From Nitrospinae bacterium RIFCSPLOWO2_12_FULL_45_22 (lineage in GTDB: Bacteria; 2-12-FULL-45-22): a stretch of DNA of 63,829 bases. This document shows positions 1-63,829 of this stretch, piece after piece (within the stretch, counting starts at the first letter, position 1; each line of letters starts with the position of its first letter). The DNA is taken from positions 1-63,829 of the forward strand of contig MHDQ01000207.1 of the NCBI GenBank assembly GCA_001803565.1. Reading direction: 5' to 3'. The translations under genes and the position numbers were made by a program. The notes under the pieces were generated by a model that worked only from the letters and a program-made list of their open reading frames with translations, was not told the origin of the DNA and did no database searches.

Positions 1-155
1 CTTTGTGGCTTTTTGGCTTGTCTTAACATAGATATCACTACCTTCATTTAATTATGTGTTTGTAGGATACAATGTGGTTATATGCTATATTATTAACGAT
101 TCACGATCTATAGCCTAAAGCCGGGTGAAAGGGTCTTGCTTTATAAGGGACTAAG

Positions 156-2303
156 ATGTTGAAGGAAGAGAATAAATTGCAGACCTATATATTTTCGCTG
201 GAGGGATTAGACTGTCCGGATTGTGCTGCTAAGATAGAGAAAATAGTATCTCAAATCCGGGGGGTTGAACAGGCCAGGGTCAATTTTGTCACCTCTACTA
301 TAGAATTAGAAGCAGTGGAGTGCAAGGGACTGGAGCAGGAGATAGCTCATCAGATAAGACGTCTGGGCTATGGAATAAAGTTAGAAGGCGGACTGACAAG
401 GCAAGAAAGCCTAAAAAAGGCCCGCTGGAGGACAGATAAAAGGGTTCTCTTGACTATTCTTTCTGGCGTTTTGCTGGTTTTAGGCTTCTTTTTCTCTTTC
501 TTGCCCGACCCGTTTTCTTACTTGACTATTCCTTTTTATTTGATGGCAATTATTTTTAGCGGCTATCATATCGCCTGGAAAGGGCTATATGCTACATATA
601 ACATCACTTTGGATATGAATTTCTTGATGAGCATAGCAGTAGTAGGGGCTATTATTATTGGTGAATGGTTAGAAGGGGCCTTAGTAATCTTCCTTTTCTC
701 CCTCGCTCAGGTACTGGAAAGCGCCAGTATGGATCGGGCTCGAAAGGCTATCCAGTCATTGATGGAACTCTCCCCTCTGGAGGCTTTAGTAAGGCGGGGA
801 GGGCGGGAAGAGCGGGTAGCAGTAGATGAAGTATCAGTAGGCGAGACCATTATTATCAAACCGGGAGAAAAGATACCCTTAGATGGTCGGGTTATTAAGG
901 GCTCATCCAGCGTAAACCAGGCACCTATCACCGGAGAGTCTCTGCCGGCAGAAAAAGAGGTTGGCTCAGAAGTCTATGCTGGCACTATAAACCAATGGGG
1001 CTCATTAGAGGTAGAGGCTACGCATCGGGCGCAAGACAGTACCCTGGCCCGTATCATACATATGGTAGAAGAGGCTCAGGCACAAAAAGCCCCAACGCAA
1101 AATTTTGTCGATACCTTTGCCCGATATTATACCCCGGGTGTGATCCTGTTTGCCCTCTTGATTTTTTTGCTTCCGCCTATATTCTATGACCAGCCTTTCA
1201 AAGAATGGTTCTATCGGGCCTTAGTCTTGCTGGTCATATCCTGTCCCTGTGCCTTAGTTATCTCTACCCCGGTGACTATTATCTCTGGTCTAACCAAGGC
1301 CGCCCGCCACGGTGTCTTGATCAAAGGTGGGGTATATTTAGAAACAGTCGGCAAACTGAAAGTAATAGCCCTGGACAAGACTGGTACTTTGACTAAAGGA
1401 AGACCCGAGGTTGCTGACGTTATTCCTCTAAACTCCGAGACTGAGATAGATATTTTGCGTATAGCAGCCCAGTTAGAGTTAAGATCAGAGCATCAACTGG
1501 CAGTAGCTATCCTTAAAAAGGCATCTGAAGAAGGCATTACCTTTACCGGTAGCGATGGTTACCGGGCCTTACCGGGTAGGGGTGCCCAGGCCGTTATTGA
1601 GGGAAAAACTTACTACATAGGAAACCACCGGCTATTTGAGGAGGTGGGCCTCTGCTATCCCCGGTTAGATGAACAGTTAGGGCTACTAGAGGCCCAGGGA
1701 AAAACTGCGGTTCTGTTGGGGGATAGTGAGAGGATTATCGGTATAATTACTCTCGCTGATACACTAAGAGACCAGGGCTATGAGGCTATAAAAAGACTGA
1801 AGCAAATCGGGATCGAGAAGACCCTGATCCTTTCTGGAGACAATCTGGGCACCACCAAAACTATAGCAGAAAAGCTGGGGATTGATGAGTACCGGGCAGA
1901 GCTGCTCCCCCAGGATAAAGTAAGGGTAGTGCAAGAGCTAAAGGAGAAATATTCCTGGGTAGGCATGGTAGGTGATGGGGTAAATGATGCACCGGCTTTA
2001 GCGGCTGCTAATGTAGGTATTGCTATGGGTACGGCTGGTAGTGACACCGCCCTGGAAACAGCCGATATAGCCCTAATGGCCGATGACCTAACCAAACTCC
2101 CTTTTGCTATGGCATTAAGTCATAAAACATTAAGGATTATTAAACAGAATATTGCCTTTTCGTTATTGCTTAAAGGGATGTTTTTAGTCCTGGCTTTTCC
2201 CGGCTGGACAACCCTCTGGATGGCTGTAGGGGCTGATATGGGGGCCTCTCTGGCTGTTATCTTTAACGGATTGCGGCTATTGCAGTCAGGAGAAGAATTA
2301 TGA
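156..2303 (+). CDS. zntA: P1B-type heavy-metal exporting ATPase (Zn/Cd/Pb type)
   Basis: Membrane ATPase that pumps soft divalent metal ions out of the cytoplasm. At 715 aa it has the full family layout. An N-terminal HMA domain carries CPDC (Cys20, Cys23), followed by membrane helices, the actuator TGES loop, the transmembrane metal motif SCPCAL (Cys363, Cys365), the phosphorylation motif DKTGTLT (Asp407) and the hinge GDGVNDAPA near residue 606. The last two helices hold LKGMF and VGADMGAS. Their Lys and Asp match the pair known in ZntA-type (Zn/Cd/Pb) rather than Cu-type pumps, so I infer zinc-group specificity. The stop overlaps the start of the downstream ZIP gene by 4 bp, implying translational coupling. 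No clear metal-responsive operator could be identified in the 155 bp upstream. Confidence 0.93.
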   Translation: MLKEENKLQTYIFSLEGLDCPDCAAKIEKIVSQIRGVEQARVNFVTSTIELEAVECKGLEQEIAHQIRRLGYGIKLEGGLTRQESLKKARWRTDKRVLLTILSGVLLVLGFFFSFLPDPFSYLTIPFYLMAIIFSGYHIAWKGLYATYNITLDMNFLMSIAVVGAIIIGEWLEGALVIFLFSLAQVLESASMDRARKAIQSLMELSPLEALVRRGGREERVAVDEVSVGETIIIKPGEKIPLDGRVIKGSSSVNQAPITGESLPAEKEVGSEVYAGTINQWGSLEVEATHRAQDSTLARIIHMVEEAQAQKAPTQNFVDTFARYYTPGVILFALLIFLLPPIFYDQPFKEWFYRALVLLVISCPCALVISTPVTIISGLTKAARHGVLIKGGVYLETVGKLKVIALDKTGTLTKGRPEVADVIPLNSETEIDILRIAAQLELRSEHQLAVAILKKASEEGITFTGSDGYRALPGRGAQAVIEGKTYYIGNHRLFEEVGLCYPRLDEQLGLLEAQGKTAVLLGDSERIIGIITLADTLRDQGYEAIKRLKQIGIEKTLILSGDNLGTTKTIAEKLGIDEYRAELLPQDKVRVVQELKEKYSWVGMVGDGVNDAPALAAANVGIAMGTAGSDTALETADIALMADDLTKLPFAMALSHKTLRIIKQNIAFSLLLKGMFLVLAFPGWTTLWMAVGADMGASLAVIFNGLRLLQSGEEL

Positions 2304-3016
2304 AAATACTTTTGTTTTCGCTCTTAGCAGCTTTATTTACGGTAGCGGGCGGGGGATTGCCATTGCTGAAGAAGAATTTAGGTCCCCGAGGGCTTTCTTT
2401 GCTGGTGGCATTTTCAGCAGGTGTGCTTCTGTCTGCTGGTATTAACCATATGATAGCTGAAAGTTACGAAGTGATAGGGAAATGGTCTTTGCTGTCGGTG
2501 AGCCTTGGATTTATCATTGTCTATCTATTAGAAAAGGGTAGCATGATCCATAGCTGTCGGGAGGTGGGTTGCGAAGTCCACTATATCGGCGGGTTTGCTT
2601 TGCTAGGGATAGGCTTTCATAACCTTTTGGATGGGATAGCTATTGCCGTTAGTATGGAGCTCCGCTTTGCCTTAGGGGCCGTAGTAGTAATGGCAGTCTT
2701 GTTACACAGCTTCCCTACCGGTATATCCATCTCGTCTATTATGCTGGCTAATGGTTATAGCCTATCTAGATCATGGTCTATTTTGGGCCTCCTGGGAGGA
2801 ATCATGGTTTTTGGAACCCTGCTGGGCCTACAGATACCTCCCCATGCGGAGAATTTACTTGGGATGGGAATAGGCATGTCGGCTGGCACCTTTCTCTATA
2901 TTGCCTCGGCAGATTTACTACCCCTCGCCCATCAGAATAACCAGGATTATGCCGTGCCGGCCTCTTTCCTATTCGGTTTCATCACTATTCTCCTTACGGC
3001 TCACTTACTCCATTAG
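2300..3016 (+). CDS. ZIP-family metal transporter with altered helix-5 motif
   Basis: Polytopic membrane protein of 238 aa with about eight hydrophobic segments and the ZIP fold signature HNLLDGIAIAV in the fourth core helix. The following core helix, normally HExPEG with two metal-binding acidic residues, reads HSFPTG here, so both glutamates are replaced. A loop between helices holds His and Cys (IHSCREVGCEVH), which could bind metal. The ATGA overlap with the upstream exporter shows the two are made together. ZIP proteins usually bring zinc or iron into the cytoplasm, so pairing with an efflux ATPase is unusual. Family membership is fairly safe; direction and substrate are not known. Confidence 0.82.
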   Translation: MKILLFSLLAALFTVAGGGLPLLKKNLGPRGLSLLVAFSAGVLLSAGINHMIAESYEVIGKWSLLSVSLGFIIVYLLEKGSMIHSCREVGCEVHYIGGFALLGIGFHNLLDGIAIAVSMELRFALGAVVVMAVLLHSFPTGISISSIMLANGYSLSRSWSILGLLGGIMVFGTLLGLQIPPHAENLLGMGIGMSAGTFLYIASADLLPLAHQNNQDYAVPASFLFGFITILLTAHLLH

Positions 3017-3024
3017 TAAAAATA

Positions 3025-3090
3025 GTAAGGCGTAAAGATTAAAGCTAAGGTAATTAGTCCCTTAGTTTTACGCTTTAAGCCTTACGCTTT
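3025..3090. repeat. Quasi-palindromic intergenic element, CGTAAAG family, copy 1
   Basis: The gap between the ZIP gene and acyP is a quasi-palindrome. The left arm holds GCGTAAAG and AAAGCTAAGG, the right arm CCCTTAGTTTTACGC and CTTACGCTTT. The same core recurs at 16108, 26624, 40987 and 47758. Confidence 0.8.
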
Positions 3091-3100
3091 CTGTTAGGAT

Positions 3101-3379
3101 ATGGGAGCAAGCAGGGTAAAGATTATTGTTAATGGGTTAGTACAAGGGGTCTATTTCCGCTCTACTACCCGGCAGCAGGCCCGACAATTGGGTATAACTG
3201 GCTGGGTCAAGAACCGCTGGGACGGCTCAGTGGAGATATTAGCAGAAGGTGATAGAGAAAAGCTGGAACGATTAATAGCCTGGTGCTACAAAGGACCTTC
3301 CGGGGCTGTGGTAGAGAAAGTCAACGTAGAATGGGAGCCTTTCCTGGACGAATTTCAAGATTTTACTATCGCCTATTGA
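3101..3379 (+). CDS. acyP: Acylphosphatase
   Basis: Small cytoplasmic enzyme (92 aa, the usual family size) that hydrolyses acyl phosphates such as carbamoyl phosphate or 1,3-bisphosphoglycerate. It shows the family motifs GLVQGVYFR, whose arginine binds phosphate, and GWVKNRWDGSVE, whose asparagine positions the catalytic water. The C-terminus ends in the usual FTIAY-like strand. It stands alone after a repeat-filled gap. The ATG start has only a poor Shine-Dalgarno sequence. It is unlikely to be anything else. Confidence 0.95.
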   Translation: MGASRVKIIVNGLVQGVYFRSTTRQQARQLGITGWVKNRWDGSVEILAEGDREKLERLIAWCYKGPSGAVVEKVNVEWEPFLDEFQDFTIAY

Positions 3380-3384
3380 TGAAA

Positions 3385-3401
3385 AATGAAAATTCCTATG
3401 C
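3385..3401. repeat. Partial copy of a dispersed repeat
   Basis: Seventeen bases (AATGAAAATTCCTATGC) just after the acyP stop match one end of the longer repeat found at 14051-14122 and, inverted, at 41639-41708. Confidence 0.5.
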
Positions 3402-3452
3402 GGTCAAGTTATTCAAATAGTTGGGAAATTAGCGGTGCGCTAAGGATAGGTT

Positions 3453-3989
3453 GTGGGCAAGATTATAGTACCTCCCCCAGTTAAATTGATCAGCGGGTTA
3501 ATCTCTAGCAACCTGGATTTGATGGAAAGGGCAAAAGAATTATTACAGCGCGAATATGGAGCGCTGGAGCTCGCAAGCCCCCTTTTCCCTTTCGACGTTA
3601 CCAAATACTACGAGCGGGAGATGGGTCCGGGATTGTTACGACAATATATATGCTTCCACCCTCTTATCTGGCGAGAAAGACTGCCAGAGATAAAATTATT
3701 GACTAATGACTTAGAAAGTTCCTTTACTAACCCCAGTGGTGGCCGTGAGATAAATATTGATCCCGGGTATTTGACCCTGGAAAACTTGATCCTGGCTACT
3801 ACTAAAAAGGCCAGCCACCGCCCTTATCTGCGAGACGGCATCTATGCTGAATTGACTTACCGTTTTATTAAAGGCTCTTTTCGGGAGCTGGAGTGGACTT
3901 ATCCGGATTATCGCCAGCCTCAAAGTATCGAATTCTTTAATCAGGCGCGAGAAGGGTACCGGCAACAACTGGCAGAGGATAAACAGTGA
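3453..3989 (+). CDS. DUF4416 family protein
   Basis: A 178-aa soluble protein that I recognise as the DUF4416 family by the opening VPPPVKLISGLISSN, the central INIDPGYLTLENLILATTKK and the late motif HRPYLRDGIYAELTYRF. No function is established to my knowledge. The family is scattered among Nitrospirota, Desulfobacterota and several candidate phyla. No membrane segment or signal peptide is visible. The start is GTG at 3453, and a usable Shine-Dalgarno (AAGGATAGG) precedes it. The gene converges on the minus-strand oxidoreductase, so it is probably transcribed alone or from the acyP side. Confidence 0.85.
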   Translation: MGKIIVPPPVKLISGLISSNLDLMERAKELLQREYGALELASPLFPFDVTKYYEREMGPGLLRQYICFHPLIWRERLPEIKLLTNDLESSFTNPSGGREINIDPGYLTLENLILATTKKASHRPYLRDGIYAELTYRFIKGSFRELEWTYPDYRQPQSIEFFNQAREGYRQQLAEDKQ

Positions 3990-4053
3990 AGGGTGAGCCC
4001 TAATGGGAATAATCAATTATTAGTTATCTTGTATGCTAACCAGGAACTGTTTT

Positions 4054-5403
4054 TCAAGTAGCTCGTCTTTGTACCCACCAGTACTTTTGCGTAGAATAGC
4101 ATAGCTTAGTTAGCAAAGGCGGACTGAGGGCCTTGCGGGTAGTCTGCCAATAGGGGACTTCACCAGTAAACATCTCCCAGAGTATTTCAGATAATGGTTT
4201 CTCTCCCGCCATTTTTTCTTCTTGCTCTTCTTTAAGCAAGGCCATAAGGGGGTGAGTGAAGACTTTTCTGGTAAAGACATATTCAAACATCTTAAAAAGA
4301 AATTTTCCATACATATTATCCCAAACAAATTTTTGCCTGCTCCTCTTATCAAACCCTTTATGGAATGCCTTTGCGGAAATCCCCCTATGCAGGGCTGTTT
4401 CAGCGGCAAAATAAGCCGTGTCAAAGGCTGACTCGATGCCGTTCTTTAAATACCGGGAATAACTAGCATCGCCCAGGATAACAAGTTGGTTAGTAAAAGG
4501 TCTCTTAGCCGGGGTGATAGGTATCTGTGGGTGGCAGTGGCAAGTAGTTTCCCAGGATGGGGGTAAGAATGGGCTTATCTTTGAGTTTCTTAAGATATCT
4601 TCTAAAGTCCTGATCTTTATATAAGGGCCAATGGCCGATACGGTAATATATTCCCCTTTTGGGGTAACAGCTAGGTAATGAGTATTATTAGAATAGATAG
4701 GGAAAATATGAATCATATCTCGGAATCTTTCTTTGATATAATCCTTACCCAGTCTTATCTCACTCTGACAGGTATGCCAGGTCATAGGGGGTTGGTAACC
4801 AAAAGTAAATTTATTCAGCAAGGCAGAATTAACCCCGAAGGCCCCGGCTAATAAGTCTGCCTCGTATATTTGCGCTGAGCCAGAACCCTTTAGCCTGAAC
4901 CATACCCTGGGTTTCTGATCATCGGTCAATTGGATATTGACAACCTCCCCTTCCTGAAATTTAGCCCCTTGCTTCAAGGCATAGTCCAGGATGAATTGAT
5001 CAAAGCTGATATCTTGATCTTCGCCGGCTTCCTGGCCCTGCCTCGGACCACCCCCCCGAAATACCCCATAAATCTTGGCTTCTCCTCCACCTTTTAGATC
5101 CACCCAATCATCTTGGGCATGGAAGGTAAAACCCTGGATATCATGCCGGATAACCTGGGATGTCAGTGGTACACCCAAATCTCTAAGGCGATTTGCTAAG
5201 CGGTTCCCTATAGTACCGGCACACATATTGCACCCTTTCGGTCCAGCAAAGCGAAAATTCTTATGGTCAAAGATTATCACTTCCAGGGGGTTACCCGTTG
5301 CCTTCGCCATCTGTAAAATAAAGATGGCAAAGAAACTACCGGCTGGCCCTCCGCCCAAAACGATTATTCTTGATATGTCCTGGGGCTTTTTCACCGGATC
5401 CAT
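4054..5403 (-). CDS. FAD-dependent oxidoreductase, geranylgeranyl-reductase-like
   Basis: A 449-aa flavoprotein. The N-terminus carries the dinucleotide-binding loop VLGGGPAGS, and a later GDASYSRYLKNGIESA matches the second FAD-contact motif (GDA) of the group that includes geranylgeranyl reductases and p-hydroxybenzoate-hydroxylase-like enzymes. Near residue 55 a GCNMCAG segment gives two close cysteines, which also occur in prenyl reductases of this group. The substrate cannot be read from the sequence; saturation of isoprenoid chains is one option. It is the third gene of a minus-strand cluster after glycogen synthase and glucokinase, with a 45-bp gap. The ATG has AAGGA just upstream. Confidence 0.75.
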   Translation of the reverse strand: MDPVKKPQDISRIIVLGGGPAGSFFAIFILQMAKATGNPLEVIIFDHKNFRFAGPKGCNMCAGTIGNRLANRLRDLGVPLTSQVIRHDIQGFTFHAQDDWVDLKGGGEAKIYGVFRGGGPRQGQEAGEDQDISFDQFILDYALKQGAKFQEGEVVNIQLTDDQKPRVWFRLKGSGSAQIYEADLLAGAFGVNSALLNKFTFGYQPPMTWHTCQSEIRLGKDYIKERFRDMIHIFPIYSNNTHYLAVTPKGEYITVSAIGPYIKIRTLEDILRNSKISPFLPPSWETTCHCHPQIPITPAKRPFTNQLVILGDASYSRYLKNGIESAFDTAYFAAETALHRGISAKAFHKGFDKRSRQKFVWDNMYGKFLFKMFEYVFTRKVFTHPLMALLKEEQEEKMAGEKPLSEILWEMFTGEVPYWQTTRKALSPPLLTKLCYSTQKYWWVQRRAT

Positions 5404-5448
5404 ATTCCTTGAAACCTCTAGTTAATTAGGATATGGCTATCTCCAGCT

Positions 5449-6408
5449 TTATGACAAAGCTAGATATGCGGCGCCTAAAATAGCCGCCTCATCTCCCAGG
5501 GTTGCTTGAAGGAGCTTTACCCTCTGGGTAGGCAGACGTAAAGCCCTCGTTTCAACTTCCTTTTTCGCCTCGGGCATAAACAAGGACCAGGCCTGGGCAA
5601 TCCCACCACCCAGGATAATAGCTTCCGGGTTAAAGATATTTATTAAATTAGAGAGTCCTATCCCTAATACTCTGCCTAACTCTGCCCATATTTGCCTGGA
5701 AAAATGGTCTCCTTGCAAGGCTGTCTGATAGAGCAGTTCCGGGGTTACTTTTTCTGGCTTTGAGCCTACTAGCTCCCACAGCCTGGTTTCTATCCTTTGC
5801 TCAAAAGCCTCTCTTGCTATCCTACTAAGGGCTACGGCAGAGACATATGCCTCCAGACATCCCTGGTTGCCACAGAGGCATCTCTCTCCATCAGGATATA
5901 TAACCATATGACCAATCTCGGCTGCAGTACCATCCTCTCCCCGCCATAGCTCTCTATTAAAGATTATTCCACCACCTAAGCCAGTACCAATAGTAAGGCA
6001 GATAAATGAATTGATCTCCCTTCCTGCCCCTAACCACATCTCCCCTAAGGCATAGGCATTGGCATCGTTCTCTACTAAGATAGGGATATTTAGAGGATAG
6101 AAGGCCTGCTTTAACTCTTCTCTGATAGGAAAATCTATGCAGCCAGGGAAATTAGGGGCTTGAGTGATGATCCCGTCGTGGGCATTGATGACCCCAGCAA
6201 TACCTAAGGCCACCGCTGCAATGTCATAGCCTTCTGATAACTCTTTCACCAGACCAGCCAGGTTTTTTACTACCAGGGGCATACCCAGGTGGGCTTCCGT
6301 AGGCTTCCATTGCCGATGTAAAAGAACTCCTTGATGGTTTACCACTGCGGCCTTAAGGTTGGTAGCGCCGCAATCTATGGCAATAACCCCCGCTCCCCTT
6401 TCTCCCAT
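5449..6408 (-). CDS. glk: ROK-family glucokinase
   Basis: A 319-aa ATP-dependent sugar kinase of the ROK family. It shows the phosphate-binding loop IDCGATNLKAAVV, the second nucleotide motif TIGTGLGGGI, and the zinc-binding ROK signature CLCGNQGCLEAYVS preceded by GHMVI. The catalytic Asp lies in VENDANAYALGE. The length is normal for bacterial ROK glucokinases. It starts two bases after the glycogen synthase stop, so the two are in one operon, which suggests glucose phosphorylation feeding or recovering from glycogen metabolism. ROK members can also use N-acetylmannosamine or fructose, so the exact sugar is inferred. Confidence 0.85.
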   Translation of the reverse strand: MGERGAGVIAIDCGATNLKAAVVNHQGVLLHRQWKPTEAHLGMPLVVKNLAGLVKELSEGYDIAAVALGIAGVINAHDGIITQAPNFPGCIDFPIREELKQAFYPLNIPILVENDANAYALGEMWLGAGREINSFICLTIGTGLGGGIIFNRELWRGEDGTAAEIGHMVIYPDGERCLCGNQGCLEAYVSAVALSRIAREAFEQRIETRLWELVGSKPEKVTPELLYQTALQGDHFSRQIWAELGRVLGIGLSNLINIFNPEAIILGGGIAQAWSLFMPEAKKEVETRALRLPTQRVKLLQATLGDEAAILGAAYLALS

Positions 6409-6410
6409 CT

Positions 6411-7877
6411 TTAAGAAAACCGCTCCAGGCCCTCAAGATATAATTCTTGATATCGTTTTGCTGAGTTTTTCCAGGAAAAATCCTGGGCCATAGTATTAGC
6501 CAGCAGCTTTCTCCAGAGTTTCTTATCCTGGTATATAGATATAGCCTCTCTAATCTTGGTTACCAGGGGTTCAACGGCGTATTGAGCAAATTTAAAGCCG
6601 GTACCACGACCAGTTACTGGATCAAAATCCTCTACAGTATCGTCTAACCCACCGGTGGCCCTTGCAATGGGTATGGTGCCATATTTCATACTATATATTT
6701 GATTAAGTCCACACGGCTCATAGCGGGAGGGCATAAGGAAAAAATCGGCCCCAGCTTCAATCTTATGGGCAAGGGCATTATTAAATTCTAGCTTTATAAT
6801 GGCCTTACCAGGAAAACGCCTCCCTATTGCCTGGAATAGGGTATGGTATCTTTCTTCACCCGTACCGAGGAGCACAAAACCTACGTCCAATACCATTATC
6901 TGATCCATAGCCTGGGTCAGGAGATCGAACCCTTTCTGGTCAGCCAGCCGAGAAATCATAGCCAGGATGGGGGAATTCTTGTTGATCTTCAGACCGGATA
7001 TGGCGATAAGGTCATCTTTACACTTTTTCTTACCCGAAATACGCCGCCGGTCATAATTGGCTACAATGAATCGGTCTCTAGCTGGGTTCCACTCATCATA
7101 GTCCACACCATTAATGATGCCATAAAGGTCTTTGCTGCGGTCCTGTAGTACCCCTTCCAGGCCATAGCCATATTCTGGTGTTCGGATCTCCTGGCTATAT
7201 TTGGAGCTGACGGTGCTAATGATATCCGAGAAGAGGATGCCCCCCTTCATGAGATTAATATTACCCCAATATTCTAACCCCTGGATAGAAAATAGCTCTG
7301 ATGGTAACCCTGTGAGCGAGAAGTTCTCAGCCGGGAATATCCCTTGATAAGCCAGATTATGGATGGTATAAAAAGACAGGATATGACGAAAGAAAGGGTC
7401 TTGTCTGAAAATAGTCTTGAGATATACGGGTATTAAAGCGGTCTGCCAATCATGGCAATGGATCACATGCGGTTGAAAGTCTATTGCCTTTAAGAGTTCT
7501 GGAACAGCACGGCAAAAAAATATAAATCGCTGGGCATTGTCCGGGTAATCACCCTGCGGAGTGCTATAGAGATATTCGCGATCATAATAGCGATCGTTCT
7601 GCAACAAATAGACCCGGATATCCTCAGGTGCCTGCAAGGTAAAGACTGTCGCTGGGCCAGCATCCCAGGGTAATGGCACAGATAAGCGGGGTATTAGTTC
7701 CTGGTAAATAAATTCCCCCCGCTTTACGGCCTGGTAAAGGGGTAGCACTATTCGGACATCATGGCCTAATGAGGCCAAGGCCATGGGCAAGGTTCCAGCT
7801 ACATCAGCTAACCCGCCCGTCTTAGCATAAGGGGTTGCCTCGGGCGAGACAAATAAAATCTTTAATTTTTTTATCAT
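6411..7877 (-). CDS. glgA: Glycogen synthase (ADP-glucose type, GT5)
   Basis: Extends alpha-1,4-glucan chains from ADP-glucose. The N-terminus ILFVSPEATPYAKTGGLADV holds the KTGGL nucleotide-sugar motif. The C-terminal Rossmann half carries PSRYEPCGLNQIYSMKYG and GTIPIARATGGLDDTVEDF, the usual GT5 motifs. I start it at the ATG at 7877 (488 aa, standard length), because homology begins there and GAGG lies just upstream. An in-frame start 24 codons earlier would add an unrelated leader. A good promoter lies at 7954-7982. It is the first gene of the glgA-glk cluster; no branching enzyme or GlgC is in the window. Confidence 0.93.
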   Translation of the reverse strand: MIKKLKILFVSPEATPYAKTGGLADVAGTLPMALASLGHDVRIVLPLYQAVKRGEFIYQELIPRLSVPLPWDAGPATVFTLQAPEDIRVYLLQNDRYYDREYLYSTPQGDYPDNAQRFIFFCRAVPELLKAIDFQPHVIHCHDWQTALIPVYLKTIFRQDPFFRHILSFYTIHNLAYQGIFPAENFSLTGLPSELFSIQGLEYWGNINLMKGGILFSDIISTVSSKYSQEIRTPEYGYGLEGVLQDRSKDLYGIINGVDYDEWNPARDRFIVANYDRRRISGKKKCKDDLIAISGLKINKNSPILAMISRLADQKGFDLLTQAMDQIMVLDVGFVLLGTGEERYHTLFQAIGRRFPGKAIIKLEFNNALAHKIEAGADFFLMPSRYEPCGLNQIYSMKYGTIPIARATGGLDDTVEDFDPVTGRGTGFKFAQYAVEPLVTKIREAISIYQDKKLWRKLLANTMAQDFSWKNSAKRYQELYLEGLERFS

Positions 7878-7953
7878 GTTCCTCTTTTTTAACCTTAAAC
7901 TGAATGCACCATAAAGGGGGGTATTTACACGACACCCCGTGCCTCTCAACTCC

Positions 7954-7982
7954 TATTTATCAAACTATAACCGGGCTGTCAA
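7954..7982 (-). promoter_or_regulatory. Sigma70-type promoter for glgA-glk
   Basis: On the minus strand TTGACA is followed after exactly 17 bp by TAAATA. This lies about 77 bp upstream of the chosen glgA start and also supports the later start codon. The -35 box is perfect; the -10 box is only moderate. Confidence 0.55.
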
Positions 7983-8026
7983 GTAAATATCTGACCTATT
8001 GGGTTTGCTCATCACGCAATTAACGA

Positions 8027-8032
8027 TATAAT
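8027..8032 (+). promoter_or_regulatory. -10 box of a relic promoter ahead of the yqeB-like remnant
   Basis: TATAAT at 8027-8032 with TTGCTC 16 bp upstream. It sits 45 bp before the first ATG codon of the remnant's own reading frame (8077), so it may be the surviving promoter of a lost gene. Confidence 0.35.
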
Positions 8033-8076
8033 TTCCCATTATGCATACGGTAAAGAAGATGTTTAAGGAAGAGATT

Positions 8077-8199
8077 ATGGTATTAATCAAAGGTGTTGGG
8101 GAGATAGCTTCTGGTGTGGCTTACAGACTGTTCCTCTCTGGTCTCCTGGTGTGTATGACAGAAATCCCTACTAACCTTGATATGAAATACAACACTTTT
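8077..8199 (+). pseudogene. Remnant of a YqeB/EF2563-like molybdenum-hydroxylase accessory gene
   Basis: The translation from 8077 begins MVLIKGVGEIASGVAYRL and continues to MTEIPTNL. This matches my memory of the N-terminus of the selenium-dependent molybdenum hydroxylase accessory family YqeB/EF2563, whose members start with a Rossmann-like VLIRGAGDLASGVAHRL-type segment followed by a TEI strand. After about 34 residues the similarity stops, and the frame runs antisense into the 3' end of the SUMF1 gene that ends at 8200. Intact family members are near 260 aa, so this is a 5' fragment left by a deletion or rearrangement. A promoter-like TATAAT is still present upstream. Family identity from such a short piece is tentative. 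Confidence 0.5.
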
Positions 8200-9159
8200 T
8201 TATTTAGCACAGCGGAAGCCAATGAGGCCAAAACGGTGCGGTGGTTCGAAGCCAGTTCGATTAGCACACCGGGCCATGAAATCATAATCTATGTAGCAAC
8301 AACTACGTATAGCCTTATAATTACGGCCCTCATCATACCAACTGGCGGTCCATTCTACACAATTACCGGCCATATCGTAGCAACCATAAGGGCTGCGGCC
8401 CTCTGGATATTCGTATACCGGGGTTAGCATTTCTCTCCCACCCTCGGCGGTATTGCACTTCTTGGGATCAAATTCATTACCCCAGGGAAGTATCTGCCCC
8501 GCAGTACCACGGGCAGCCTTTTCCCATTCTTCATCCGTAGGGAGCCGCTTGCCGCACCACAGGGCATAGTCCCGGGCTTCATACCAGCTCACCCGTACTA
8601 CCGGGCAGTCGGCCATTTCTGGTGGGAAGGTATGGCTGGGTAAAAATTCTTTAAACGCCCTATTGGTCACTTGATAGATATCAATATAGAAAGAAGGGAG
8701 ATAGACTTCCCGGCGATCATCTCTCATTAAAAAGGTGCCGGCGGGTACCAACACCATATTTTCTGGAGCAGGCTCGGTATCATTTACCGATCCATCTCCG
8801 ACAAGGACTTCTTCTCCCTGTAAGAAGGCGACTTCCTGCATCGCCTCGGTAATCTCCTGGTTTGCCCTGGCCCGGTAACAGGTGGGGCAGAGATAGGTGG
8901 TGTCAGTCATGTGGGTTTTACAAATAGCTGACTCCCAGCAACTTTTGCAATGGAAGGTATCCTGAAAGTCGTTATATTGGCCACATATTGGGCAATACAC
9001 CCCATTAGGTTCAATCAAACGTACTGAGTGGCCTTTATTTTCTGCTCGGTTGGCTTCTGAACCACAATTAAAACAGTAGTTGGCAAAGATTCTTAATGGT
9101 GCCTTACAATTAGGGCAGGGTATCATTTTGGGTTTACGCGGAGCAACAATATTGCTCAT
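8200..9159 (-). CDS. Zinc-ribbon plus SUMF1 (formylglycine-generating-enzyme-like) protein
   Basis: A 319-aa protein with two parts. Residues 1-100 carry several CxxC pairs (CPNC, CFNC, CPIC, CKSC, CPTC) typical of tandem zinc ribbons. From about residue 133 a SUMF1/FGE-sulfatase-modifying domain begins with MVLVPAGTFLMRDD and continues through SFYIDIYQVTNRAFKEFL, RLPTDEEWEKAARG, AGNCVEWTASWYD and the closing GFRCAK. The C-terminal region has CC and a later RCANR, but not the CxxxxC copper site of true formylglycine enzymes, so enzymatic activity is doubtful. No sulfatase is nearby. It probably shares a transcript with the PHP and apgM genes upstream. The ATG is preceded by GAGGAG. Confidence 0.85.
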   Translation of the reverse strand: MSNIVAPRKPKMIPCPNCKAPLRIFANYCFNCGSEANRAENKGHSVRLIEPNGVYCPICGQYNDFQDTFHCKSCWESAICKTHMTDTTYLCPTCYRARANQEITEAMQEVAFLQGEEVLVGDGSVNDTEPAPENMVLVPAGTFLMRDDRREVYLPSFYIDIYQVTNRAFKEFLPSHTFPPEMADCPVVRVSWYEARDYALWCGKRLPTDEEWEKAARGTAGQILPWGNEFDPKKCNTAEGGREMLTPVYEYPEGRSPYGCYDMAGNCVEWTASWYDEGRNYKAIRSCCYIDYDFMARCANRTGFEPPHRFGLIGFRCAK

Positions 9160-9177
9160 CCTCTACTCCTCTCTCAG

Positions 9178-9819
9178 TCACGATCCTAGATTAATCCCGT
9201 AGTAGTTGTCATTATTCAAGGCCATTACGAACTCTTCCTCGTCCTTAATAGTATCAGTGAAAACTGTAGCGCTGGCACCCACTTCTGGCACCTTATGAGC
9301 ATCACTACCAGCAACGGTCTTAAGCTGGAGGAACTGACTGATCTTTAATGCCAATAGCCCCTCATTTGGCTTGCTCCGGCTATTAAAAACCTCTATACCA
9401 TCTACCAGACTAAATACCCGTCTCCTAACTCCTTGCTCAACGGGCAGGCTCAACTGCCAATCACCGTATCCCCCCTGGGGATAGATGGGGGTTCGGAAGG
9501 GGTGGGCAGCGATCATCAGACCTCCTTTTTTCTCCACTATTGTCCGCAGCCGCTCTATATCTCTCATCTCTTTACTATAACTATCCAGGCCAAATACCAG
9601 GATATGGCCGTAGCCGGTATCTACCTCCATTCCGCGCAAAACTAGATACTTATGCCTTGCGGACAGTTGCTCAATCTCTTCTTTGCTCCAGATGGCATTA
9701 TGCTCCACCAGGCAGATACCATCTAATCCACGCTCTTTTGCCCGGAGGATAGCCTCGTCCGGGGCCAGAGAACTACATTTAGAATACTTATTGGTATGGA
9801 CATGCAGGTCTATTATCAT
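9178..9819 (-). CDS. PHP-domain phosphoesterase
   Basis: A 213-aa metal-dependent hydrolase of the PHP superfamily, related to PolIIIA-type exonuclease domains and nucleoside-bisphosphate phosphatases. Metal-ligand motifs are visible in order: DLHVHTNKYSKC, CLVEHN, a central GMEV, AAHPFR and GSDAHKVPEVG. I start at the ATG at 9819 because AAGGAGGG precedes it and the family homology begins with MIIDLHVHT; an in-frame codon eight residues earlier lacks a ribosome site. It lies 43 bp after apgM and 18 bp before the SUMF1 gene on the same strand, so the three likely form an operon. The substrate is unknown. Confidence 0.88.
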   Translation of the reverse strand: MIIDLHVHTNKYSKCSSLAPDEAILRAKERGLDGICLVEHNAIWSKEEIEQLSARHKYLVLRGMEVDTGYGHILVFGLDSYSKEMRDIERLRTIVEKKGGLMIAAHPFRTPIYPQGGYGDWQLSLPVEQGVRRRVFSLVDGIEVFNSRSKPNEGLLALKISQFLQLKTVAGSDAHKVPEVGASATVFTDTIKDEEEFVMALNNDNYYGINLGS

Positions 9820-9862
9820 AACCCTCCTTATACACCAATACACCTATTTGGTCAATAAAGTT

Positions 9863-11074
9863 TTAGGCACCATATTTGATCAATTTTAGGCTATGGGCCA
9901 GGGCCAACGGGAGTAAATTGACCATTGGTTGTTGCCCGAGGCTGCCCGCCAAACAGCTTATCTCATCAAACTTATCTACCTTATCCACCCGGGCATATTT
10001 GGAATGGAGTATTACTGGCACGGGATGCCAGCTATGCGAGGCCAAGACCGATGGCGTGGAGTGGTCGCCAGTAACCACCAGGACATCGGGCCGGAGGGCC
10101 AATACCTGCGGGATAAACCGGTCAACATCCTCCAATACCTTAATCTTACCAGCAAAATTGCCATCCTCTCCCTTCGTATCGGCTTCTTTAATGTGGATAA
10201 AAAAGAAGTTATAGCTCTTCTCATAGTTTTGGGCCAGGGCAGCTATCTCACCTGCTATATCAGGACAAGGGGGTAAAATATCCATCCCTACCAGCCGGGC
10301 TAAGCCACGGTACATGGGGTAATTAGCGATAGCTACTGCCTTTAACCCGAACCGCTCTGACATACTGGGAATGGGATGGTATTGCGCAAAACCCCGTAGC
10401 AGGATCATATTGGCCTTTTCTTCATCCTGTAAGGTCTTTTGGGCCTGGGCCAAAAATTCTTTTACCAACCGGGCGGCTTTATCTGCGTTGGACTCCAGGG
10501 CCTTAGGCTCTTTAGGAGGAAAAGGGGTCTTTTGCGGATCAGTATCGCTAATCTCGCTGGATAGCCCCTCCCCACGCAACACAAAGGCTGCTCGGTGCTC
10601 CTTCTCGGGCTCAAAAAACCATTGGATATCAGGCCCTAAAAAAACCTCTTTTTTTAACCGCTGACAGAGCTGCTGATTAGTGGTGTCGCTGATCCTACCC
10701 GCCCTGCGATCAATTACCCTTCCTTCTCTATCCATAGTAGCAAAATTTGCCCTTGCAGCCACATCACCTGGCTTCAGTTCAAAATCTATCCCAAGCGCAG
10801 AAAGGACCCCGCGGCCAATGGAATATTTAATGGGATCGTAGCCGAAAAGGGCCAGGTGAGCTGGGCCACTCCCTGGGCTAATACCAGCCCCAACCGGCTC
10901 TAGTAGGCCACAAGCTGATTGGGCAGCTAACTGATCCAGATTAGGTAAGTTAGCCACTTCCAGCTCACTCCCCCCCCTGCCTTCCATAGGTAGCCCACCT
11001 AAACCGTCAATAATAAAAAATATGATCTTTGTATCACTTGGTGTTATCAGAGTATCCAATATCTCCTTAGACAT
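9863..11074 (-). CDS. apgM: 2,3-bisphosphoglycerate-independent phosphoglycerate mutase, archaeal type
   Basis: Interconverts 3- and 2-phosphoglycerate without a cofactor. At 403 aa it belongs to the shorter, archaeal-type ApgM family of the alkaline-phosphatase superfamily. The metal site motif FFIIDGLGGLP is near the N-terminus, the phosphorylated Ser is in SPGSGPAHLALFGYDP, and the C-terminal metal ligands are in VTGDHSTPS and SHSWHPVP. The ATG is preceded by AGGAGG. A promoter with TTGCCA and TAAAAT 17 bp apart lies at 11143-11171. It is the first gene of the apgM-PHP-SUMF1 cluster. The usual bacterial GpmI or GpmA is not in this window. Confidence 0.93.
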   Translation of the reverse strand: MSKEILDTLITPSDTKIIFFIIDGLGGLPMEGRGGSELEVANLPNLDQLAAQSACGLLEPVGAGISPGSGPAHLALFGYDPIKYSIGRGVLSALGIDFELKPGDVAARANFATMDREGRVIDRRAGRISDTTNQQLCQRLKKEVFLGPDIQWFFEPEKEHRAAFVLRGEGLSSEISDTDPQKTPFPPKEPKALESNADKAARLVKEFLAQAQKTLQDEEKANMILLRGFAQYHPIPSMSERFGLKAVAIANYPMYRGLARLVGMDILPPCPDIAGEIAALAQNYEKSYNFFFIHIKEADTKGEDGNFAGKIKVLEDVDRFIPQVLALRPDVLVVTGDHSTPSVLASHSWHPVPVILHSKYARVDKVDKFDEISCLAGSLGQQPMVNLLPLALAHSLKLIKYGA

Positions 11075-11142
11075 TCCTCATATCCTCCTATCTTCTCTAA
11101 TGTTCTCTGAAACTTCTGCCCAGGTGACGTCTTTGGGAGTCT

Positions 11143-11171
11143 ATTTTAACGTAGATACTTTAATCTGGCAA
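11143..11171 (-). promoter_or_regulatory. Sigma70-type promoter for apgM
   Basis: On the minus strand TTGCCA (5 of 6 consensus) and TAAAAT (5 of 6) are separated by 17 bp, ending about 70 bp upstream of the apgM ATG. Confidence 0.6.
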
Positions 11172-11200
11172 AGTTAAATTAAGCAATTACCAAAATTATG

Positions 11201-11311
11201 CACCGCAAAGGCGCAAAGAGCGCCAAGTTCAGTAAGGAGTGAGGAGTTAACTACTTACTGCTCACTCCTTACGACATGCATATCTTTGCGTTCTCCGCGT
11301 CTTTGCGGTTA
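11201..11311. repeat. Nested quasi-palindrome with two different word families
   Basis: The outer arms are ACCGCAAAGGCGCAAAGAG on the left and a right arm ending CGTCTTTGCGGT. The inner arms are AGTAAGGAGTGAGGAGT on the left and CTGCTCACTCCTTAC on the right. The two pairs use unrelated words, as if one element had inserted into the loop of another. The rest of the 381-bp gap from 11075 to 11455 holds only the promoters listed. Confidence 0.75.
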
Positions 11312-11363
11312 TGAATCAGGATTATTGAACAGGCTCAGATTACAATTTTGGGTGAGTTCCAGG

Positions 11364-11369
11364 TATAAT
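11364..11369 (+). promoter_or_regulatory. -10 box upstream of transaldolase
   Basis: A perfect TATAAT lies about 87 bp before the transaldolase ATG; the -35 region (TTACAA, 18 bp upstream) is poor. A plausible but unproven promoter. Confidence 0.4.
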
Positions 11370-11455
11370 TCAGTTGAATTTTGTTGAGGGAGGCTATAAA
11401 ATTAAAAAAGAAGAAGTGTCTTCCTGAGTTCTTCAAATCTTACGAGGAGGGGATT

Positions 11456-12100
11456 ATGAAATTCTTTATTGATACAGCTAATGTTAATGAAATAAGAGAG
11501 GCTTATAGCTGGGGCGTTATTGATGGGGTAACTACTAATCCTAGCTTAATAGCCAAAGAGGGTCGGGAGTTCCAGGAACTGGTACAGGAGATTTGTTCTA
11601 TTGTTGATGGCCCTATCAGTGTAGAAGCAATAAGTATGGAGGTCGAGGGGATAGTTAAGGAGGCCCGGGCCCTAGCCGAGATCAGTCGAAATGTTGTGAT
11701 AAAAGTACCTATGACTATAGAAGGTCTAAAGGCTACCAAGCGGCTGAAGCAAGATAATATAGCAACCAATATGACTTTGGCATTTTCTCCTACCCAAGCC
11801 CTGGTGGCTGCTAAAGCCGGAGCCAGCTATATTAGCCCTTTTGTAGGGAGGCTAGATGATATCAGCCATGTAGGCATGGAGGTGGTGGAGAAGATTATTG
11901 CTATCTATAGTAATTACGATTTCCCTACTGAAGTGATAGTGGCCAGTGTCCGTCACCCCCTCCATGTAGTAGAAGCAGCCCTTATGGGTGCCCATATTGC
12001 TACTATCCCCTTCAAGGTTATTGAACAGATCGTAAAACATCCCCTAACCGATATCGGGATAGAGCGGTTCCTGGCTGATTGGAAAAAGGTACCTAAATAG
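11456..12100 (+). CDS. tal: Transaldolase, short (TalC/MipB-like) form
   Basis: A 214-aa class I aldolase of the short transaldolase / fructose-6-phosphate aldolase family, acting in the non-oxidative pentose phosphate pathway. Motifs: [26 protein letters not shown], the Schiff-base lysine in [11 protein letters not shown], and the late [11 protein letters not shown] start at the ATG at 11456, where AGGAGGGG precedes it and the conserved N-terminus begins; the frame is open 25 codons upstream but that part is Lys-rich and not family-like. Fructose-6-phosphate aldolase activity cannot be excluded from the sequence. Confidence 0.92.
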
Positions 12101-12121
12101 TTTTAAAAGGAGGCGTATTCC

Positions 12122-12340
12122 ATGCCTATCTTTGAATATCATTGTTTCAAGTGTGATAAAGACTTTGAGAAGCTGGTTATGGGTACCAATTCCCGGATTA
12201 CCTGTCCAGACTGTGAAACTATGGAGGTAGAGAAGAAATTTTCTACTTTTGCTATCAAGAGTGGTACTGCCTTCTCCAGCTCTATCGGCAGTAGTGGCTG
12301 TGGTGGCTGCACTGCTACCAGTTGCAGCACCTGCCACTAA
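12122..12340 (+). CDS. FmdB-family zinc-ribbon protein
   Basis: A 72-aa protein with the FmdB/regulatory zinc-ribbon pattern: MPIFEYHCFKCDKDFEKL followed by ITCPDCE, giving a CxxC-x(n)-CxxC site. The C-terminal third is Ser, Gly and Cys rich (GCGGC, SCSTCH), as is common in this family. The name derives from a formamidase-linked regulator, but the biochemical role is not established. It lies 21 bp after transaldolase with AAGGAGG before the ATG, so it is probably co-transcribed. Confidence 0.9.
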   Translation: MPIFEYHCFKCDKDFEKLVMGTNSRITCPDCETMEVEKKFSTFAIKSGTAFSSSIGSSGCGGCTATSCSTCH

Positions 12341-12355
12341 TTATAACTAACGTTA

Positions 12356-12420
12356 TCAGTCATTGGCCAATGCGGGCTATAAGGCTTTAAACTGGTGACT
12401 AATGACCAGTGACCAATGAC
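12356..12420. repeat. Quasi-palindromic element, TAATGACCA family, copy 1
   Basis: The left arm CAGTCATTGGCC is answered by a right arm with GGTGACTAATGACCAGTGA. The same words recur at 45801 and 52515. Confidence 0.65.
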
Positions 12421-12438
12421 GTACCATATGATTTGGAT

Positions 12439-12930
12439 ATGATAAGGCTGGCACTGCTTACTATAAGCGACAAAGGGTACCAGGGGGAACGGGAAGATAT
12501 TAGTGGCGAGGCCATAAAGGAGATAATTCAACCATCTCCCTTTGAGTTAGTCTATTATCAGGTTTTGCCCGATGAAAAGGAACTAATCTCCTCTACTATC
12601 AAAAATCTGGCTGATGAAGAAAGAGTAGACCTTATCCTGACTACTGGTGGGACGGGTTTGAGCCCGAGAGATGTGACGCCAGAGGCCACCCGAGCTGTTG
12701 TTGATAAAGAGGTTCCTGGTATTGCCGAAGCTATGCGCTTAGAGAGCCTGAAGATAACCCCTCATGCTATGTTATCCCGGGCCGTGGCAGGCATCAGGAA
12801 AAAGACTCTTATTATTAACTTGCCGGGAAGCCCTAAAGCTGTGCGGGAAACCTTAGTCCCCATCCTGCCCGCCCTTCCTCATGCCATAGAAAAACTTCAG
12901 GGGGATCCACGGGAGTGTGGCTTAGGTTAG
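12439..12930 (+). CDS. moaB: MoaB/Mog-family molybdenum cofactor biosynthesis protein
   Basis: A 163-aa protein of the MogA/MoaB family, which adenylates molybdopterin before molybdate insertion. Motifs: LLTISDKGYQGEREDISG, the signature ILTTGGTGLSPRDVTPEAT, and LIINLPGSPKAVRE. I start at the ATG at 12439, where family homology begins; the earlier in-frame ATG at 12409 lies inside the repeat element and would add an unconserved leader. No strong Shine-Dalgarno is visible. The 3' end overlaps that of the convergent alanine dehydrogenase by 9 bp. The only other molybdenum link in the window is the yqeB-like remnant at 8077. Confidence 0.9.
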   Translation: MIRLALLTISDKGYQGEREDISGEAIKEIIQPSPFELVYYQVLPDEKELISSTIKNLADEERVDLILTTGGTGLSPRDVTPEATRAVVDKEVPGIAEAMRLESLKITPHAMLSRAVAGIRKKTLIINLPGSPKAVRETLVPILPALPHAIEKLQGDPRECGLG

Positions 12931-14037
12931 GACTGACGAAGGGGGATAATATTTATAACCTAAGTCCTGGGCAATGGCTTGATGGGTAACTTTCCCCCCC
13001 ATTACATTAAGCCCTCTAACCAGTACCTGATTCTCTGCTAGGGCCTTTTTTACTCCTTTATTAGCGATCTGAAGAGCATAGGGTAGAGTTGCATTGGTTA
13101 AGGCATAGGTAGAAGTGCGGGCTACCGCACTGGGCATATTGGTCACGCAATAATGTATAATACCTTCACAAGTATAGACCGGGTTTTTAAAGGAAGTGGG
13201 CCTGGAACTTTCCGCACATCCTCCCTGGTCAATAGCTACATCCACAAAGACTGATCCCTTCCTCATCAAAAAAAGCATCTCTCGAGTGATTAGCTGAGGT
13301 GCTTTAGCCCCGGGTATTAAAACTGCCCCGATAATTAAGTCTGCTTCTCCCAGGTGGGCAATAAGGTTGTCATGGTTAGACATAAGGGTTTTTATCCGGT
13401 TACCGAACAGATCATCCAAATAAGCCATCCTTTCTAAGTCGAGCTCTAAAAGGGTGGTATCTGCCCCGTGTCCTATAGCAATCTTGGCGGCGTTAGTCCC
13501 TACCACCCCACCACCTATTATTAGCACTTTGCCCGGTTCGACACCTGGTACTCCACCCAGTAATACTCCTCTACCTCCCTCTTCTTTTTCTAAATACCTG
13601 GCCCCTTTCTGTACTGATAACCGCCCCGCTATTTCACTCATAGGAGTTAGTAAGGGCAAAAACCCATCATCTAACTGGACCGTCTCATAGGCTATAGCTA
13701 TTACCTCTCTCTCGATCAGGGCCTTGGTTAATTCAAGAGAGGCAGCTAAATGAAGGAAGGCATATATAATCTGATTCTTTTTTAGGAGGGGGTATTCTTC
13801 TGGAAGAGGTTCTTTAACCTTAATTATTAATTCAGCTTGAGAGAAAATTTCCTCTTTGCTTGACAGGATAGTTGCCCCAGCCTTTTGAAATTCTGTATCA
13901 GGGATACCACTACCTTTTCCTGCCTCACTTTCTATATAGACTTTATGTCCTGCTTGTAGTAAAGCCCTTACCCCAGCGGGAACAATGGCTACCCTATATT
14001 CGTGTTCTTTGATCTCTTTAGGAACGCCAATAATCAC
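12922..14037 (-). CDS. ald: Alanine dehydrogenase
   Basis: NAD-dependent enzyme that reversibly deaminates L-alanine to pyruvate and ammonia. At 371 aa it has the standard length. Motifs: IGVPKEIKEHEYRVAIVP with the substrate-binding Arg, IIKVKEPLPEEY with the catalytic Lys, FLHLAAS with the catalytic His, and the Rossmann loop VLIIGGGVVGTNAA. The start is GTG at 14037 with AAGGA 11 bp upstream. It is transcribed alone and ends against moaB. A TTGACA and a TATAAT lie upstream (14168 to 14136) but 21 bp apart, which is longer than ideal. Confidence 0.95.
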   Translation of the reverse strand: MIIGVPKEIKEHEYRVAIVPAGVRALLQAGHKVYIESEAGKGSGIPDTEFQKAGATILSSKEEIFSQAELIIKVKEPLPEEYPLLKKNQIIYAFLHLAASLELTKALIEREVIAIAYETVQLDDGFLPLLTPMSEIAGRLSVQKGARYLEKEEGGRGVLLGGVPGVEPGKVLIIGGGVVGTNAAKIAIGHGADTTLLELDLERMAYLDDLFGNRIKTLMSNHDNLIAHLGEADLIIGAVLIPGAKAPQLITREMLFLMRKGSVFVDVAIDQGGCAESSRPTSFKNPVYTCEGIIHYCVTNMPSAVARTSTYALTNATLPYALQIANKGVKKALAENQVLVRGLNVMGGKVTHQAIAQDLGYKYYPPSSVLT

Positions 14038-14050
14038 TTGTCATCATATC

Positions 14051-14122
14051 CTTTTAAATTAACGCCGGCTAAAGCCTGCGACTACCATAAAACCGCATTA
14101 TTAAAATGAAAATTCCTATGCA
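14051..14122. repeat. Dispersed 70-bp repeat, copy A
   Basis: About 70 bp in the ald 5' region matches, with two substitutions and one indel, the reverse complement of 41639-41708. It contains a GCCGGCTAAAGCCTGC hairpin and the AATGAAAATTCCTATGC end also found at 3385. Confidence 0.85.
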
Positions 14123-14190
14123 ATAAATTTATGAAATTATAATTAACAAATGCCACTACCTTTGTCAAGCGTGCCTGGAGGCGACACTCC

Positions 14191-14219
14191 TTGCCTTGAC
14201 GATACCTTTTATATATATT
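14191..14219 (+). promoter_or_regulatory. Possible promoter for the PIN/TRAM-ispDF-cysS operon
   Basis: TTGCCT and TATATT are separated by 17 bp, about 114 bp before the PIN/TRAM ATG. The match is moderate. Between ald and this gene it is the best plus-strand candidate. Confidence 0.35.
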
Positions 14220-14332
14220 AGCTTATGAGTAAGAGCGTAGATAATGCCTTAAACCAGATAAAAGAAACTTTATAGAAGTTATAAGCGAGGTGATGGCGAT
14301 AATGTAATGATGGAATAAGGAGGTGAAAATGG

Positions 14333-15364
14333 ATGAAAATAAGAACATATGTACGCGGTGGATTACTTGTTATCTTTACTTCGGGAGTGGGTTATTATCT
14401 GTTACTGTCCCAGACGGGCGATATGACTTTAGGGTTGTGGGGAGCCGTAATAGGAGCTGTAGTGGCGGGCCTCATGATATATTTAGAAAGGGGTTTAGAA
14501 AAAGTTCCGCTCGGAAGCATCCTTTATGGAGGTGGAGGATTAGTATTGGGTCTTATACTTGCCAACTTGCTAACCTATTCTTTGTTTTTAGCAGCAAAGA
14601 ATTCTCCTATTTCTAGTATAACCAAGGTTTTACTCACCATATTTTTGGGGTATATGGGTGCAATTGTGGGAATGAAGAAAGGGAAAGAGTTAGCCATCGA
14701 AGGCTACGCTAACAATCTTCAAAAAGGCCCATCCAACAATAATGTCAAGATACTGGATACCAGTGTTATAATTGATGGGCGGATAGCGGATATTTGTGAG
14801 ACGGGGTTTATAGAAGGAGAATTAGTTGTCCCCCAATTTGTTTTAAAAGAGTTGCAGCATATTGCCGATTCGTCGGATACCTTGCGGCGAAATAGGGGTC
14901 GGAGGGGGTTGGATATCCTTCACAAGATACAGAAAAATGTGGACATAAATGTTCAGATAATAGACCAGGATTTTTCTCGGATTAAAGAGGTTGATGCTAA
15001 GCTGGTGGCATTAGGAAAGGTGATGGGGGGTAAGATATTAACGAATGATTTTAACCTAAACAAAATCGCTGAACTACAAGGAGTACCAGTGTTAAATATT
15101 AACCAACTGGCTAATGCCGTTAAACCCGTAGTCTTGCCTGGGGAGGTGATGAATGTCTTTGTCTTAAAAGAAGGTAAAGAATATGGTCAAGGGGTGGCCT
15201 ATTTGGATGACGGTACTATGGTTGTTATTGATAATGCCAGGAGATATATAGGAAAAAATATTGAGGTTTCAGTAACCAGTGTGTTACAAACAACGGCTGG
15301 TCGCATGATTTTTGCTCGACTAAAAGATGAAGCCGATAGAAGTGAGGAAGGCCGATATTCTTGA
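14333..15364 (+). CDS. Membrane-anchored PIN/TRAM-domain protein (YacL-like)
   Basis: A 343-aa protein with four hydrophobic helices in the first 120 residues, then a PIN nuclease-fold domain (about 140-255) and a C-terminal TRAM domain (about 270-330). PIN acidic positions are visible in ILDTSVIIDGRIADI, LKELQHIAD and ILTNDFNLNKIA. This matches the YacL family found upstream of ispD in Bacillota, where the role is still unclear; RNA cleavage or binding is inferred from the domains. The ATG at 14333 follows AAGGAGG by about eight bases. It is the first gene of the ispD-ispF-cysS run. Confidence 0.92.
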   Translation: MKIRTYVRGGLLVIFTSGVGYYLLLSQTGDMTLGLWGAVIGAVVAGLMIYLERGLEKVPLGSILYGGGGLVLGLILANLLTYSLFLAAKNSPISSITKVLLTIFLGYMGAIVGMKKGKELAIEGYANNLQKGPSNNNVKILDTSVIIDGRIADICETGFIEGELVVPQFVLKELQHIADSSDTLRRNRGRRGLDILHKIQKNVDINVQIIDQDFSRIKEVDAKLVALGKVMGGKILTNDFNLNKIAELQGVPVLNINQLANAVKPVVLPGEVMNVFVLKEGKEYGQGVAYLDDGTMVVIDNARRYIGKNIEVSVTSVLQTTAGRMIFARLKDEADRSEEGRYS

Positions 15365-15401
15365 AAATCCCTTCCAATCCAAAAGCAGGAGAGGCGATAT
15401 A

Positions 15402-16115
15402 ATGCCAGGGGCTACAGCACTAGTGCCGGCGGCTGGTATAAGTAAGAGAATGGGGGGGACAGAATATAAGCAGTTCCTCACGCTGGGTGATAAGCCACTG
15501 TTGGCCCATACCCTGCTAAAACTCCAGGCCTGCCCTCTTATTAAGGATATTTATCTGATAGTCCCGGCTAGCAAAATTGAATATTGCCAACAGGAGATAG
15601 TGTTTAGATACCAATTAGATAAAGTGGTTGAGGTGGTAAAAGGGGGAGAGGAGAGACAAGACTCTGTCTATCTCGGTTTCATTAGTATTAAAAAAGGAGC
15701 TGATATCGTCTTGATCCATGACGGGGTAAGGCCCTTCATAGATACCCGCTTATTAGAAGAAGTAATAAAGGGATCTGAAGAGCATGGGGCTTGTGTAAGT
15801 GGAATTCCTTGTTTTGATACTATAAAGCAAGTAGATACTCAAGGAACTGTTCAACAGACTTTGCCCCGCCATTTCCTGTGGCAGATCCATACTCCCCAAG
15901 CCTTTAATTACCAGATATTAAAAGAGGCATTGGAAAAGGCCAGGGAGGAAGGGTATTATGCTACTGATGAGGCTTCCTTAGTAGAGAGGACCGGTTACCC
16001 CGTCAAAGTGGTCAAAGGATTTCCTTATAACATAAAAATTACTTCTCCCCCTGATCTGGTAATAGGAGAAGCCCTCTTGGCAACCCTTGCACGCTACAGA
16101 GAACATAAAGCTTAA
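15402..16115 (+). CDS. ispD: 2-C-methyl-D-erythritol 4-phosphate cytidylyltransferase
   Basis: Third step of the MEP isoprenoid pathway: joins MEP and CTP to give CDP-ME. The 237-aa protein has the CTP-binding N-terminus ALVPAAGISKRMGG with the downstream KQFLTLGDKPLL, the DGVRPFI motif, and the late YATDEASLVERTG. I start at the ATG at 15402 (AGGAGAGG upstream) because the conserved Rossmann-like strand begins there; an earlier in-frame codon lies within the PIN/TRAM gene. The stop codon is already part of the repeat element at 16108. Next to ispF, as in many bacteria. Confidence 0.95.
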   Translation: MPGATALVPAAGISKRMGGTEYKQFLTLGDKPLLAHTLLKLQACPLIKDIYLIVPASKIEYCQQEIVFRYQLDKVVEVVKGGEERQDSVYLGFISIKKGADIVLIHDGVRPFIDTRLLEEVIKGSEEHGACVSGIPCFDTIKQVDTQGTVQQTLPRHFLWQIHTPQAFNYQILKEALEKAREEGYYATDEASLVERTGYPVKVVKGFPYNIKITSPPDLVIGEALLATLARYREHKA

Positions 16116-16183
16116 AGCGCAAAGTCTCAAACTAAGGAATAAATTACCTCAGCTTTAAGCCCTATACTCTACGCTTTACGCTT
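16108..16183. repeat. Quasi-palindromic intergenic element, CGTAAAG family, copy 2
   Basis: It holds CTTAAAGCGCAAAG, the core ACTAAGGAATAAATTACC and the right arm CTACGCTTTACGCTT. It begins within the last codons of ispD and ends just before the ispF ribosome site. Confidence 0.8.
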
Positions 16184-16204
16184 CGGCGAGAGGAAGAGTG
16201 CGCA

Positions 16205-16699
16205 TTGTTTCGGATAGGTTATGGTTATGATATCCATCCCTTGGAAGCGGGGAGGAAGTTAATTTTAGGCGGTATCGAAATCCCTTTCCAGAAAGGACTT
16301 GCTGGCCATTCCGATGCCGATGTTTTGGTGCATGCTATCTGCGATGCACTACTAGGGGCCATTGGTCAGGGAGATATAGGTTTACACTTTCCCCCTACCT
16401 CACCAGAATATAAGGATATATCCAGTTTAAAACTTTTAGAAAAGGTAATTAGATGGGTAAAGGAGAAGGGATTCGTGGTAGGTAATTTAGATTCAACCAT
16501 AGTGGCTCAGAAACCCCAAATAAGTCCCTATTTTGAGGCTATGAAGCAAACCCTGGCGCCTATCATGGAGCTAGCCCTGGACAGAGCGAATATAAAAGCT
16601 AAAACCCCTGAAGGTCTAGGTCCTATCGGCCATGGAGAAGGGATAGCCGCCTATGCTGTGGTTATCCTGATGAGAAAAAATGCCTCTCAATCTCTATAA
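16205..16699 (+). CDS. ispF: 2-C-methyl-D-erythritol 2,4-cyclodiphosphate synthase
   Basis: Cyclises CDP-ME-2-phosphate to MEcPP in the MEP pathway. The 164-aa protein has the zinc-ligand motif YDIHPLEAGRKLILGG, GHSDADVLVHAICDALLGA, and the C-terminal KAKTPEGLGPIGHGEGI. The start is a TTG at 16205, supported by GAGAGGAAGAG nine bases upstream and by the MFRIGYGYDIH alignment with family N-termini. The stop lies 20 bp inside the cysS reading frame. Confidence 0.94.
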   Translation: MFRIGYGYDIHPLEAGRKLILGGIEIPFQKGLAGHSDADVLVHAICDALLGAIGQGDIGLHFPPTSPEYKDISSLKLLEKVIRWVKEKGFVVGNLDSTIVAQKPQISPYFEAMKQTLAPIMELALDRANIKAKTPEGLGPIGHGEGIAAYAVVILMRKNASQSL

Positions 16700-18245
16700 T
16701 ACCTTAACCAGACATAAGGAACTATTTAAACCTATTAAAGATAATCAAGTAGGGATGTATGTCTGCGGGGTAACGGTTTATGACCTTTGCCATATAGGCC
16801 ATGCCCGGGCTATGGTAGTCTTTGATGCTATCTATCGTTACTTGAGATATAAAGGATATGAAGTTAAGTATGTGAGAAATTATACCGATGTGGATGACAA
16901 GATCATTGCCCGGGCGCAAAAGGAAGGATTGAGTTATCAAGAGGTTGCTGAGCGATATATTGATGAGTTTAATAGCGATATGCAAGCCCTGAAGACCCTT
17001 AAACCCCAGGTTGAGCCCCGGGTTACTCATCATATCCCTGAAATCATTGAAATAATAGGAAAACTGGTAGCCAAGGGCTATGCCTATGAAGTAGAGGGCA
17101 ATGTCTTTTATTCGGTTAGTAAATTCTCTGTTTATGGCAAGTTATCAGGAAAGAATATTACTGAGCTGATGGCAGGAGCCCGGATAGAGGTAGATGAGAG
17201 AAAAGAAAATCCTATGGATTTCGCCCTTTGGAAGGCCAGCAAACCGGACGAGCCTGCCTGGGATAGTCCTTGGGGGAAGGGTAGACCGGGTTGGCATATA
17301 GAGTGCTCTGTTATGAGCATGAAATATTTAGGAGAAAACTTTGATCTCCATGGCGGTGGTATGGATTTGATCTTCCCTCACCACGAGAATGAGATTGCCC
17401 AGTCAGAGGCTGCTACCGGAAAGCCCTTTGTTAATTATTGGCTCCATAATGGCTTCATAAATATAAATCAAGAAAAGATGTCCAAGTCGCTCGGTAATAT
17501 CCTCACTATAAAACAACTTTTAAACCAGTACCATGCCGAGATAATCCGCTGTTTCCTTTTATCCAGGCATTACCGCAGTCCTATAGATTTCACGCTGGGC
17601 CATCTAGCTGAGAGCAAAAAAATTATGAGCAATCTGTACCTTAGCCTAAAAAATATCCAGGAATGGACTGCCGAGAAGAAGCCAGGCAGAGGCTTTAAGG
17701 AAGAGGATTTTAGCGGTGAAGAAGCTCGTATTTATCATGCTATTTTTGGGCTGAAAGATAGATTCCTTAAGGCTATGGATAACGACTTTAACACCGCTCA
17801 AGCCCTGGGCTATATCATCCAGATTAGTAAAATGATAAATAGCCACTTGGAAAAATTAGGCCCGGAAAAAGAACCGGGAGAGAAACTTTTGTTCCTACTG
17901 CACAGGGCTAGAGAAGGATTGCTAGATACAGCTCAGGTTTTAGGTATATTGCAAGAAAAACCGGAAAACTATTTTCTTCTAGTAGAAACTGAGGCTTATG
18001 AAGACCTGAGTGCCTTTATAGCAGCCGTGGAAAATAATGATATTTGTGGTCTTAAGGAGCGTTTAGACCCCGAGTGGTTAAAATCCCAGGTGAAGGAAAG
18101 GGAAAAGGCCAGAAAGAATAATGATTGGAACAAGGCCGATAAAATTAGAGCAGAGTTGAAAGAAAAAGGTTTGCTCCTCGAGGACACCCCCAAAGGGACC
18201 CGTATCAGAATAAAAAAAGATCCCAACATTATAGAGGTAAATTAG
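16680..18245 (+). CDS. cysS: Cysteinyl-tRNA synthetase
   Basis: Class Ia aminoacyl-tRNA synthetase charging tRNA-Cys; 521 aa, slightly longer than many. The HIGH-type motif is CHIGHARAMVVFDAIYRYL and KMSKS is in EKMSKSLGN. The zinc site uses the Cys in MYVCGVTVYD, the Cys in GWHIECSVMS and the HHENEIAQSEA histidines. The C-terminal DALR-like and anticodon-binding regions are complete. It overlaps ispF by 20 bp, and no ribosome site stands apart from the ispF coding sequence. It closes the operon that began with the PIN/TRAM gene. Confidence 0.96.
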   Translation: MPLNLYNTLTRHKELFKPIKDNQVGMYVCGVTVYDLCHIGHARAMVVFDAIYRYLRYKGYEVKYVRNYTDVDDKIIARAQKEGLSYQEVAERYIDEFNSDMQALKTLKPQVEPRVTHHIPEIIEIIGKLVAKGYAYEVEGNVFYSVSKFSVYGKLSGKNITELMAGARIEVDERKENPMDFALWKASKPDEPAWDSPWGKGRPGWHIECSVMSMKYLGENFDLHGGGMDLIFPHHENEIAQSEAATGKPFVNYWLHNGFININQEKMSKSLGNILTIKQLLNQYHAEIIRCFLLSRHYRSPIDFTLGHLAESKKIMSNLYLSLKNIQEWTAEKKPGRGFKEEDFSGEEARIYHAIFGLKDRFLKAMDNDFNTAQALGYIIQISKMINSHLEKLGPEKEPGEKLLFLLHRAREGLLDTAQVLGILQEKPENYFLLVETEAYEDLSAFIAAVENNDICGLKERLDPEWLKSQVKEREKARKNNDWNKADKIRAELKEKGLLLEDTPKGTRIRIKKDPNIIEVN

Positions 18246-18386
18246 CAAACCCTACTATAATATCAAGATGTGTTCTTACCCTAAATGAGCACCGGTTAAG
18301 TTGCTGCGCTATTTAACCCCTGTCAATTGCTCAGAGGATTTAGAGGATTCATGAAAAAATTTGTGCAACCTCTCATCCGTTAAGGG

Positions 18387-18402
18387 GCTCTACTAGTAGA
18401 GC
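18387..18402. repeat. Perfect 16-bp palindrome
   Basis: GCTCTACTAGTAGAGC equals its own reverse complement. A related GTCTACTAGAC lies at 18519-18529. Both are upstream of the tRNA promoter; an operator role is only a guess. Confidence 0.6.
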
Positions 18403-18416
18403 GTTTCTTAAATAGC

Positions 18417-18492
18417 ATGGCATCTCGACCGAAAGGAGGGATATTAATAACCCTTTGGTTTTAAAAAGATTTCTCGCTTCGCTCGAAATGAC
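18417..18492. repeat. Quasi-palindromic element, TTTCTCGCTTCGCTCGAAATGAC family
   Basis: The left arm GGCATCTCGACCGAAAGGAG is a degenerate complement of the right arm TCTCGCTTCGCTCGAAATGA. The right-arm word is one I recall as widespread in intergenic regions of unrelated bacteria. Confidence 0.65.
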
Positions 18493-18600
18493 AACACGGC
18501 AACATTAATTAACAATCGGTCTACTAGACAGGTAAATGGGAGACAAGAAGAGTTTTCTGTGGTGAAGTTTGGAAAAGAGATACTTTTGGATAAATTCCGG

Positions 18601-18629
18601 TTGACAAATGAAATTTATTTAGCTATTAT
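18601..18629 (+). promoter_or_regulatory. Strong sigma70-type promoter of the tRNA-rpmG-secE region
   Basis: A perfect TTGACA and a TATTAT separated by exactly 17 bp, 24 bp before the first tRNA. The spacer is AT-rich. This is the clearest promoter in the window and probably drives the tRNAs and the genes after them. Confidence 0.8.
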
Positions 18630-18653
18630 ATAAAACTTTACCCTTAGGGATAA

Positions 18654-18728
18654 GCTGGCGTAGCTCAGGGGTAGAGCAACTGATTTGTAATCAGTCGGTC
18701 AGGGGTTCAAATCCCTTCGCCAGCTCCA
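18654..18728 (+). tRNA. tRNA-Thr (anticodon TGT)
   Basis: The acceptor GCTGGCG pairs with CGCCAGC. The D arm has AGCTCAGGGGTAGAGC, the anticodon loop is TTTGTAA (anticodon TGT) and the T arm has GGTTCAAATCC. The 3' CCA is encoded, unlike in the four other tRNAs here. Confidence 0.95.
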
Positions 18729-18789
18729 GGTTGGCGAAAAGAGGAAGAATTTATTATTTTATATCTCAACGGGAACTAAGTGTGAAAAA

Positions 18790-18872
18790 GGGGAGGTTCC
18801 CGAGTGGCCAAAGGGAACAGACTGTAAATCTGTCGGCGCTAGCCTTCGGAGGTTCGAATCCTCCCCTCCCCA
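18790..18872 (+). tRNA. tRNA-Tyr (anticodon GTA)
   Basis: The acceptor GGGGAGG pairs with CCTCCCC. A long variable arm (class II) contains CGGCGCTAGCCTTCG, the anticodon loop is CTGTAAA (GTA) and the T loop is TTCGAAT. CCA is not encoded; CTA follows the discriminator A. Confidence 0.95.
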
Positions 18873-18992
18873 CTAGATGGGGCAATATTATTAAAGAGTA
18901 ATGTTACCAAATAAAGGGGCTACATAGGATCATATAAAGATAAAAGACCTCGGTAAAGGAGATGGTCCTTATTATTGCATAGCTCCAGCAAA

Positions 18993-19065
18993 GCGGGAAT
19001 AGCTCAGTTGGTAGAGCATCAGCCTTCCAAGCTGAGGGTCGCGGGTTCGAACCCCGTTTCCCGCT
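18993..19065 (+). tRNA. tRNA-Gly (anticodon TCC)
   Basis: The acceptor GCGGGAA pairs with TTCCCGC. The D arm is AGCTCAGTTGGTAGAGC, the anticodon loop CTTCCAA (TCC) and the T arm GGGTTCGAACCCC. CCA is not encoded. Confidence 0.95.
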
Positions 19066-19211
19066 CTAGAGATATCGTCTTCTAGATTCCATTTTCTTTC
19101 GATTTTTCAGCAATCGGGTAGTTTTTTGCCTGGAGGAACACCTTACTTACCATAGCTAAATCTAATGTTTACTATTGGTTCGTAGGGTCTAAAATGTCTT
19201 TTAATAGAGAA

Positions 19212-19283
19212 GCCCACGTAGCTCAGGGGTGGAGCACTTCCTTGGTAAGGAAGAGGCCACCGGTTCAATCCCGGTCGTGGGCT
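19212..19283 (+). tRNA. tRNA-Thr (anticodon GGT)
   Basis: The acceptor GCCCACG pairs with CGTGGGC. The D arm has AGCTCAGGGGTGGAGC, the anticodon loop is TTGGTAA (GGT) and the T arm CCGGTTCAATCCCGG. CCA is not encoded. rpmG starts 24 bp downstream. Confidence 0.95.
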
Positions 19284-19306
19284 CTATAAAGGATAGAGTT
19301 GGTTGT

Positions 19307-19456
19307 ATGAGAGAGATAATAACTTTAGCCTGTACCGAATGTAAGGAGAGAAATTATACCTCTACTAAGAACCGAAAGAAGACCCCTGAGCGATTAGAAT
19401 TAAAGAAATATTGTCCTTTTTGCCGGAGGCACACTCCCCATCGAGAAACGAAATAA
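19307..19456 (+). CDS. rpmG: Ribosomal protein L33, zinc-binding form
   Basis: A 49-aa large-subunit protein near the E site. It starts at the ATG at 19307 ([16 protein letters not shown]); the frame is open further up only across the tRNA-Thr gene. The CTEC and CPFC pairs make it the zinc-binding (C+) form. It is flanked by tRNA-Thr and tRNA-Trp and precedes secE, the arrangement known in many bacteria. Confidence 0.95.
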
Positions 19457-19498
19457 GGGAGAGTAGAATAATCAGGTGGGAGAATAGTAGAGATGTAG

Positions 19499-19572
19499 AG
19501 GCCAGTAGCTCGAACGGCTAGAGCACCGGACTCCAAATCCGGGGGGTGGGGGTTCAAATCCCTCCTGGCCTG
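19499..19572 (+). tRNA. tRNA-Trp (anticodon CCA)
   Basis: The acceptor AGGCCAG pairs with CTGGCCT. The D arm includes TAGCTCGAACGGCTAGAGC, the anticodon loop is CTCCAAA (CCA) and the T arm GGGGTTCAAATCCCT. The discriminator is G; the 3' CCA is not encoded. Confidence 0.95.
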
Positions 19573-19607
19573 CTCACGGCTTACTCCTCATTCTTCATTG
19601 TAATATT

Positions 19608-19802
19608 ATGTGGAAAGAATCTCAGCAATTTTTGAGAGATGTAAGAACCGAGATGAAGAAAGTATCCTGGCCCACAAGGAAAGATACTATCAACTCTACC
19701 TCGGTGGTCTTAATTACTGTTTTCTTTATAGCTATATTCTTAGGGCTGATTGATCTGGGCCTTTCAAAAATAATTGGAGGGTTATTGAGGTTAGGCCAGT
19801 AA
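19608..19802 (+). CDS. secE: Preprotein translocase subunit SecE
   Basis: A 64-aa single-span SecE. The amphipathic segment FLRDVRTEMKKVSWPTRKD holds the conserved KKVSWPTR clamp that contacts SecY. One membrane helix follows (about residues 33-55). The size is typical outside enterobacteria, which have three helices. It sits between tRNA-Trp and nusG, 18 bp before the latter, as is nearly universal. Confidence 0.95.
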   Translation: MWKESQQFLRDVRTEMKKVSWPTRKDTINSTSVVLITVFFIAIFLGLIDLGLSKIIGGLLRLGQ

Positions 19803-19820
19803 AGGTGATTTGCAGAAAAC

Positions 19821-20351
19821 ATGGCGAAAAAATGGTATGTTATTCACACTTATTCTGGTTTTGAAACCCAAGTGAAAGCTGGTCTTCAGGAGAGGGTAAA
19901 GAATGCTGGGTTAGAGGAATTTGTTTCTCAGATATTGGTTCCTATTGAAGAAGTAGTGGAAGTAAAAAAAGGGAAGAAGAAGATTTCCCCAAGAAAGTTT
20001 TTCCCTGGCTACGTCATTATTCAGATGGAGATGAATGATGATGTTTGGTATGTGATCAAAAACACTCCTAAGGTAACAGGTTTTTTGGGGGGACTTAAAG
20101 ACCCTACCCCCCTCATGGATGAAGAGGTAGAGCGACTATTACAGCAAATAGAAGGCAGAGCTACTAGGCTAAGGCCTAAGGTAGAGTTTGAGAAAGGAGA
20201 GGTAGTGAGGGTTGTACAAGGGCCTTTCGCAAATTTTACTGGGGTAGTAGATGAGGTGAATCAAGAGAGGGGTAAGATGAAGGTAATGGTATCCATCTTC
20301 GGTAGGGGTACTCCTTTAGAAGTTGAGTTTACCCAGGTAGAAAGGCTTTAA
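19821..20351 (+). CDS. nusG: Transcription termination/antitermination factor NusG
   Basis: A 176-aa factor that binds RNA polymerase and the ribosome or Rho. The NGN domain starts [13 protein letters not shown] and includes [13 protein letters not shown]; the C-terminal KOW domain has [18 protein letters not shown]. The length is typical, with no extra domain insertion. It lies 14 bp before rplK in the secE-nusG-rplKAJL cluster. Confidence 0.96.
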
Positions 20352-20365
20352 GTAGAGGCTCTAAA

Positions 20366-20797
20366 ATGGCTAAAAAAGAAGTAATGACAATGGTTAAGCT
20401 TCAAGTACCGGGAGGACAAGCCAACCCTGCTCCTCCAGTTGGACCGGCATTGGGACAACATGGGGTTAATATAATGGAATTTTGTAAGAATTTTAATGCC
20501 CAGACCAAAGATAAGGAAGGAATAATAATACCTGTAGTAGTTACTATTTACTCTGACAGAACCTTTACTTTCATAACTAAATCTTCACCCGCTGCTGTAT
20601 TCTTAAAACAAGCTGCTGCCATAGCGAAGGGGTCTTCTAATCCAAAAAAAGAAAAAGTGGGTAAAGTCACTAAGAGCCAGGTCCGAGAAATCGCATTGCA
20701 AAAGATGGCAGACCTCAATGCTAAAGATTTAGAAGGGGCAACTAAGACTATTGAAGGTACGGCTAGGAGTATGGGGATAGAGATAGTTTCTGACTAG
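20366..20797 (+). CDS. rplK: Ribosomal protein L11
   Basis: A 143-aa protein of the GTPase-associated center that binds 23S rRNA with L10. The N-terminal [20 protein letters not shown] and the prolines of the hinge are conserved. The C-terminal RNA-binding domain contains [10 protein letters not shown]. Twelve bp separate it from rplA. Confidence 0.96.
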
Positions 20798-20808
20798 AAG
20801 GAGGTCTT

Positions 20809-21513
20809 GTGGCAAAGAGTGGGAAGAAATATCAAGAAGCTGTCGCTAAACTGGATAAGCAGAATGGATTCGCTTTGGACGAAGCCCTCCAACTAGTGAA
20901 AGAGACCGCCTATGCCAAATTTGATGAAACAGTAGAGGTAGCAATAAAGCTAGGGGTAAATCCCAAGCACGCCGATCAAATAGTCCGTGGCAGTGTAGTT
21001 TTACCGAAAGGGTTGGGTCGTAAAGTCAAGGTTTTGGTATTTGCTAAAGGTGAGAAAGAAAAAGAGGCCCTGAGTGCTGGGGCGGATTTTGTCGGTTCGG
21101 ATGATTTGATAGAAAAGATAGTGGGTGGCTGGTTAGATTTCGACAAAGCTGTTGCTACTCCCGATGTGATGAGTTCCGTAAGCAAATTAGGGAAGATTTT
21201 AGGGCCCAGGGGTCTCATGCCAAACCCAAAAACTGGTACCGTAACCTTTGATTTAGCGAAGGCTATCACTGATTTGAAGGCAGGGAGGGTTGATTTTCGG
21301 GTGGATAAGGCAGGGATTATACATACTCCTATCGGCAAAGTTAGCTTTGATATAGAAGGACTGAAAGAGAATGCGATTGCCCTCATAGAGGCATTGGCAA
21401 AATTGAAACCAGCCTCCAGTAAGGGTCAATATTTCCGGGGTTTAACCTTATCTTCTACTATGGGGCCAGGTATAAAGGTCAATATAGCAGAGGTAACCTC
21501 TATGCTTTCTTAG
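20809..21513 (+). CDS. rplA: Ribosomal protein L1
   Basis: A 234-aa protein of the mobile L1 stalk. It contains the family signature [14 protein letters not shown]-like sequence [15 protein letters not shown] and the closing [13 protein letters not shown]. The start is GTG with AAGGAGG upstream. In other bacteria L1 represses its own mRNA; no L1-binding mimic was identified here. Confidence 0.96.
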
Positions 21514-21603
21514 CCCTTCACAGTAGGTAGTTGCAGAACTTGTCTGCCGCACGAGGTTTATTGATTTTGTTAAAAGTCAATTTAAGGAGGTGAGAAAAGG
21601 GAA
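21514..21603 (+). promoter_or_regulatory. Probable L10 leader (autoregulatory mRNA element)
   Basis: The 90-nt rplA-rplJ gap contains CAGTAGGTAG and, 14 nt on, CTGCCGCACGAGG. GGTAG can pair with CTGCC, and the flanking bases resemble the kink-turn site bound by L10-(L12) in many bacteria. An additional CAC before GAGG departs from the consensus I recall. A strong AAGGAGGTG ends the leader. Confidence 0.5.
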
Positions 21604-22140
21604 TTGGTAGATAAAGGCAAGATCGATACAGTAGAAGCCTTACAGGATAAATTTAATCAGACAAAAGCTGCTGTTCTTATAGATTTTAAAGGGTTAAATG
21701 TCCAGAAGATTAACGACTTACGTAAGCAGCTCCGAGGTGCGGCCATAGAATATATGGTAGTGAAAAATACCCTTGCCCGTATAGCTTCTCGTGGAACTCA
21801 GTTTGAGACTATAACACCCTTATTTCGAGGCCCTACTTCGATTGCCTTTAGTTACCAAGATGCGCTTATCCCAGCGAAGATCCTTTCAGCCTTGACCCAA
21901 AAGGAACCCAATCTGGTTATTAAAGGGGGTATTTTAGAGGGCAAGGCTTTAGACCCAATAGAGGTCAAGCTCCTAGCAGAACTACCACCAGAGGAGATAT
22001 TGTTGAGCCAGATGCTAAGGAGTTTAAAAGCTCCTCTTGCTAACTTTGTCCAGATTCTCCATGCCCTTATAGTCAATTTATTAGGGGTGTTAAATGCCTT
22101 AGGAGAAAAGAAGGGACAGGAAAGTAGAGAAACAACCTAA
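21604..22140 (+). CDS. rplJ: Ribosomal protein L10
   Basis: A 178-aa stalk base that carries L7/L12 dimers. The N-terminal domain has AAVLIDFKGLNVQKINDLRK and YMVVKNTLARIA; the C-terminal helix for L12 binding follows NFVQILHALIVNLLG. The start is TTG at 21604, 13 bases after AAGGAGG, which is somewhat long, but no better in-frame codon is present. Confidence 0.94.
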   Translation: MVDKGKIDTVEALQDKFNQTKAAVLIDFKGLNVQKINDLRKQLRGAAIEYMVVKNTLARIASRGTQFETITPLFRGPTSIAFSYQDALIPAKILSALTQKEPNLVIKGGILEGKALDPIEVKLLAELPPEEILLSQMLRSLKAPLANFVQILHALIVNLLGVLNALGEKKGQESRETT

Positions 22141-22164
22141 ATTATCTAATTATCGGAGGGAGAT

Positions 22165-22548
22165 ATGCCCGAGATTACTAAAGAGGATGTGGTAAGTTTT
22201 ATTGAGAATATGACGGTACTGGAATTATCTAAATTTATCAAGGAATTAGAAGACCGCTTTGGAGTGACATCTGCTCCCATGGTAGCGGTAGCGCCAACCG
22301 CTGCAGGGCCAGCCGAGAAAGCAGAAGAGGAAGAAAAAACCGACTTTTCTGTAATATTGAAGGGTGCAGGGGATAAGAAAATCCAGGTAATAAAAGTTGT
22401 CCGGGAAATAACTAATCTGGGCTTGAAAGAAGCTAAGGCCCTGGTGGATGAAGCCCCCAAACCAGTGAAAGAAGGGATAGCCAAAGAGGAGGCCGAAGAT
22501 ATTAAGAAACGGCTACTAGAGGCCGGGGCAGAAATAGAGATTAAATAA
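22165..22548 (+). CDS. rplL: Ribosomal protein L7/L12
   Basis: A 127-aa stalk protein recruiting translational GTPases. It has the N-terminal dimer domain ([17 protein letters not shown]), an Ala/Pro hinge, and the C-terminal domain with [20 protein letters not shown]. Good Shine-Dalgarno (GGAGGG). Lies between rplJ and rpoB. Confidence 0.97.
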
Positions 22549-22573
22549 ATTTAATAAGGAGATGAGAAAAATT

Positions 22574-25500
22574 ATGTCTCCAGAAAGACTTATTTTTAAT
22601 AATGGAAGAATGCAAAGAAAGAGCTTTGGCCGTATTCCTGATATTATTGATTTGCCAAATCTGATTGAGATCCAACAAGAGTCCTATGGTCGGTTTTTGC
22701 AATTAGACAAAAATCCTGAAGAAAGAGACGATATTGGGCTGGAGTCAGTATTTAGAAGTACCTTTCCTATAAGCGATTTTAGGGAAACCAATTTTCTGGA
22801 ATATGTCGGCTACGAGATCGGCAGTTGGGAGTGTCAATGCGGTGAATATAAAGAATTGGGCAGCCCTCGGGTTGTCTGCTCCCGCTGTAATCAAACGGTG
22901 GTACATAAACCTAAATACGATACCAATGAATGCCGGCAGCGGAGTATGACTTATGCAGAACCATTGCGTATTATGGTACGTTTAGTACTGAATGAAAAGG
23001 ACGAAGAAACCGGAGCATTAACCCCGATAGATGTTAAACAACAAAAAGTCTATCTTGGTGAGATCCCCTTAATGACTGAAAGGGGCACCTTCATCGTTAA
23101 TGGTACGGAGCGGGTAGTAGTTAGCCAACTGCATCGGGCACCGGGGGTTATCTTTGCCTATGACAAAGGAAAAACCCGTGCTAGTGGGAAACCCCTTTAT
23201 TCTGCCCGGATAATTCCCTACCGGGGTTCTTGGATAGATTTTGAATTTGATAGCCGAGATTTGCTTCACGTCAGGCTGGATCGGCGGAGAAAGCTTCCAG
23301 CGACTATCCTCCTGCGGGCATTAGGGCTTACTACTGAAGAGTTATTAAACCTCTTTTATAAAACAGAGGAAGTCTTCTATAACCCCAAAAAAGGGGTGTT
23401 TTACAAGAGAGTTAGCGATTTCTTACTCGGCCAAAAAATTGGTGAGGATATCGCAGACCCTGAAACGAGAGAAGTTATCACTAAGGCCGATAGACGGATA
23501 TCCAAAGGGGCTTTGCGTAGGATGAAGGCGCTGGGCATAGATCTGATAACGGTACCGGTTGATGAGTTAATTGGAAAGATCAGCGCCCAAGATATTATAG
23601 ATGAAGAGACCGGGGAACTTCTCTTAAAAGTTAATCAACCTCTTACCGAGGAATTATTACAGAAAGTCCAAGATTGTGCTGTGAGAGGCTTCAAAATCTT
23701 ATACATGGATAACTTCCGCTATGACTCTACTATTAGAGATACTCTGGCTATGGATAAAATAAACACCCCCCAAGAAGCCTTATTAGAGATATATAAAAGA
23801 CTGAGGCCAGGAGACCCACCTAATAAAGAGACAGCGGTCAATCTCTTTAACAACATATTTTTTAACCCCAAAAGGTATGATTTATCGAGGATTGGCAGGG
23901 TAAAACTCAATAGTAAGCTTAACCTGAACCTCCCTTTAGACCAACGGACTTTGACTACTGACGACATGATAGGAATAATCAAATGCCTTATCGAACTCCG
24001 CCATGGCATAGGTTCGGTAGATGATATAGACCATCTGGGTAATCGCCGGGTCCGCTCGGTAGGGGAGCTAGTAGAGAATCAGTTCCGGATTGGCATCGTC
24101 AGGATGGAGCGCGCTACTAGAGAAAGAATGAGTATACAAGAGCTAGAAGGAGCTATGCCCCATGACCTGATAAATGCTAAACCAGTCATAGCTGCTATAA
24201 GAGAATTTTTTGGTAGTAGTCAGCTCTCCCAGTTTATGGATCAGACTAATCCCCTCTCAGAACTAACCCACAAACGACGCCTCAGTGCCTTGGGGCCAGG
24301 GGGGTTAACTAGAGAGAGGGCTGGTTTTGAGGTGAGGGATGTGCATCCCACCCATTATGGTAGAATCTGCCCCATAGAAACCCCTGAGGGACCAAATATT
24401 GGCCTAATAGCTTCTTTGAGTACCTATGCCTGCGTTAATGAATATGGCTTTATTGAAACACCCTATCGGAGAGTGGAAAAAGGTAGGGTGACGGATAAAG
24501 TAGAGTATCTTTCTGCCTGGGAAGAAGATAAATATGTTATTGCACAAGCTAATGCCCCGGTTAAAGATAAAGGATATTTTACCTCCGACCTTGTCTCGGC
24601 CAGGAGCGGCAACGAATTCGTTATAGTTTCGCCAGACAAAGTAGATTATATGGATGTATCTCCTAAACAACTGGTGAGTATTGCAGCCGCTTTGATCCCT
24701 TTCCTGGAGAATGATGATGCGAACCGGGCTCTGATGGGATCCAATATGCAACGCCAGGCGGTTCCATTGCTGGCTACTGAAGCCCCTTTAGTAGGTACGG
24801 GAATGGAATATATTGCTGCCCGCGACTCAGGGGCAGTAGTAGTGGCGAAATCTTCTGGGACCGTAATCTCTGTTGATGCCAGTAAGATTGTAGTAAAGAC
24901 CGATGAAGGAAAAGAGGCTTCTATTTCCAGAATAGAACCTTATTACCTGACAAAATACCAACGCTCTAACCAGAATACTTGCATAAATCAAAAATCCTTG
25001 CCCCAGGAAGGAGAGCGGATAGAGAAGGGTGATATTATTGCTGATGGCCCAGCTACAAAAGGAGGGGAGTTGGCCTTAGGGAGAAATGTTCTGGTAGCCT
25101 TTATGGCATGGGAGGGATACAATTTTGAGGATGCAGTAATAGTTAGTGAAAAAATAGTCAAAGAGGACCTCTTTACCTCTATCCATATTGAGGAGTTAGA
25201 AATAGAAGCGAGAGACACCAAGCAGGGTAAAGAGGAGATCACTAAAGATATCCCTAATGTAAGCGAAGAAGCCCTCAAAAACCTCGATGAAAGTGGCATT
25301 ATCCGGAGTGGTGCAAGAGTCAAACCAGGTGATATCCTTGTAGGGAAAGTAACCCCTAAAGGGGAGACCCAATTAAGTCCGGAAGAGAAACTATTAAAGG
25401 CTATTTTTGGAGAAAAGGCGGGAGAGTTTAAAGATACTTCCTTAGTAGTTCCGCCGGGAATAGAAGGGGTAGTAATAGATGTCAAAGTATTTTCCCGGCG

Positions 25501-26623
25501 GGGTATAGAGAAGGACCTACGAGCCTTATCCCTAGAAGAGCAAGAAATCGCCTGGATAGAGAAAGACTATCATAATGAAATCAATCTTGTCCAGCAAGAG
25601 CAAGACAAGAAAATACGTCAATTATTATTGGGTAAGGTGACCCTTAGTGATATAAAAGAGGGGGCAAAGGTGATTGTGCCTAAAAAAACTAAACTCACTA
25701 AGGGAATCCTGGAAAAACTATCTGGACCAGAGCTATCACAGATTAAACTAGAAGGGGATGAAAAAAAGGTTATTAAAGGGAAGATTGACCAGCTTAATGG
25801 GTGGGCTAAAGATCAAATTCATATTATCGAGACTATCTTCAATGATAGAGTATCTAAAGTGAGAAAAGGTGATGACTTACCACCGGGAGTAATTAAATTA
25901 GTGAAAGTATATGTAGCTATGAAGAGGAAACTCTCCGTGGGGGACAAGATGGCAGGGAGACATGGTAATAAGGGGGTAATTTCTAAGATTGTCCCGGAAG
26001 AGGATATGCCTTACCTGCCTGATGGCACACCAGTGGAATTGATCTTGAATCCCCTGGGGGTTCCTTCCCGTATGAATGTGGGTCAGCTATTGGAGACTAA
26101 TTTAGGCTGGGCTGCCAAGACCCTAAATATGCTGGTAGCCTCGCCAGTATTTGATGGGGCACGGAAAGAAGATTTCAAAGATTTGTTAACTAAGGCAGGA
26201 TTACCTATTACTGGTGAGACGGTCCTTTGTGACGGTAAGACGGGTGAGCCCTTCGATCAGAAGGTATTAGCAGGTTATATTTACATGATGAAACTTCACC
26301 ATTTAGTGGATGACAAAATCCATGCTAGATCCACCGGCCCATACTCTTTGATTACCCAGCAGCCCTTGAGCGGGAAGGCCCAATTTGGTGGTCAGCGCTT
26401 AGGTGAGATGGAGGTTTGGGCGTTCGAAGCTTACGGGGCCGCTAATAGTTTACAAGAGGTGCTTACGATAAAATCTGATGATATATCAGGAAGAAACAGG
26501 ATGTATGAAGCCATTGTAAAAGGTGAAAATACCGCCGTTCCTGGCCTACCGGAATCTTTTAATGTATTAATCAAAGAGCTTCAGAGCTTGGCCTTGGATG
26601 TAGAATTGCTGCAGGAGGAATAA
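22574..26623 (+). CDS. rpoB: RNA polymerase beta subunit with an inserted zinc-ribbon-like segment
   Basis: Catalytic core subunit, 1349 aa from the ATG at 22574. The in-frame ATG at 22562 directly touches AAGGAG and so is a less likely start. The rifampicin pocket is in the sensitive form ([28 protein letters not shown]), and the C-terminal [17 protein letters not shown] is conserved. Near residues 83-113 of this form an insert carries [12 protein letters not shown] and CSRC just before [15 protein letters not shown]. The flanking sequence LEYVGYEIG...PKYDTNEC is contiguous in the RpoB proteins I know best, so about 25-30 residues are additional. The insert resembles the zinc ribbon of RpoC in the next gene. 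Confidence 0.97.
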
Positions 26624-26708
26624 AGGAAGCTAAAAGTGCAAGACGTAAAATGTAAAACTAAGGAATAATCCCTTAGTTTTGCGATTTTCGCTTTAATCTT
26701 TACCTTTT
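26624..26708. repeat. Quasi-palindromic intergenic element, CGTAAAG family, copy 3
   Basis: The rpoB-rpoC gap is filled by this copy: arms around CGTAAAATGTAAAACTAAGG and CCTTAGTTTTGCGATTTTCG, with the conserved core ACTAAGGAATAATCCCTTAG. It lies within what should be a single rpoBC transcript. Confidence 0.8.
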
Positions 26709-26725
26709 AAAAAGGGGGGATATCT

Positions 26726-29700
26726 TTGGAAGGTATTTTTAATCTATTTGAAAAACCAAAAGATTCTCTACGGTTTGATGCTATACGGATCAGGATAGCC
26801 TCTCCTACAAAGATTAGATCATGGTCATCAGGTGAAGTAAAAAAGCCTGAAACGATCAATTATCGGAGTTTTAAGCCGGAAAGGGATGGACTATTTTGCG
26901 CTAAGATCTTTGGTCCTGTGAAGGACTGGGAGTGTCTTTGTGGCAAATATAAAAGGATGAAACACCGGGGACTCGTCTGTGAAAAATGCGGTGTTGAGGT
27001 TATTCAGTCCAAGGTAAGGAGGGAAAGGTTAGGCCATATCGAACTGGTTAGCCCGGTATCGCATGTATGGTTTTTTAAAGGGATTCCCAGCAGGATAGGC
27101 AATCTCCTGGATATGTCTCTCAAAGAGCTAGAGAGGGTGTTATATTTTGAAAACTATGTGGTTATAGCTCCAGGGGATACTCCATTGAAGCCATGCGAGC
27201 TCTTGACAGAAGAAAGATATCGGGATTTGCTAAATAGATTTGGTGATAAGTTTAAGGCCGGGATGGGTGCCGAGGCGATAAGGCAGCTTTTAGCATCTTT
27301 CAATCTAGATAAATTAGCCGAGGAGTTAAAGGCCGGGATACAAGGGGCTACTTCTATCCAGCGGAAAAAGAAGCTTATAAAGAGGCTTAAAATCGTGGAG
27401 GCCTTTCGTAAATCAGGTAACAGGCCAGAATGGATGATTTTAGAGGTGATACCGGTTATCCCGCCAGAACTGCGGCCCTTAGTCCCATTAGATGGGGGAG
27501 GTCGCTTTGCTACTTCTGACTTGAATGATTTGTATCGGCGGGTTATTAATCGAAATAATCGCCTACAGAAACTCCAAGAGCTTAAGGCACCAGAGATAAT
27601 TATTCGTAACGAAAAGAGGATGCTGCAAGAGGCAGTAGATGCCCTTTTTGATAATGGCCGCCGCGGGCGGATCATACGAGGAGCTAATAAGCGTCCCCTA
27701 AAATCCCTTAGCGACATGCTCAAAGGAAAGCAAGGTAGATTCAGGCAAAACCTACTGGGCAAAAGGGTGGATTATTCGGGCCGTTCGGTAATTGTAGTAG
27801 GCCCAGAATTGAAATTAAACCAATGCGGTTTACCCAAGAAAATGGCCATAGAGCTATTTAAACCCTTCATTTACCATAAACTGGAAGAGAAGGGTTATGT
27901 TACTACTATCAAAGGGGCAAAGAAGATGGTAGAGAAAGAGAGACCCGAGGTATGGGATGTGTTAGATGAAGTAATAAAGGACCATTACGTCTTGCTAAAC
28001 CGTGCCCCCACTTTACATCGCCTCGGGATCCAGGCCTTTGAACCGGTCTTGATCGAAGGCAAGGCCATCAGGATCCATCCATTAGTTTGTACGGCTTTTA
28101 ATGCCGACTTTGATGGCGATCAGATGGCAGTTCATATACCCCTTTCTACTGATGCCCAGCTAGAGGCTAAAGTGCTTATGTCCTCTGCTAATAATATCCT
28201 CTCTCCTGCCAATGGCAAGCCTATTGCTGTCCCTAGCCAGGACATTATCCTGGGCTGCTATTACCTGACTAAGGTACGGGGTGGCTCTAAGGGAGAAGGG
28301 AAGATATTCTCTAATTTTGAAGAAGTAAGGATTGCTTATGATACCCAGCAGGTAGGGTTGCAGGCCAAGATAAAAGTGAGGGTGGATAATGAATTGGTTA
28401 CTACTACCGTTGGTAGGATATTGTTATACGAAACCCTGCCGAAAGGAATAACTTTTCCCAGTGTCAACAAACAGATGAATAAGAAAGAGCTCACGGAACT
28501 GGTAGCAGAATGCTATAAAATAATGGGCCGGGAAGAGACCGTTATTTTTCTGGATAAACTGAAAGAGATAGGGTTTAAATATGCTACTAAATCCGGTATA
28601 TCCATTTCCATGAAGAATATGCGTATCCCTGCTAATAAAGAAATCTTAGTAGAAAAGGCCAGGAGTGATATTGTAGAGGTGGAGAAACAATACCGTGATG
28701 GATTAATCACTAATGGAGAGCGTTATAACAAGATTATTGATATCTGGGCTCAGGTAACTGAACAGGTCTCAAACGCGATGTTTAAGGAGCTAGAAGCAGA
28801 AGATGAGGCAGTAGTAAAAGGGTTAGAGGGCGAGAAGAGGGATTTTAATCCTATATTTATTATGGCTGATGCGGGGGCCCGGGGTAGTGCCCAACAGATT
28901 CGACAATTGGCTGGTATGCGGGGCCTTATGGCCAAGCCTTCAGGGGAGATCATTGAAACCCCTATTACTGCCAATTTCCGTGAAGGGCTTACGGTACTTC
29001 AATACTTCATCTCTACCCACGGAGCACGCAAAGGCTTGGCGGATACTGCCTTAAAAACCGCCAACTCCGGCTATTTAACCCGGAGGTTGGTCGATGTATC
29101 CCAAGATGTTATCGTAACCGAGGAAGATTGCCATACTCCCAATGGGATTGATGCTTCTGCGTTAGTAGAGAGCGGCGAGATCATTGAGCCCCTATCAGAA
29201 AGGATTATGGGGAAGATTGCCCTAGAAGATATATTAGACCCTTTTTCTGAAGAGGTCATTATTAAAGCTAATGAGATGATTGATGAGACATCCATAGAAA
29301 AGATAGAAAATACCTCCATTGATAAGGTTAAGATCCGGTCGGTCCTGACCTGCGAGTCTAAAGAAGGCATTTGCCGTATGTGCTATGGACAAAATCTTGC
29401 TACCGGCGAATTGGTGGAAATTGGGGAGGCGGTAGGTGTTATTGCGGCCCAGTCTATCGGAGAGCCTGGGACTCAGTTGACCATGCGGACTTTCCATATA
29501 GGTGGTGCTGCCAGCCGAACCGTTGAACAGACTACTCTGGAGGCTAAAAAAACCGGCATATTCAAATATATTAATCTAAAGACCGTGACCAATAAAGATG
29601 GTGATATAGTAGTAATGAATCGGAATGGTTGGGTAGCTGTCCAGGATGAAGAAGGCAGAGAAAGAGAGCGTTACCCAGTCGTTTATGGCGCCAGGTTAAA

Positions 29701-30832
29701 GGCCAAAGACGGCCAGATGGTCTCCGAAGGGCAAAGATTGGTAGAATGGAATCCCTATACCACCTTTATCTTGACCGAAGTTAGTGGTAAGGTAGCCTTT
29801 GGGGATATTATTGAAGGGGTTACTATGAAGGAAGAACTGGATGAGGTGACCGGCTTCTCCCAGAAGGTTATTGTTGAACATCAAGAAGAAAAAAGACAAC
29901 CCAGGGTAAATATTAAAGATCAAAATAATAAAACTATTGGTCGATATCTCTTGCCTGCCGGGGCGCATCTTGCCGTCTCTGAGGGAGACATAGTATATGC
30001 GGGAGATATAATTACTAAGATCCCCCGAGAAACTACCAAGACCAAGGATATTACTGGTGGTTTACCCCGGGTAGCAGAGCTGTTTGAAGCCAGAAAGCCC
30101 AAAGAGCAGGCTACTATCGCAGAAATTGACGGGACGATAAAGTTCGGTGGATTCGCCAAAGGTATGCGAAAAATCATTATTGCTAACGAGAATGGGGATG
30201 AACGTGAATACCTCATCCCCAGAGGGAAGCATGTGAGCCTCCATGAAGGAGAAAAAGTGAAGGCTGGAGAACCTCTGATGGATGGAGCAGTAAATCCCCA
30301 TGATATCTTGAATGTCTTAGGGGAAAAAGAATTACAAAAATATTTAGTAAATGAGGTCCAGGAGGTTTATCGCCTCCAGGGTGTAAGTATAAATGATAAG
30401 CATATAGAGGTTATTGTACGTCAGATGCTCCGGCGGGTAGTCATTGAGGAGCCGGGAGATACCGATTTTTTGGTGGGAGAACAGGTAGAGAAGGAGTTAT
30501 TCAAGAGAAGGAATGAGGAAATTATAGCCGAGGGTGGTAATCCTGCCAAGGGCCGACCTCTGCTGTTGGGTATTACTCGGGCTTCTTTAAGTACAGATAG
30601 CTTTATTTCCGCTGCCTCGTTCCAGGAAACCACACGGGTCCTTACTCAAGCTGCTGTGAGTGGGAAAGTGGACCGCTTAAGGGGCCTTAAAGAGAATGTT
30701 ATTATGGGCCGTTTGATCCCGGCTGGAACTGGAGCCCGATTCTACCAGAATATCCGCCTAAGAGCGCAAGAAGAGATAAGCTCCAAGGAAGAAGTGGAGC
30801 AGGACTTAATGACATCAGCCGTTCGAGAATAG
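26726..30832 (+). CDS. rpoC: RNA polymerase beta' subunit
   Basis: Catalytic core subunit, 1368 aa. The N-terminal zinc ribbon is CLCGKYK (Cys70, Cys72) with CEKC (Cys85, Cys88). The active-site motif [10 protein letters not shown] is at residues 459-468. The second zinc site lies in [15 protein letters not shown]. After the trigger-loop motif [12 protein letters not shown] a long extra segment (roughly 190 residues) precedes [12 protein letters not shown], as in diderm lineages with the SI3-type insertion. The start is TTG at 26726 with AAGGGGGGA upstream, just after the repeat element. Confidence 0.97.
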
Positions 30833-30842
30833 GAGATAACCA

Positions 30843-31214
30843 TTGCCTACTGTTAGTCAACTAGTTAGAAAAGGGAGAGAGAAAACCAGGAGTAGGACTA
30901 GTAGTCCAGCATTAAAAGGGTGTCCACAGAAAAGGGGAGTTTGTGTCAGGGTTTATACTTCTACCCCAAAAAAACCTAACTCTGCCCTCCGAAAAGTGGC
31001 GCGGGTAAGACTAACTAATAGGATGGAAGTAACCACTTATATTCCAGGCATTGGGCATAATTTGCAAGAACATGCCATTATACTGATAAGAGGTGGGCGG
31101 GTTAAGGATCTACCTGGGGTACGTTACCATGTTATTAGAGGTACCCTGGATAGTATGGGGGTGCAAAATAGGAAGAAGAGTAGGTCAAAATATGGCGCTA
31201 AAAGACCTAAATAA
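30843..31214 (+). CDS. rpsL: Ribosomal protein S12
   Basis: A 123-aa decoding-center protein. It has [15 protein letters not shown] and [16 protein letters not shown] with the lysines associated with streptomycin sensitivity. TTG start with TAGGAGAT upstream, ten bases after the rpoC stop. Confidence 0.96.
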
Positions 31215-31237
31215 ATCAATAAAAAGGATTCAATCGT

Positions 31238-31708
31238 ATGGCTAGGCGACGAGTAGCAGGGAAAAGGATTGTTTTACCAGACCCGAAATATCATGATGTT
31301 TTGGTAGCTAAATGCATAAATGCCATAATGAAGAAGGGAAAGAAGAGCCTGGCAGAAACAATCTTGTATCGGGCTCTAGAGATCGCAGAAAAGAAGACCG
31401 GCGACGACCCTTTAAAGGTCTTTAAGAAAGCGATAGAAAATGTTAAGCCAGTTTTAGAGGTAAAATCTAGGAGAGTAGGGGGTGCTACTTACCAGATTCC
31501 GGTGGAAGTCAGGTCTGATAGGAGGATCACCGTCAGTCTTCGTTGGATCATTGATGCCGCTCGGAAAAGAAGCGAAAAGACTATGCAAGAATGCCTAGCG
31601 GCTGAATTAATAGATGCCTATAAAAATACTGGGACTGCCATAAAGAAGAAGGATGATACCCATAGGATGGCCGAGGCCAATAAGGCCTTTGCCCATTATC
31701 GCTGGTGA
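31238..31708 (+). CDS. rpsG: Ribosomal protein S7
   Basis: A 156-aa head protein of the small subunit that initiates 16S 3'-domain assembly. Conserved [29 protein letters not shown] and the C-terminal [11 protein letters not shown] are all present. It overlaps fusA by 4 bp (GTGA). Confidence 0.96.
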
Positions 31709-33816
31709 AAATGACTCAGATAGCCCCATTAGATAAAATAAGAAATATAGGTATAATTGCCCATATAGATGCAGGTAAGACTACTACTACTGAAAGGATT
31801 TTGTACTATACCGGGAAGTCTTATAAAATGGGCGAAGTAGACGCAGGATCTGCGGTCATGGATTGGATGGAACAAGAGCAGGAACGAGGTATAACTATTA
31901 CTTCAGCCGCAACTACTTGTTTTTGGCTCGGTCATCGCATCAATATTATTGATACCCCCGGGCATGTGGATTTTACCGTGGAGGTTGAGCGGGCACTGCG
32001 GGTGCTTGATGGTGCTATAGGGATTTTTTGTGCGGTAGGGGGTGTGGAACCGCAGTCAGAAACTGTTTGGCGCCAGGCAGAAAAATACCATATCCCTAGG
32101 ATAGCTTATATAAATAAAATGGATCGGATGGGAGCAGATTTTTTTAGCTGTGTAAAAATGATAAAAGAGCGTCTGGGGGGCTACCCGGTACTGATGCAAC
32201 TCCCCTTGGGCAGTGAAAATAAATTCCAGGGCATAATAGATCTTTTAAAGTTAAAAGCCATTATATATGAAGAAGAAAGCCTGGGGGCAAAATTCTTTGA
32301 GCGAGATATTCCTAAGGAATTTTCCCCGGAGGTAGAGACATACCGGACGGCCCTACTAGAGGCTGTGGCCGAGCTAGATGATGAACTGATGGAGAAATAT
32401 TTGAGTGGCCAGGAGCTATCCGTAATCGAGCTAGAAAAGACTATCAGGCGGGGGACTATAAATAATAAAATACTCCCTGTTTTTTGTGGGGCCTCTTTTA
32501 GAAACAAGGGTGTTCAACCCCTCCTGGAGGCCATTGTTAAATACCTGCCTTCTCCCTTGGATATCCCTGCTATAACAGGAGTCAATCCCTATACCCAGGA
32601 ACAGGAAAAGCGGGAGGCTAATGCAGAGAGCCCTTTTTCTGCCCTGGCCTTTAAGATAATGAATGATCCTCATGTTGGACATCTCCATTTTATTAGGGTA
32701 TATTCTGGGACTTTATCTGCGGGTTCTAGTATATTTAACTCCAGCCGGGAGACAAAAGAAAGGGTGGGGCGACTCTTGAATATGCATGCCAACAAAAGGG
32801 AGGAAGCAACCGAGGTACGGGCCGGGGATATTGCGGCGGTAATTGGTTTAAAAAAAACCCTCACGGGCGATACCTTATGTGTTAAGGAGAACCAGATAAT
32901 ATTCGAGGCCATTAAATTTCCGGGCCCAGTAATCTCTGTGGCTATAGAGCCTAAGACCCAGAGCGATCAAGAAAAGCTCATCCTCGCATTGAATAAACTT
33001 TCTCAGGAAGATCCAACCTTTGTGGTAAAGGTTGATAAAGACTCGGGTCAGACCATTATCTCCGGTATGGGGGAGCTGCATTTGGAGGTTATAACCGAGA
33101 GAGTTTCTAGGGAATTTAATGTCATGGCTAATATATCTAATCCCCAGGTAGCTTATAAAGAAACTATCAGTCAACAAACCCGGGGAGAGGGGCGATTTAT
33201 TCGCCAGACTGGTGGTCGGGGGCAATTTGGCTGCGTTTCGCTGAAAATAGCTCCTTTGTGCCGGGGTGAAGGTTTTATTTTTGAGAATCAGATAGTAGGA
33301 GGCACCATTCCTAGGGAGTATATTCCTGCAGTGGAAAAAGGGGTTAGAGAAGCTATAGAAAGCGGGATTTTGGCCGGATATCCCCTGGTAGATCTTAAGG
33401 TTAGTTTGCTAGATGGCGCTTTTCACGAAGTAGATTCTTCGGAGCTAGCCTTTAAGATAGCTGCCTCTATGGCCTTGAAAGAGGCCGTGAAAAAGGCTAA
33501 CCCCTTATTATTAGAACCCATTATGCAAGTAGAGGCTGTGGTACCGGGGGAGTTTGTGGGTGAGGTAATGGCAGATTTTAGTAGCCGCCGGGGCAAGGTT
33601 ACTGGTATGGATTTCAGGGCAGGGGCGCGGGTGATAAATGCTGTTATCCCTTTAGCAGAAATGTTTGGTTATGCTACGAGCCTACGCTCTACTACGCAGG
33701 GAAGGGCCAATTTTTCTATGCAATTCTCCCACTATGGAGAAGTACCGATCCATATAGCTGAGCAGCTTATCCTGGGGACCAATGCCCTTTATAGGAAGAA
33801 AAAAACAGTGGCATAA
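31705..33816 (+). CDS. fusA: Elongation factor G
   Basis: Translocation GTPase, 703 aa. The G domain has [15 protein letters not shown], the switch sequence [20 protein letters not shown] and NKMD. Domains II-V are complete, with [12 protein letters not shown] in domain IV and a closing [14 protein letters not shown]. The frame opens with GTG at 31705 in the rpsG stop overlap; the ATG at 31711 is an alternative. The distance to tuf (158 bp) includes a promoter. Confidence 0.96.
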
Positions 33817-33912
33817 TTAGAGGGATACTTTGCCAGGTCAGGTATATTTTGTGTTTTTTAGGTTGCCTCTGGTAAAAAAAGTGAGGTTTTAAATAATGGG
33901 CAGAAAAAAATG

Positions 33913-33921
33913 TGGTATAAT
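33913..33921 (+). promoter_or_regulatory. Extended -10 promoter upstream of tuf
   Basis: TGGTATAAT forms an extended -10 box (TGn plus TATAAT) about 54 bp before the tuf ATG. No convincing -35 box is visible, as is usual for extended -10 promoters. It would allow tuf and the S10 operon to be expressed independently of rpoBC. Confidence 0.55.
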
Positions 33922-33974
33922 TTATAGCTTTATACAAGATGAGCAAAATGTTTTAAAAGGAGGGAAAGATTACG

Positions 33975-35174
33975 ATGGCTAAAGAAAAATTTGCCAGGAC
34001 TAAGCCCCATGTAAATATTGGCACCATTGGTCATATTGACCATGGTAAAACTACCTTGACTTCTGCCATTACTAAACTCTTGGAAAAGAAGGGAACAGCC
34101 AAATATGTCCCCTTTGAAGAAATTGATAAGGCCCCCGAAGAGAAAGAAAGAGGCATCACCATTGCCTTAGCTCATATAGAATATCAGACCGCAAATAGGC
34201 ATTATGCCCATGTGGATTGCCCGGGTCACGCCGACTATATCAAGAACATGATTACGGGGGCAGCCCAGATGGATGGTGCTATTGTAGTAGTAGGAGCGGA
34301 TGATGGCCCAATGCCCCAGACCAGGGAGCATATACTCTTGGCCAGACAGGTGAATGTCCCTTACCTGGTAGTATTCCTCAATAAGGTGGATTTAGTGGAT
34401 GATAATGAGTTAATAGAGCTGGTAGAATTAGAAATGCGGGAGCTCTTGAATGACTATCAATTCCCAGGCGATGAGATCCCGATTATCCAGGGCTCTGCCC
34501 TATCAGCCCTTAATTGTGCCTGTGCAAAGGATGATTGTCCCAAGTGTAAACCAATATTTGATCTTATGGCCGCAATAGACAGCTATATACCTACCCCGGT
34601 GAGAGAGATTGATAAACCTTTCCTTATGCCGGTAGAGGATGTGTTTACTATTTCTGGCCGAGGTACAGTAGCTACTGGCAGGATAGAGCGTGGGATAGTA
34701 AAAGTAGGGGACGAGGTAGAAGTAGTAGGTTTTAAGGAGACGGAGAAGACCGTTGCTACCGGGGTAGAGATGTTCAGGAAGATACTGGATCAAGGACAAG
34801 CAGGGGATAATATTGGGGTTCTCCTGAGGGGAGTCAAACGGGAAGATATAGAACGTGGCCAGGTTCTCGCCAAACCCGGTAGTATAACCCCTCATACTAA
34901 ATTTAAAGCTGAGACTTATATCTTGGCAAAAGAGGAAGGGGGTAGACATACTCCATTCTTCTCTGGCTACCGGCCCCAATTCTATTTCCGGACGACCGAT
35001 GTTACTGGGGTAGTGCAACTACCTGAAGGGGTAGAAATGGTCATGCCCGGTGACAATGTCAATTTACGAATCGAACTAATAACCCCCATTGCCATGGAGA
35101 AAGAGTTACGCTTTGCTATCCGCGAGGGGGGCCGGACTGTAGGTGCTGGTGTTATCAGCGACATAATCGAATAA
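33975..35174 (+). CDS. tuf: Elongation factor Tu with a cysteine-rich insert
   Basis: Delivers aminoacyl-tRNA to the ribosome; 399 aa. The G motifs are [32 protein letters not shown] and NKVDLVDD. In place of the usual acidic loop after GSAL, the sequence is [20 protein letters not shown], giving Cys181, Cys183, Cys188 and Cys191. That spacing would suit a small metal site. Domains II and III appear normal ([28 protein letters not shown]). AAGGAGGG precedes the ATG. Only one tuf is seen in the window. Confidence 0.97.
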
Positions 35175-35191
35175 AAGATATTGGTGCTATG

Positions 35192-35500
35192 ATGGCTAAT
35201 CAGAAGATCCGGATTCGCTTAAATGCCTTTGACCATAGGGTTCTAGATCAGTCCGTGGGCGAGATAGTAGGTACTGCTAAAAGGACGGGCGCTAGGGTAG
35301 TGGGGCCTATACCACTGCCCATAACCAAGAATAGGTTTACAGTGCTGAGATCACCCCATGTTGATAAGAAGTCCCGAGAACAATTTGAAATCAGAACCCA
35401 TAAGCGTTTGCTTGATATCCTGGACCCTACCCCTGAGACTATTGATGAACTGATGAAGCTTGACCTATCGGCTGGCGTAGATATCGAAATCAAGCTTTAA
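35192..35500 (+). CDS. rpsJ: Ribosomal protein S10
   Basis: A 102-aa small-subunit protein that also partners NusB in antitermination. Conserved [16 protein letters not shown] and [21 protein letters not shown]. Two adjacent ATG codons (35189, 35192) are possible; the second fits the family N-terminus better. First gene of the S10 operon, 17 bp after tuf. Confidence 0.96.
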
Positions 35501-35516
35501 TTCATTGGAGCTAGGC

Positions 35517-36185
35517 ATGATAAAGGGCCTGTTAGGAAAGAAGCTGGGTATGACCCAGTGGTTTACCAAAAATGGCGAGGTATTGCCTGTTACCATAGTA
35601 GAGGTTGGTCCTTGCTGGGTGATACAAAAAAAGACACCGGAAAAGGATGGCTACGAAGCGGCCCAAATAGGCTATCTGCCTCGAAAAGCTAAAAGAACCA
35701 CCAAACCCTTGCAGGGGCAGCTCAAAAAGGCTGGAGTAAAACCAGTGAGATTTCTTAGGGAAGTACCATCTGAAAACTTCCAGGAGTTGGCATTGGGGCA
35801 AAACATAGGAGTGGAGATATTTAGTCAAGGCGCGATGGTGGATGTAACGGGTACCTCTAAAGGGAGGGGGTTTGCCGGGGTTATGAAGCGACATGGCTTT
35901 GCTGGGGCTCCCGGTGGCCATGGTACTCATGAGTCCTTTAGGGGCCCAGGCTCTATCGGTTCTGCCGCCTATCCGGGGCGGGTGTTTAAAGGGAAAAAAT
36001 TACCGGGTAGGATGGGGGGATCTCGGGTAACCGTGCAGAACCTGGAGATTATTAAGGTTATAAAAGAGCACAATACCTTAGTGTTAAAAGGAGCAGTGCC
36101 AGGGCCGAATGGTGGGTTACTTTTAATTAGAAAGAGCAAAAAAGTGGAGGCCCGGGAAAGGGCTAGGCAAGCCAACGAGGGATAA
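35517..36185 (+). CDS. rplC: Ribosomal protein L3
   Basis: A 222-aa early assembly protein of the large subunit. I start at the ATG at 35517 (MIKGLLGKKLGMTQWF), with GGAG six bases upstream; the TTG at 35505 overlaps this ribosome site. Contains VDVTGTSKGRGFAGVMKRHG and the glycine-rich loop reaching the peptidyl transferase center. Confidence 0.96.
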   Translation: MIKGLLGKKLGMTQWFTKNGEVLPVTIVEVGPCWVIQKKTPEKDGYEAAQIGYLPRKAKRTTKPLQGQLKKAGVKPVRFLREVPSENFQELALGQNIGVEIFSQGAMVDVTGTSKGRGFAGVMKRHGFAGAPGGHGTHESFRGPGSIGSAAYPGRVFKGKKLPGRMGGSRVTVQNLEIIKVIKEHNTLVLKGAVPGPNGGLLLIRKSKKVEARERARQANEG

Positions 36186-36187
36186 TT

Positions 36188-36817
36188 GTGCCAGTAATTG
36201 ATTTAATAAATATTAAACGAGAAAAGGTTGGGGAGCTAGAACTCAAACCCGATATATTTGGGGTAGAGGTAAAAAAACACCTTTTGCATGAAGCCGTAGT
36301 TATGCAACTGGCTAATCGGCGGAGAGGTACAGCGTCTACTAAGACCATCGCGGATGTTAGTGGGAGTACTGCTAAACCCTGGCGGCAGAAAGGCACAGGC
36401 CGGGCGCGGGCTGGGCATAAAAGGTCTCCCTTGTGGCGAGGGGGGGGTATAGTTTTTGGGCCAAAACCTAGAGATTATTCCTACCAAATACCCAAAAAGG
36501 TCAGACAGGTCGCTATTAGGTCTGCTTTAAGCCTAAAAATCCAACAGAACAAATTCTTGGTTCTGGATAAAATGATAGAGTTAGCTCAGCCAAAGACTAA
36601 AGAAATTGTCTCATTACTAAGCAATCTGGGTAGTCCAAAGAGGGCATTATTTTTGCTGCTGGAGATAGACAAGAATTTTCTCCTCTCTGCTAGAAACATC
36701 CCTGGAGTGAAAGTCGCCCAGGCAAGGGCGGTAAATGTTTACGACCTCCTTTACTACGACACCGTTATTGCTACTAGAGATGCTATTAATAAAATTGAGG
36801 AAACTTTTAAGCCGTGA
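36188..36817 (+). CDS. rplD: Ribosomal protein L4
   Basis: A 209-aa exit-tunnel protein. It has the long loop with KPWRQKGTGRARAGHKRSPL and WRGGGIVFGPKPRDYSYQIP. GTG start, two bases after the rplC stop. In some bacteria L4 also represses the S10 operon; no leader for this was recognised here. Confidence 0.96.
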   Translation: MPVIDLINIKREKVGELELKPDIFGVEVKKHLLHEAVVMQLANRRRGTASTKTIADVSGSTAKPWRQKGTGRARAGHKRSPLWRGGGIVFGPKPRDYSYQIPKKVRQVAIRSALSLKIQQNKFLVLDKMIELAQPKTKEIVSLLSNLGSPKRALFLLLEIDKNFLLSARNIPGVKVAQARAVNVYDLLYYDTVIATRDAINKIEETFKP

Positions 36818-37104
36818 AAGACCCTTACTCGATTATAAAAAAACCAATAATTACTGAGAAGAGCACTTTGTTGAAAGAAGCCCAGAATAAAGTACTCTTT
36901 CAGGTAGCTACCCACGCTAATAAGAAAGAGATCAAACAGGCCATAGAGAAGCTTTTTGGCGTTACGGTTTTGGGGGTAAATACCTTAAAGGTTCGGGGGA
37001 AGGTGAAAGGGCTTCGGATGCGAAAGGGGAAAAGGCCGGATTGGAAAAAGGCCTTTGTGACTTTAAAAGAAGGGGACAAGATAGAATTTTTTGAAGGGGT
37101 ATAG
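36814..37104 (+). CDS. rplW: Ribosomal protein L23
   Basis: A 96-aa protein at the tunnel exit, docking site for trigger factor and SRP. IIKKPIITEKSTLL opens the conserved fold, and GVTVLGVNTLKVRGKVK follows. GTG start overlapping the rplD stop by 4 bp. Confidence 0.95.
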   Translation: MKDPYSIIKKPIITEKSTLLKEAQNKVLFQVATHANKKEIKQAIEKLFGVTVLGVNTLKVRGKVKGLRMRKGKRPDWKKAFVTLKEGDKIEFFEGV

Positions 37105-37107
37105 CTT

Positions 37108-37932
37108 GTGGGGATTAAAAGTTATAGGCCTACCACACCTGTGCGGCGTTTTCAGACCGCTTCTACCTTTGAAGAAATAACCAGGGATTATCCAGAACGG
37201 TCTCTGGTAAAGCCGCTGAAAAAGACCGGTGGAAGGAATAATTGGGGAAGAATTACCAGCCGCCACCGCGGTGGTGGGCATAAGAGAAAGTACCGAATTA
37301 TTGATTTTAAACGAGATAAATGGGATATTCCGGCCAAGGTAGCTTCTATAGAATATGACCCTAATCGCTCGGCCTATATTGCCTTATTGCATTATATTGA
37401 TGGAGAAAAGAGGTACATTATTGCCCCGCTTGGGCTCCAGGTAGGCGAGCGAGTGATGGCAGGTACTGGGGTTGATATTAAGCCCGGCAATGCCCTACCT
37501 TTAAAGAATATACCTCTAGGCACCGTTATTCATAATATCGAAATGAAAAGAGCTAAGGGAGGGCAATTGGTGAGAAGCGCTGGAGCACTGGCCCGACTCA
37601 TGGCTAAGGAGAATGGATATGCCCAGATAAAATTGGCCTCGAGTGAAGTAAGGATGATACCCCTGGATTGTATGGCTACTATTGGCCAGGTAAGCAATAT
37701 AGATCATGAAAATATCAGTATTGGCAAGGCAGGCCGATCCCGCTGGTTAGGGCAGCGTCCCCGAGTTAGAGGCGTGGCAATGAACCCCATAGACCATCCC
37801 CATGGTGGGGGGGAAGGGAAGACCTCCGGTGGTCGGCACCCTTGTACCCCTTGGGGTAAACCTACTAAGGGGTATAAAACCAGAAAGAAAAGGGCTTATT
37901 CTAACAAATATATCCTGAAAGGGAGAAAGTAG
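37108..37932 (+). CDS. rplB: Ribosomal protein L2
   Basis: A 274-aa protein near the peptidyl transferase center. Conserved [37 protein letters not shown] and the C-terminal [20 protein letters not shown] with its key histidine. GTG start three bases after rplW. Confidence 0.97.
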
Positions 37933-37941
37933 CTAAGTTCT

Positions 37942-38226
37942 ATGGGACGCTCGGTTAATAAAGGGCCTTATATAGATCATGGGCTTTTAAAAAAAGTGGA
38001 AGAGATGAGTAGTAGGGGCGAGAAAAGAGTCCTTAAGACTTGGTCCCGGCGCTCTACTATTACCCCCCTTCTGATAGGTCATACCCTGGCTGTGCATAAC
38101 GGCAAGAAATTTATACCGGTATATGTAACCGAGAACATGGTAGGGCATAAGCTAGGGGAGTTTGCTCCGACCAGGATTTTTAAAACCCACAGTGGCCATA
38201 CTAAACGAGTAACTTCATTGAAATAA
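37942..38226 (+). CDS. rpsS: Ribosomal protein S19
   Basis: A 94-aa small-subunit head protein. [20 protein letters not shown] and the C-terminal [16 protein letters not shown] match the family. It is followed by a 25-bp-armed inverted repeat instead of running directly into rplV. Confidence 0.96.
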
Positions 38227-38320
38227 TTGGGTTATTAGGTTACTAGGTCATTGGCTTAAAGGGATAGTTATGACTGAGTAATATTCTAATGACTTAATAA
38301 CCTAATGACCCAATAACCTA
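38225..38320. repeat. Quasi-palindromic element, GGTTATTAGGTCATT family, copy 1
   Basis: The left arm at 38228-38252 and right arm at 38288-38312 are 25-bp inverted repeats matching at 22 positions. Words such as GTTATTAGGTTACTAGGTCA repeat with small changes. The element separates rpsS from rplV inside the S10 operon. Confidence 0.85.
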
Positions 38321-38334
38321 CAATGGGAAGCATT

Positions 38335-38670
38335 ATGCAGGTAAAAGCTAAAGCGAGATTTATTCATACCTCACCCCGAAAGGCCCGGCAAGTATTGGAT
38401 TTAATACGGGGAAAAAAGGTGGAGGCTGCCTTTAGTATCCTCTCTCTTACCCATAAGTCCGCAGCCAGGAAAGTGGAAAAGTTACTCAAGTCGGCTTTAT
38501 CTAATGCAGAAAACGTTCATCATATAAGGGGGATAGACTCTTTAACTATATCTTTAGCGAAAGCAGACCAAGGGCCTACCCTTAAGCGATTTATGCCCAG
38601 AGCCAGAGGAAGGGCTACACCTATCCGGAAAAGAACCAGTCATATAACCCTTATTTTACAAGGAGAGTAG
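38335..38670 (+). CDS. rplV: Ribosomal protein L22
   Basis: A 111-aa exit-tunnel protein. [20 protein letters not shown] fits the family N-terminus, so I use the ATG at 38335 rather than the one four codons earlier. The beta-hairpin tip appears in [17 protein letters not shown]. No strong ribosome site is visible, because the region before it is the repeat. Confidence 0.94.
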
Positions 38671-38678
38671 GAAGATTT

Positions 38679-39344
38679 ATGGGGCAAAAGGTCCACCCTA
38701 TCGGATTTCGACTCGGGATAAACAAAACCTGGTCCTCCAACTGGTATGCCAAAAAGAATTATGCGGAACTATTGCACGAAGATATCAAGTTGCGAAATTA
38801 TATCAAAAAAGAACTTTCCCATGCTGGCATATCCAAAATAGAGATAGAAAGGCCAGGGAACCGTTTAAAAATAAATATCTACACTGCCCGGCCTGGAATC
38901 ATTATTGGGAGAAGAGGCGTTGAGATAGATAAATTGAAGGAAGAACTACAGAGTATGGCCAATAATAACAGGCAGGTCTTTATAAATATCAAAGAAATTC
39001 GGAGGCCCGAGATAGATGCCCAGTTGGTCGCAGAAAATATAGCTTTACAGTTAGAGCGCCGGGTCTCTTTCCGACGGGCAATGAAGAAGAGTGTGACATC
39101 AGCGTTACGCTTTGGTGCTAAAGGAGTGAAGGTCTATTGTGCCGGTCGCTTAGCTGGTGCAGAGATGGCTAGAACCGAGTGGTACCGGGAAGGTCAGGTG
39201 CCTCTTCATACCATCAGGGCAGATGTGGATTATGGTTTTGCCGAGGCAAATACTACTTATGGGATGATCGGGGTAAAAGTGTGGATTTATAAAGGGGACA
39301 TCCTTACCAAAGGAGAGCGTGAGGCTACTCAGTTACTAGGATAG
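38679..39344 (+). CDS. rpsC: Ribosomal protein S3
   Basis: A 221-aa small-subunit protein at the mRNA entry. The N-terminal [20 protein letters not shown], the KH-domain [14 protein letters not shown] and the C-terminal [17 protein letters not shown] are conserved. Confidence 0.96.
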
Positions 39345-39357
39345 AGTAAAGTATATT

Positions 39358-39768
39358 ATGTTATCGCCCAGGAAAGTTAAACATAGGAAACAGCAAAAAG
39401 GTCGTCGAAGAGGAATAGCATTTCGAGGCTCTGAGCTAGCCTTCGGCGACTTTGGGTTACAGGCGTTAGAGGCTTGTTGGTTAACAGACAGACAGATAGA
39501 AGCCGCACGGGTAGCTATGACCAGACATGCGAAGAGGGGAGGGAAAATCTGGGTAAAGGTCTTCCCTGACAAACCGATTACAAAGAAACCGGCAGAGACC
39601 CGTATGGGCAAAGGGAAAGGCTCCCCAGAGTCCTGGGTAGCTGTAGTTAAACCCGGGAGAATATTATATGAGATGGAAGGGATCCCGGAACCTGTCGCTC
39701 GTGAAGCCATGAGATTGGCAGCCCGGAAGCTGCCGATTGCTACCAGAATTGTTACCAAGACCTCATGA
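39358..39768 (+). CDS. rplP: Ribosomal protein L16
   Basis: A 136-aa protein near the A-site tRNA elbow. [19 protein letters not shown] and [20 protein letters not shown] are the two diagnostic segments. Confidence 0.96.
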
Positions 39769-39797
39769 CCCGGCCAGGGGAAGAGGGAGATTAAATT

Positions 39798-39986
39798 ATG
39801 AAAACCGGAGAGTTGAGAGACCTTTCTGTTGAAGAGTTAAAAGATAAGGTGGAGGAGTTGAGAGGAGAGTTATTTAATCTTAAATTTCAACTGGCTACCG
39901 GTCAGATAGAAAACCCTATAAGGGTAAGGTTGGTGCGCAGAGATATTGCTAGGGTATTAACCTTTTTACGCGAAAAAACACCCTGA
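39798..39986 (+). CDS. rpmC: Ribosomal protein L29
   Basis: A 62-aa helical protein near the tunnel exit. LRDLSVEELKDKVEELRGEL and NLKFQLATGQIENPIRVR fit the family, as does its place between rplP and rpsQ. Confidence 0.95.
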   Translation: MKTGELRDLSVEELKDKVEELRGELFNLKFQLATGQIENPIRVRLVRRDIARVLTFLREKTP

Positions 39987-39998
39987 GGAGATAAATAA

Positions 39999-40256
39999 GT
40001 GCAGGTTAGTGGGAAAAAGAAGGTCAGGATAGGAAAGATAGTTAATAACAAGATGCAAAAAACCGTGGTAGTGAATGTAGAACGCCGTACCCCTCACCCC
40101 CTCTATCAGCGAGTAGTTAAGCAAACTAAGAAATACTTAGCCCATGATGAAAGAGAGGAGTGTGGGGTAGGAGATAAAGTGAAGATTATTGAGACTAGAC
40201 CCCTAAGTAAACGAAAAAGATGGCGGGTACTTGAGATAATAGAGAAAGCTCAATAA
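39999..40256 (+). CDS. rpsQ: Ribosomal protein S17
   Basis: An 85-aa OB-fold protein of the small subunit. [19 protein letters not shown] and the closing [18 protein letters not shown] are conserved. GTG start with GAGGAG upstream. Confidence 0.95.
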
Positions 40257-40275
40257 GGCTTTAGGGAGTAGAAAT

Positions 40276-40644
40276 ATGATACAACCTCGAACTATACTTC
40301 AGATTGCAGATAACTCTGGCGCTAAAAAGGCTATGTGTATAAAGGTATTAAGCGGAAGCTATAAACGGTATGGGACGGTGGGAGACATAATCAGCGTCAG
40401 CATCAAAGAGGCATTACCAGTAGGGTCTGTGAAGAAGGGGGAAGTACGGCGGGCGGTGATAGTACGGACAAAAAAGGAAGTCAGGCGAGAAGATGGCTCC
40501 TATATCAGGTTTGATGATAATGCTGCAGTATTAATAAATGAGCAGAAGGAGCCCATTGGGACTAGGATTTTTGGTCCAGTAGCCCGTGAACTCCGGCGGA
40601 AGAAATTTATGAAGATTGTTTCTTTATCTCCTGAGGTATTGTGA
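40276..40644 (+). CDS. rplN: Ribosomal protein L14
   Basis: A 122-aa protein at the subunit interface. [20 protein letters not shown] and the closing [20 protein letters not shown] are family signatures. Full length. Confidence 0.97.
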
Positions 40645-40648
40645 AGAG

Positions 40649-40981
40649 ATGGGTGGGGTAAAATTGAAGATAAAGAAGGATGACTTTGTAGGCATTATTA
40701 GCGGGAAGGATCGAGGGAAGAGGGGTAAAGTGCTCAAAGTATTTCCCGCCGAACAACGGGTTATAGTAGAAAAGGTAAATATGGTTAAGCGACATACCAA
40801 GCCTAGAAAAGTAGGTGAGCCTAGCGGTATTATTGAAAGAGAGGGCAAGATTCATGTCTCGAATACAATGCTTATCTGTACCCGCTGCGATAAACCAGTA
40901 AGGATTGGTATTCAAAAGTTGCCCGAGGGGGATAAGGTGAGGACTTGTAAAGGGTGTGGAGAATCCATAGATAGGGTTTAA
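40649..40981 (+). CDS. rplX: Ribosomal protein L24 with zinc-ribbon tail
   Basis: A 110-aa assembly initiator with a KOW motif ([20 protein letters not shown]). The C-terminal half has CTRC and CKGC, a pair of CxxC motifs seen in some bacterial L24 proteins. The start is uncertain: ATG at 40649, or TTG at 40664, which has GGGTGGGG at a better distance and gives the common MKIKK opening. Confidence 0.93.
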
Positions 40982-40986
40982 AATTT

Positions 40987-41069
40987 AGTGTAAAGCTTAA
41001 AGCGCAAAATGCGAAACTAAGGAATAAGTTCCCTTAGCTTTAAGCCTTACACTTTACGCTCTAGGCTTT
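40987..41069. repeat. Quasi-palindromic intergenic element, CGTAAAG family, copy 4
   Basis: The left arm TAAAGCTTAAAGCGCAAAAT and the core ACTAAGGAATAAGTTCCCTT are answered by TTACACTTTACGCT. It sits between rplX and rplE inside the spc operon. Confidence 0.8.
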
Positions 41070-41091
41070 GTCCCAGGGGGAAGGTTTTGAG

Positions 41092-41631
41092 ATGTCCCGA
41101 TTAAAAGATAGATATGAAAAAGAGGTTATTCCAGCCTTAATAAAGAGATTTGCTTATAAGAACAAGATGGAAGTCCCTAAATTAGAAAAGATTGTGATAA
41201 ATATGGGCTTGGGTGAGGCTACTCATAACCCCAAGATAATTGATTCTGCCTTGAATGAGTTGGGCAGGATTGCTGGGCAAAGACCGGTTATTACCAGGGC
41301 AAAAAAATCTATCTCAAATTTTAAGTTGCGGGCTGGAATGCCTATAGGCTGTGCGGTAACTATTAGGCAATACAGGATGTATGAGTTTTTTGAGCGGTTG
41401 GTAAGCGTTGCTTTACCCAGGGTAAGAGACTTCAAAGGAGTATCTGGCAAGGCTTTTGATGGCCGGGGCAACTATTCCCTCGGTATTACGGAACAGATAG
41501 TATTCCCAGAGATTGATTATGAGAAGATAGATAAGATCAAAGGAATGGGTATAGTTGTGTGTACCACCGCTAAAACTGACGAAGAAGGGAAGGAACTTTT
41601 AAGGCTCTTGGGTATACCTTTCAGGAATTAA
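41092..41631 (+). CDS. rplE: Ribosomal protein L5
   Basis: A 179-aa 5S-rRNA-binding protein of the central protuberance. I start at the ATG at 41092 ([16 protein letters not shown]), with GGGGGAAGG upstream; the frame is open eight codons further up without homology. Conserved [11 protein letters not shown] and [20 protein letters not shown]. Confidence 0.96.
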
Positions 41632-41638
41632 TTAAATT

Positions 41639-41708
41639 GCATAGGAATTTTCATTTTAATAATGCGGTTTTGTGGTAGTCGCAGGCTTTAGCCTGCGTTA
41701 ATTTAAAG
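41639..41708. repeat. Dispersed 70-bp repeat, copy B (inverted)
   Basis: It is the reverse complement of 14051-14122 apart from two substitutions and one indel, and contains the hairpin GCAGGCTTTAGCCTGC. It fills most of the 93-bp rplE-rpsN gap. Confidence 0.85.
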
Positions 41709-41724
41709 AATAAGCGAGGATAGG

Positions 41725-41910
41725 TTGGCTAAAAAGTCTTTAGTAGCTAAGGCCAGGAGAAAACCCAAATTCAAGGTACGGGCTTATAATCGCTGCCGGT
41801 TATGTGGCCGGCCAAGGGGATATTTACGGAAATTTGAGTTATGTCGTATATGTTTCCGTACCCTTGCGTTGCGCGGTGAAATACCTGGGGTGATAAAGGC
41901 TAGTTGGTAA
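41725..41910 (+). CDS. rpsN: Ribosomal protein S14, zinc-binding form
   Basis: A 61-aa type Z S14. CRLC and CRIC form the zinc site, with [17 protein letters not shown] between and after. TTG start with GCGAGGATAGG upstream. The short C+ form is used rather than the about 100-aa zinc-free type. Confidence 0.95.
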
Positions 41911-41928
41911 AGGAGGGGCTCAGAGGAT

Positions 41929-42324
41929 ATGATGACTGATCCAATAGCCGATATGCTTACCCGGCTGAGGAATGCCCTTAGGGCTAAGCATGAAGAAGTC
42001 GAAATTCCCTCTTCCAAGATGAAGACAGAAATAGCGGCCATCTTGAAAGAAGAGGGTTATATTAAAAACTATCATTTAATAGAGGACAAGAAGCAGGGGA
42101 TTTTAAAGGTTTCTCTCAAGTACGAAGAAAAGGGTGGAAGTGTAATCCAGGGGCTGAGGCGCATAAGCAAACCCGGCCGTCGGATCTATGTCAGGGCAAA
42201 AAATATCCCTAAGGTAGTTAATGGCTTGGGGATCGTTATCCTTACTACTCCAAAAGGCATATTGACAGACCGGGCTTGCCGAGAGTTAGGAGTGGGGGGA
42301 GAGGTATTATGTTACATCTGGTAG
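41929..42324 (+). CDS. rpsH: Ribosomal protein S8
   Basis: A 131-aa small-subunit protein. [20 protein letters not shown] and the C-terminal [11 protein letters not shown] are conserved. Start at the first of two neighbouring ATG codons after AGAGGA. Confidence 0.96.
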
Positions 42325-42345
42325 CTGGATTTGGGAGGATAGGGT

Positions 42346-42882
42346 ATGTCTAGGATAGGCCGAAAAGCTATAGATATACCGCCGGGTGTTACCGTAGAAC
42401 TTAATAATGGACTCGTGCAAGTAAAGGGACCGAAAGGGATTCTCTCTCAACCGCTCAATCCCCGTTTATCCCTGAGGATTGATAATCAAAAGATTATAAT
42501 AGAGAGAAATTCGGCTGATAAAAAGGTTAAAGCCCTCCATGGGTTAACCAGGACCCTTATTAATAATATGATTATTGGCGTTACTCAAGGTTTTCAAAAG
42601 AGCTTAGATATTGTAGGGGTTGGTTATCGAGCGGCTTTACAAGGGAAAACTTTGACTTTACAAATCGGTTATTCTCATCCTATCAACTACAAAGCCCCTG
42701 AAGGCATAGATTTTCAGATTAGTCAAAAAAATATAATAGCAGTCAGTGGGATTGATAAGCAATTGGTAGGGCAGGTAGCGGCTCAAATAAGGGCTTTTAG
42801 AAAACCGGACCCATATAAAGGAAAAGGTATCAAATATCTCGGTGAACAAATTAGACGCAAGGCTGGTAAAACAAAAGCTTAA
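42346..42882 (+). CDS. rplF: Ribosomal protein L6
   Basis: A 178-aa protein of the sarcin-ricin region. MSRIGRKAIDIPPGVTVEL and the late PDPYKGKGIKYLGEQIRRKA are diagnostic. Confidence 0.97.
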   Translation: MSRIGRKAIDIPPGVTVELNNGLVQVKGPKGILSQPLNPRLSLRIDNQKIIIERNSADKKVKALHGLTRTLINNMIIGVTQGFQKSLDIVGVGYRAALQGKTLTLQIGYSHPINYKAPEGIDFQISQKNIIAVSGIDKQLVGQVAAQIRAFRKPDPYKGKGIKYLGEQIRRKAGKTKA

Positions 42883-42891
42883 TGAATAATC

Positions 42892-43260
42892 ATGGATAGA
42901 AAAAGCGCTTTAAAAAATCCTAGAAACGCTCGGAAAAAGAGAATTCGGAAAAAGCTTTTTGGTACTTCGGCTAGACCCAGGCTTACCGTTTATAAAAGTA
43001 ACAAACATATCTATGCCCAGATAATTGACGATCAGAGGGGGCATACCTTGGTGGCGGCTTCTAGCTTAGGTAAAGAATTTAAAGAGCAAAATAAGAAGGG
43101 AAGTAATATAGGAGGAGCTGAAATAGTTGGAAATCTCATAGCCTCTAAGGCCCTAAAGGAAAATATTGAGCGGGTAGTCTTTGATAGGAACGGGTTTCTC
43201 TACCATGGCCGGGTCAAAGCCCTAGCAGAGGCAGTAAGACAAAAGGGGATAAGTTTTTAA
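42892..43260 (+). CDS. rplR: Ribosomal protein L18
   Basis: A 122-aa 5S-rRNA-binding protein. RPRLTVYKSNKHIYAQIIDD and the closing FDRNGFLYHGRVKALAEAVR match the family. Followed by a hairpin with a T-run before rpsE. Confidence 0.96.
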   Translation: MDRKSALKNPRNARKKRIRKKLFGTSARPRLTVYKSNKHIYAQIIDDQRGHTLVAASSLGKEFKEQNKKGSNIGGAEIVGNLIASKALKENIERVVFDRNGFLYHGRVKALAEAVRQKGISF

Positions 43261-43276
43261 GAGGCTTACTGCGACT

Positions 43277-43300
43277 ATGGCTCTGAAAGGGCCATTTTTT
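43277..43300 (+). terminator. Intrinsic-terminator-like hairpin inside the spc operon
   Basis: ATGGCTC pairs with GGGCCAT across a TGAAA loop and is followed by six T residues. A seven-pair stem with one G-T pair plus a T-run is a weak to moderate terminator; it would attenuate rather than stop transcription of rpsE and the genes after it. Confidence 0.5.
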
Positions 43301-43332
43301 CGTAAAAGATAACCAATATAAAGGAGGAGTTT

Positions 43333-43839
43333 TTGAATCTGCAGATTAGTGACGCTGGCCCAGTGGAATTGATAGATAAGATTGTCCATATTAGTAGAGT
43401 AGCAAAGGTAGTAAAGGGAGGACGCCGCTTCAGTTTTAGTGCCCTTGTAGTAGTGGGTGATAGACAAGGGAGGGTAGGAGTTGGATTAGGTAAAGCTAAT
43501 GAAGTGCCTGAGGCCATAAGGAAAGGTATTGAAAAAGCCAAAAAAGGTATGATCCAAATACCACTGGAGGAAGATACTATACCACATGAGGTAATAGGTC
43601 ATTTTGGTGCCAGCAAAGTTGTCTTAAAACCGGCTACTAAAGGGACCGGCTTAATTGCCGGTGGGGCTGTCAGGGCCGTTCTTGAAGTGGCAGGGGTGAG
43701 AAATATCTTGAGTAAATCTATAGGGGGAAAGAGCCCCCATAATGTTGTCAAAGCCACCCTCCATGGCTTACATAGTCTGAGGAGCCCGGAAGAGATAGCC
43801 CGGTTGCGGGGAAAGAGTCTAGCCGAAATCAGGGGATAA
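43333..43839 (+). CDS. rpsE: Ribosomal protein S5
   Basis: A 168-aa small-subunit protein. [39 protein letters not shown] and the closing [20 protein letters not shown] are conserved. TTG start directly after AAAGGAGGAG. Confidence 0.96.
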
Positions 43840-43849
43840 TTAGTCAGCT

Positions 43850-44038
43850 ATGGCAAAGTATTTGGAAATAACATTAAAGCGTAGTGGCATAGGTAGACCC
43901 TGGAAGCATAAGGTGATATTGAAGAGCCTGGGGCTAACAAAATTAAACAAAACTGTTAGACTAGGAGACACCCTTAGTGTACGGGGGATGGTACAAAAGG
44001 TCTCCCATTTGTTAGAGGTTAAGGAAATAGGGAATTAG
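43850..44038 (+). CDS. rpmD: Ribosomal protein L30
   Basis: A 62-aa protein. [20 protein letters not shown] and [10 protein letters not shown] match L30, and it lies between rpsE and rplO as expected. Confidence 0.95.
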
Positions 44039-44042
44039 AAGA

Positions 44043-44483
44043 ATGGATTTAAGCAACTTAAATCCCCCCCAAGGGGCCAAAAAGAGGAAAAAGCGTGTAG
44101 GGCGGGGCTCTGGCTCCGGCCATGGGAAGACCAGTTGCCGGGGCAACAAGGGACAGAAATCCCGTTCAGGAGGGAAGATAGCCCCTTGGTTTGAAGGGGG
44201 ACAAATGCCCCTTCAACGCCGCATCCCTAAGAGAGGATTCAGAAACATATTTAAAAAGGAATACACCATCATTAATCTTAAAGATTTGAATATTTTTTCG
44301 GGGGACGAAGTAATAACTATCGAAAAGTTGCGCCAGCAGGGCCTGGTAAAGAAGATAAGAGATGGGGTAAAGGTGCTGGGGGAAGGAAAATTGGAGAAGC
44401 CCCTGGTTATAGAAGCCCATAAGTTCAGTAAATCTGCCACAGAAAAGATAATGGCGGTGGGTGGGACGGCGAAGGTAATCTGA
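44043..44483 (+). CDS. rplO: Ribosomal protein L15
   Basis: A 146-aa protein. The glycine-rich N-terminus [20 protein letters not shown] and [17 protein letters not shown] are family signatures. One base separates it from secY. Confidence 0.96.
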
Positions 44484-44484
44484 G

Positions 44485-45798
44485 GTGATTGAGAGTTTTC
44501 GCAATATATTTAAGATCCCCGATTTGCAAAAAAGGGTCTTTTTTACCCTGGCCCTATTGGTGGTTTACCGGATAGGAGCTCATATCCCTACCCCAGGTAT
44601 AGATGGTCAGGCCTTGAGTGCCTTCTTTTCCCGGGCACAAGGGACTATCCTGAGCTTTATGGATATGTTTTCCGGGGGGGCTTTGGGCCGTTTAACCATC
44701 TTTGCCTTAGGGATCATGCCTTATATCAGTGCCTCAATTATCCTGGACTTACTTACTGTGGTCTTTCCTTTCTTAGAGAAACTTAAGAAAGAAGGGGAAC
44801 AAGGCAGGAAAAAGCTAACCCAGTATACCCGCTACAGTACGGTACTGATCAGTGCCATCCAGGCCTTCGGCATCAGTATCGGCTTAGAAAATATGACCAG
44901 CCCCGATGGGGCACCCATAGTTATGTTACCCGGATGGTCATTCCGCTTTACTACTGCTTTGACCCTGACGGCTGGTACTATCTTTATTATGTGGCTGGGA
45001 GAGCAAATTACTGAGCGGGGTATAGGTAATGGTATGTCGTTGATAATCTTTTCTGGTATAGTTACAGATATGCCGTCGGCTGCTATTAATACTATCCGGC
45101 TACTACGGACTGGTGAAATGAGTATTTTTTGGCTCCTGGGGCTATTAATCCTGATGGTAGTGGTTGTGGGGGTTATAGTCTTTATGGAGGCGGGCCATCG
45201 TAAGATCCCGATACAATATGCCAAGCGGGTAGTAGGACGGCGCATGTATGGAGGCCAGAGTACCCACCTTCCATTAAAGGTAAACACCTCAGGGGTCATC
45301 CCCCCTATCTTTGCCTCATCGGTAATCATGTTCCCTGCCACTATAGCCCAGTTTAGTGGCTTACCCTGGATGAATACAATATCGAGTTATTTATTGCCTG
45401 GCACCTGGGTATATACCATTCTCTTTGTAGGAGCTATCTTTTTCTTCTGTTATTTCTATACTGCCATAATATTTAACCCCGTAGATGTAGCAGACAATAT
45501 AAAGAAATACGGGGGCTTTATCCCGGGGAAGAGGCCCGGGAAATCTACGGCAGAATTTATAGATAAGACCCTGGCCAGAATAACTTTTGGCGGCGCAGTT
45601 TACTTATCAGCCATATGTGTCCTACCCGATTTCTTGTTTAAGTTTAATCCTAATATACCTTTTTATTATGGTGGGACTTCTTTATTGATTGTTGTTGGAG
45701 TGGCTATGGATACCATGCAGCAGATCGAGTCCCACTTAGTGATGCGTCATTACGAAGGGTTTATTAACAAGGGGCGATTGCGGGGTAGGCGAGGATAA
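44485..45798 (+). CDS. secY: Protein translocase subunit SecY
   Basis: A 437-aa channel-forming membrane protein with ten predicted helices. Family motifs include RIGAHIPTPGID, GGALGRLTIFALGIMPYISA, ITERGIGNGMSLIIFSGI and NTSGVIPPIFASS. GTG start with TGAGG upstream. Its partner SecE is encoded at 19608; SecG is not in the window. Confidence 0.97.
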   Translation: MIESFRNIFKIPDLQKRVFFTLALLVVYRIGAHIPTPGIDGQALSAFFSRAQGTILSFMDMFSGGALGRLTIFALGIMPYISASIILDLLTVVFPFLEKLKKEGEQGRKKLTQYTRYSTVLISAIQAFGISIGLENMTSPDGAPIVMLPGWSFRFTTALTLTAGTIFIMWLGEQITERGIGNGMSLIIFSGIVTDMPSAAINTIRLLRTGEMSIFWLLGLLILMVVVVGVIVFMEAGHRKIPIQYAKRVVGRRMYGGQSTHLPLKVNTSGVIPPIFASSVIMFPATIAQFSGLPWMNTISSYLLPGTWVYTILFVGAIFFFCYFYTAIIFNPVDVADNIKKYGGFIPGKRPGKSTAEFIDKTLARITFGGAVYLSAICVLPDFLFKFNPNIPFYYGGTSLLIVVGVAMDTMQQIESHLVMRHYEGFINKGRLRGRRG

Positions 45799-45800
45799 TA

Positions 45801-45832
45801 ATTGGCCACTGGTCATTAGTCATTGGCCATGG
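45801..45832. repeat. TAATGACCA family element, copy 2 (single arm)
   Basis: ATTGGCCACTGGTCATTAGT followed by CATTGGCCAT lies in the secY-adk gap. It carries the same words as 12356 and 52515 and is itself loosely palindromic. Confidence 0.6.
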
Positions 45833-45891
45833 AGAAAACTAAAGCGTAGTGGCAGATCCGGGTACCCCCTGGGTGCTGCAAGGGAGAGACG

Positions 45892-46545
45892 ATGCGCTTA
45901 ATCTTATTCGGGCCACCTGGTGCTGGTAAAGGTACCCAGGCAAAACTCCTGGGCCAGCGATATGGCATACCCCAGGTCTCTACGGGTGATATTTTACGCG
46001 AAGCGATAAAAAAAGGTACTCCATTGGGGTTAGAGGCAAAGGGCTATATGGATAGGGGGGCATTAGTGCCCGACCGAGTCGTGATAGGGATTATTGAAGA
46101 GAGGCTCCAGGATAGAGATTGTGCTAAAGGATTTATACTGGATGGTTTTCCCAGGACTATAGCCCAGGCAGAGGCCCTTTCCCTGGCCCTGAAGCGATTG
46201 AGGAGAGATTTAGATTGTGTTATTAATATCAATATAGATCATGAAGAATTATGGAAAAGATTAACTGGCCGAAGGGTATGCTGCAAGTGTGGAGAGGAAT
46301 TCAATATTTATTATAAAAAGCCTTCCCAGGATAATATTTGCGATAAATGCGGGTCGGGATTAATCCAACGGGACGATGATCAAGAGGCTACTATTGAGAA
46401 TAGGCTCAGGGTTTATAAAGAGCAGACCGAACCTTTACTGGGTTATTACCAGAAAGAAAATAAGCTAAAAACGGCAGCCGGCCAGGGGGATATTCCTTCT
46501 GTTTCCCAAAAGATATACCAGATTCTAGAAGAGAATGGTCTCTAA
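45892..46545 (+). CDS. adk: Adenylate kinase with zinc-binding lid
   Basis: Interconverts ATP, ADP and AMP; 217 aa. P-loop FGPPGAGKGTQAK, DGFPRT and the long LID with CCKC and CDKC, a zinc site found in many bacterial forms. It lies between secY and map as in many bacteria. Confidence 0.97.
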   Translation: MRLILFGPPGAGKGTQAKLLGQRYGIPQVSTGDILREAIKKGTPLGLEAKGYMDRGALVPDRVVIGIIEERLQDRDCAKGFILDGFPRTIAQAEALSLALKRLRRDLDCVININIDHEELWKRLTGRRVCCKCGEEFNIYYKKPSQDNICDKCGSGLIQRDDDQEATIENRLRVYKEQTEPLLGYYQKENKLKTAAGQGDIPSVSQKIYQILEENGL

Positions 46546-46615
46546 TTATTAAAAACCTTTGTACTGCTTTGTAAGCCTGAGGTCAGGGGGATAGTTCCTT
46601 TATACCTTGAAACCA

Positions 46616-47380
46616 ATGATTATCCTACGATCAGAAAGGGAGATTGCAAAGCTGAGAGCAAGTAATAGATTGGTAGCGGAGGTCTTAAACGAGGTAAAAA
46701 ACGCTATTAGGGTGGGGATAACTACTAAGGAATTGAATGACTTAGCTGATTCCCTCCTCAGGGCCAGAGATGCTATACCTGCCTTCAAGGGCTACCGGGG
46801 CTTTCCTATGACCCTATGTACATCGCTTAATGAAGAAGTTGTTCATGGGATTCCATCTAACCGGAAACTAAAAGAAGGAGATATTGTTAGCCTGGACCTG
46901 GGAGCGATATACCAGGGGTATTATGGTGATGCAGCCCTAACAGTAGGGATAGGTGAGATATCCCCCGAGGCGAAAAAACTTCTGGAGGTAACAGAGCAGG
47001 CCTTATATATCGGGATTGCAGAGAGCCGGGAAGGGAATTATCTTTCCGATATTTCTCATGCCATTCAGAGCTACGTAGAGAGTTTTGGGTTTTCTGTAGT
47101 GAGGGCGTTTGTAGGTCACGGCATCGGCACATCCCTGCATGAAGACCCGCAGGTGCCAAATTTTGGCACCCCCGGTCGAGGGCCAAGGTTAAGAGTAGGG
47201 ATGGTATTTTGTATCGAGCCAATGGTAAATATCGGGGGTAGCGAGGTAAATATTCTATCAGATAACTGGACCGTTGTTACTGCAGATCGTTCTTTATCAG
47301 CCCATTTTGAACATACTGTAGCTATAACCCATAATGGGGCAGAGGTTTTGACAAGACTCCATGAAGACTCGAGAGAATGA
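46616..47380 (+). CDS. map: Methionine aminopeptidase, type I
   Basis: Removes initiator methionine; about 254 aa. The metal ligands are visible in [39 protein letters not shown] and [10 protein letters not shown]. The ATG at 46616 fits the family; a TTG three codons earlier is possible. It overlaps infA by 4 bp. Confidence 0.96.
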
Positions 47381-47631
47381 AAAAAAGGGACTCTACGAGT
47401 AAAAAATCTGTTATGGAAAAAGAGGAAGCCATTGAGGTGGAGGGGACGGTGATCGAACCTTTACCTAATGCTATGTTCCGGGTGGAGCTAGGTAATGGCC
47501 ACCGGGTGTTGGCCCATATATCAGGAAAGATGAGGATGCATTTCATTAGGATACTTCCTGGAGATAAAGTCAAGGTAGAATTGTCTCCATATGACCTTTC
47601 CCGGGGCCGAATAACCTATAGGTACAAGTAA
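47377..47631 (+). CDS. infA: Translation initiation factor IF-1
   Basis: A small OB-fold initiation factor. [20 protein letters not shown] and [18 protein letters not shown] match. The ATG at 47377 overlaps the map stop (ATGA) and gives 84 aa; the ATG at 47413 gives 72 aa, the usual length. The overlap suggests coupling from the first, so a 12-residue basic extension ([10 protein letters not shown]) may be real. Confidence 0.93.
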
Positions 47632-47637
47632 TCAGCC

Positions 47638-47751
47638 ATGAAAGTAAAAGCATCAGTAAAACCTATTTGTAATAGGTGTAAAGTAATTAGGCGAAATGGG
47701 GTAGTACGCATAATTTGCCAAAAACCCAAGCATAAACAAAGACAGGGATAG
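47638..47751 (+). CDS. rpmJ: Ribosomal protein L36, zinc-binding form
   Basis: A 37-aa protein beginning [19 protein letters not shown] and ending in [12 protein letters not shown]. The C-x2-C...C-x4-H pattern is the zinc form. It is in the expected place between infA and rpsM. Confidence 0.95.
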
Positions 47752-47757
47752 AGAATA

Positions 47758-47828
47758 ATAAAGCGTAAAACGTAAAGCTAAGGAATAATTCCCTTAGTTT
47801 TACCCCTGGTACTTTACGCTTTGAGCTT
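47758..47828. repeat. Quasi-palindromic intergenic element, CGTAAAG family, copy 5
   Basis: The outer arms AAAGCGTAAA (47760-47769) and TTTACGCTTT (47813-47822) are perfect inverted repeats; the core is GCTAAGGAATAATTCCCTTA. It sits between rpmJ and rpsM. Confidence 0.85.
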
Positions 47829-47844
47829 AGAAGAGGGGTGTAAA

Positions 47845-48216
47845 TTGGCACGAATTGCAGGGGTAGATATACCAAAACAGAAAAGAGTAGAAATAGCCCT
47901 TACCTATATCTATGGTATAGGCTTAAGCTCAGCGAAAAAAATACTGAAAGAGACTGCTATAAACCCTGATACCCGGGTAAAAGACCTGGAGGAACAAGAA
48001 ATTACCAAATTAAGAGATCTTATAGAAAGGAATTATGTTGTTGAAGGAGATTTAAGGAGGTCAGTATCTTTCGACATTAAGCGGCTAATGGATATTGGTT
48101 CTTATCGCGGTATCCGGCATCGTAAAGGGTTACCGGTTAGGGGGCAACGGACTAGTACCAATGCCCGAACAAGGAAGGGACCCAGGAGGACCGTTGGGGC
48201 CAAGAAGAAGAAATAA
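47845..48216 (+). CDS. rpsM: Ribosomal protein S13
   Basis: A 123-aa small-subunit head protein. I start at the TTG at 47845 ([20 protein letters not shown] follows), with AGAGGGGTG upstream; the in-frame TTG at 47821 belongs to the repeat. The C-terminal [19 protein letters not shown] is conserved. Confidence 0.95.
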
Positions 48217-48228
48217 GGGAGGTATTGG

Positions 48229-48627
48229 ATGGCAGAAGGGGATAAGCGTAAGGGAACCAAGAAGAAAAAAGAAAAAAGAGTAATCGGTGAAGGTATTGCC
48301 CATATCCAATCTACTTTTAATAATACCATTATTACTATCACTGATATGGGAGGCAACGTAGTAGCTTGGGCAAGTGCTGGTACCCAGGGCTTTAAAGGGT
48401 CGAGAAAGAGTACTCCTTTTGCCGCACAGGTGGCGGCAGAAAGTGCCGCTAAAAAAGCCATTGACCTTGGAGTAAAGAAGATCAATATATACGTTAAAGG
48501 GCCGGGTTCAGGAAGAGAATCAGCCATCAGATCTCTCCAGGCCGCGGGGTTAGAAGTAAATCTTATTAGGGACGTAACCCCTATACCCCATAATGGCTGC
48601 CGTCCCCCCAAGCGGAGGAGGGTCTAG
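48229..48627 (+). CDS. rpsK: Ribosomal protein S11
   Basis: A 132-aa platform protein. [20 protein letters not shown] and [18 protein letters not shown] are diagnostic. It overlaps rpsD by one base. Confidence 0.97.
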
Positions 48628-49253
48628 TGGCTAGATATAGAGAATCCGTTTGCCGCTTCTGTCGGCGAGAAGGGATGAAGCTCTTCCTTAAAGGGGAGCG
48701 TTGTTTGGCGGATAAATGTGCTATAGACCGAAGAAATTATCCCCCTGGTCAGCACGGCCAGAGGAGACCAAAGCTATCAGAATACGGCTTGCAACTGAGA
48801 GAAAAGCAGAAGGTAAAGAGGTATTATGGGCTGCTAGAGAGACAGTTCAAGAACTCCTTTTACCAAGCAGAAAGGCAAAGGGGCATTACGGGCGAGGAAC
48901 TCCTCTCCCTTTTAGAAAGACGGTTAGATAATGTCGTGTACCGGGCTGGTCTCCTACCTTCCAGGAAATTGGCCCGGCAATTTGTTTGCCAGAATCATTT
49001 TATGGTAAATAACAAAAAAGTTGATATACCTTCTTATTTAGTAAAAATAGGAGATATTATCCGGGTAAAGGAGTCCAGTAAGGAAAATGAATATATAAAA
49101 GAGGCCCCCCGAAGGGCTGACCAACGGGGTATCCCAGAATGGTTAAGCCTCGATAAAGATAGGCTAGAAGTAATAATTCAAGATAAGCCTAACAAAGGAC
49201 ATATACCCATAAATATCAACGAGCAATTGATCGTAGGGCTATATTCTAAATAA
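48627..49253 (+). CDS. rpsD: Ribosomal protein S4, zinc-binding form
   Basis: A 208-aa assembly initiator. The N-terminal CRFCRREGMKLFLKG, RCLADKC and YPPGQHGQ give a four-cysteine zinc site. The S4 RNA-binding domain follows (LERRLDNVVYRAG). GTG start sharing a base with the rpsK stop. Confidence 0.96.
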   Translation: MARYRESVCRFCRREGMKLFLKGERCLADKCAIDRRNYPPGQHGQRRPKLSEYGLQLREKQKVKRYYGLLERQFKNSFYQAERQRGITGEELLSLLERRLDNVVYRAGLLPSRKLARQFVCQNHFMVNNKKVDIPSYLVKIGDIIRVKESSKENEYIKEAPRRADQRGIPEWLSLDKDRLEVIIQDKPNKGHIPININEQLIVGLYSK

Positions 49254-49273
49254 GAAGGGGGAAAGAATAATAT

Positions 49274-50302
49274 ATGATAAAAGGTCTATTAAAACCCAAG
49301 AGATTGGAATGTGATCAGAATACCTCAACGGATACTTATGGCAGATTTATTGTTGAGCCTCTGGAACGGGGCTTTGGAGTGACACTAGGCAATTTATTCC
49401 GGAGGGTCCTCCTCTCTTCCTTACCTGGTGCAGCGGTTACTAGAGTAAAGATTAAAGAGGTGTATCACGAATTCTCTACCGTTCCCGGAGTATTAGAGGA
49501 TGTGACTGAGATGATCCTTAATATGAAGCAACTGTTAGTTAAATTAAAGGTTGAATCCCCTAAAACCTTATACTTAAAAGCAAAGGGGGCAAAGGAAGTT
49601 ACAGCAAAAGATATAATGCCTGATGAAGATGTGGAAATCCTTAATCCTAACCTCCATATTGCTACCCTTAACCGAGAGGCTAAGTTGGAGATGGAGTTGA
49701 TGGTTAAGCCAGGGAGGAGTTATGTCGTGGCTGAAATGAATCAGGAAGAAGACGCCCTGGCCCAAGATCAAAACCAAAATGGTTATTGGATTCCACTAGA
49801 TGCGGTATTTTCTCCGGTCAGAAAGGCTAATTTTACGGTAGAAAATACCCGGGTAGGTCAGTCTACGGATTATGATAGGCTAATTTTAGAAGTGACTACT
49901 AATGGCAGTATGTCTCCAGAAGATGCCATTATCTATGCGGCTTCTATCGTAAAAGACCAGCTAGAGGTATTTACCAGTTTTAAAGAGAAACCAGAACCGG
50001 AGAAGCGAGAGGTTGATGAGACCCAGGCCAGGATGGTAGCCAATTTGGATAAGAATATAGATGAGTTAGAGCTATCTGTAAGATCCTATAACTGCTTAAT
50101 AAATTCTAATATTACTACTATCAGAGAGCTAATTCAAAAAAACGAGCAAGATATCCTCAAAACCAGAAATTTTGGCCGGAAATCTCTTAATGAGATAAAA
50201 GAGGTTTTAACTGGGCTGGGCCTGTCTCTAGGTATGAGTTCAGAAGAGATAGCGGCCATAGAAGAGCAATATGCCCAGAAGAAGAGTAGGGAGGAATTTT
50301 AA
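49274..50302 (+). CDS. rpoA: RNA polymerase alpha subunit
   Basis: A 342-aa subunit. The N-terminal dimer domain has [20 protein letters not shown] and the C-terminal domain [20 protein letters not shown] with [14 protein letters not shown], the helix-hairpin-helix that contacts UP elements. Shares one base with rplQ. Confidence 0.97.
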
Positions 50303-50670
50303 TGCGCCACCGAAAGGCGAGAGGGAAGTTAGGCCGTAACGCTAGCCACCGGGTAGCCCTTATAGCAAACCTCCTAGCCGCCTTGATAACCCATGAACGG
50401 ATAAGGACTACTCAGGTTAAGGCCAAAGTCCTGAAGCCAATAGCTGATAAGATGATAACTTTGGCCAAGCAAGGGGATTTACATGCTCGCCGCCAGGCCG
50501 TGCAAGTAGTTAGGGATAAAAAAGCCGTCAAGAAGTTATTTGATATTTTGGGGCAGCGTTACGGCACGAGGAATGGGGGTTATACCCGGATATATCAACT
50601 TCCCCCTCGCCACGGTGACTGTGCCCCTATGGCTCTTATAGAATGGGTAGATAGACCAGAAACCAAATAA
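50302..50670 (+). CDS. rplQ: Ribosomal protein L17
   Basis: A 122-aa protein near the tunnel exit. [20 protein letters not shown] and the closing [20 protein letters not shown] match. It is the last gene of the superoperon. Confidence 0.96.
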
Positions 50671-50671
50671 A

Positions 50672-50728
50672 CCGTGTCCGTGTTCCGTGTCCGTTTTATG
50701 CGGTCACGCCCCAGGGGCACGGACACGA
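50672..50728. repeat. Inverted repeat with CGTGTCCGTG arms between convergent genes
   Basis: CGTGTCCGTG (50673-50682) is perfectly complementary to CACGGACACG (50718-50727). The left arm repeats its word (TTCCGTGTCCG). It lies between rplQ and the convergent acyl-CoA dehydrogenase and could work as a bidirectional terminator, though no T-run is present. Confidence 0.75.
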
Positions 50729-50733
50729 AGAAA

Positions 50734-51873
50734 TTAAAGGCCCAGTTCCCTTGCGATTACCACCTGCTGGATTTCAGAGGTGCCCTCGGTAATAGTAAAC
50801 ATCTTGGCATCACGGAAATAGCGTTGCACGGGATATTCCATCATATAGCCATAACCCCCATGTAGTTGTACTGCCTCGGCTGTTACCCACTGCACCATCT
50901 CTGTAGCAAAAAGCTTTACCATAGAGGCTTCTTTCATGCATTCTATTCCTTGATCTAGCATCCAGGCGGCTCTAAAGGTAAAAGTACGGGCTGCTTCAAT
51001 GGCGGTGGCCATTTTAGCCAATTTGAACTGGTTGGCTTGAAACTTGCCAATAGGTTGACCGAATTGGACCCGCTCTTTAGCATATTGCAAGGCGGCTTCG
51101 AAGGCTGCTTGCGCTACCCCTACTGACCGGGCACCATAGATTATCCGGCCACTTTTTAAGGCCCCTACAATATAACCAAACCCTCTATTCTCTTCCCCGA
51201 TCAGGTTCTCTTTAGGTATCCGGCAGTCCTCGAAGACCAGCTCCCCGGTATCAGAAGAACGGTTCCCCAGCTTTTTCAACTTGCGGGCTATAGTAAACCC
51301 CGGTGTGCCCCTTTCTAGCACTAATAGACTGATACCTTTAGTCCCCCGGCTCTTGTCAGTATAAGCTGCTACCAATACAAAGTCGGCAATAGTACCATTG
51401 GTAATAAAGATTTTGCTGCCATTAACGATATAGCTGTCACCATCTTTACGGGCCGTTGTTTGAATGCTAGATATATCTGAACCGGCATTGGGCTCGGTTA
51501 ATCCTAATGCTGCGATCTTTTCTCCTTTAATGGCCGGCACTAAAAGCCGCTGTTTCTGTTCTTCTGTACCATGATAAAAGATGGCTTCAGTAGCTAACCC
51601 GGACTGGACCATCAGACCGGAGGCTATACCAGCACAAACCCTATTCAGTTCTTCTATATAGATACATTCAGATATCTTATCAAACCCTGGGCCACCATAT
51701 TTCTCTGGGTACCTTATACCCAGGTAACCCAGTTTACCCATCTTGGGGAAGAGCTCCACCGGGAATTCTTCTTTCTCCTCTGCCTCTTCTACTTGAGGGT
51801 CAATCTCTTTCTCGGCAAAGTCCCTGATAGCCCGCTGAAACATCTGGTGTTCATCACTCAGCGTAAAGTCCAT
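50734..51873 (-). CDS. Acyl-CoA dehydrogenase
   Basis: FAD-dependent alpha,beta-dehydrogenase of short acyl-CoA esters; 379 aa, standard. Motifs: GLTEPNAGSDISSIQTTARK, the FAD-binding QLHGGYGYMMEYPVQRYFRD, and ITEGTSEIQ carrying the glutamate used as catalytic base in the short/branched-chain clade. It is the last gene of a minus-strand cluster after the two mutase subunits, which suggests branched-chain, propionate or other short-chain acyl-CoA metabolism. No electron-transfer flavoprotein is in the window. AGGAGAGGGG precedes the ATG. Confidence 0.93.
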   Translation of the reverse strand: MDFTLSDEHQMFQRAIRDFAEKEIDPQVEEAEEKEEFPVELFPKMGKLGYLGIRYPEKYGGPGFDKISECIYIEELNRVCAGIASGLMVQSGLATEAIFYHGTEEQKQRLLVPAIKGEKIAALGLTEPNAGSDISSIQTTARKDGDSYIVNGSKIFITNGTIADFVLVAAYTDKSRGTKGISLLVLERGTPGFTIARKLKKLGNRSSDTGELVFEDCRIPKENLIGEENRGFGYIVGALKSGRIIYGARSVGVAQAAFEAALQYAKERVQFGQPIGKFQANQFKLAKMATAIEAARTFTFRAAWMLDQGIECMKEASMVKLFATEMVQWVTAEAVQLHGGYGYMMEYPVQRYFRDAKMFTITEGTSEIQQVVIARELGL

Positions 51874-51924
51874 AAATAACCCCTCTCCTTTTAGCTTTCT
51901 ACTAATATGACTTTGTCAAATTAG

Positions 51925-52062
51925 ATAAATTCTAAACTCGAAATCCTAAAATCCTAAACAAATTCAAATGACCTAAATTCAAAACAGATAAAATAGTTTT
52001 GAGATTTGGCCTTGGGATTTTGATATTGTTTAGGATTTAGTGTTCAGGATTTAGAATTTGTT
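51925..52062. repeat. Long quasi-palindrome with AATCCTAAA words
   Basis: The left arm contains AAATCCTAAAATCCTAAACA. The right arm contains TTGTTTAGGATTTAGTG and GGATTTAGAATTT. Almost the whole gap between the acyl-CoA dehydrogenase and the B12-binding subunit can fold on itself. Confidence 0.75.
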
Positions 52063-52095
52063 CAGTTGTCTTGGTATTCAGTAACTGTGACAATG

Positions 52096-52494
52096 TCAAG
52101 CTACATTTTCTTTGATAAACTCAATAATCTTTCCTGTGGGAGTCCCAGGTCCAAATATCTCTTTTAATCCCAGCGACTTTAGGGCCGGGATGTCAATGGG
52201 AGGGATCGTACCACCTACTACTACCACAACATTGTCTTTTTTACTCTTTTTTAGTAGCTCCATAAATTTGGGTACAATGACATCATGGGCACCAGAGAGC
52301 ATACTCAACCCTATTACATCTACATCTTCCTGGATGGCGGTTGCTATAATCTGTTCACTGGTCTGATGCAACCCGCTATATATGACCTCCATACCAGCAT
52401 CCCGTAAGGACATGGCTACTACTCTAGCACCCCGATCATGACCATCCAACCCCGGCTTGGCCACCAAAACCTTTATCCTTTTTCCCTTCTCCAT
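52096..52494 (-). CDS. B12-binding small subunit of an acyl-CoA mutase
   Basis: A 132-aa cobalamin-binding domain protein. The base-off signature DGHDRG lies in [17 protein letters not shown], followed by [11 protein letters not shown] and VVVGGTIPP that wrap the dimethylbenzimidazole tail. It corresponds to the C-terminal domain of methylmalonyl-CoA mutase as a separate chain. It forms the mutase with the large subunit encoded next to it. The GTG at 52497 or the adjacent ATG at 52494 is the start. Confidence 0.93.
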
Positions 52495-52514
52495 CACCTA
52501 TCTTCTCCCCGATA

Positions 52515-52590
52515 TTGGTTAATGGTCATTAGTCATTTTAGGCCATTCCACCTCCATATTCCAATGACCAGTGACTAATGACCAATGACT
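52515..52590. repeat. Quasi-palindromic element, TAATGACCA family, copy 3
   Basis: TGGTCATTAGTCA (52523-52535) is perfectly complementary to TGACTAATGACCA (52572-52584). The words of each arm repeat. It fills the gap between the two mutase subunit genes. Confidence 0.85.
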
Positions 52591-52592
52591 TC

Positions 52593-54206
52593 TTAGCAAA
52601 GAATGGGTGTTTCTTTCCAACTCCCTAATACTTCTTGTAATGCCATTATAATCTCTCCCTCAGTGGCATATAAACTAACGGCTTCTATGACATAGGGCAT
52701 AATATTCTTTTTGGTGGCCGCGGCTTCCTTGAGGGTACCCAATACCTTCTGTAATTGAACATTGTCCCGCCGGGCCCTCAGTTCTTGCAGCCGCCTTATC
52801 TTCTCCTCCTGGAAAGCCAATGAGATCTTCAATATCTCTAGCTCAGGCTCTTCCTCTACCACAAATTTGTTCACGCTGACAATGGTCTTCTCTCCTTTTT
52901 CGACGGCCCTTTGATACTCTAAGGCCGAGCGGTAAAATTCTCGCTGGAAGTAGCCTTCTTCTGTAGCCCGGATCATCCCTTTTAGAATACTGCCATTGCC
53001 CATACCTTCTATCTTTCTTAGGTATTCTTCCATCTCTTTTTCCATATCATTAGTTAATTTCTCTACAAAATAAGAACCACCCAGTGGATCTACTGCATTA
53101 ATCACACCGGTTTCATAGGCAATTATCTGCTGGGTCCTCACAGCAGTCCTGACTGCTTTTTCCGTAGGTAAGGCATATACTTCATCGGATGAGGTAGTAT
53201 GGAGGGATTGGATACCGGCTAGGACTGACGCCAGGGCCTGAATAGTGGTCCGTACCACATTGTTTTCGGGTTGCTGAGCCGTTAGGCTGCTCCCGGCCGT
53301 TTGGCCTGCAAAACGGAACTTCCAGGAATTAGGATTTTTCGCCTTAAACCGCTCCCGCATAGTCCTGGCCCAGAGTCTTCGGCCTGCCCGGAACTTGGCA
53401 ATCTCCTCAAAGAAATCCATCTGCACATCAAAAAAGAAGCTAAGGGTTGGGGCAAACCTATCTACGTCTATCCCCCGATCTATTACTGCCTCAGTAAGGG
53501 CCATAGCCGATGAAAAGGCAAAGGCTATCTCCTGGGTAGCGGTACAACCCGCCTCTCTATAATGCTGTCCAGTTATACTAGTAGAATTAAACTTAGGTAC
53601 ATTCTCTAAACAATACTCAATTATATCTACAGATAACCTCACAGCCGCTTCTGGGGGATAGGAAGAGGTCTTAGTGCCATTGAGGCAAGTGAAGGGATCA
53701 TTCCGGATGGTGCCCCGTAAGTCATTTAGGTTAAACCCCATCTTCTGAGCAGCTACCAGGTACATGGCAAATATGGCATGGTGGTTAGTTACTAGCGTTA
53801 CTCCTATTTTATCTAGTGGGATACCATCAAAGGCTATCTCCATATCCTCCAGGGAGTCTATCGGGACCCCTTCGCGGCCTATCTCTCCCTCGGCCATGAG
53901 ATGATCAGAGTCAAACCCCATCTTGGTAGGTTGATCCTCGATATAGTTAATGCCGGTCTGGCCCATTTTCAGTAAATATTTATAGCGCTGATTAGTGGCC
54001 TCAGGAGAACCGTAGCCAGCTATTTGCCGGATAGTCCAGAGCCTGCCGCGGTACATATTACTATGTATCCCCCGGGTAAAAGGGTATTCCCCTGGCATAC
54101 CTGAATCCCGCTCGTAATCCATCCCCTGGATATCCGCAGGGGTATATACGCTCTTTATCTCTCTATCGCATAAGGTAAAGAATTTCCTCTCTCGCTCTTT
54201 TTCCAT
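52593..54206 (-). CDS. Methylmalonyl-CoA-mutase-family large subunit with altered substrate pocket
   Basis: A 537-aa TIM-barrel catalytic subunit of a B12-dependent acyl-CoA mutase. The overall pattern matches methylmalonyl-CoA mutase (SLTAQQPENNVVRTTIQA, SLHTTSSDEVYALPTEKAVR, VDPLGGSYFVE). By alignment from memory to the Propionibacterium enzyme, several substrate contacts differ: Tyr89 is Ile62 here, Ala116 is Ile89, Gln197 is Arg168 and Arg207 is Thr178, while the catalytic His244 is kept as His215 (TGQHYREAG). The segment before it, VTNHHAIFAMYL, is also unlike the standard one. I therefore infer a related but different acyl-CoA substrate. No MeaB chaperone or epimerase is nearby. Confidence 0.88.
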   Translation of the reverse strand: MEKERERKFFTLCDREIKSVYTPADIQGMDYERDSGMPGEYPFTRGIHSNMYRGRLWTIRQIAGYGSPEATNQRYKYLLKMGQTGINYIEDQPTKMGFDSDHLMAEGEIGREGVPIDSLEDMEIAFDGIPLDKIGVTLVTNHHAIFAMYLVAAQKMGFNLNDLRGTIRNDPFTCLNGTKTSSYPPEAAVRLSVDIIEYCLENVPKFNSTSITGQHYREAGCTATQEIAFAFSSAMALTEAVIDRGIDVDRFAPTLSFFFDVQMDFFEEIAKFRAGRRLWARTMRERFKAKNPNSWKFRFAGQTAGSSLTAQQPENNVVRTTIQALASVLAGIQSLHTTSSDEVYALPTEKAVRTAVRTQQIIAYETGVINAVDPLGGSYFVEKLTNDMEKEMEEYLRKIEGMGNGSILKGMIRATEEGYFQREFYRSALEYQRAVEKGEKTIVSVNKFVVEEEPELEILKISLAFQEEKIRRLQELRARRDNVQLQKVLGTLKEAAATKKNIMPYVIEAVSLYATEGEIIMALQEVLGSWKETPILC

Positions 54207-54263
54207 CTCCTTACCCCTCCTCCATATTTTTTAGACTATACTTTTCCCTGGTACCAAAGGTGA

Positions 54264-54292
54264 TTTATACAAAACTGAGAAAATATTGTTAG
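54264..54292 (-). promoter_or_regulatory. Probable promoter of the mutase-acyl-CoA dehydrogenase operon
   Basis: On the minus strand CTAACA and TATAAA are separated by 17 bp, about 58 bp before the mutase ATG. Moderate match. Confidence 0.45.
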
Positions 54293-54304
54293 GATAAATA
54301 TTAT

Positions 54305-54448
54305 GTAACAGTTCACAGGGGTCAGGGATCAGTTGTCAGGCAAGATTCTCCTCAAAGACATCTTTCGCTCAATCTCCAAATATTTATGACCATGCAAAAT
54401 TTAAAGTCTTTTCCTGAATCCTACCAACTGAACCCCGTGAACTGTTAC
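54305..54448. repeat. Inverted repeat enclosing a GGGGTCAGGGATCAG-type word
   Basis: GTAACAGTTCACAGGGG (54305-54321) and CCCCGTGAACTGTTAC (54433-54448) are inverted repeats differing by one base. The left arm runs into GTCAGGGATCAGTTGTCAGG, which shares words with 62081-62123. Confidence 0.75.
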
Positions 54449-54540
54449 AATATTATTGATAACTGGGGCTATTTTACAAAAACCCTTCTTGATGTCAAGC
54501 TCAAATCCAGGGATTTTATTAGTCTCTGGTCCAGCATCCT

Positions 54541-55185
54541 TCATTGTTTCTGCAAGGCCCCTCTAAATATTTCGGGCAGAGGTATATTTGGAGGTTGTCC
54601 TGGCCTACCGGGGCCGAGAGGTGGATTAAGAGATGGGCTACCAGGCATGCCAACGGGGGGGCTAGGAATGATTCTCCTATCGGTCTTGGTCTTATACAAC
54701 ACCAGGGTTTTTGTCTGGCCCTCGTTCTTTAAGATTACCGTGTCGGCCGAGATCTCTACTACCTTGTAACCGGCAAAGCTATCCCCTACGCTTACTTTTC
54801 TTATCCCTTTGTCCTGCCTGGGGATGTTACTCTCTCCTAATACTGCCATCCTCTGGTCCCCATAGATCAATATACCATAGAGGGTTATTTCTTTAGGTAC
54901 TATTTCCTCGGGGAATAAACCTTGTCTTTGTTCTTCCTTCTTTATCCCTTCGCCCCATTTTCGTTGCGGATGAAAAAGGTTCTTATCCGAGATAGTCCGG
55001 AAAGAGTCTTTGGGTGGGCTACTCCTTCGTGCTAAAGGTAGTTGGCCAATTTTTCCTGGGGTTTTTCTGGTAGGAGAACTGCCTACCTCTTTCGGGGCTT
55101 GGTACCAGAGTTGCACTGTCTGCCAGGCTAACAAGAGAAGGACAACCACTAAGATAATATTTATGAAGGTGAACCGATTTAACAT
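54541..55185 (-). CDS. gspC: Type II secretion system protein GspC (short form)
   Basis: Inner-membrane protein linking the inner-membrane platform to the secretin. The 214-aa chain has one N-terminal helix (about 8-25), a periplasmic stretch with SDKNLFHPQRKW at the start of the HR domain, and IPRQDKGIRKVSVGDSFAGY with VILKNEGQTKTL inside it. The C-terminus is a Pro/Gly-rich tail (PSPPVGMPGSPSLNPPLGPG) and not a PDZ domain. The secretin gene gspD, which commonly follows gspC, is absent; the operon ends here. Confidence 0.82.
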   Translation of the reverse strand: MLNRFTFINIILVVVLLLLAWQTVQLWYQAPKEVGSSPTRKTPGKIGQLPLARRSSPPKDSFRTISDKNLFHPQRKWGEGIKKEEQRQGLFPEEIVPKEITLYGILIYGDQRMAVLGESNIPRQDKGIRKVSVGDSFAGYKVVEISADTVILKNEGQTKTLVLYKTKTDRRIIPSPPVGMPGSPSLNPPLGPGRPGQPPNIPLPEIFRGALQKQ

Positions 55186-55192
55186 GGGAACT

Positions 55193-55744
55193 TTATCCTG
55201 GCCGACGAAAACCCGCTACTACCAACGTGGCCCTTACTTTATCCGGGTACCGGTAGTTAGTGATATCTATGTTTAGTTCTGGTATTACTAAAATCTTATC
55301 CTGGTTTTCCACGGCATATAAGAAATCCACCAGATGAGTAACATAACTCTCAGTTATTATTTGAACGGGTATCTTTTCGTACCTCTCTACCTTTTCTGTA
55401 TCCAGTACCTTAGTACTCTTTATATCTATATTATTCTTCGTAGAGAGGGTTTTCAACAAATTTTGTAGGTCTGCTGCGGCCAGGGAGGTAGTCTTTCCCG
55501 TGAAGAGCCGGGGTTCTAAAGATTTTAGGGCCCCTCTCAGTAGCTTTAATTGCTCTTCGGCCTGCCCTTTCTCGTCCAGGAAGTGGTGATATTTATCCAG
55601 GAGTTTTTCTTTTGCTACCAACTCTTCCTTGATTTTTCCCTCGCTGGTAATGACCGGCCCCAATATAAGTTTATAGACCAAGAATAATAGGGCTGAGATA
55701 AGGGTTACCGATAGATAGCGCTTTTCTCGCTCAGATACCTTCAT
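55193..55744 (-). CDS. gspM: Type II secretion system protein GspM
   Basis: A 183-aa bitopic protein with one helix near the N-terminus (YLSVTLISALLFLVYKLIL), a coiled-coil stretch and a ferredoxin-like periplasmic domain similar to PilO. It partners GspL. It overlaps gspL by 4 bp and precedes gspC by 7 bp. Identified from shape, size and position more than from motif. Confidence 0.85.
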   Translation of the reverse strand: MKVSEREKRYLSVTLISALLFLVYKLILGPVITSEGKIKEELVAKEKLLDKYHHFLDEKGQAEEQLKLLRGALKSLEPRLFTGKTTSLAAADLQNLLKTLSTKNNIDIKSTKVLDTEKVERYEKIPVQIITESYVTHLVDFLYAVENQDKILVIPELNIDITNYRYPDKVRATLVVAGFRRPG

Positions 55745-57180
55745 TTTTCTTGTCCTGACTCAATTTCTAGCTTGATCTTAAACCGCTCTGACGACTCCAT
55801 TCCTTTCGTGATAGGAGAAGCAAATTCCACATTCTGGAATAAAGGGGACCTATCTAAAAGGGGTATTAAATTAGAGGCGGATGAGGCAAACCCGTCAATT
55901 ACCACCTTACTTTCGTCAAAAGTAAGGTTAGTTAACCAGGCATCATCCGGTAGGATACTGGTCAATTCCTTCAATATTTCTAACTTGCTGGGTTGGCTGT
56001 TTTTGATGGCATCAAAGAATCTAATCTCTTTTGTTATCTCATCGGCCTCTTTTTGCTGTTGCTCAACCATAGATACCTGGGTTTTGATCTGGGCAATGCT
56101 GTGCTCTAGCCTGTTTAAGTCCCTCCGTTCTTTAATAAGGTGGGTAGATAGACTTGTAATGCCTAACAAAAAGACCAGGCCGATCAAGACCAGGGTAGTC
56201 AAGAGACCCCCCCTTTTCCTTTTCTTGCGCAACTCTATGGGGAGGAGGTTTATTTTGCCCCAACTCCTATCTACTCCTCTCAGGCCTAACCCAATGGGAT
56301 AAGCAAGATTGGCGGGGAGAGCCGAGTGGGGATCAGTTAGGACTTTTATCTTTTTAAAAGGGTCAGACGCCAAGGCCTCAATACCAGTCGCTTCCTTAAG
56401 GGTTGGTAAAAGGGTATTGGCGACTTCAACCCGGGCATCGTTGATTATTAACTCTTTTATTGTACTGTTATACCCATGCCGGCCTTCTTCCCAGAGGGCG
56501 TATTCCAATTCTCTCTTTAGGGGGCAAGATACGTCTCCATTTAAAGTCAATACCCTAGAATATTTTAATGCCTTGTCTTGAAGTAAGAGGAATTCTAAAG
56601 AGGAATCTTCTAGATGGATTATAGCCCGTAAGTCTTTATCCAGCCTATAGTAGTTAAATAAGATGGTATTCAATAAAGCAGTCGAAGAGGTTTCCACTAT
56701 GGTAGGCTCGATCTGGGCTTCTTTAAGGATATCCAGATAATATTCCAGGGAATCCTTTTTCATAGCCACTAAAAATATCCGGAGCAGATTTTCTTCAGCA
56801 TTCCGTTGGATTACCTGATAGTCAAAATATACCTCTTCTGCGGTAAAGGGTATATATCTTTCTAACTCATAGCTGATAACTTGAGCTAGGTTTTCTTCTA
56901 CTGCTATTGGTAGGTCTATATACCTGACTATGGTCTTTTCCCCTGGTACCCCCAGGACATAATTATCAGACAAGAACCTGTTTCGCCCCACAAAACCCTT
57001 AATCTCCATGGCCACAGTCTTTTTGTCGCCTTTAAGTCCCTCTAAGGGTACAATTTGATAATCTTTTAACACTACCTCCCTCAAGCCCTTTTGTAGGTTA
57101 GCCAGGAGGAGATATTGGGAGGTAAATTGGATACCAATACACCCCTGGCCATAAAAATCTTTTAGATTTACCCTGCCCAT
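55741..57180 (-). CDS. gspL: Type II secretion system protein GspL (PilM/PilN-like fusion)
   Basis: Links the cytoplasmic ATPase GspE to the membrane platform. About 479 aa: an actin-like cytoplasmic domain resembling PilM (GVPGEKTIVRYIDLPIAVEE, YELERYIPFTAEEVYFDYQV), one membrane helix near residue 325 (LVLIGLVFLLGITSL), a coiled coil, and a PilN-like periplasmic domain with ILPDDAWLTNLTFDES. I use the ATG at 57180; a TTG at 57195 would overlap gspK further. Confidence 0.88.
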   Translation of the reverse strand: MGRVNLKDFYGQGCIGIQFTSQYLLLANLQKGLREVVLKDYQIVPLEGLKGDKKTVAMEIKGFVGRNRFLSDNYVLGVPGEKTIVRYIDLPIAVEENLAQVISYELERYIPFTAEEVYFDYQVIQRNAEENLLRIFLVAMKKDSLEYYLDILKEAQIEPTIVETSSTALLNTILFNYYRLDKDLRAIIHLEDSSLEFLLLQDKALKYSRVLTLNGDVSCPLKRELEYALWEEGRHGYNSTIKELIINDARVEVANTLLPTLKEATGIEALASDPFKKIKVLTDPHSALPANLAYPIGLGLRGVDRSWGKINLLPIELRKKRKRGGLLTTLVLIGLVFLLGITSLSTHLIKERRDLNRLEHSIAQIKTQVSMVEQQQKEADEITKEIRFFDAIKNSQPSKLEILKELTSILPDDAWLTNLTFDESKVVIDGFASSASNLIPLLDRSPLFQNVEFASPITKGMESSERFKIKLEIESGQEK

Positions 57181-58247
57181 ACCGAGTCTTTCCAATAAAG
57201 ATAATTCACTGGGTTTTGAGCGAATGGATTTAAGCGTATAACGCTCCTGATGGTTCGTTGTACCGGGCTGTTATCCAGTTGGCCTGTGGATTCTAAAGAA
57301 TAAACCGTAGGGGGGTCTACGCTTATCTGCTGTACCATCAGGGAATAATTTCGCTCCCCCACCAAGTCCCTAACCTCTGTTAAGTGGATAAATTCTTTTT
57401 CTTTCCGATATGCCATGATCAATTGCGCCAGCTCTGGAGTTATACCAGTAATGGTTTCTAAGACTTCTTGCGGGGCCGTGTTCAAATTGATCTTGTCAGA
57501 CGAGGAATATATGGTTATTAAGTGAGCAAGCCCTTTGTAAGCGTCTTCCTCCTCTCCTTTCTCTATTTTTTTCCTACGATAATAGTCAGAACCATAAAAG
57601 ACCCCTGGTGTCACTCCCCGGACAAACAATAGTTCCTCGATCGTATCGAACTGCCCGTCCTTACAGTCATATGGAGGGCTCAATGCCTGATAATAGTCTT
57701 CCTCAGCACCATTAAGCCGGTGGGCATTATTGGTATCTCGCCAATCCAATATAGAATCTACAATAATATCCCGTTCAGTGCCAGTAACGCCAGAATTAGT
57801 GACTAACTTCACCAACTCCGCTTGCCGGGCCCGGTTAATATTTATTTTCCCATCCTCATCCCTAACCTGGACCCAGGCCTTACCATCTTCCCATGGGACC
57901 TCATAAGGCTCCTGGGTTTTTATCCAGCCCCAGTGCCCTTTATCTTCATCTTCTATTCCTGCGCCTTTCCTATCCTCGTTTACAACAGGTATGCCCCTGC
58001 GGTAAAGCCGCATCCGGTTATATTTTATCAATTCTATTACGGTCTTATTGAGGCCCGCCCGGGCAAGATAATAAACCTTGGTCTCATCCAGGAGATTACG
58101 GGTAAGGGTCAGTTCGGTACGCATGGCATAAGAAAACTCTAGCGCTATCATAGTTAAGAGGGTAAGAACCCACAGAACCAGTATAAGGGCAATACCATTT
58201 TGGGCAGCCCAAGCCTTATGGTGCGAAGAATGGTCACTGGGTAACAC
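57168..58247 (-). CDS. gspK: Type II secretion minor pseudopilin GspK
   Basis: A 359-aa tip pseudopilin. The prepilin leader ends in QNGIALILVLWVL (cleavage after Gly18) and lacks the Glu at position +5, as is usual for GspK. The large alpha domain includes DEDGKININRARQAELV and SSDKINLNTAPQEVLETI, both SAM-like or helix-hairpin-helix-like repeats typical of the family. Overlaps gspJ by 14 bp and gspL by 13 bp. Confidence 0.92.
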   Translation of the reverse strand: MLPSDHSSHHKAWAAQNGIALILVLWVLTLLTMIALEFSYAMRTELTLTRNLLDETKVYYLARAGLNKTVIELIKYNRMRLYRRGIPVVNEDRKGAGIEDEDKGHWGWIKTQEPYEVPWEDGKAWVQVRDEDGKININRARQAELVKLVTNSGVTGTERDIIVDSILDWRDTNNAHRLNGAEEDYYQALSPPYDCKDGQFDTIEELLFVRGVTPGVFYGSDYYRRKKIEKGEEEDAYKGLAHLITIYSSSDKINLNTAPQEVLETITGITPELAQLIMAYRKEKEFIHLTEVRDLVGERNYSLMVQQISVDPPTVYSLESTGQLDNSPVQRTIRSVIRLNPFAQNPVNYLYWKDSVWAG

Positions 58248-59019
58248 TAGATCCCTCCTCGGTCGCTACTCCCCTGGCCGCTATTGGTAATTTACTATTA
58301 ACTTCAATAGGGATAACTATGGAGTTATTGGGAAACCTGGTTAAATCATGATCAAGTTTCATTTTTATCCTCACAGCCCGAGGTAGTCCTCCTTCTTTCG
58401 TCCCTTCCCATTCCTTTTTCCACTCCTGATCCGAATCTTTAGTGCTATAATACTCAAAACTGAATTCGGTGATGCCTGAGAGTAGCTCGAGGGCTTCATC
58501 GTCTTTAATGTCCTTTCGTTTTTTCTCTTCAAAGAATCCCTTGGTTAAGACGCTTTTTTCTAAGGCTCTCAGGGCTTTATTGCCTGTGGTAGGATCGGCT
58601 TTCAAATAATAGGTAGTAAAGGATAGACCACCCTTGAATTTGGGTGACAAGGGTAAGGAGGTGACAAAGCCCAGCGAGGTCTCTTTTCCTTCAAAGGCTA
58701 TTTGCGGCCCTTCACCGGCTTCACCCTTAGACCCTAAAGGATAGGCAGAGCTTATCTGATCAGCTATAAGGCTTAGTGCTGCCCGGAGCCTCTGGTACTC
58801 GGCCTGGGTAGCTTCACCTTTTTCCCAGGTTTTTATACCAATGCTGAAGGCCTGAAATACTATGGCAAAAACCAAACCCAGGAGACTCATAGCTACCAGC
58901 AACTCCATCAAGGTAAACCCCCCAGCCCCTATCCTCCCCCTTGATGGGGGAGGGTTAGGGAGGGGGTGAAACTCACGCTGTAAGCGCTTAATCCATCTCT
59001 GAATCAGTCTCTTCTTCAT
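58234..59019 (-). CDS. gspJ: Type II secretion minor pseudopilin GspJ with repeat-derived leader
   Basis: A 261-aa minor pseudopilin. The processing site is GAGG|FTLMELLVAMSLLGL with the conserved Glu39 at position +5. The leader before cleavage is 34 residues, unusually long, and its second half (EFHPLPNPPPSRGRIGAG) is encoded by a palindromic repeat at 58918-58974. The C-terminal domain has the usual GspJ layout. It overlaps gspI by 32 bp, which fixes the reading frame. Confidence 0.9.
   Translation of the reverse strand: MKKRLIQRWIKRLQREFHPLPNPPPSRGRIGAGGFTLMELLVAMSLLGLVFAIVFQAFSIGIKTWEKGEATQAEYQRLRAALSLIADQISSAYPLGSKGEAGEGPQIAFEGKETSLGFVTSLPLSPKFKGGLSFTTYYLKADPTTGNKALRALEKSVLTKGFFEEKKRKDIKDDEALELLSGITEFSFEYYSTKDSDQEWKKEWEGTKEGGLPRAVRIKMKLDHDLTRFPNNSIVIPIEVNSKLPIAARGVATEEGSSVTQ
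58918..58974. repeat. Palindromic repeat lying in frame inside gspJ
   Basis: CCTCCCCC (58933-58940) and GGGGGAGG (58946-58953) form a perfect stem over TTGAT, flanked by TTAGGGAGGGGGTGA. I recall this CCCTAACCCTCCCCC-type word as a widespread intergenic repeat; here it is translated into a Pro-rich stretch of the GspJ leader. Confidence 0.7.
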
Positions 59020-59461
59020 GAGTTACTGTGACCTGTTGTTGAATATTCTTCCCTCGGAGCAAGAGGGTGGCTAATTTGACTGATTTGTTCTTCTCTTTTG
59101 CAGGCAGAAATAGCTCTAATTTGAGTTCATATGGTTCAATGGGCAATTCTGACTCCGTTTCATTAATCTCTTGCTCAGAATAGATCGGAAAAGGCTTTAT
59201 CTCGGCCTTCCAGGTATAACCCCCTTCAAGCTCGCCAGACTCTATGCCTGGTGAAAAGGTATCCCTCAGCCTAAGCTCCTCCATCTTTTCCTGGGCGAGG
59301 AAGACAGCTTTGGTATATTCCCGGGATAACCAGGCTGCACGCACCCCCCCGGCAAATATCTCTATCACCAGGGTTAAGGCAATAGCCAGGATAGCCATAG
59401 CTACCATTATCTCCAGGAGGGTAAAGCCACCCTCCCCTTCATTATCCCTCTGTACCTTCAT
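58988..59461 (-). CDS. gspI: Type II secretion minor pseudopilin GspI
   Basis: A 157-aa minor pseudopilin with prepilin cleavage in EGG|FTLLEIMVAMAILAIAL (Gly12, Glu17). The following AAWLSREYTKAVFLAQEKME resembles the GspI region of the initiation complex. Its start lies 20 bp inside gspH. Confidence 0.87.
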   Translation of the reverse strand: MKVQRDNEGEGGFTLLEIMVAMAILAIALTLVIEIFAGGVRAAWLSREYTKAVFLAQEKMEELRLRDTFSPGIESGELEGGYTWKAEIKPFPIYSEQEINETESELPIEPYELKLELFLPAKEKNKSVKLATLLLRGKNIQQQVTVTHEEETDSEMD

Positions 59462-59942
59462 CCCTGGAAATTCTCACTAAACCAGTAATAATGTCAACCT
59501 CGATAAGATAGCCCTTACCTTTTTGATTGCTTAGAATAACATCCCCCCCACTAGAGCTACCATTGGGGTAAAAGGTTATGGAGTTATTCTCTTTTAGTTT
59601 TATCTCTTCTGGTAGCTTAAATGTCTGCAAATTTCCCGTTTTTTCTGCTGGGTTAGGAGACCCAGCACTATCCGAGGGGGAGGTCAAGTCTTGGCGAGAA
59701 GCCACTTCCTCAATGCCATAGACCCCTGCCTCATTATCAAAAAAGACCTCATGAGGGGTCTTTTTGGCCACTGCCTGACCCCGGGCATATCTCAGGGTAG
59801 TAGCTATTTTCCTGGCTGTAGACTTAAGACTTGCGCTCCCCAAGCCACTAGTTATCCGGGGCCCGGCTAAGGCCAGCATTAGCCCCAGCAGCAGAAGTAC
59901 GACTAACAACTCTACTAAGGTAAACCCTTTTTGATATCGCAT
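59442..59942 (-). CDS. gspH: Type II secretion minor pseudopilin GspH
   Basis: A 166-aa pseudopilin. Prepilin motif KG|FTLVELLVVLLLLGLML (Gly6, Glu11), then KIATTLRYARGQAVAKKTPH typical of GspH/FimT. The C-terminus includes SITFYPNGSSSGGDVIL, also a family feature. The 5' leader overlaps the repeat at 59948. Confidence 0.9.
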   Translation of the reverse strand: MRYQKGFTLVELLVVLLLLGLMLALAGPRITSGLGSASLKSTARKIATTLRYARGQAVAKKTPHEVFFDNEAGVYGIEEVASRQDLTSPSDSAGSPNPAEKTGNLQTFKLPEEIKLKENNSITFYPNGSSSGGDVILSNQKGKGYLIEVDIITGLVRISRDEGTEG

Positions 59943-59947
59943 GGAAT

Positions 59948-59995
59948 TTAGGTCATTAGGTTACTAGGTCATTGGGTTATTAGGTCAATTAGTTA
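59948..59995. repeat. GGTTATTAGGTCATT family element, copy 2 (single arm)
   Basis: TTAGGTCATTAGGTTACTAG and GGTCATTGGGTTATTAGGTC repeat the words of the element at 38225. It fills the gspG-gspH gap and encodes the last codons and stop of gspG. Confidence 0.75.
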
Positions 59996-60458
59996 CCTGT
60001 TTTTGCTCGAGTCCTTTCCAACTAACAATATCCTGGTTTTCTCCCTCTCCCCCTGGAACGCCATCAAGCCCATAAGAGATTATGTCATACTCACCATTAT
60101 CCCCGGGGCATTTGTATTCATAAGGCCCACCCCAGGGGTCATTAGGGATTTCTTTGGGCAGATAAGGGCCATCCCATCGCTCTACCCCAGAAGACTTAAC
60201 CCGGAGGGCGGCTAGTCCTTCTTCAGTGGTAGGGTAGCGGCCTACATCCAGCCTGAAGGTATCCAGTGCAGTAGCAAACAGTTCTATCTGGGCCTGGGCA
60301 GCTTGCTGCTTAGATTTCCCTACTTTACTAAAGAGGCGTGGGCCTACCAATGCAGCCAATAGCCCCAATATAATCATTACAATAAGTAGTTCTATTAAGG
60401 TGAAACCTTCTTCCCGTCCCTTTCTCATAAAACCCCTACTCCCTAAACGTTTTTGCAC
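59985..60458 (-). CDS. gspG: Type II secretion major pseudopilin GspG
   Basis: A 157-aa main subunit of the pseudopilus. Prepilin cleavage in EEG|FTLIELLIVMIILGLLA (Gly18, Glu23). The GspG signature is clear: LDTFRLDVGRYPTTEEGLAA, PYLPKEIPNDPWGGPYEY and a calcium-loop-like DGVPGGEGENQDI. The last residues come from the repeat. Confidence 0.95.
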   Translation of the reverse strand: MQKRLGSRGFMRKGREEGFTLIELLIVMIILGLLAALVGPRLFSKVGKSKQQAAQAQIELFATALDTFRLDVGRYPTTEEGLAALRVKSSGVERWDGPYLPKEIPNDPWGGPYEYKCPGDNGEYDIISYGLDGVPGGEGENQDIVSWKGLEQKQVTN

Positions 60459-60499
60459 TCATGGCAAAATTAACCATGAAGAATTAGCAATTCACAATT

Positions 60500-60570
60500 A
60501 GAGGGACTAGGAGATTAGGAGACTAATAGAGATTAGATATTTAGTCTCCCAGTCTCTATAAATCTCTTAG
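60500..60570. repeat. Quasi-palindromic element with GACTAGGAGATT words
   Basis: The left arm GACTAGGAGATTAGGAGACT is complementary in blocks to TTAGTCTCCCAGTCTCTATA. It is one of the nested units of the gspF-gspG gap. Confidence 0.75.
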
Positions 60571-60782
60571 TGCTTCATTTCAGAAATACAGTTACGTATT
60601 ATGCCTATTTTTTGCCTTCTTTTTTATTAGGAAGCCAAGAGGCCAGGAAATTAACCTCTCCTGTATTCCTGGTTTCCTTATCATAAGCACTTTCTCTCAA
60701 ATACGTCACCGTAATTATGGATTAGAGCACTTAGTCTCAGTCCTTTGATTTTGAAATGCTAATTGCTAATTTTGCCTTTTAC

Positions 60783-60842
60783 ATTGAAAGGGGTTTTTGT
60801 CTATCTGTGTCTATCCGTGTTCATCTGTGGCTAAGTTAAACA
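60783..60842. repeat. Single-arm element with TCTGTGTCTATCCGTG words
   Basis: GTCTATCTGTGTCTATCCGT and TTCATCTGTGGCTAA are imperfect repeats of one word. I recall this word as common in intergenic DNA of diverse bacteria. No complementary arm is adjacent. Confidence 0.55.
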
Positions 60843-60851
60843 ATTCCCGAA

Positions 60852-62069
60852 TCAGAAGGGGAGTTCACTAATGCTGAATATAGCCAACAGCATAGAAACT
60901 ACAATAGTGCCTACTATCAGGCCCATAACCAGGATCATAATTGGCTCCAGCAGGGTTACCAACCTCTTGATAGCGTTCTTTACTTCGCCCTCATATATCT
61001 CAGCCAATTTTATCAGCATCTCTTCCAGTCTGCCGGTCTCATCCCCAATAGTGATCATATGAACCGCTAAGGGAGGGAAAAAACCCCCTTCCTGCAATAG
61101 GTTCCCTATCCTTTCCCCCTCTTTTAACCGACTCCGGATCCGGGTAATGGATCTAGCTATTATCTCATTCCCACTGACATCTTTGGCAATATTTAAGCCG
61201 GTAAGGATGGGGACGCCACTGGCAATCATGGTGCCTAAGGTCCTGGCAAAACCAGCTATCTCGGCCTTCTGGATCAAGCGGCCCACTATCCCTATCCTCA
61301 ACTTTAGCCGATCCCACCGGAGTCTTCCTTCCGGTGTCTTTAAATACCTCCGGCCCAGGTAATAACCCGCCCCTAACAGAGCCAAAAAGAGCCACCAATA
61401 CCCCCGGATAAGATAGCTTATAGAGAGGAGAAGTTGAGTCATAAAAGGTAGGTTTTGGCCCATGTCAGAAAATATCCGGGCTAGTTTGGGTACCACAAAC
61501 CCCAATAGGACCATCAAAGAGCCTAGACTTACTAAGAATAGTAAGGCCGGATACAACATAGCGGAAAAGATATAATCTTTCAATTCTTTGGAGCGCTCCA
61601 AAAAATCACTCAGGCGCATCAATACCAGATCCATTATACCCCCAGCCTCTCCGGCTTTGATCATATTAATATAGATCTTTGGGAAGACCTGGGGATAGCC
61701 CCCCAAGGCATCGGCTAAGGATTTACCACCCCGGACGTCTTTCAACACATTAGCTATGATAGAGCGGAGTTTCTTATTTTCCGTTAGATCCTGCAGTATC
61801 TCCAGGCTCTTATCTACTTGAAGCCCTGCTTTTATCAGGGTAGTCAGTTGTTGGGTGAAGATCAGCAGGTCTTTTTCCGTGACCCGTTGGGTAAAGAGGG
61901 GCCAGTTTAGTCCCAGGGTAGGCCGCGCATCTTTTGGCATACTGACCTTGATAGGGACATAGCCCAGGCTTTGCAGCCGTTCTACTACTATCTTTTCTCC
62001 TTTGGCTTCCATAAAGCCTTCAATAATTTTACCTTCTTGATCAGCAGCCTTATAAATATATCTCGCCAT
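60852..62069 (-). CDS. gspF: Type II secretion inner-membrane platform protein GspF
   Basis: A 405-aa polytopic platform protein. Two homologous cytoplasmic domains (FTQQLTTLIKAGLQVDKSLE and FARTLGTMIASGVPILTGLN) are each followed by membrane helices; the last is EPIMILVMGLIVGTIVVSML. The first domain includes MIKAGEAGGIMDLVL. Overall length and layout are typical. It lies 62 bp after gspE. Confidence 0.95.
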   Translation of the reverse strand: MARYIYKAADQEGKIIEGFMEAKGEKIVVERLQSLGYVPIKVSMPKDARPTLGLNWPLFTQRVTEKDLLIFTQQLTTLIKAGLQVDKSLEILQDLTENKKLRSIIANVLKDVRGGKSLADALGGYPQVFPKIYINMIKAGEAGGIMDLVLMRLSDFLERSKELKDYIFSAMLYPALLFLVSLGSLMVLLGFVVPKLARIFSDMGQNLPFMTQLLLSISYLIRGYWWLFLALLGAGYYLGRRYLKTPEGRLRWDRLKLRIGIVGRLIQKAEIAGFARTLGTMIASGVPILTGLNIAKDVSGNEIIARSITRIRSRLKEGERIGNLLQEGGFFPPLAVHMITIGDETGRLEEMLIKLAEIYEGEVKNAIKRLVTLLEPIMILVMGLIVGTIVVSMLLAIFSISELPF

Positions 62070-62080
62070 ATAACAGAGTT

Positions 62081-62123
62081 CGGGGGGCAGGGATCGGGGA
62101 TCGGCTGACCCCTGAGCCCTGAC
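62081..62123. repeat. GGGGTCAGGGATCAG family element
   Basis: CAGGGATCGGGGATCGG is answered by CCCCTGAGCCCTGAC. It lies in the gspE-gspF gap and shares words with 54312-54340. Confidence 0.6.
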
Positions 62124-62130
62124 AACTATT

Positions 62131-63829
62131 TTATTCCTCCTGGGTTACCCGCAATACTTCTGCTACCGTGGTAATCCCTTCTCTGGCTTTACGCCAGCCA
62201 TCATCCCTCAGGGTTATCATCCCCTGCTTCAGGGCAAGGTCTTTAATAGTGGTGGCGTCGGCCCTTTTCAGGATAAGGTTTTTTATTTCGTCCGTGATGG
62301 GCAGAATCTCAAAGATTCCGCTCCTGCCTAGATAGCCGGTATAGGTACAATGCTCGCAACCTTTGCCTTGATAGATGGCGGGTTTATCCGATAATACCCC
62401 GGGGATTCCTTCCTTTATGGTTTCCTGTACGGGTAATGGTTCTTTACAGTAGGGGCAAATAACCCGCACCAGCCTCTGCCCTAAGACCCCTATCAGAGAT
62501 GAAGCCAGGAGATAGTCTTCTACTCCCATCTCTAATAATCGGGTAATAGCCCCTGAAGCATCGTTAGTATGGAGGGTACTAAAGACCAGGTGGCCTGTCA
62601 AAGCCGATTGGATAGCTATCTCAGCGGTCTCGGCATCCCTTATCTCACCTATCAATATGATATCCGGGTCTTGCCGGACGATAGAGCGAAGTCCACTGGC
62701 AAAAGTAAGGCCGATTTGGGGCTTGACCTGTATCTGATTCACACCGTGTAGTTGGTATTCTACCGGGTCTTCTACCGTTATAATCTTCTTATCCGGGCAA
62801 TTTATCTTATCCAGGGCAGCATAGAGAGTAGTGGTTTTACCACTACCGGTGGGGCCAGTAACCAGGATCATGCCATAAGGCCTTTTTATCAGGTTCTCAA
62901 AGGTAGCCAGGGGCTTAGGCGGAAATCCTAATTCTTCTAGATTAAGGATCAGACTCTCCCTGCTTAATAGGCGCATAACAATACTTTCACCAAATAGCGT
63001 GGGGATAGTAGATACCCGAAAATCTATCTCTTTGCCTGCTACCCGCAGCTTCAATCGGCCATCCTGCGGGAGCCTCCTTTCGGCTATATTGAGCTTAGCC
63101 ATAATCTTGACCCGCGAGGTTATAGCCGCTTTGAGTCGCCTGGGGGGCGACTCTACATCATGCAACATACCATCTATCCGATACCTGACTTTGAGATCCC
63201 GTTCGAAAGGCTCAATATGGATGTCACTGGCTCGGCTCTCGATAGCACGGGTAATAATCATGTTCACCAGCCGGATAACCGGTGCCTCTGAAGCCATATC
63301 CCGTAAATGATCTACATCTTCCTCTTCTGATATGGTATCTAGATCAGTGGTTTCGATATCTTCTATTATTTCATCCATAGTATCGGTCCCAGCCCCATAA
63401 AACTTTTCTAGAGATTCTAGAATATCTCTCTCTGTACTGAGACATAGGTCTAATTGATAACCCGTTGCTAGCCGGATAGCATCTAAGGTGGATACGTCTC
63501 GCGGGTCAGTTACTGCGATAGTTAAGAGATTATCCCTCAGGGTTAGGGGAAAAACCTTATTTTGTTTTAAGAATTTATAGGATAGACGGTCGCACCGATA
63601 AGGAGTTTCTGGGTACTGGAGGATCGAGAGATAAGAGAGACCGAACTGCTGGCTCAATTCTTGAACCATTTCTTCTTCTGAGCCGTCTTGCGGGCTGGTG
63701 GACTTTTTGTTGTTAGATTTTAACGCCGGGGGTTCTTTCGGGAAGCTATCGAGCCCTACCTTCGCCTTTACCTGATTAAGGATGGTGAAGGAGAAGTCTT
63801 TCAATTGTCGGGAAAGAAGTTTCTGGCCC
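62131..63829 (-). CDS. gspE: Type II secretion ATPase GspE, 5' end beyond the window
   Basis: Hexameric secretion ATPase that drives the pseudopilus. Visible: the N1E-like domain (residues about 50-150 from the internal TTG), RASDIHIEPFERDLKVRYRI, Walker A GPTGSGKTTTL near residue 315, the Asp and Walker B boxes in RQDPDIILIGEIRDAETAE, the His box, and a zinc loop with CPYC and CEHC. The frame is still open at the right edge; the TTG at 63804 has no ribosome site, so the true start is probably outside. First gene of the gsp operon in the window. Confidence 0.94.
   Translation of the reverse strand, partial: GQKLLSRQLKDFSFTILNQVKAKVGLDSFPKEPPALKSNNKKSTSPQDGSEEEMVQELSQQFGLSYLSILQYPETPYRCDRLSYKFLKQNKVFPLTLRDNLLTIAVTDPRDVSTLDAIRLATGYQLDLCLSTERDILESLEKFYGAGTDTMDEIIEDIETTDLDTISEEEDVDHLRDMASEAPVIRLVNMIITRAIESRASDIHIEPFERDLKVRYRIDGMLHDVESPPRRLKAAITSRVKIMAKLNIAERRLPQDGRLKLRVAGKEIDFRVSTIPTLFGESIVMRLLSRESLILNLEELGFPPKPLATFENLIKRPYGMILVTGPTGSGKTTTLYAALDKINCPDKKIITVEDPVEYQLHGVNQIQVKPQIGLTFASGLRSIVRQDPDIILIGEIRDAETAEIAIQSALTGHLVFSTLHTNDASGAITRLLEMGVEDYLLASSLIGVLGQRLVRVICPYCKEPLPVQETIKEGIPGVLSDKPAIYQGKGCEHCTYTGYLGRSGIFEILPITDEIKNLILKRADATTIKDLALKQGMITLRDDGWRKAREGITTVAEVLRVTQEE

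Follow-up and report, generated by a model that had tools for sequence, protein, structure and literature searches.

The 63,829-nucleotide stretch analysed here (the window; contig MHDQ01000207.1 of Nitrospinae bacterium RIFCSPLOWO2_12_FULL_45_22) carries arrays of 7-10 nt words at about 16 sites. These elements are probably gene-less copies of selfish IVS-type hairpins, which have settled at the junctions between genes and inside one another's loops. We call them IVS-type rather than IVSs because they lie between protein genes and not in 23S rRNA. Their parent looks like a little-noticed mobile element with a four-helix-bundle gene, otherwise known mainly as an rRNA-gene insert. The initial annotation overlooked that gene (PF05635), whose location between such arms points to elements of the rRNA-IVS type.

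Word elements in the window and in the genome

Quasi-palindromic word-repeat elements had been described in the intergenic gaps; they are real and more extensive than stated. The features are listed below.

3020-3090: CGTAAAG-family word quasi-palindrome with conserved centre CTAAGG..CCTTAG; IR 19, 0/100 shuffles; fold z -5.3; aligned with 11 further copies
11203-11310 (folded as 11200-11312): nested element, a GTAAGGAGTGAGGAGT palindrome in the loop of a CCGCAAAGGCGCAAAG palindrome; IR 19, 0/100 shuffles; fold z -9.4
12347-12420: weakly palindromic array of AATGACC-type 7-mers; tandem 13 at period 7, 0/100 shuffles; IR 10, 0/100
16107-16183 (folded as 16106-16183): CGTAAAG-family element in an 89-bp gap; IR 12, 1/100 shuffles; fold z only -1.5; the orthologous genes overlap in G001
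26627-26706: CGTAAAG-family element, rpoB-rpoC gap; IR 18, 0/100 shuffles; a TAGGGRY-word element there in G001
38226-38319 (folded as 38224-38320): TTRGGTYA 8-mer word palindrome, rpsS-rplV gap; IR 21, 0/100 shuffles; fold z -8.0; gap of ~2 bp in G001
40987-41067: CGTAAAG-family element, rpsH-rplF gap; IR 15, 0/100 shuffles; fold z -2.9
47752-47828: CGTAAAG-family element 5' of rpsM; IR 11, marginal, 5/100 shuffles; fold z -4.9
50672-50727: CCGTGTCCGTGT word element; IR 10, 2/100 shuffles; fold z -5.9
51917-52068: AATCCTAAA-family element; IR 24, 0/100 shuffles; fold z -6.2
52513-52591: GTCATTA 7-mer word element; IR 14, 1/100 shuffles; tandem 14 at period 7, 0/100; fold z -4.6
54304-54449: GTAACAGTTCAC..GGGGTCAGGGATCAG element with clean outer ends; IR 19, 0/100 shuffles; fold z -5.0; about 6 copies
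59948-59996: one-armed TTAGGTCA/TTAGGTTA 8-mer array; tandem 16 at period 8, 0/100 shuffles; no palindrome, IR 5, 51/100
60465-60790: composite of AATTAGC-family outer arms, a GATTAGGAGACTA inner element and a MITE in the right arm; outer word common to IVP locus L274
60504-60571: GATTAGGAGACTA word palindrome, inner part of the composite; tandem 10, 0/100 shuffles; IR 12, marginal, 6/100; fold z -3.3
60570-60734: MITE-like element CTTAGTGCTTCATTTC..GAGCACTTAG, about 165 bp; further copies, filled/empty comparison, apparent TTA/CTTA duplication
60798-60833: one-armed TGTCTATCTG 10-mer array, CACAGAT/CACGGAT family; tandem 14 at period 10, 0/100 shuffles; no palindrome, IR 3, 78/100
62083-62123 (folded as 62076-62128): GGGATCGGGGATCG / CTGACCC short word palindrome; IR 9, 0/100 shuffles; tandem 13 at period 7, 0/100; fold z -1.8

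The stretch 60570-60734 lies inside a word element without being one itself: it is an ordinary MITE-like element that belongs to another class and has inserted into the right arm. At most of the other sites the arms are more complementary than in dinucleotide-shuffled versions of that sequence; two sites (47752-47828 and 60504-60571) are marginal, and those at 59948-59996 and 60798-60833 have one arm only. RNA folding gives most window elements a z of about -3 to -6, with extremes of -9.4 and -8.0 and weakest values of -1.5 and -1.8. Inverted terminal arms able to form a stem, as in the IVS/S23 elements, are present in the window elements and at the IVP (PF05635) loci discussed below.

The same design was scored in 1.44 Mb of the genome, with shuffles and coding sequence as controls and a palindrome score of at least 19 defining a strong quasi-palindrome. 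This score is reached by 141 of 779 gaps, compared with none in the shuffles and one in the coding controls, and a tandem score of at least 11 by 175 of 779 (16 in shuffles, 14 in coding). The initial annotation had placed the elements between genes and had built their arms from repeated 7-10 nt words, and both statements hold genome-wide: 150 of the 164 such loci lie mostly in gaps, which make up 15% of the sequence, and the arms show a period of 7 in 107 cases, 8 in 50, 9 in 35 and 10 in 18, where the shuffle control gives about 5-8 per period. As in the STRRs, which were reportedly described by Mazel et al. in 1990, tandem heptanucleotide words are found between genes; period 7 is dominant, and periods 8-10 are also present. 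Word counts are low in the 80 named rpoB loci because these regions are mostly coding.

Arm pairing, relatives and insertion sites

The proposal that both arms change together was not borne out by arm comparison, word permutation or aligned copies. In the pure word families an arm resembles its own partner no more than it resembles the arms of other copies, and permuting the words within one arm usually leaves the pairing of pure arrays unchanged. Twelve aligned CGTAAAG copies contain no compensatory pair, so the compensatory arm changes that mark a structure-conserved RNA are not seen.

A single design with many unrelated words, rather than one transposon family, had also been proposed, and here the comparison with G001, an order-level relative, agrees: it shares the design and its words differ. 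The rpoB-rpoC junction carries word elements in both genomes, of the CGTAAAG family here and with TAGGGRY words in G001; at the orthologous gaps compared, the elements are either absent or replaced by other words. The gain of word elements is lineage-specific.

It is quite improbable that the elements are functional sites under selection, either protein-binding arrays or RNA structures. The word is kept rather than the base pair, the positions are at operon junctions, and such roles have been put forward in Geobacter, as IHF/HU sites (PMC2700814), and for TAACTGA repeats, in translation control (PMC4679880). Such sites would, however, hardly be missing from orthologous gaps or spelled there in other words, nor would they be nested in one another, and the covariation expected of RNA structure is absent.

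Of 24 insertions, 19 fall at the loop or tip of a hairpin, with 8.5 expected (P about 1e-6; hand-entered cases from alignments, 5-nt tolerance). Elements are nested in one another and their loops hold many different inserts; the nested copies of this genome show no clear target-site duplication. We regard it as very unlikely that no mobility is involved, with local polymerase slippage producing the words and template switching at hairpins producing the inverted arms. Tandem repeats and palindromes are the expected products of these processes, array length varies in other genomes, and slippage has been linked to heptamer excess (PMC4692102). Against this, word families and identical composites recur at many unrelated loci of the genome, some words recur in distant bacteria, and template switching predicts an arm register that pure arrays do not have. 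Slippage may nevertheless reshape the arrays after their arrival.

PF05635 genes between inverted arms

This genome has nine PF05635 genes (23S rRNA IVP / S23 / four-helix bundle). Eight of the nine lie between inverted arms with flank pairing beyond 200/200 shuffles, most of these arms being visible word arrays; a flank score of at least 17 is reached by seven IVP genes and by 10 of 1095 other genes (P about 2e-12). At locus L273 just one flank carries an array, and the periodicity of the arms at L270 and L274 is less clear than at the other IVP loci. Two window word families have gene-bearing members, as judged by shared words: the arms of L269 have the TTRGGTYA word of the element at 38226-38319, and those of L274 share an AATTAGC-family word with the composite at 60465-60790. 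Most word families here are without a known gene-bearing member. We found no IVP gene or recognisable remnant in any window element and no convincing IVP remnant in gene-less loops of this genome. Helix 45 of the genome's own 23S rRNA, where IVSs usually sit, contains a palindromic hairpin insert whose arms show no significant word period. Three genes were considered as word-flanked cargo and rejected: a CoA transferase (L119) and a cytochrome b (L017) proved to be normal genes with an element nearby on either side, and L196 encodes a DDE transposase and has repeats that are not words.

In cyanobacterial plasmids the unit moves as a whole. Of 21 plasmid IVP genes, from Cyanobacteria, Azospirillum and Riemerella, 16 have paired arms, whereas none of the 29 other genes on one Nostoc plasmid has them. 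Homology between plasmids is confined to arm-gene-arm in differing contexts, the arms and the gene being common to them as one block of about 416 bp, even across genera. Filled and empty sites can be compared in pNsp_a and pNsp_c of Nostoc ATCC 53789; the junctions show short matches only (TTCTA; ATG), and no clean target-site duplication was found at those compared. Relative to L288, the Nostoc locus L298 is a derivative that has lost most of its IVP gene. The defined ends and the descent from a gene-bearing element that characterize a MITE are seen in this pair, L298 and L288; for the window families descent is indicated by the words shared with L269 and L274 only. No IVP relatives were found in viral contigs and phages. 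The structure of the Xanthomonas campestris S23 homologue has been solved (2gsc).

The arms might instead be the mobile part, moved by another enzyme, with the IVP gene a mere passenger lodged between them. We consider this unlikely, yet it deserves more weight than the other alternatives: gene-less copies far outnumber the nine IVP genes, the loops accept many different inserts, and there are word-rich genomes without an IVP match (G061 and G049, very rich in CGCAGAG doublets, are absent among the genomes listed with one). What speaks against a passenger is the sharing of arms and gene as a single block, across genera too, and the far greater frequency of paired arms around IVP genes than around other genes. 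At genome level an IVP match occurs in 19 of 26 word-rich and 118 of 310 other genomes, an association that is not specific, since word-rich genomes show an excess of Y1_Tnp as well (23/26 vs 176/310, P 0.0014).

The latter enrichment, together with the five Y1_Tnp genes of this genome, would suit REPIN-type elements moved by RAYT (Y1_Tnp) transposases, the source for which the initial annotation had asked that a search be made. The search speaks against it, and such an origin is highly improbable. No Y1_Tnp match is listed for three word-rich genomes (G332, G001 and G129), among them the richest, G332, with 164 word doublets and 100% completeness. In our own genome no word elements flank the Y1 loci; of those scored, L001 has the strongest paired flanks, and the sequence there is GGGTCAGGTCTATTTT and not words. 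RAYT as sole source is contradicted by these observations: in those three genomes words abound without a listed match for the cognate Y1_Tnp that a REPIN needs. REPs, moreover, are single hairpins in which tandem word arrays are absent.

If the window elements are gene-less IVS-type hairpins, the complete unit would be a 7-10 nt word array, a small PF05635 / IVP / S23 gene and the same word array inverted, and the window would hold MITE-like versions (arms plus a short loop) from several diverged lineages that each use a word of their own. These families would descend from gene-bearing units. Transcripts of the elements would fold into long hairpins, and insertions would be tolerated at places that suffer little from one more hairpin, namely gene junctions, loops of other hairpins and rRNA helix tips; RNase III-like processing may contribute to this tolerance. 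The IVP, which is related to the DGR accessory protein Avd, may take part in movement.

A possible wider class and the known systems

It is possible, at somewhat less than even odds, that word-armed S23/IVP (Avd-like) hairpins and their far commoner gene-less copies form a widespread unrecognised class, of which ribosomal IVSs, cyanobacterial STRRs and the heptamer pairs of Geobacter and Xanthomonas are members, the IVP, perhaps with a reverse transcriptase, driving their insertion at gene junctions and the tips of hairpins. For ~30 years heptamer arrays, ribosomal IVSs and the S23/four-helix-bundle family have been treated as unrelated puzzles. Should all three belong to a single element, much of what is called "intergenic repeats" would acquire a carrier gene and the orphan S23/four-helix-bundle family a genomic context, and DNA insertion at hairpin tips would be directly testable in ordinary laboratory cyanobacteria or E. 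coli. A search for the exact word strings retrieved no relevant paper, and none linking S23/IVP genes to word arrays outside rRNA was found in a search that left most subscription journals outside.

REPINs (PMC3116915) are likewise small, intergenic, non-autonomous palindromes; they lack tandem words and are tied to Y1 transposases, for which the elements here have no such need. The TAACTGA repeats of Beggiatoaceae (PMC4679880) are intergenic heptamers common to distant lineages and with no known carrier, but nearly all are direct, and translational sites have been proposed. The GGGAATC arrays of Xanthomonas (PMC4692102) are intergenic heptamers with 70-75 inverted pairs per genome near gene ends; unlike the present elements they comprise a single word family, and were the subject of a G-quadruplex study. 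In Geobacter metallireducens multicopy "global regulator binding sites" (PMC2700814) consist of tandem 7-8 nt words (GTTGCTYN, MTYCTGA, TCTCCGTS), mostly as opposite-strand pairs with variable spacing; that paper reads them as IHF/HU sites of one species and is not known to draw a link to IVP genes or mobility. Cyanobacterial STRR/LTRR repeats (examples in PMC2408588) are also intergenic tandem words, described as tandem repeats and not as arms of a gene-bearing unit, whereas on the Nostoc plasmids STRR/LTRR-like arrays flank IVP genes on both sides.

A close likeness is to the 23S IVS of Coxiella burnetii (PMC4990558), which has terminal inverted arms, a long (28-bp) terminal stem, RNase III cleavage in vitro, and an S23 gene inside that is apparently not made into protein in vivo. 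It sits in helix 45, replacing the tetraloop, has tandem GACAGAT heptamers 5' of the gene, and is selfish and sporadic. Known IVSs lie in rRNA; the elements described here, in contrast, occupy gaps between protein genes and the loops of other such elements, with many families per genome, mostly gene-less, and word arrays in both arms.

Abundance and design of the word elements

The source is a metagenome-assembled genome of 3.67 Mb in 321 contigs (85% complete), the window being contig C207. Across most of its length, the RpoB encoded in the window is at best approximately 58% identical to any named relative, with Acidobacteriota ranking first. Palindromy was scored as local self-complementarity and word repetition as lagged identity in 779 gaps of at least 40 bp on 121 contigs (1.44 Mb), with dinucleotide shuffles and length-matched coding segments as controls for both. 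A palindrome score of 19 was reached in 141 of these gaps (shuffles 0, coding 1) and a tandem score of 11 in 175 (shuffles 16, coding 14). Palindromy and tandem words co-occur, arrays being present in 93 of 177 strongly palindromic gaps versus 47 of the 469 remaining ones. Arm periods of 7 (107 arms), 8 (50), 9 (35), and 10 (18) form a peak which is not seen in shuffles, and word clustering gives about 20 families with several copies each. The palindromic word design that the initial annotation described for intergenic gaps is, on these counts, real. Approximately 16 sites in the window show it, to varying degree, and their RNA folding is consistent with palindromy, with weak exceptions at 16106 and 62076. 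Four sites are incomplete or marginal:

59948 and 60798: one-armed sites, single arm only
47752 and 60504: palindromy marginal in comparison with shuffles

The same annotation had held that both arms change together so that pairing is kept, in which case each arm should match its own partner more closely than it matches those of other copies. No such preference was found in the 8-mer (0.59 own versus 0.58 other), CGCAGAG (0.47 versus 0.44), or GTCATTA (0.53 versus 0.51) families; unlike these pure word families, heterogeneous clusters do show a difference. In pure arrays, pairing is usually unaffected when the words of one arm are permuted, low P values coming chiefly from composite elements, and there are no compensatory pairs among 12 homologous CGTAAAG copies. 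From this we conclude that the word is conserved rather than the base pair, and the claim of coupled change is not upheld.

Other repeats were also seen. The window contains a two-copy repeat, AAAATGAAAATTCCTATGC, at 3383-3419 and 14103-14139 (81% identical); a palindrome resembling it in the order-level relative G001 (L235, 2381-2620) is perhaps another family. The palindromes TGTCATTTCGAGCGNAGCGAGAAATCTT and GTCATTCCGGC..GCCGGAATCCAG, at L167 9695-9772 and related loci, lack word repeats and are separate families.

Position, gain, and nesting

Element sites lie chiefly between co-directional genes, close to stop or start codons. In G001, the single order-level relative compared, 44 of 180 gaps show the same design at a score of at least 17; the design also occurs in some other Acidobacteriota MAGs. 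Gain is lineage-specific. The rpoB-rpoC junction carries a CGTAAAG element in this genome and a TAGGGRY element in G001, one gap thus being filled by different words, and G001 has no element at rpsS-rplV or at the counterpart of window 16107.

Comparison of filled and empty copies within this genome reveals word elements lodged in the loops of others, up to three levels deep. When the empty copies are used to define the structures, 19 of 24 insertions lie at the loop itself or no more than 5 nt away (expected 8.5). Because the cases were hand-entered and some share empty copies, the P of ~1e-6 is indicative only. A MITE, separate from the word elements, inserts at TTA:

60570-60734: MITE-like element of ~165 bp, CTTAGTGCTTCATTTC..GAGCACTTAG, with an apparent TTA/CTTA duplication

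Several copies of it exist in the genome, some within word elements and some with internal inserts.

IVP genes between inverted arms

Screening for genes enclosed by inverted arms identified a PF05635 gene (23S rRNA IVP) inside a AGAACAAAG palindrome. This genome has nine PF05635 genes; the flank pairing of eight beats 200 of 200 shuffles, and seven have a flank score of at least 17, a value reached by 10 of 1095 other genes. Word arrays are visible as arms at L266-L269, L271, and L272; the arms of L270 and L274 are weaker as arrays, and at L273 only one side has an array. The L269 arms share an 8-mer word with window 38226-38319, and those of L274 the word AATTAGC with window 60465-60790. At L272 (contig C129) the IVP gene and its arms are located between two tRNA genes.

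The RAYT genes of this genome lack word arms. One of them (L001, contig C282) lies between inverted copies of GGGTCAGGTCTATTTT, and a GGGGTCAGGTCTTGACATTTGACATAA palindrome (L167, 11216-11348) may be its REP family. The one reverse transcriptase gene (RVT_1) shows no sign of a link to the elements. Avd is the reverse-transcriptase partner in diversity-generating retroelements; a weak profile match suggests that IVP may be akin to it.

Strongly pairing flanks are found at 16 of 21 plasmid IVP genes, not all independent since orthologous copies are included, versus 0 of 29 other genes (one Nostoc plasmid). The hosts are Cyanobacteria, one Azospirillum (Alphaproteobacteria), and one Riemerella (Bacteroidota). 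In plasmids the arm-IVP-arm structure moves as a unit: in some cases homology ends at the arm ends and the surroundings differ, and two plasmids of Nostoc ATCC 53789 are each empty where the other carries the element. The Nostoc plasmid locus L298 retains both arms and the gene ends, most of the IVP gene having been lost; similar loss from an arm-gene-arm unit would yield elements like those of the window. IVP genes also occur at CRISPR-Cas operon junctions (L286, L279, L283), at cas10-cmr3 in Picosynechococcus PCC 7003 and at cas6-cas4 in Pseudanabaena and Anabaena plasmids.

The elements are most likely selfish hairpins, of which arm-IVP-arm is the gene-bearing form. The window families would descend from such units, IVP would have a role in the element, and hairpin processing may be what makes the elements tolerated.

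Distribution and the rRNA intervening sequences

Of 336 genomes, 66 contain CGCAGAG doublets, for which the reversed-pattern control was mostly zero; several distant copies have the outer end ACCGC in common. The GTRAGSM triplet is present in 10 other genomes. Its reversed control has matches in G181 (42), G191 (9), and G287 (24), indicating other heptamer words in these genomes; in G287 the control is as frequent as the triplet, so that this genome is simply array-rich. Among the CGCAGAG-rich genomes, 19 of 26 have PF05635, compared with 118 of 310 others (P 7e-4); for genomes with GTRAGSM the figures are 10 of 11 and 115 of 306 others (P 5e-4). Since the RAYT family Y1_Tnp is similarly enriched in word-rich genomes, this association supports IVP without singling it out.

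In the only 23S rRNA gene found in this genome, helix 45 carries a palindromic insert (E. coli 1166-1175; palindrome score 18, shuffles at most 13; RNA fold z -5.6):

L301 2781-2876, contig C265: helix 45 palindromic insert, ~75 nt

A further 74-nt insertion is present in this gene relative to E. coli position 292. In Coxiella the intervening sequence takes the place of the helix 45 tetraloop, has a 28-bp terminal stem, is cleaved by RNase III in vitro, and carries tandem GACAGAT heptamers preceding the S23 gene (PMC4990558). The insert described here, also at helix 45, shows no significant word period.

Follow-up and report, generated by a model that had tools for sequence, protein, structure and literature searches.

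The RNA polymerase beta subunit (RpoB) encoded in the analysed stretch of 63,829 nucleotides (the window) carries an in-frame insert of 28 aa within its beta1-lobe, which is specifically related, on profile and shuffling comparisons, to the N-terminal zinc ribbon of the beta-prime subunit (RpoC) encoded by the adjoining gene. We consider it likely that the insert descends from an ancient duplication of the RpoC ribbon within the operon, that it probably binds zinc and that it now serves, at the upstream side of the enzyme, as an acidic module with a structural or docking role. The two genes stand in the ordinary gene order (nusG, rplK, rplA, rplJ, rplL, rpoB, rpoC, rpsL, rpsG, fusA), the genes being named from their sequences, and the identities of rpoB and rpoC are backed by the family models TIGR02013 and TIGR02386 (Table 1). 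A Pfam search found RpoB to be a normal beta subunit with the full set of its domains, and the Pfam library gave no useful match on the insert itself.

Table 1 Coordinates of the rpoB and rpoC features in the window.
Feature	Position	Strand	Basis
rpoB, RNA polymerase beta subunit, 1353 aa	22562..26623	+	ORF; TIGR02013, 1828 bits
rpoC, RNA polymerase beta-prime subunit	26726..30832	+	ORF with TTG start as put by the ORF finder; TIGR02386, 1852 bits
Beta1-lobe insert, aa 88-116, zinc-ribbon-like, net +28 aa	22823..22909	+	Segment comparison, insert-only profile, AlphaFold2 pLDDT
First knuckle, Cys91-x-Cys93	22832..22840	+	Sequence; codons 22832-22834 and 22838-22840
Second knuckle, Cys106-x2-Cys109	22877..22888	+	Sequence; codons 22877-22879 and 22886-22888
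RpoC N-terminal zinc ribbon, presumed paralogue	26924..27004	+	Insert-profile match, E 2.2e-5

An earlier note, made from the letters of the window, had placed the insert between LEYVGYEIG and PKYDTNEC, counted its four cysteines from the ATG and likened it to the RpoC ribbon with nearly the same cysteine spacing. The ORF sequence and the net gain of 28 aa over insert-free RpoBs confirm the location (the distance from FP to TY is 64 aa in the window RpoB, against 36 aa in most insert-free RpoBs), the cysteine positions are correct, and the spacing, C-x-C-x12-C-x2-C, is in fact identical in the two segments, which also have W-E-C-x-C-G-x-Y-K in common. The likeness itself is borne out by family models, by profile searches of the genome and the PDB and by shuffles. 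TIGR02386, the NCBIfam RpoC model, matches RpoB aa 86-115 in register (20.1 bits, E 1.1e-4), and four RpoC-family models match the inserts of the window and of Desulfurobacteriaceae at the same place. When the whole genome was searched in six frames with an insert-only profile of 13 relatives' inserts, the window sequence being left out, the best match was RpoB itself (22820-22909, E 2.8e-16) and the second was the RpoC ribbon (E 2.2e-5), with nothing significant beyond these two (next E 1.13). Against the PDB, the same profile matched RpoC or the cyanobacterial gamma subunit, at the ribbon, in 59 of the best 60 of 81 matches, the odd one out being archaeal subunit P, and a longer profile repeated the RpoC/gamma result (best 60 of 87). 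Three PDB matches named 'beta' have the same sequence as RpoC. We know of no solved structure of the RpoB insert, since no RpoB was among the PDB matches listed for the insert profiles (best 60 of 87 and best 60 of 81).

The resemblance is not confined to the cysteines. With these held fixed, none of 20,000 shuffles of the window insert reached the RpoB/RpoC score (p 5e-5), and the same procedure applied to 13 relatives (5,000 shuffles each, several scored against the window RpoC ribbon instead of their own) gave p values of 0.0002 to 0.004. A 64-position profile found matches in 350 of the 386 genomes surveyed; the recurring non-RpoB match, among those listed, covered the ribbon part (positions 21-48, E 1e-5 to 1e-7) and is read as the RpoC ribbon. 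Conversely, a profile of 44 RpoC ribbons matched single inserts with up to 31 bits and multi-cysteine inserts with up to 17 bits; it matched no insert-free RpoB, one weak match being the RpoC part of a fused RpoB-RpoC. The profile kinship of the insert with the RpoC ribbon is better than with any other family. These are small scores, the homology of an insert of about 28 aa resting on 20-31 bits, and Aquificales inserts, whose first knuckle is C-x2-C, score no higher than about 3-5 bits when compared with the RpoC ribbon.

The AlphaFold2 model of RpoB 18-640 (64 aligned homologues) matches E. coli RpoB, and the insert is modelled in it with short strands and high confidence (pLDDT 90-92), which does not appear to be the outcome that the earlier note had named as speaking against a ribbon, a predicted structure without a metal-binding fold. 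Modelling of the ribbon alone was mediocre (pLDDT 74, pTM 0.38); Foldseek with this model placed E. coli RpoC on top with a weak score (E >0.5), and VIA-align returned eight chains with weak Z values of 2.1-2.5, including a TFIIE subunit, Nob1, aRF1 and CopA, RpoC not being among the chains with Z of at least 2. Several of the matched stretches in these chains are zinc ribbons.

In the beta1-lobe, the insert follows strand 77-86 and precedes strand 132-146 (AlphaFold2 model strands, shifted by 17). The beta1-lobe (Rpb2 protrusion) is close to the upstream portion of the transcription bubble and bears the CarD/Mfd docking surface (PMC4593161), and it acts jointly with the sigma finger in guiding the template strand (PMC4593229). 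The placement close to downstream DNA made in the earlier note was dropped, as both papers put this lobe near the upstream part of the bubble. From the order of strands in the model, the insert is expected at that end of the beta1 sheet which lies opposite the CarD/Mfd docking motif (DVKQQ). In the window RpoB this motif, at aa 154-158 (about 23021-23035), has VKQ where many bacteria have IKE, and VKQ also occurs in an order-mate of the window genome (L203). Three Nitrospina relatives (L120, L121, L122) and two further loci (L034, L036) have an additional stretch, some tens of residues long, inserted directly before the docking motif.

All four cysteines are retained in most inserts. A tally of 70 distinct inserts out of 80 loci, window included, found all four in 62, the third alone in 3 and none in 5, with no two- or three-cysteine inserts among the 70; by position, the third cysteine is present in 65/70, the fourth in 62/70 and the first-knuckle pair in 62/70. 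With one locus outside the tally (L088), which has all four, the total is 63 of 71 distinct sequences, and a lack of cysteine conservation in close relatives, the other finding that the earlier note would have counted against its proposal, was thus not encountered. Cysteines have been lost in at least three lineages, namely Entotheonella, the G138/G275/L111 group and Nitrospina relatives, and in the loci concerned (L092-L098, L111, L151, L152, L158, L212) the length of the insert is kept or is one residue shorter while the cysteines are lost near-collectively. This is what a shared ligand site predicts and supports a metal site, the four cysteines of the RpoB insert probably holding a zinc ion. 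The existence of cysteine-less forms shows that the metal is not needed in every lineage. W, GEY and LGG are strongly conserved among inserts and are retained in the cysteine-less ones, and wherever the RpoC sequence of a lineage with cysteine-less inserts was read, RpoC keeps its own four cysteines.

The insert is in-frame, at one site and confined to certain lineages. It was found in all 51 Aquificota sampled and in 54 of 60 genomes of Nitrospinota (the phylum of Nitrospina), the other six giving no match whatever, RpoC included, as expected with that contig missing. Named carriers include Nitrospina, Candidatus Entotheonella, other Tectomicrobia, Thermovibrio and Desulfurobacterium, and about 33 of 386 genomes in a broad sample bear some form of the insert. 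These forms comprise a single ribbon, a longer multi-cysteine form (at least 8 Cys), a divergent four-cysteine type and a cysteine-less type; in Aquificota other than Desulfurobacteriaceae, the sequences read have two cysteine pairs, mostly C-x2-C, and the same LGG or LAG motif. Longer cysteine-rich inserts, which the earlier note had mentioned for a few phyla, do exist at the same beta1-lobe site in several lineages (L142-L150), with at least 8 Cys and apparently a second set of CxxC pairs, and the 44-RpoC-ribbon profile indicates that they too are related to the RpoC ribbon. Mapping on RpoB trees, also suggested there, was done with the insert columns left out and placed all carriers in one 61-row set (SH-aLRT 98) that includes 15 insert-free rows. 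Parsimony on the RpoB tree requires three changes. Constraining LGG-type rows together gave a likelihood slightly above that of the free search (p-AU 0.525), and constraining all insert types together was not rejected (p-AU 0.462). Judged from these trees, one gain of the insert, with or without losses, is possible, as are several separate gains.

In one Nitrospinota family (f266; L034/L235 = G449 and L036/L234 = G479), RpoB contains a second RpoC-like ribbon, GGWECGCGEFKFKKPEGQDVICGKCHKK, near aa 380-440 (aa 380-403 in L034/L235, from about aa 440 in L036/L234), which from its place in the sequence would belong to the beta2-lobe. This second copy supports the view that the module can be copied to new loops. 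A broader picture, which we offer tentatively and hold to be possible rather than probable, is that the polymerase throughout a large branch of the bacteria has two ribbons with a shared ancestry, one on beta and one on beta-prime. The module would have been copied more than once within the rpoB-rpoC operon, the beta2-lobe ribbon of the Nitrospinota family being a further copy, and in sublineages it would have been extended to longer multi-cysteine forms or stripped of its metal; ancestors of the insert-free lineages nested among carriers may have had it and then lost it.

The sequence of events that we favour is that, at an early date, about 28 codons for the N-terminal zinc ribbon of RpoC were copied into the adjacent rpoB, in its 5' part, where they would have been inserted between two beta-strands of the beta1-lobe and then kept by the lineage. 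We infer copying from RpoC to RpoB, not the reverse, because the RpoC ribbon occurs in nearly every genome searched and the RpoB ribbon only in some. Convergence, in which an unrelated zinc ribbon or a new cysteine hairpin arose at this loop and resembles RpoC because small ribbons look alike, would be eased by the shortness of the segment, and would accommodate both the weak matches of the ribbon-only model to other ribbons and the different knuckle spacing of the Aquificales form; we nevertheless regard it as quite improbable, given that the similarity extends beyond the cysteines in the cysteine-fixed shuffles, that RpoC is the single non-self match in the genome and, with gamma, dominates the best 60 of 81 PDB matches, and that W-E-C-x-C-G-x-Y-K is shared. 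As to what the copied ribbon does, three features suggest a compact module, upstream of the cleft in position, with a structural or protein-docking role: the acidic shift (mean net charge of -1.6 for RpoB inserts against +1.8 for the RpoC ribbon), a W..GEY..LGG core that outlasts the cysteines and a predicted site away from the CarD/Mfd motif.

The same evidence bears on the other possible roles. The insert might act like the beta-prime zinc domain, contacting upstream DNA or nascent RNA and tuning pausing or open-complex stability, as it is the same module, sits in a lobe that is near the upstream bubble and guides the template strand (PMC4593161, PMC4593229), and has a counterpart in beta-prime that can bind RNA, namely HK022 put RNA (PMC9378689). 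However, the insert no longer has the basic character of the RpoC ribbon, whose KYKRMKHR stands as EYKELGSP in RpoB, so such behaviour cannot be assumed; for an acidic insert, set against an RNA-binding beta-prime domain, we consider a structural or docking role likelier than nucleic-acid binding, and we judge the zinc-domain-like role unlikely. Replacement or modification of the CarD/Mfd docking site appears very improbable: the insert is in the same lobe, but it is expected at the opposite end of the sheet, and a search for CarD and Mfd domains in 58 genomes found an Mfd-sized match in nearly all insert-bearing genomes and a CarD-sized match in many. The insert therefore does not generally accompany loss of either, and the idea that it stands in for CarD was rejected. 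Five genomes with cysteine-less inserts (G095, G233, G293, G138 and G275), from three lineages, have one Mfd-sized match each and none of CarD size, an observation on few genomes that would fit a link to the docking site. The strongest rival to the structural or docking reading is a mainly stabilising role, the insert being a tolerated surface decoration that steadies the lobe without regulatory function. Loss of the cysteines in at least three lineages with length kept is in line with this, as is the near-dispensability of beta-i4 and beta-i9, inserts elsewhere on RNA polymerase (PMC2939025), but the presence of the insert across the Aquificota and Nitrospinota sampled and the strong conservation of W, GEY and LGG are less easily reconciled with mere tolerance, and we consider this role somewhat unlikely.

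No enzyme of gene expression has been studied more than RNA polymerase, yet to our knowledge most of what is known about its lineage-specific parts comes from a small number of model species. A module of the core enzyme that was copied between its large subunits and kept throughout two phyla would be a testable case of a self-copied part, and the series of variants (with zinc, without zinc, multi-cysteine, at a second site) offers a natural way to test the role of a ribbon at the upstream face. As a marker, the insert may also help to trace the deep history of rpoB, a subject that takes in the debate on where the Aquificota polymerase genes came from. In the papers available to us we found no description of a zinc ribbon at this RpoB site or of its kinship with RpoC, and an earlier survey may have listed it.

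Among known systems, the insert is most like the RpoC N-terminal zinc-binding domain, with which it shares the C-x-C-x12-C-x2-C spacing, the W-E-C-x-C-G start and profile kinship in both directions. It differs in lying in the beta1-lobe of RpoB (aa 88-116) rather than at the beta-prime N-terminus at the RNA exit, a location that makes it a paralogous copy and not the beta-prime zinc domain itself; it is also acidic rather than basic, has an LGG turn where RpoC has KHR, is absent from most phyla and has lost its cysteines in some lineages. The longer cysteine-rich inserts (L142-L150) share its insertion point, and their first half matches the RpoC ribbon (17.2 bits in L145, 15.9 bits in L149), but they make RpoB 57-65 aa longer than insert-free forms, contain at least 8 Cys and lack the LGG motif. 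With the numbered lineage-specific inserts of RNA polymerase in the nomenclature of Lane et al., such as beta-i4, beta-i9, beta-i11 and beta-i12 and beta-prime i2 and i6 (PMC2939025), it has in common that it is in-frame, at a fixed site in an otherwise conserved subunit and present in some lineages only. The inserts described in that paper are 43-283 aa long, and those among them with a described fold are SBHM or beta-beta-prime-module domains (PMC2939025), whereas the RpoB insert is a 28-aa ribbon and, unlike them, akin to a core element of the enzyme itself.
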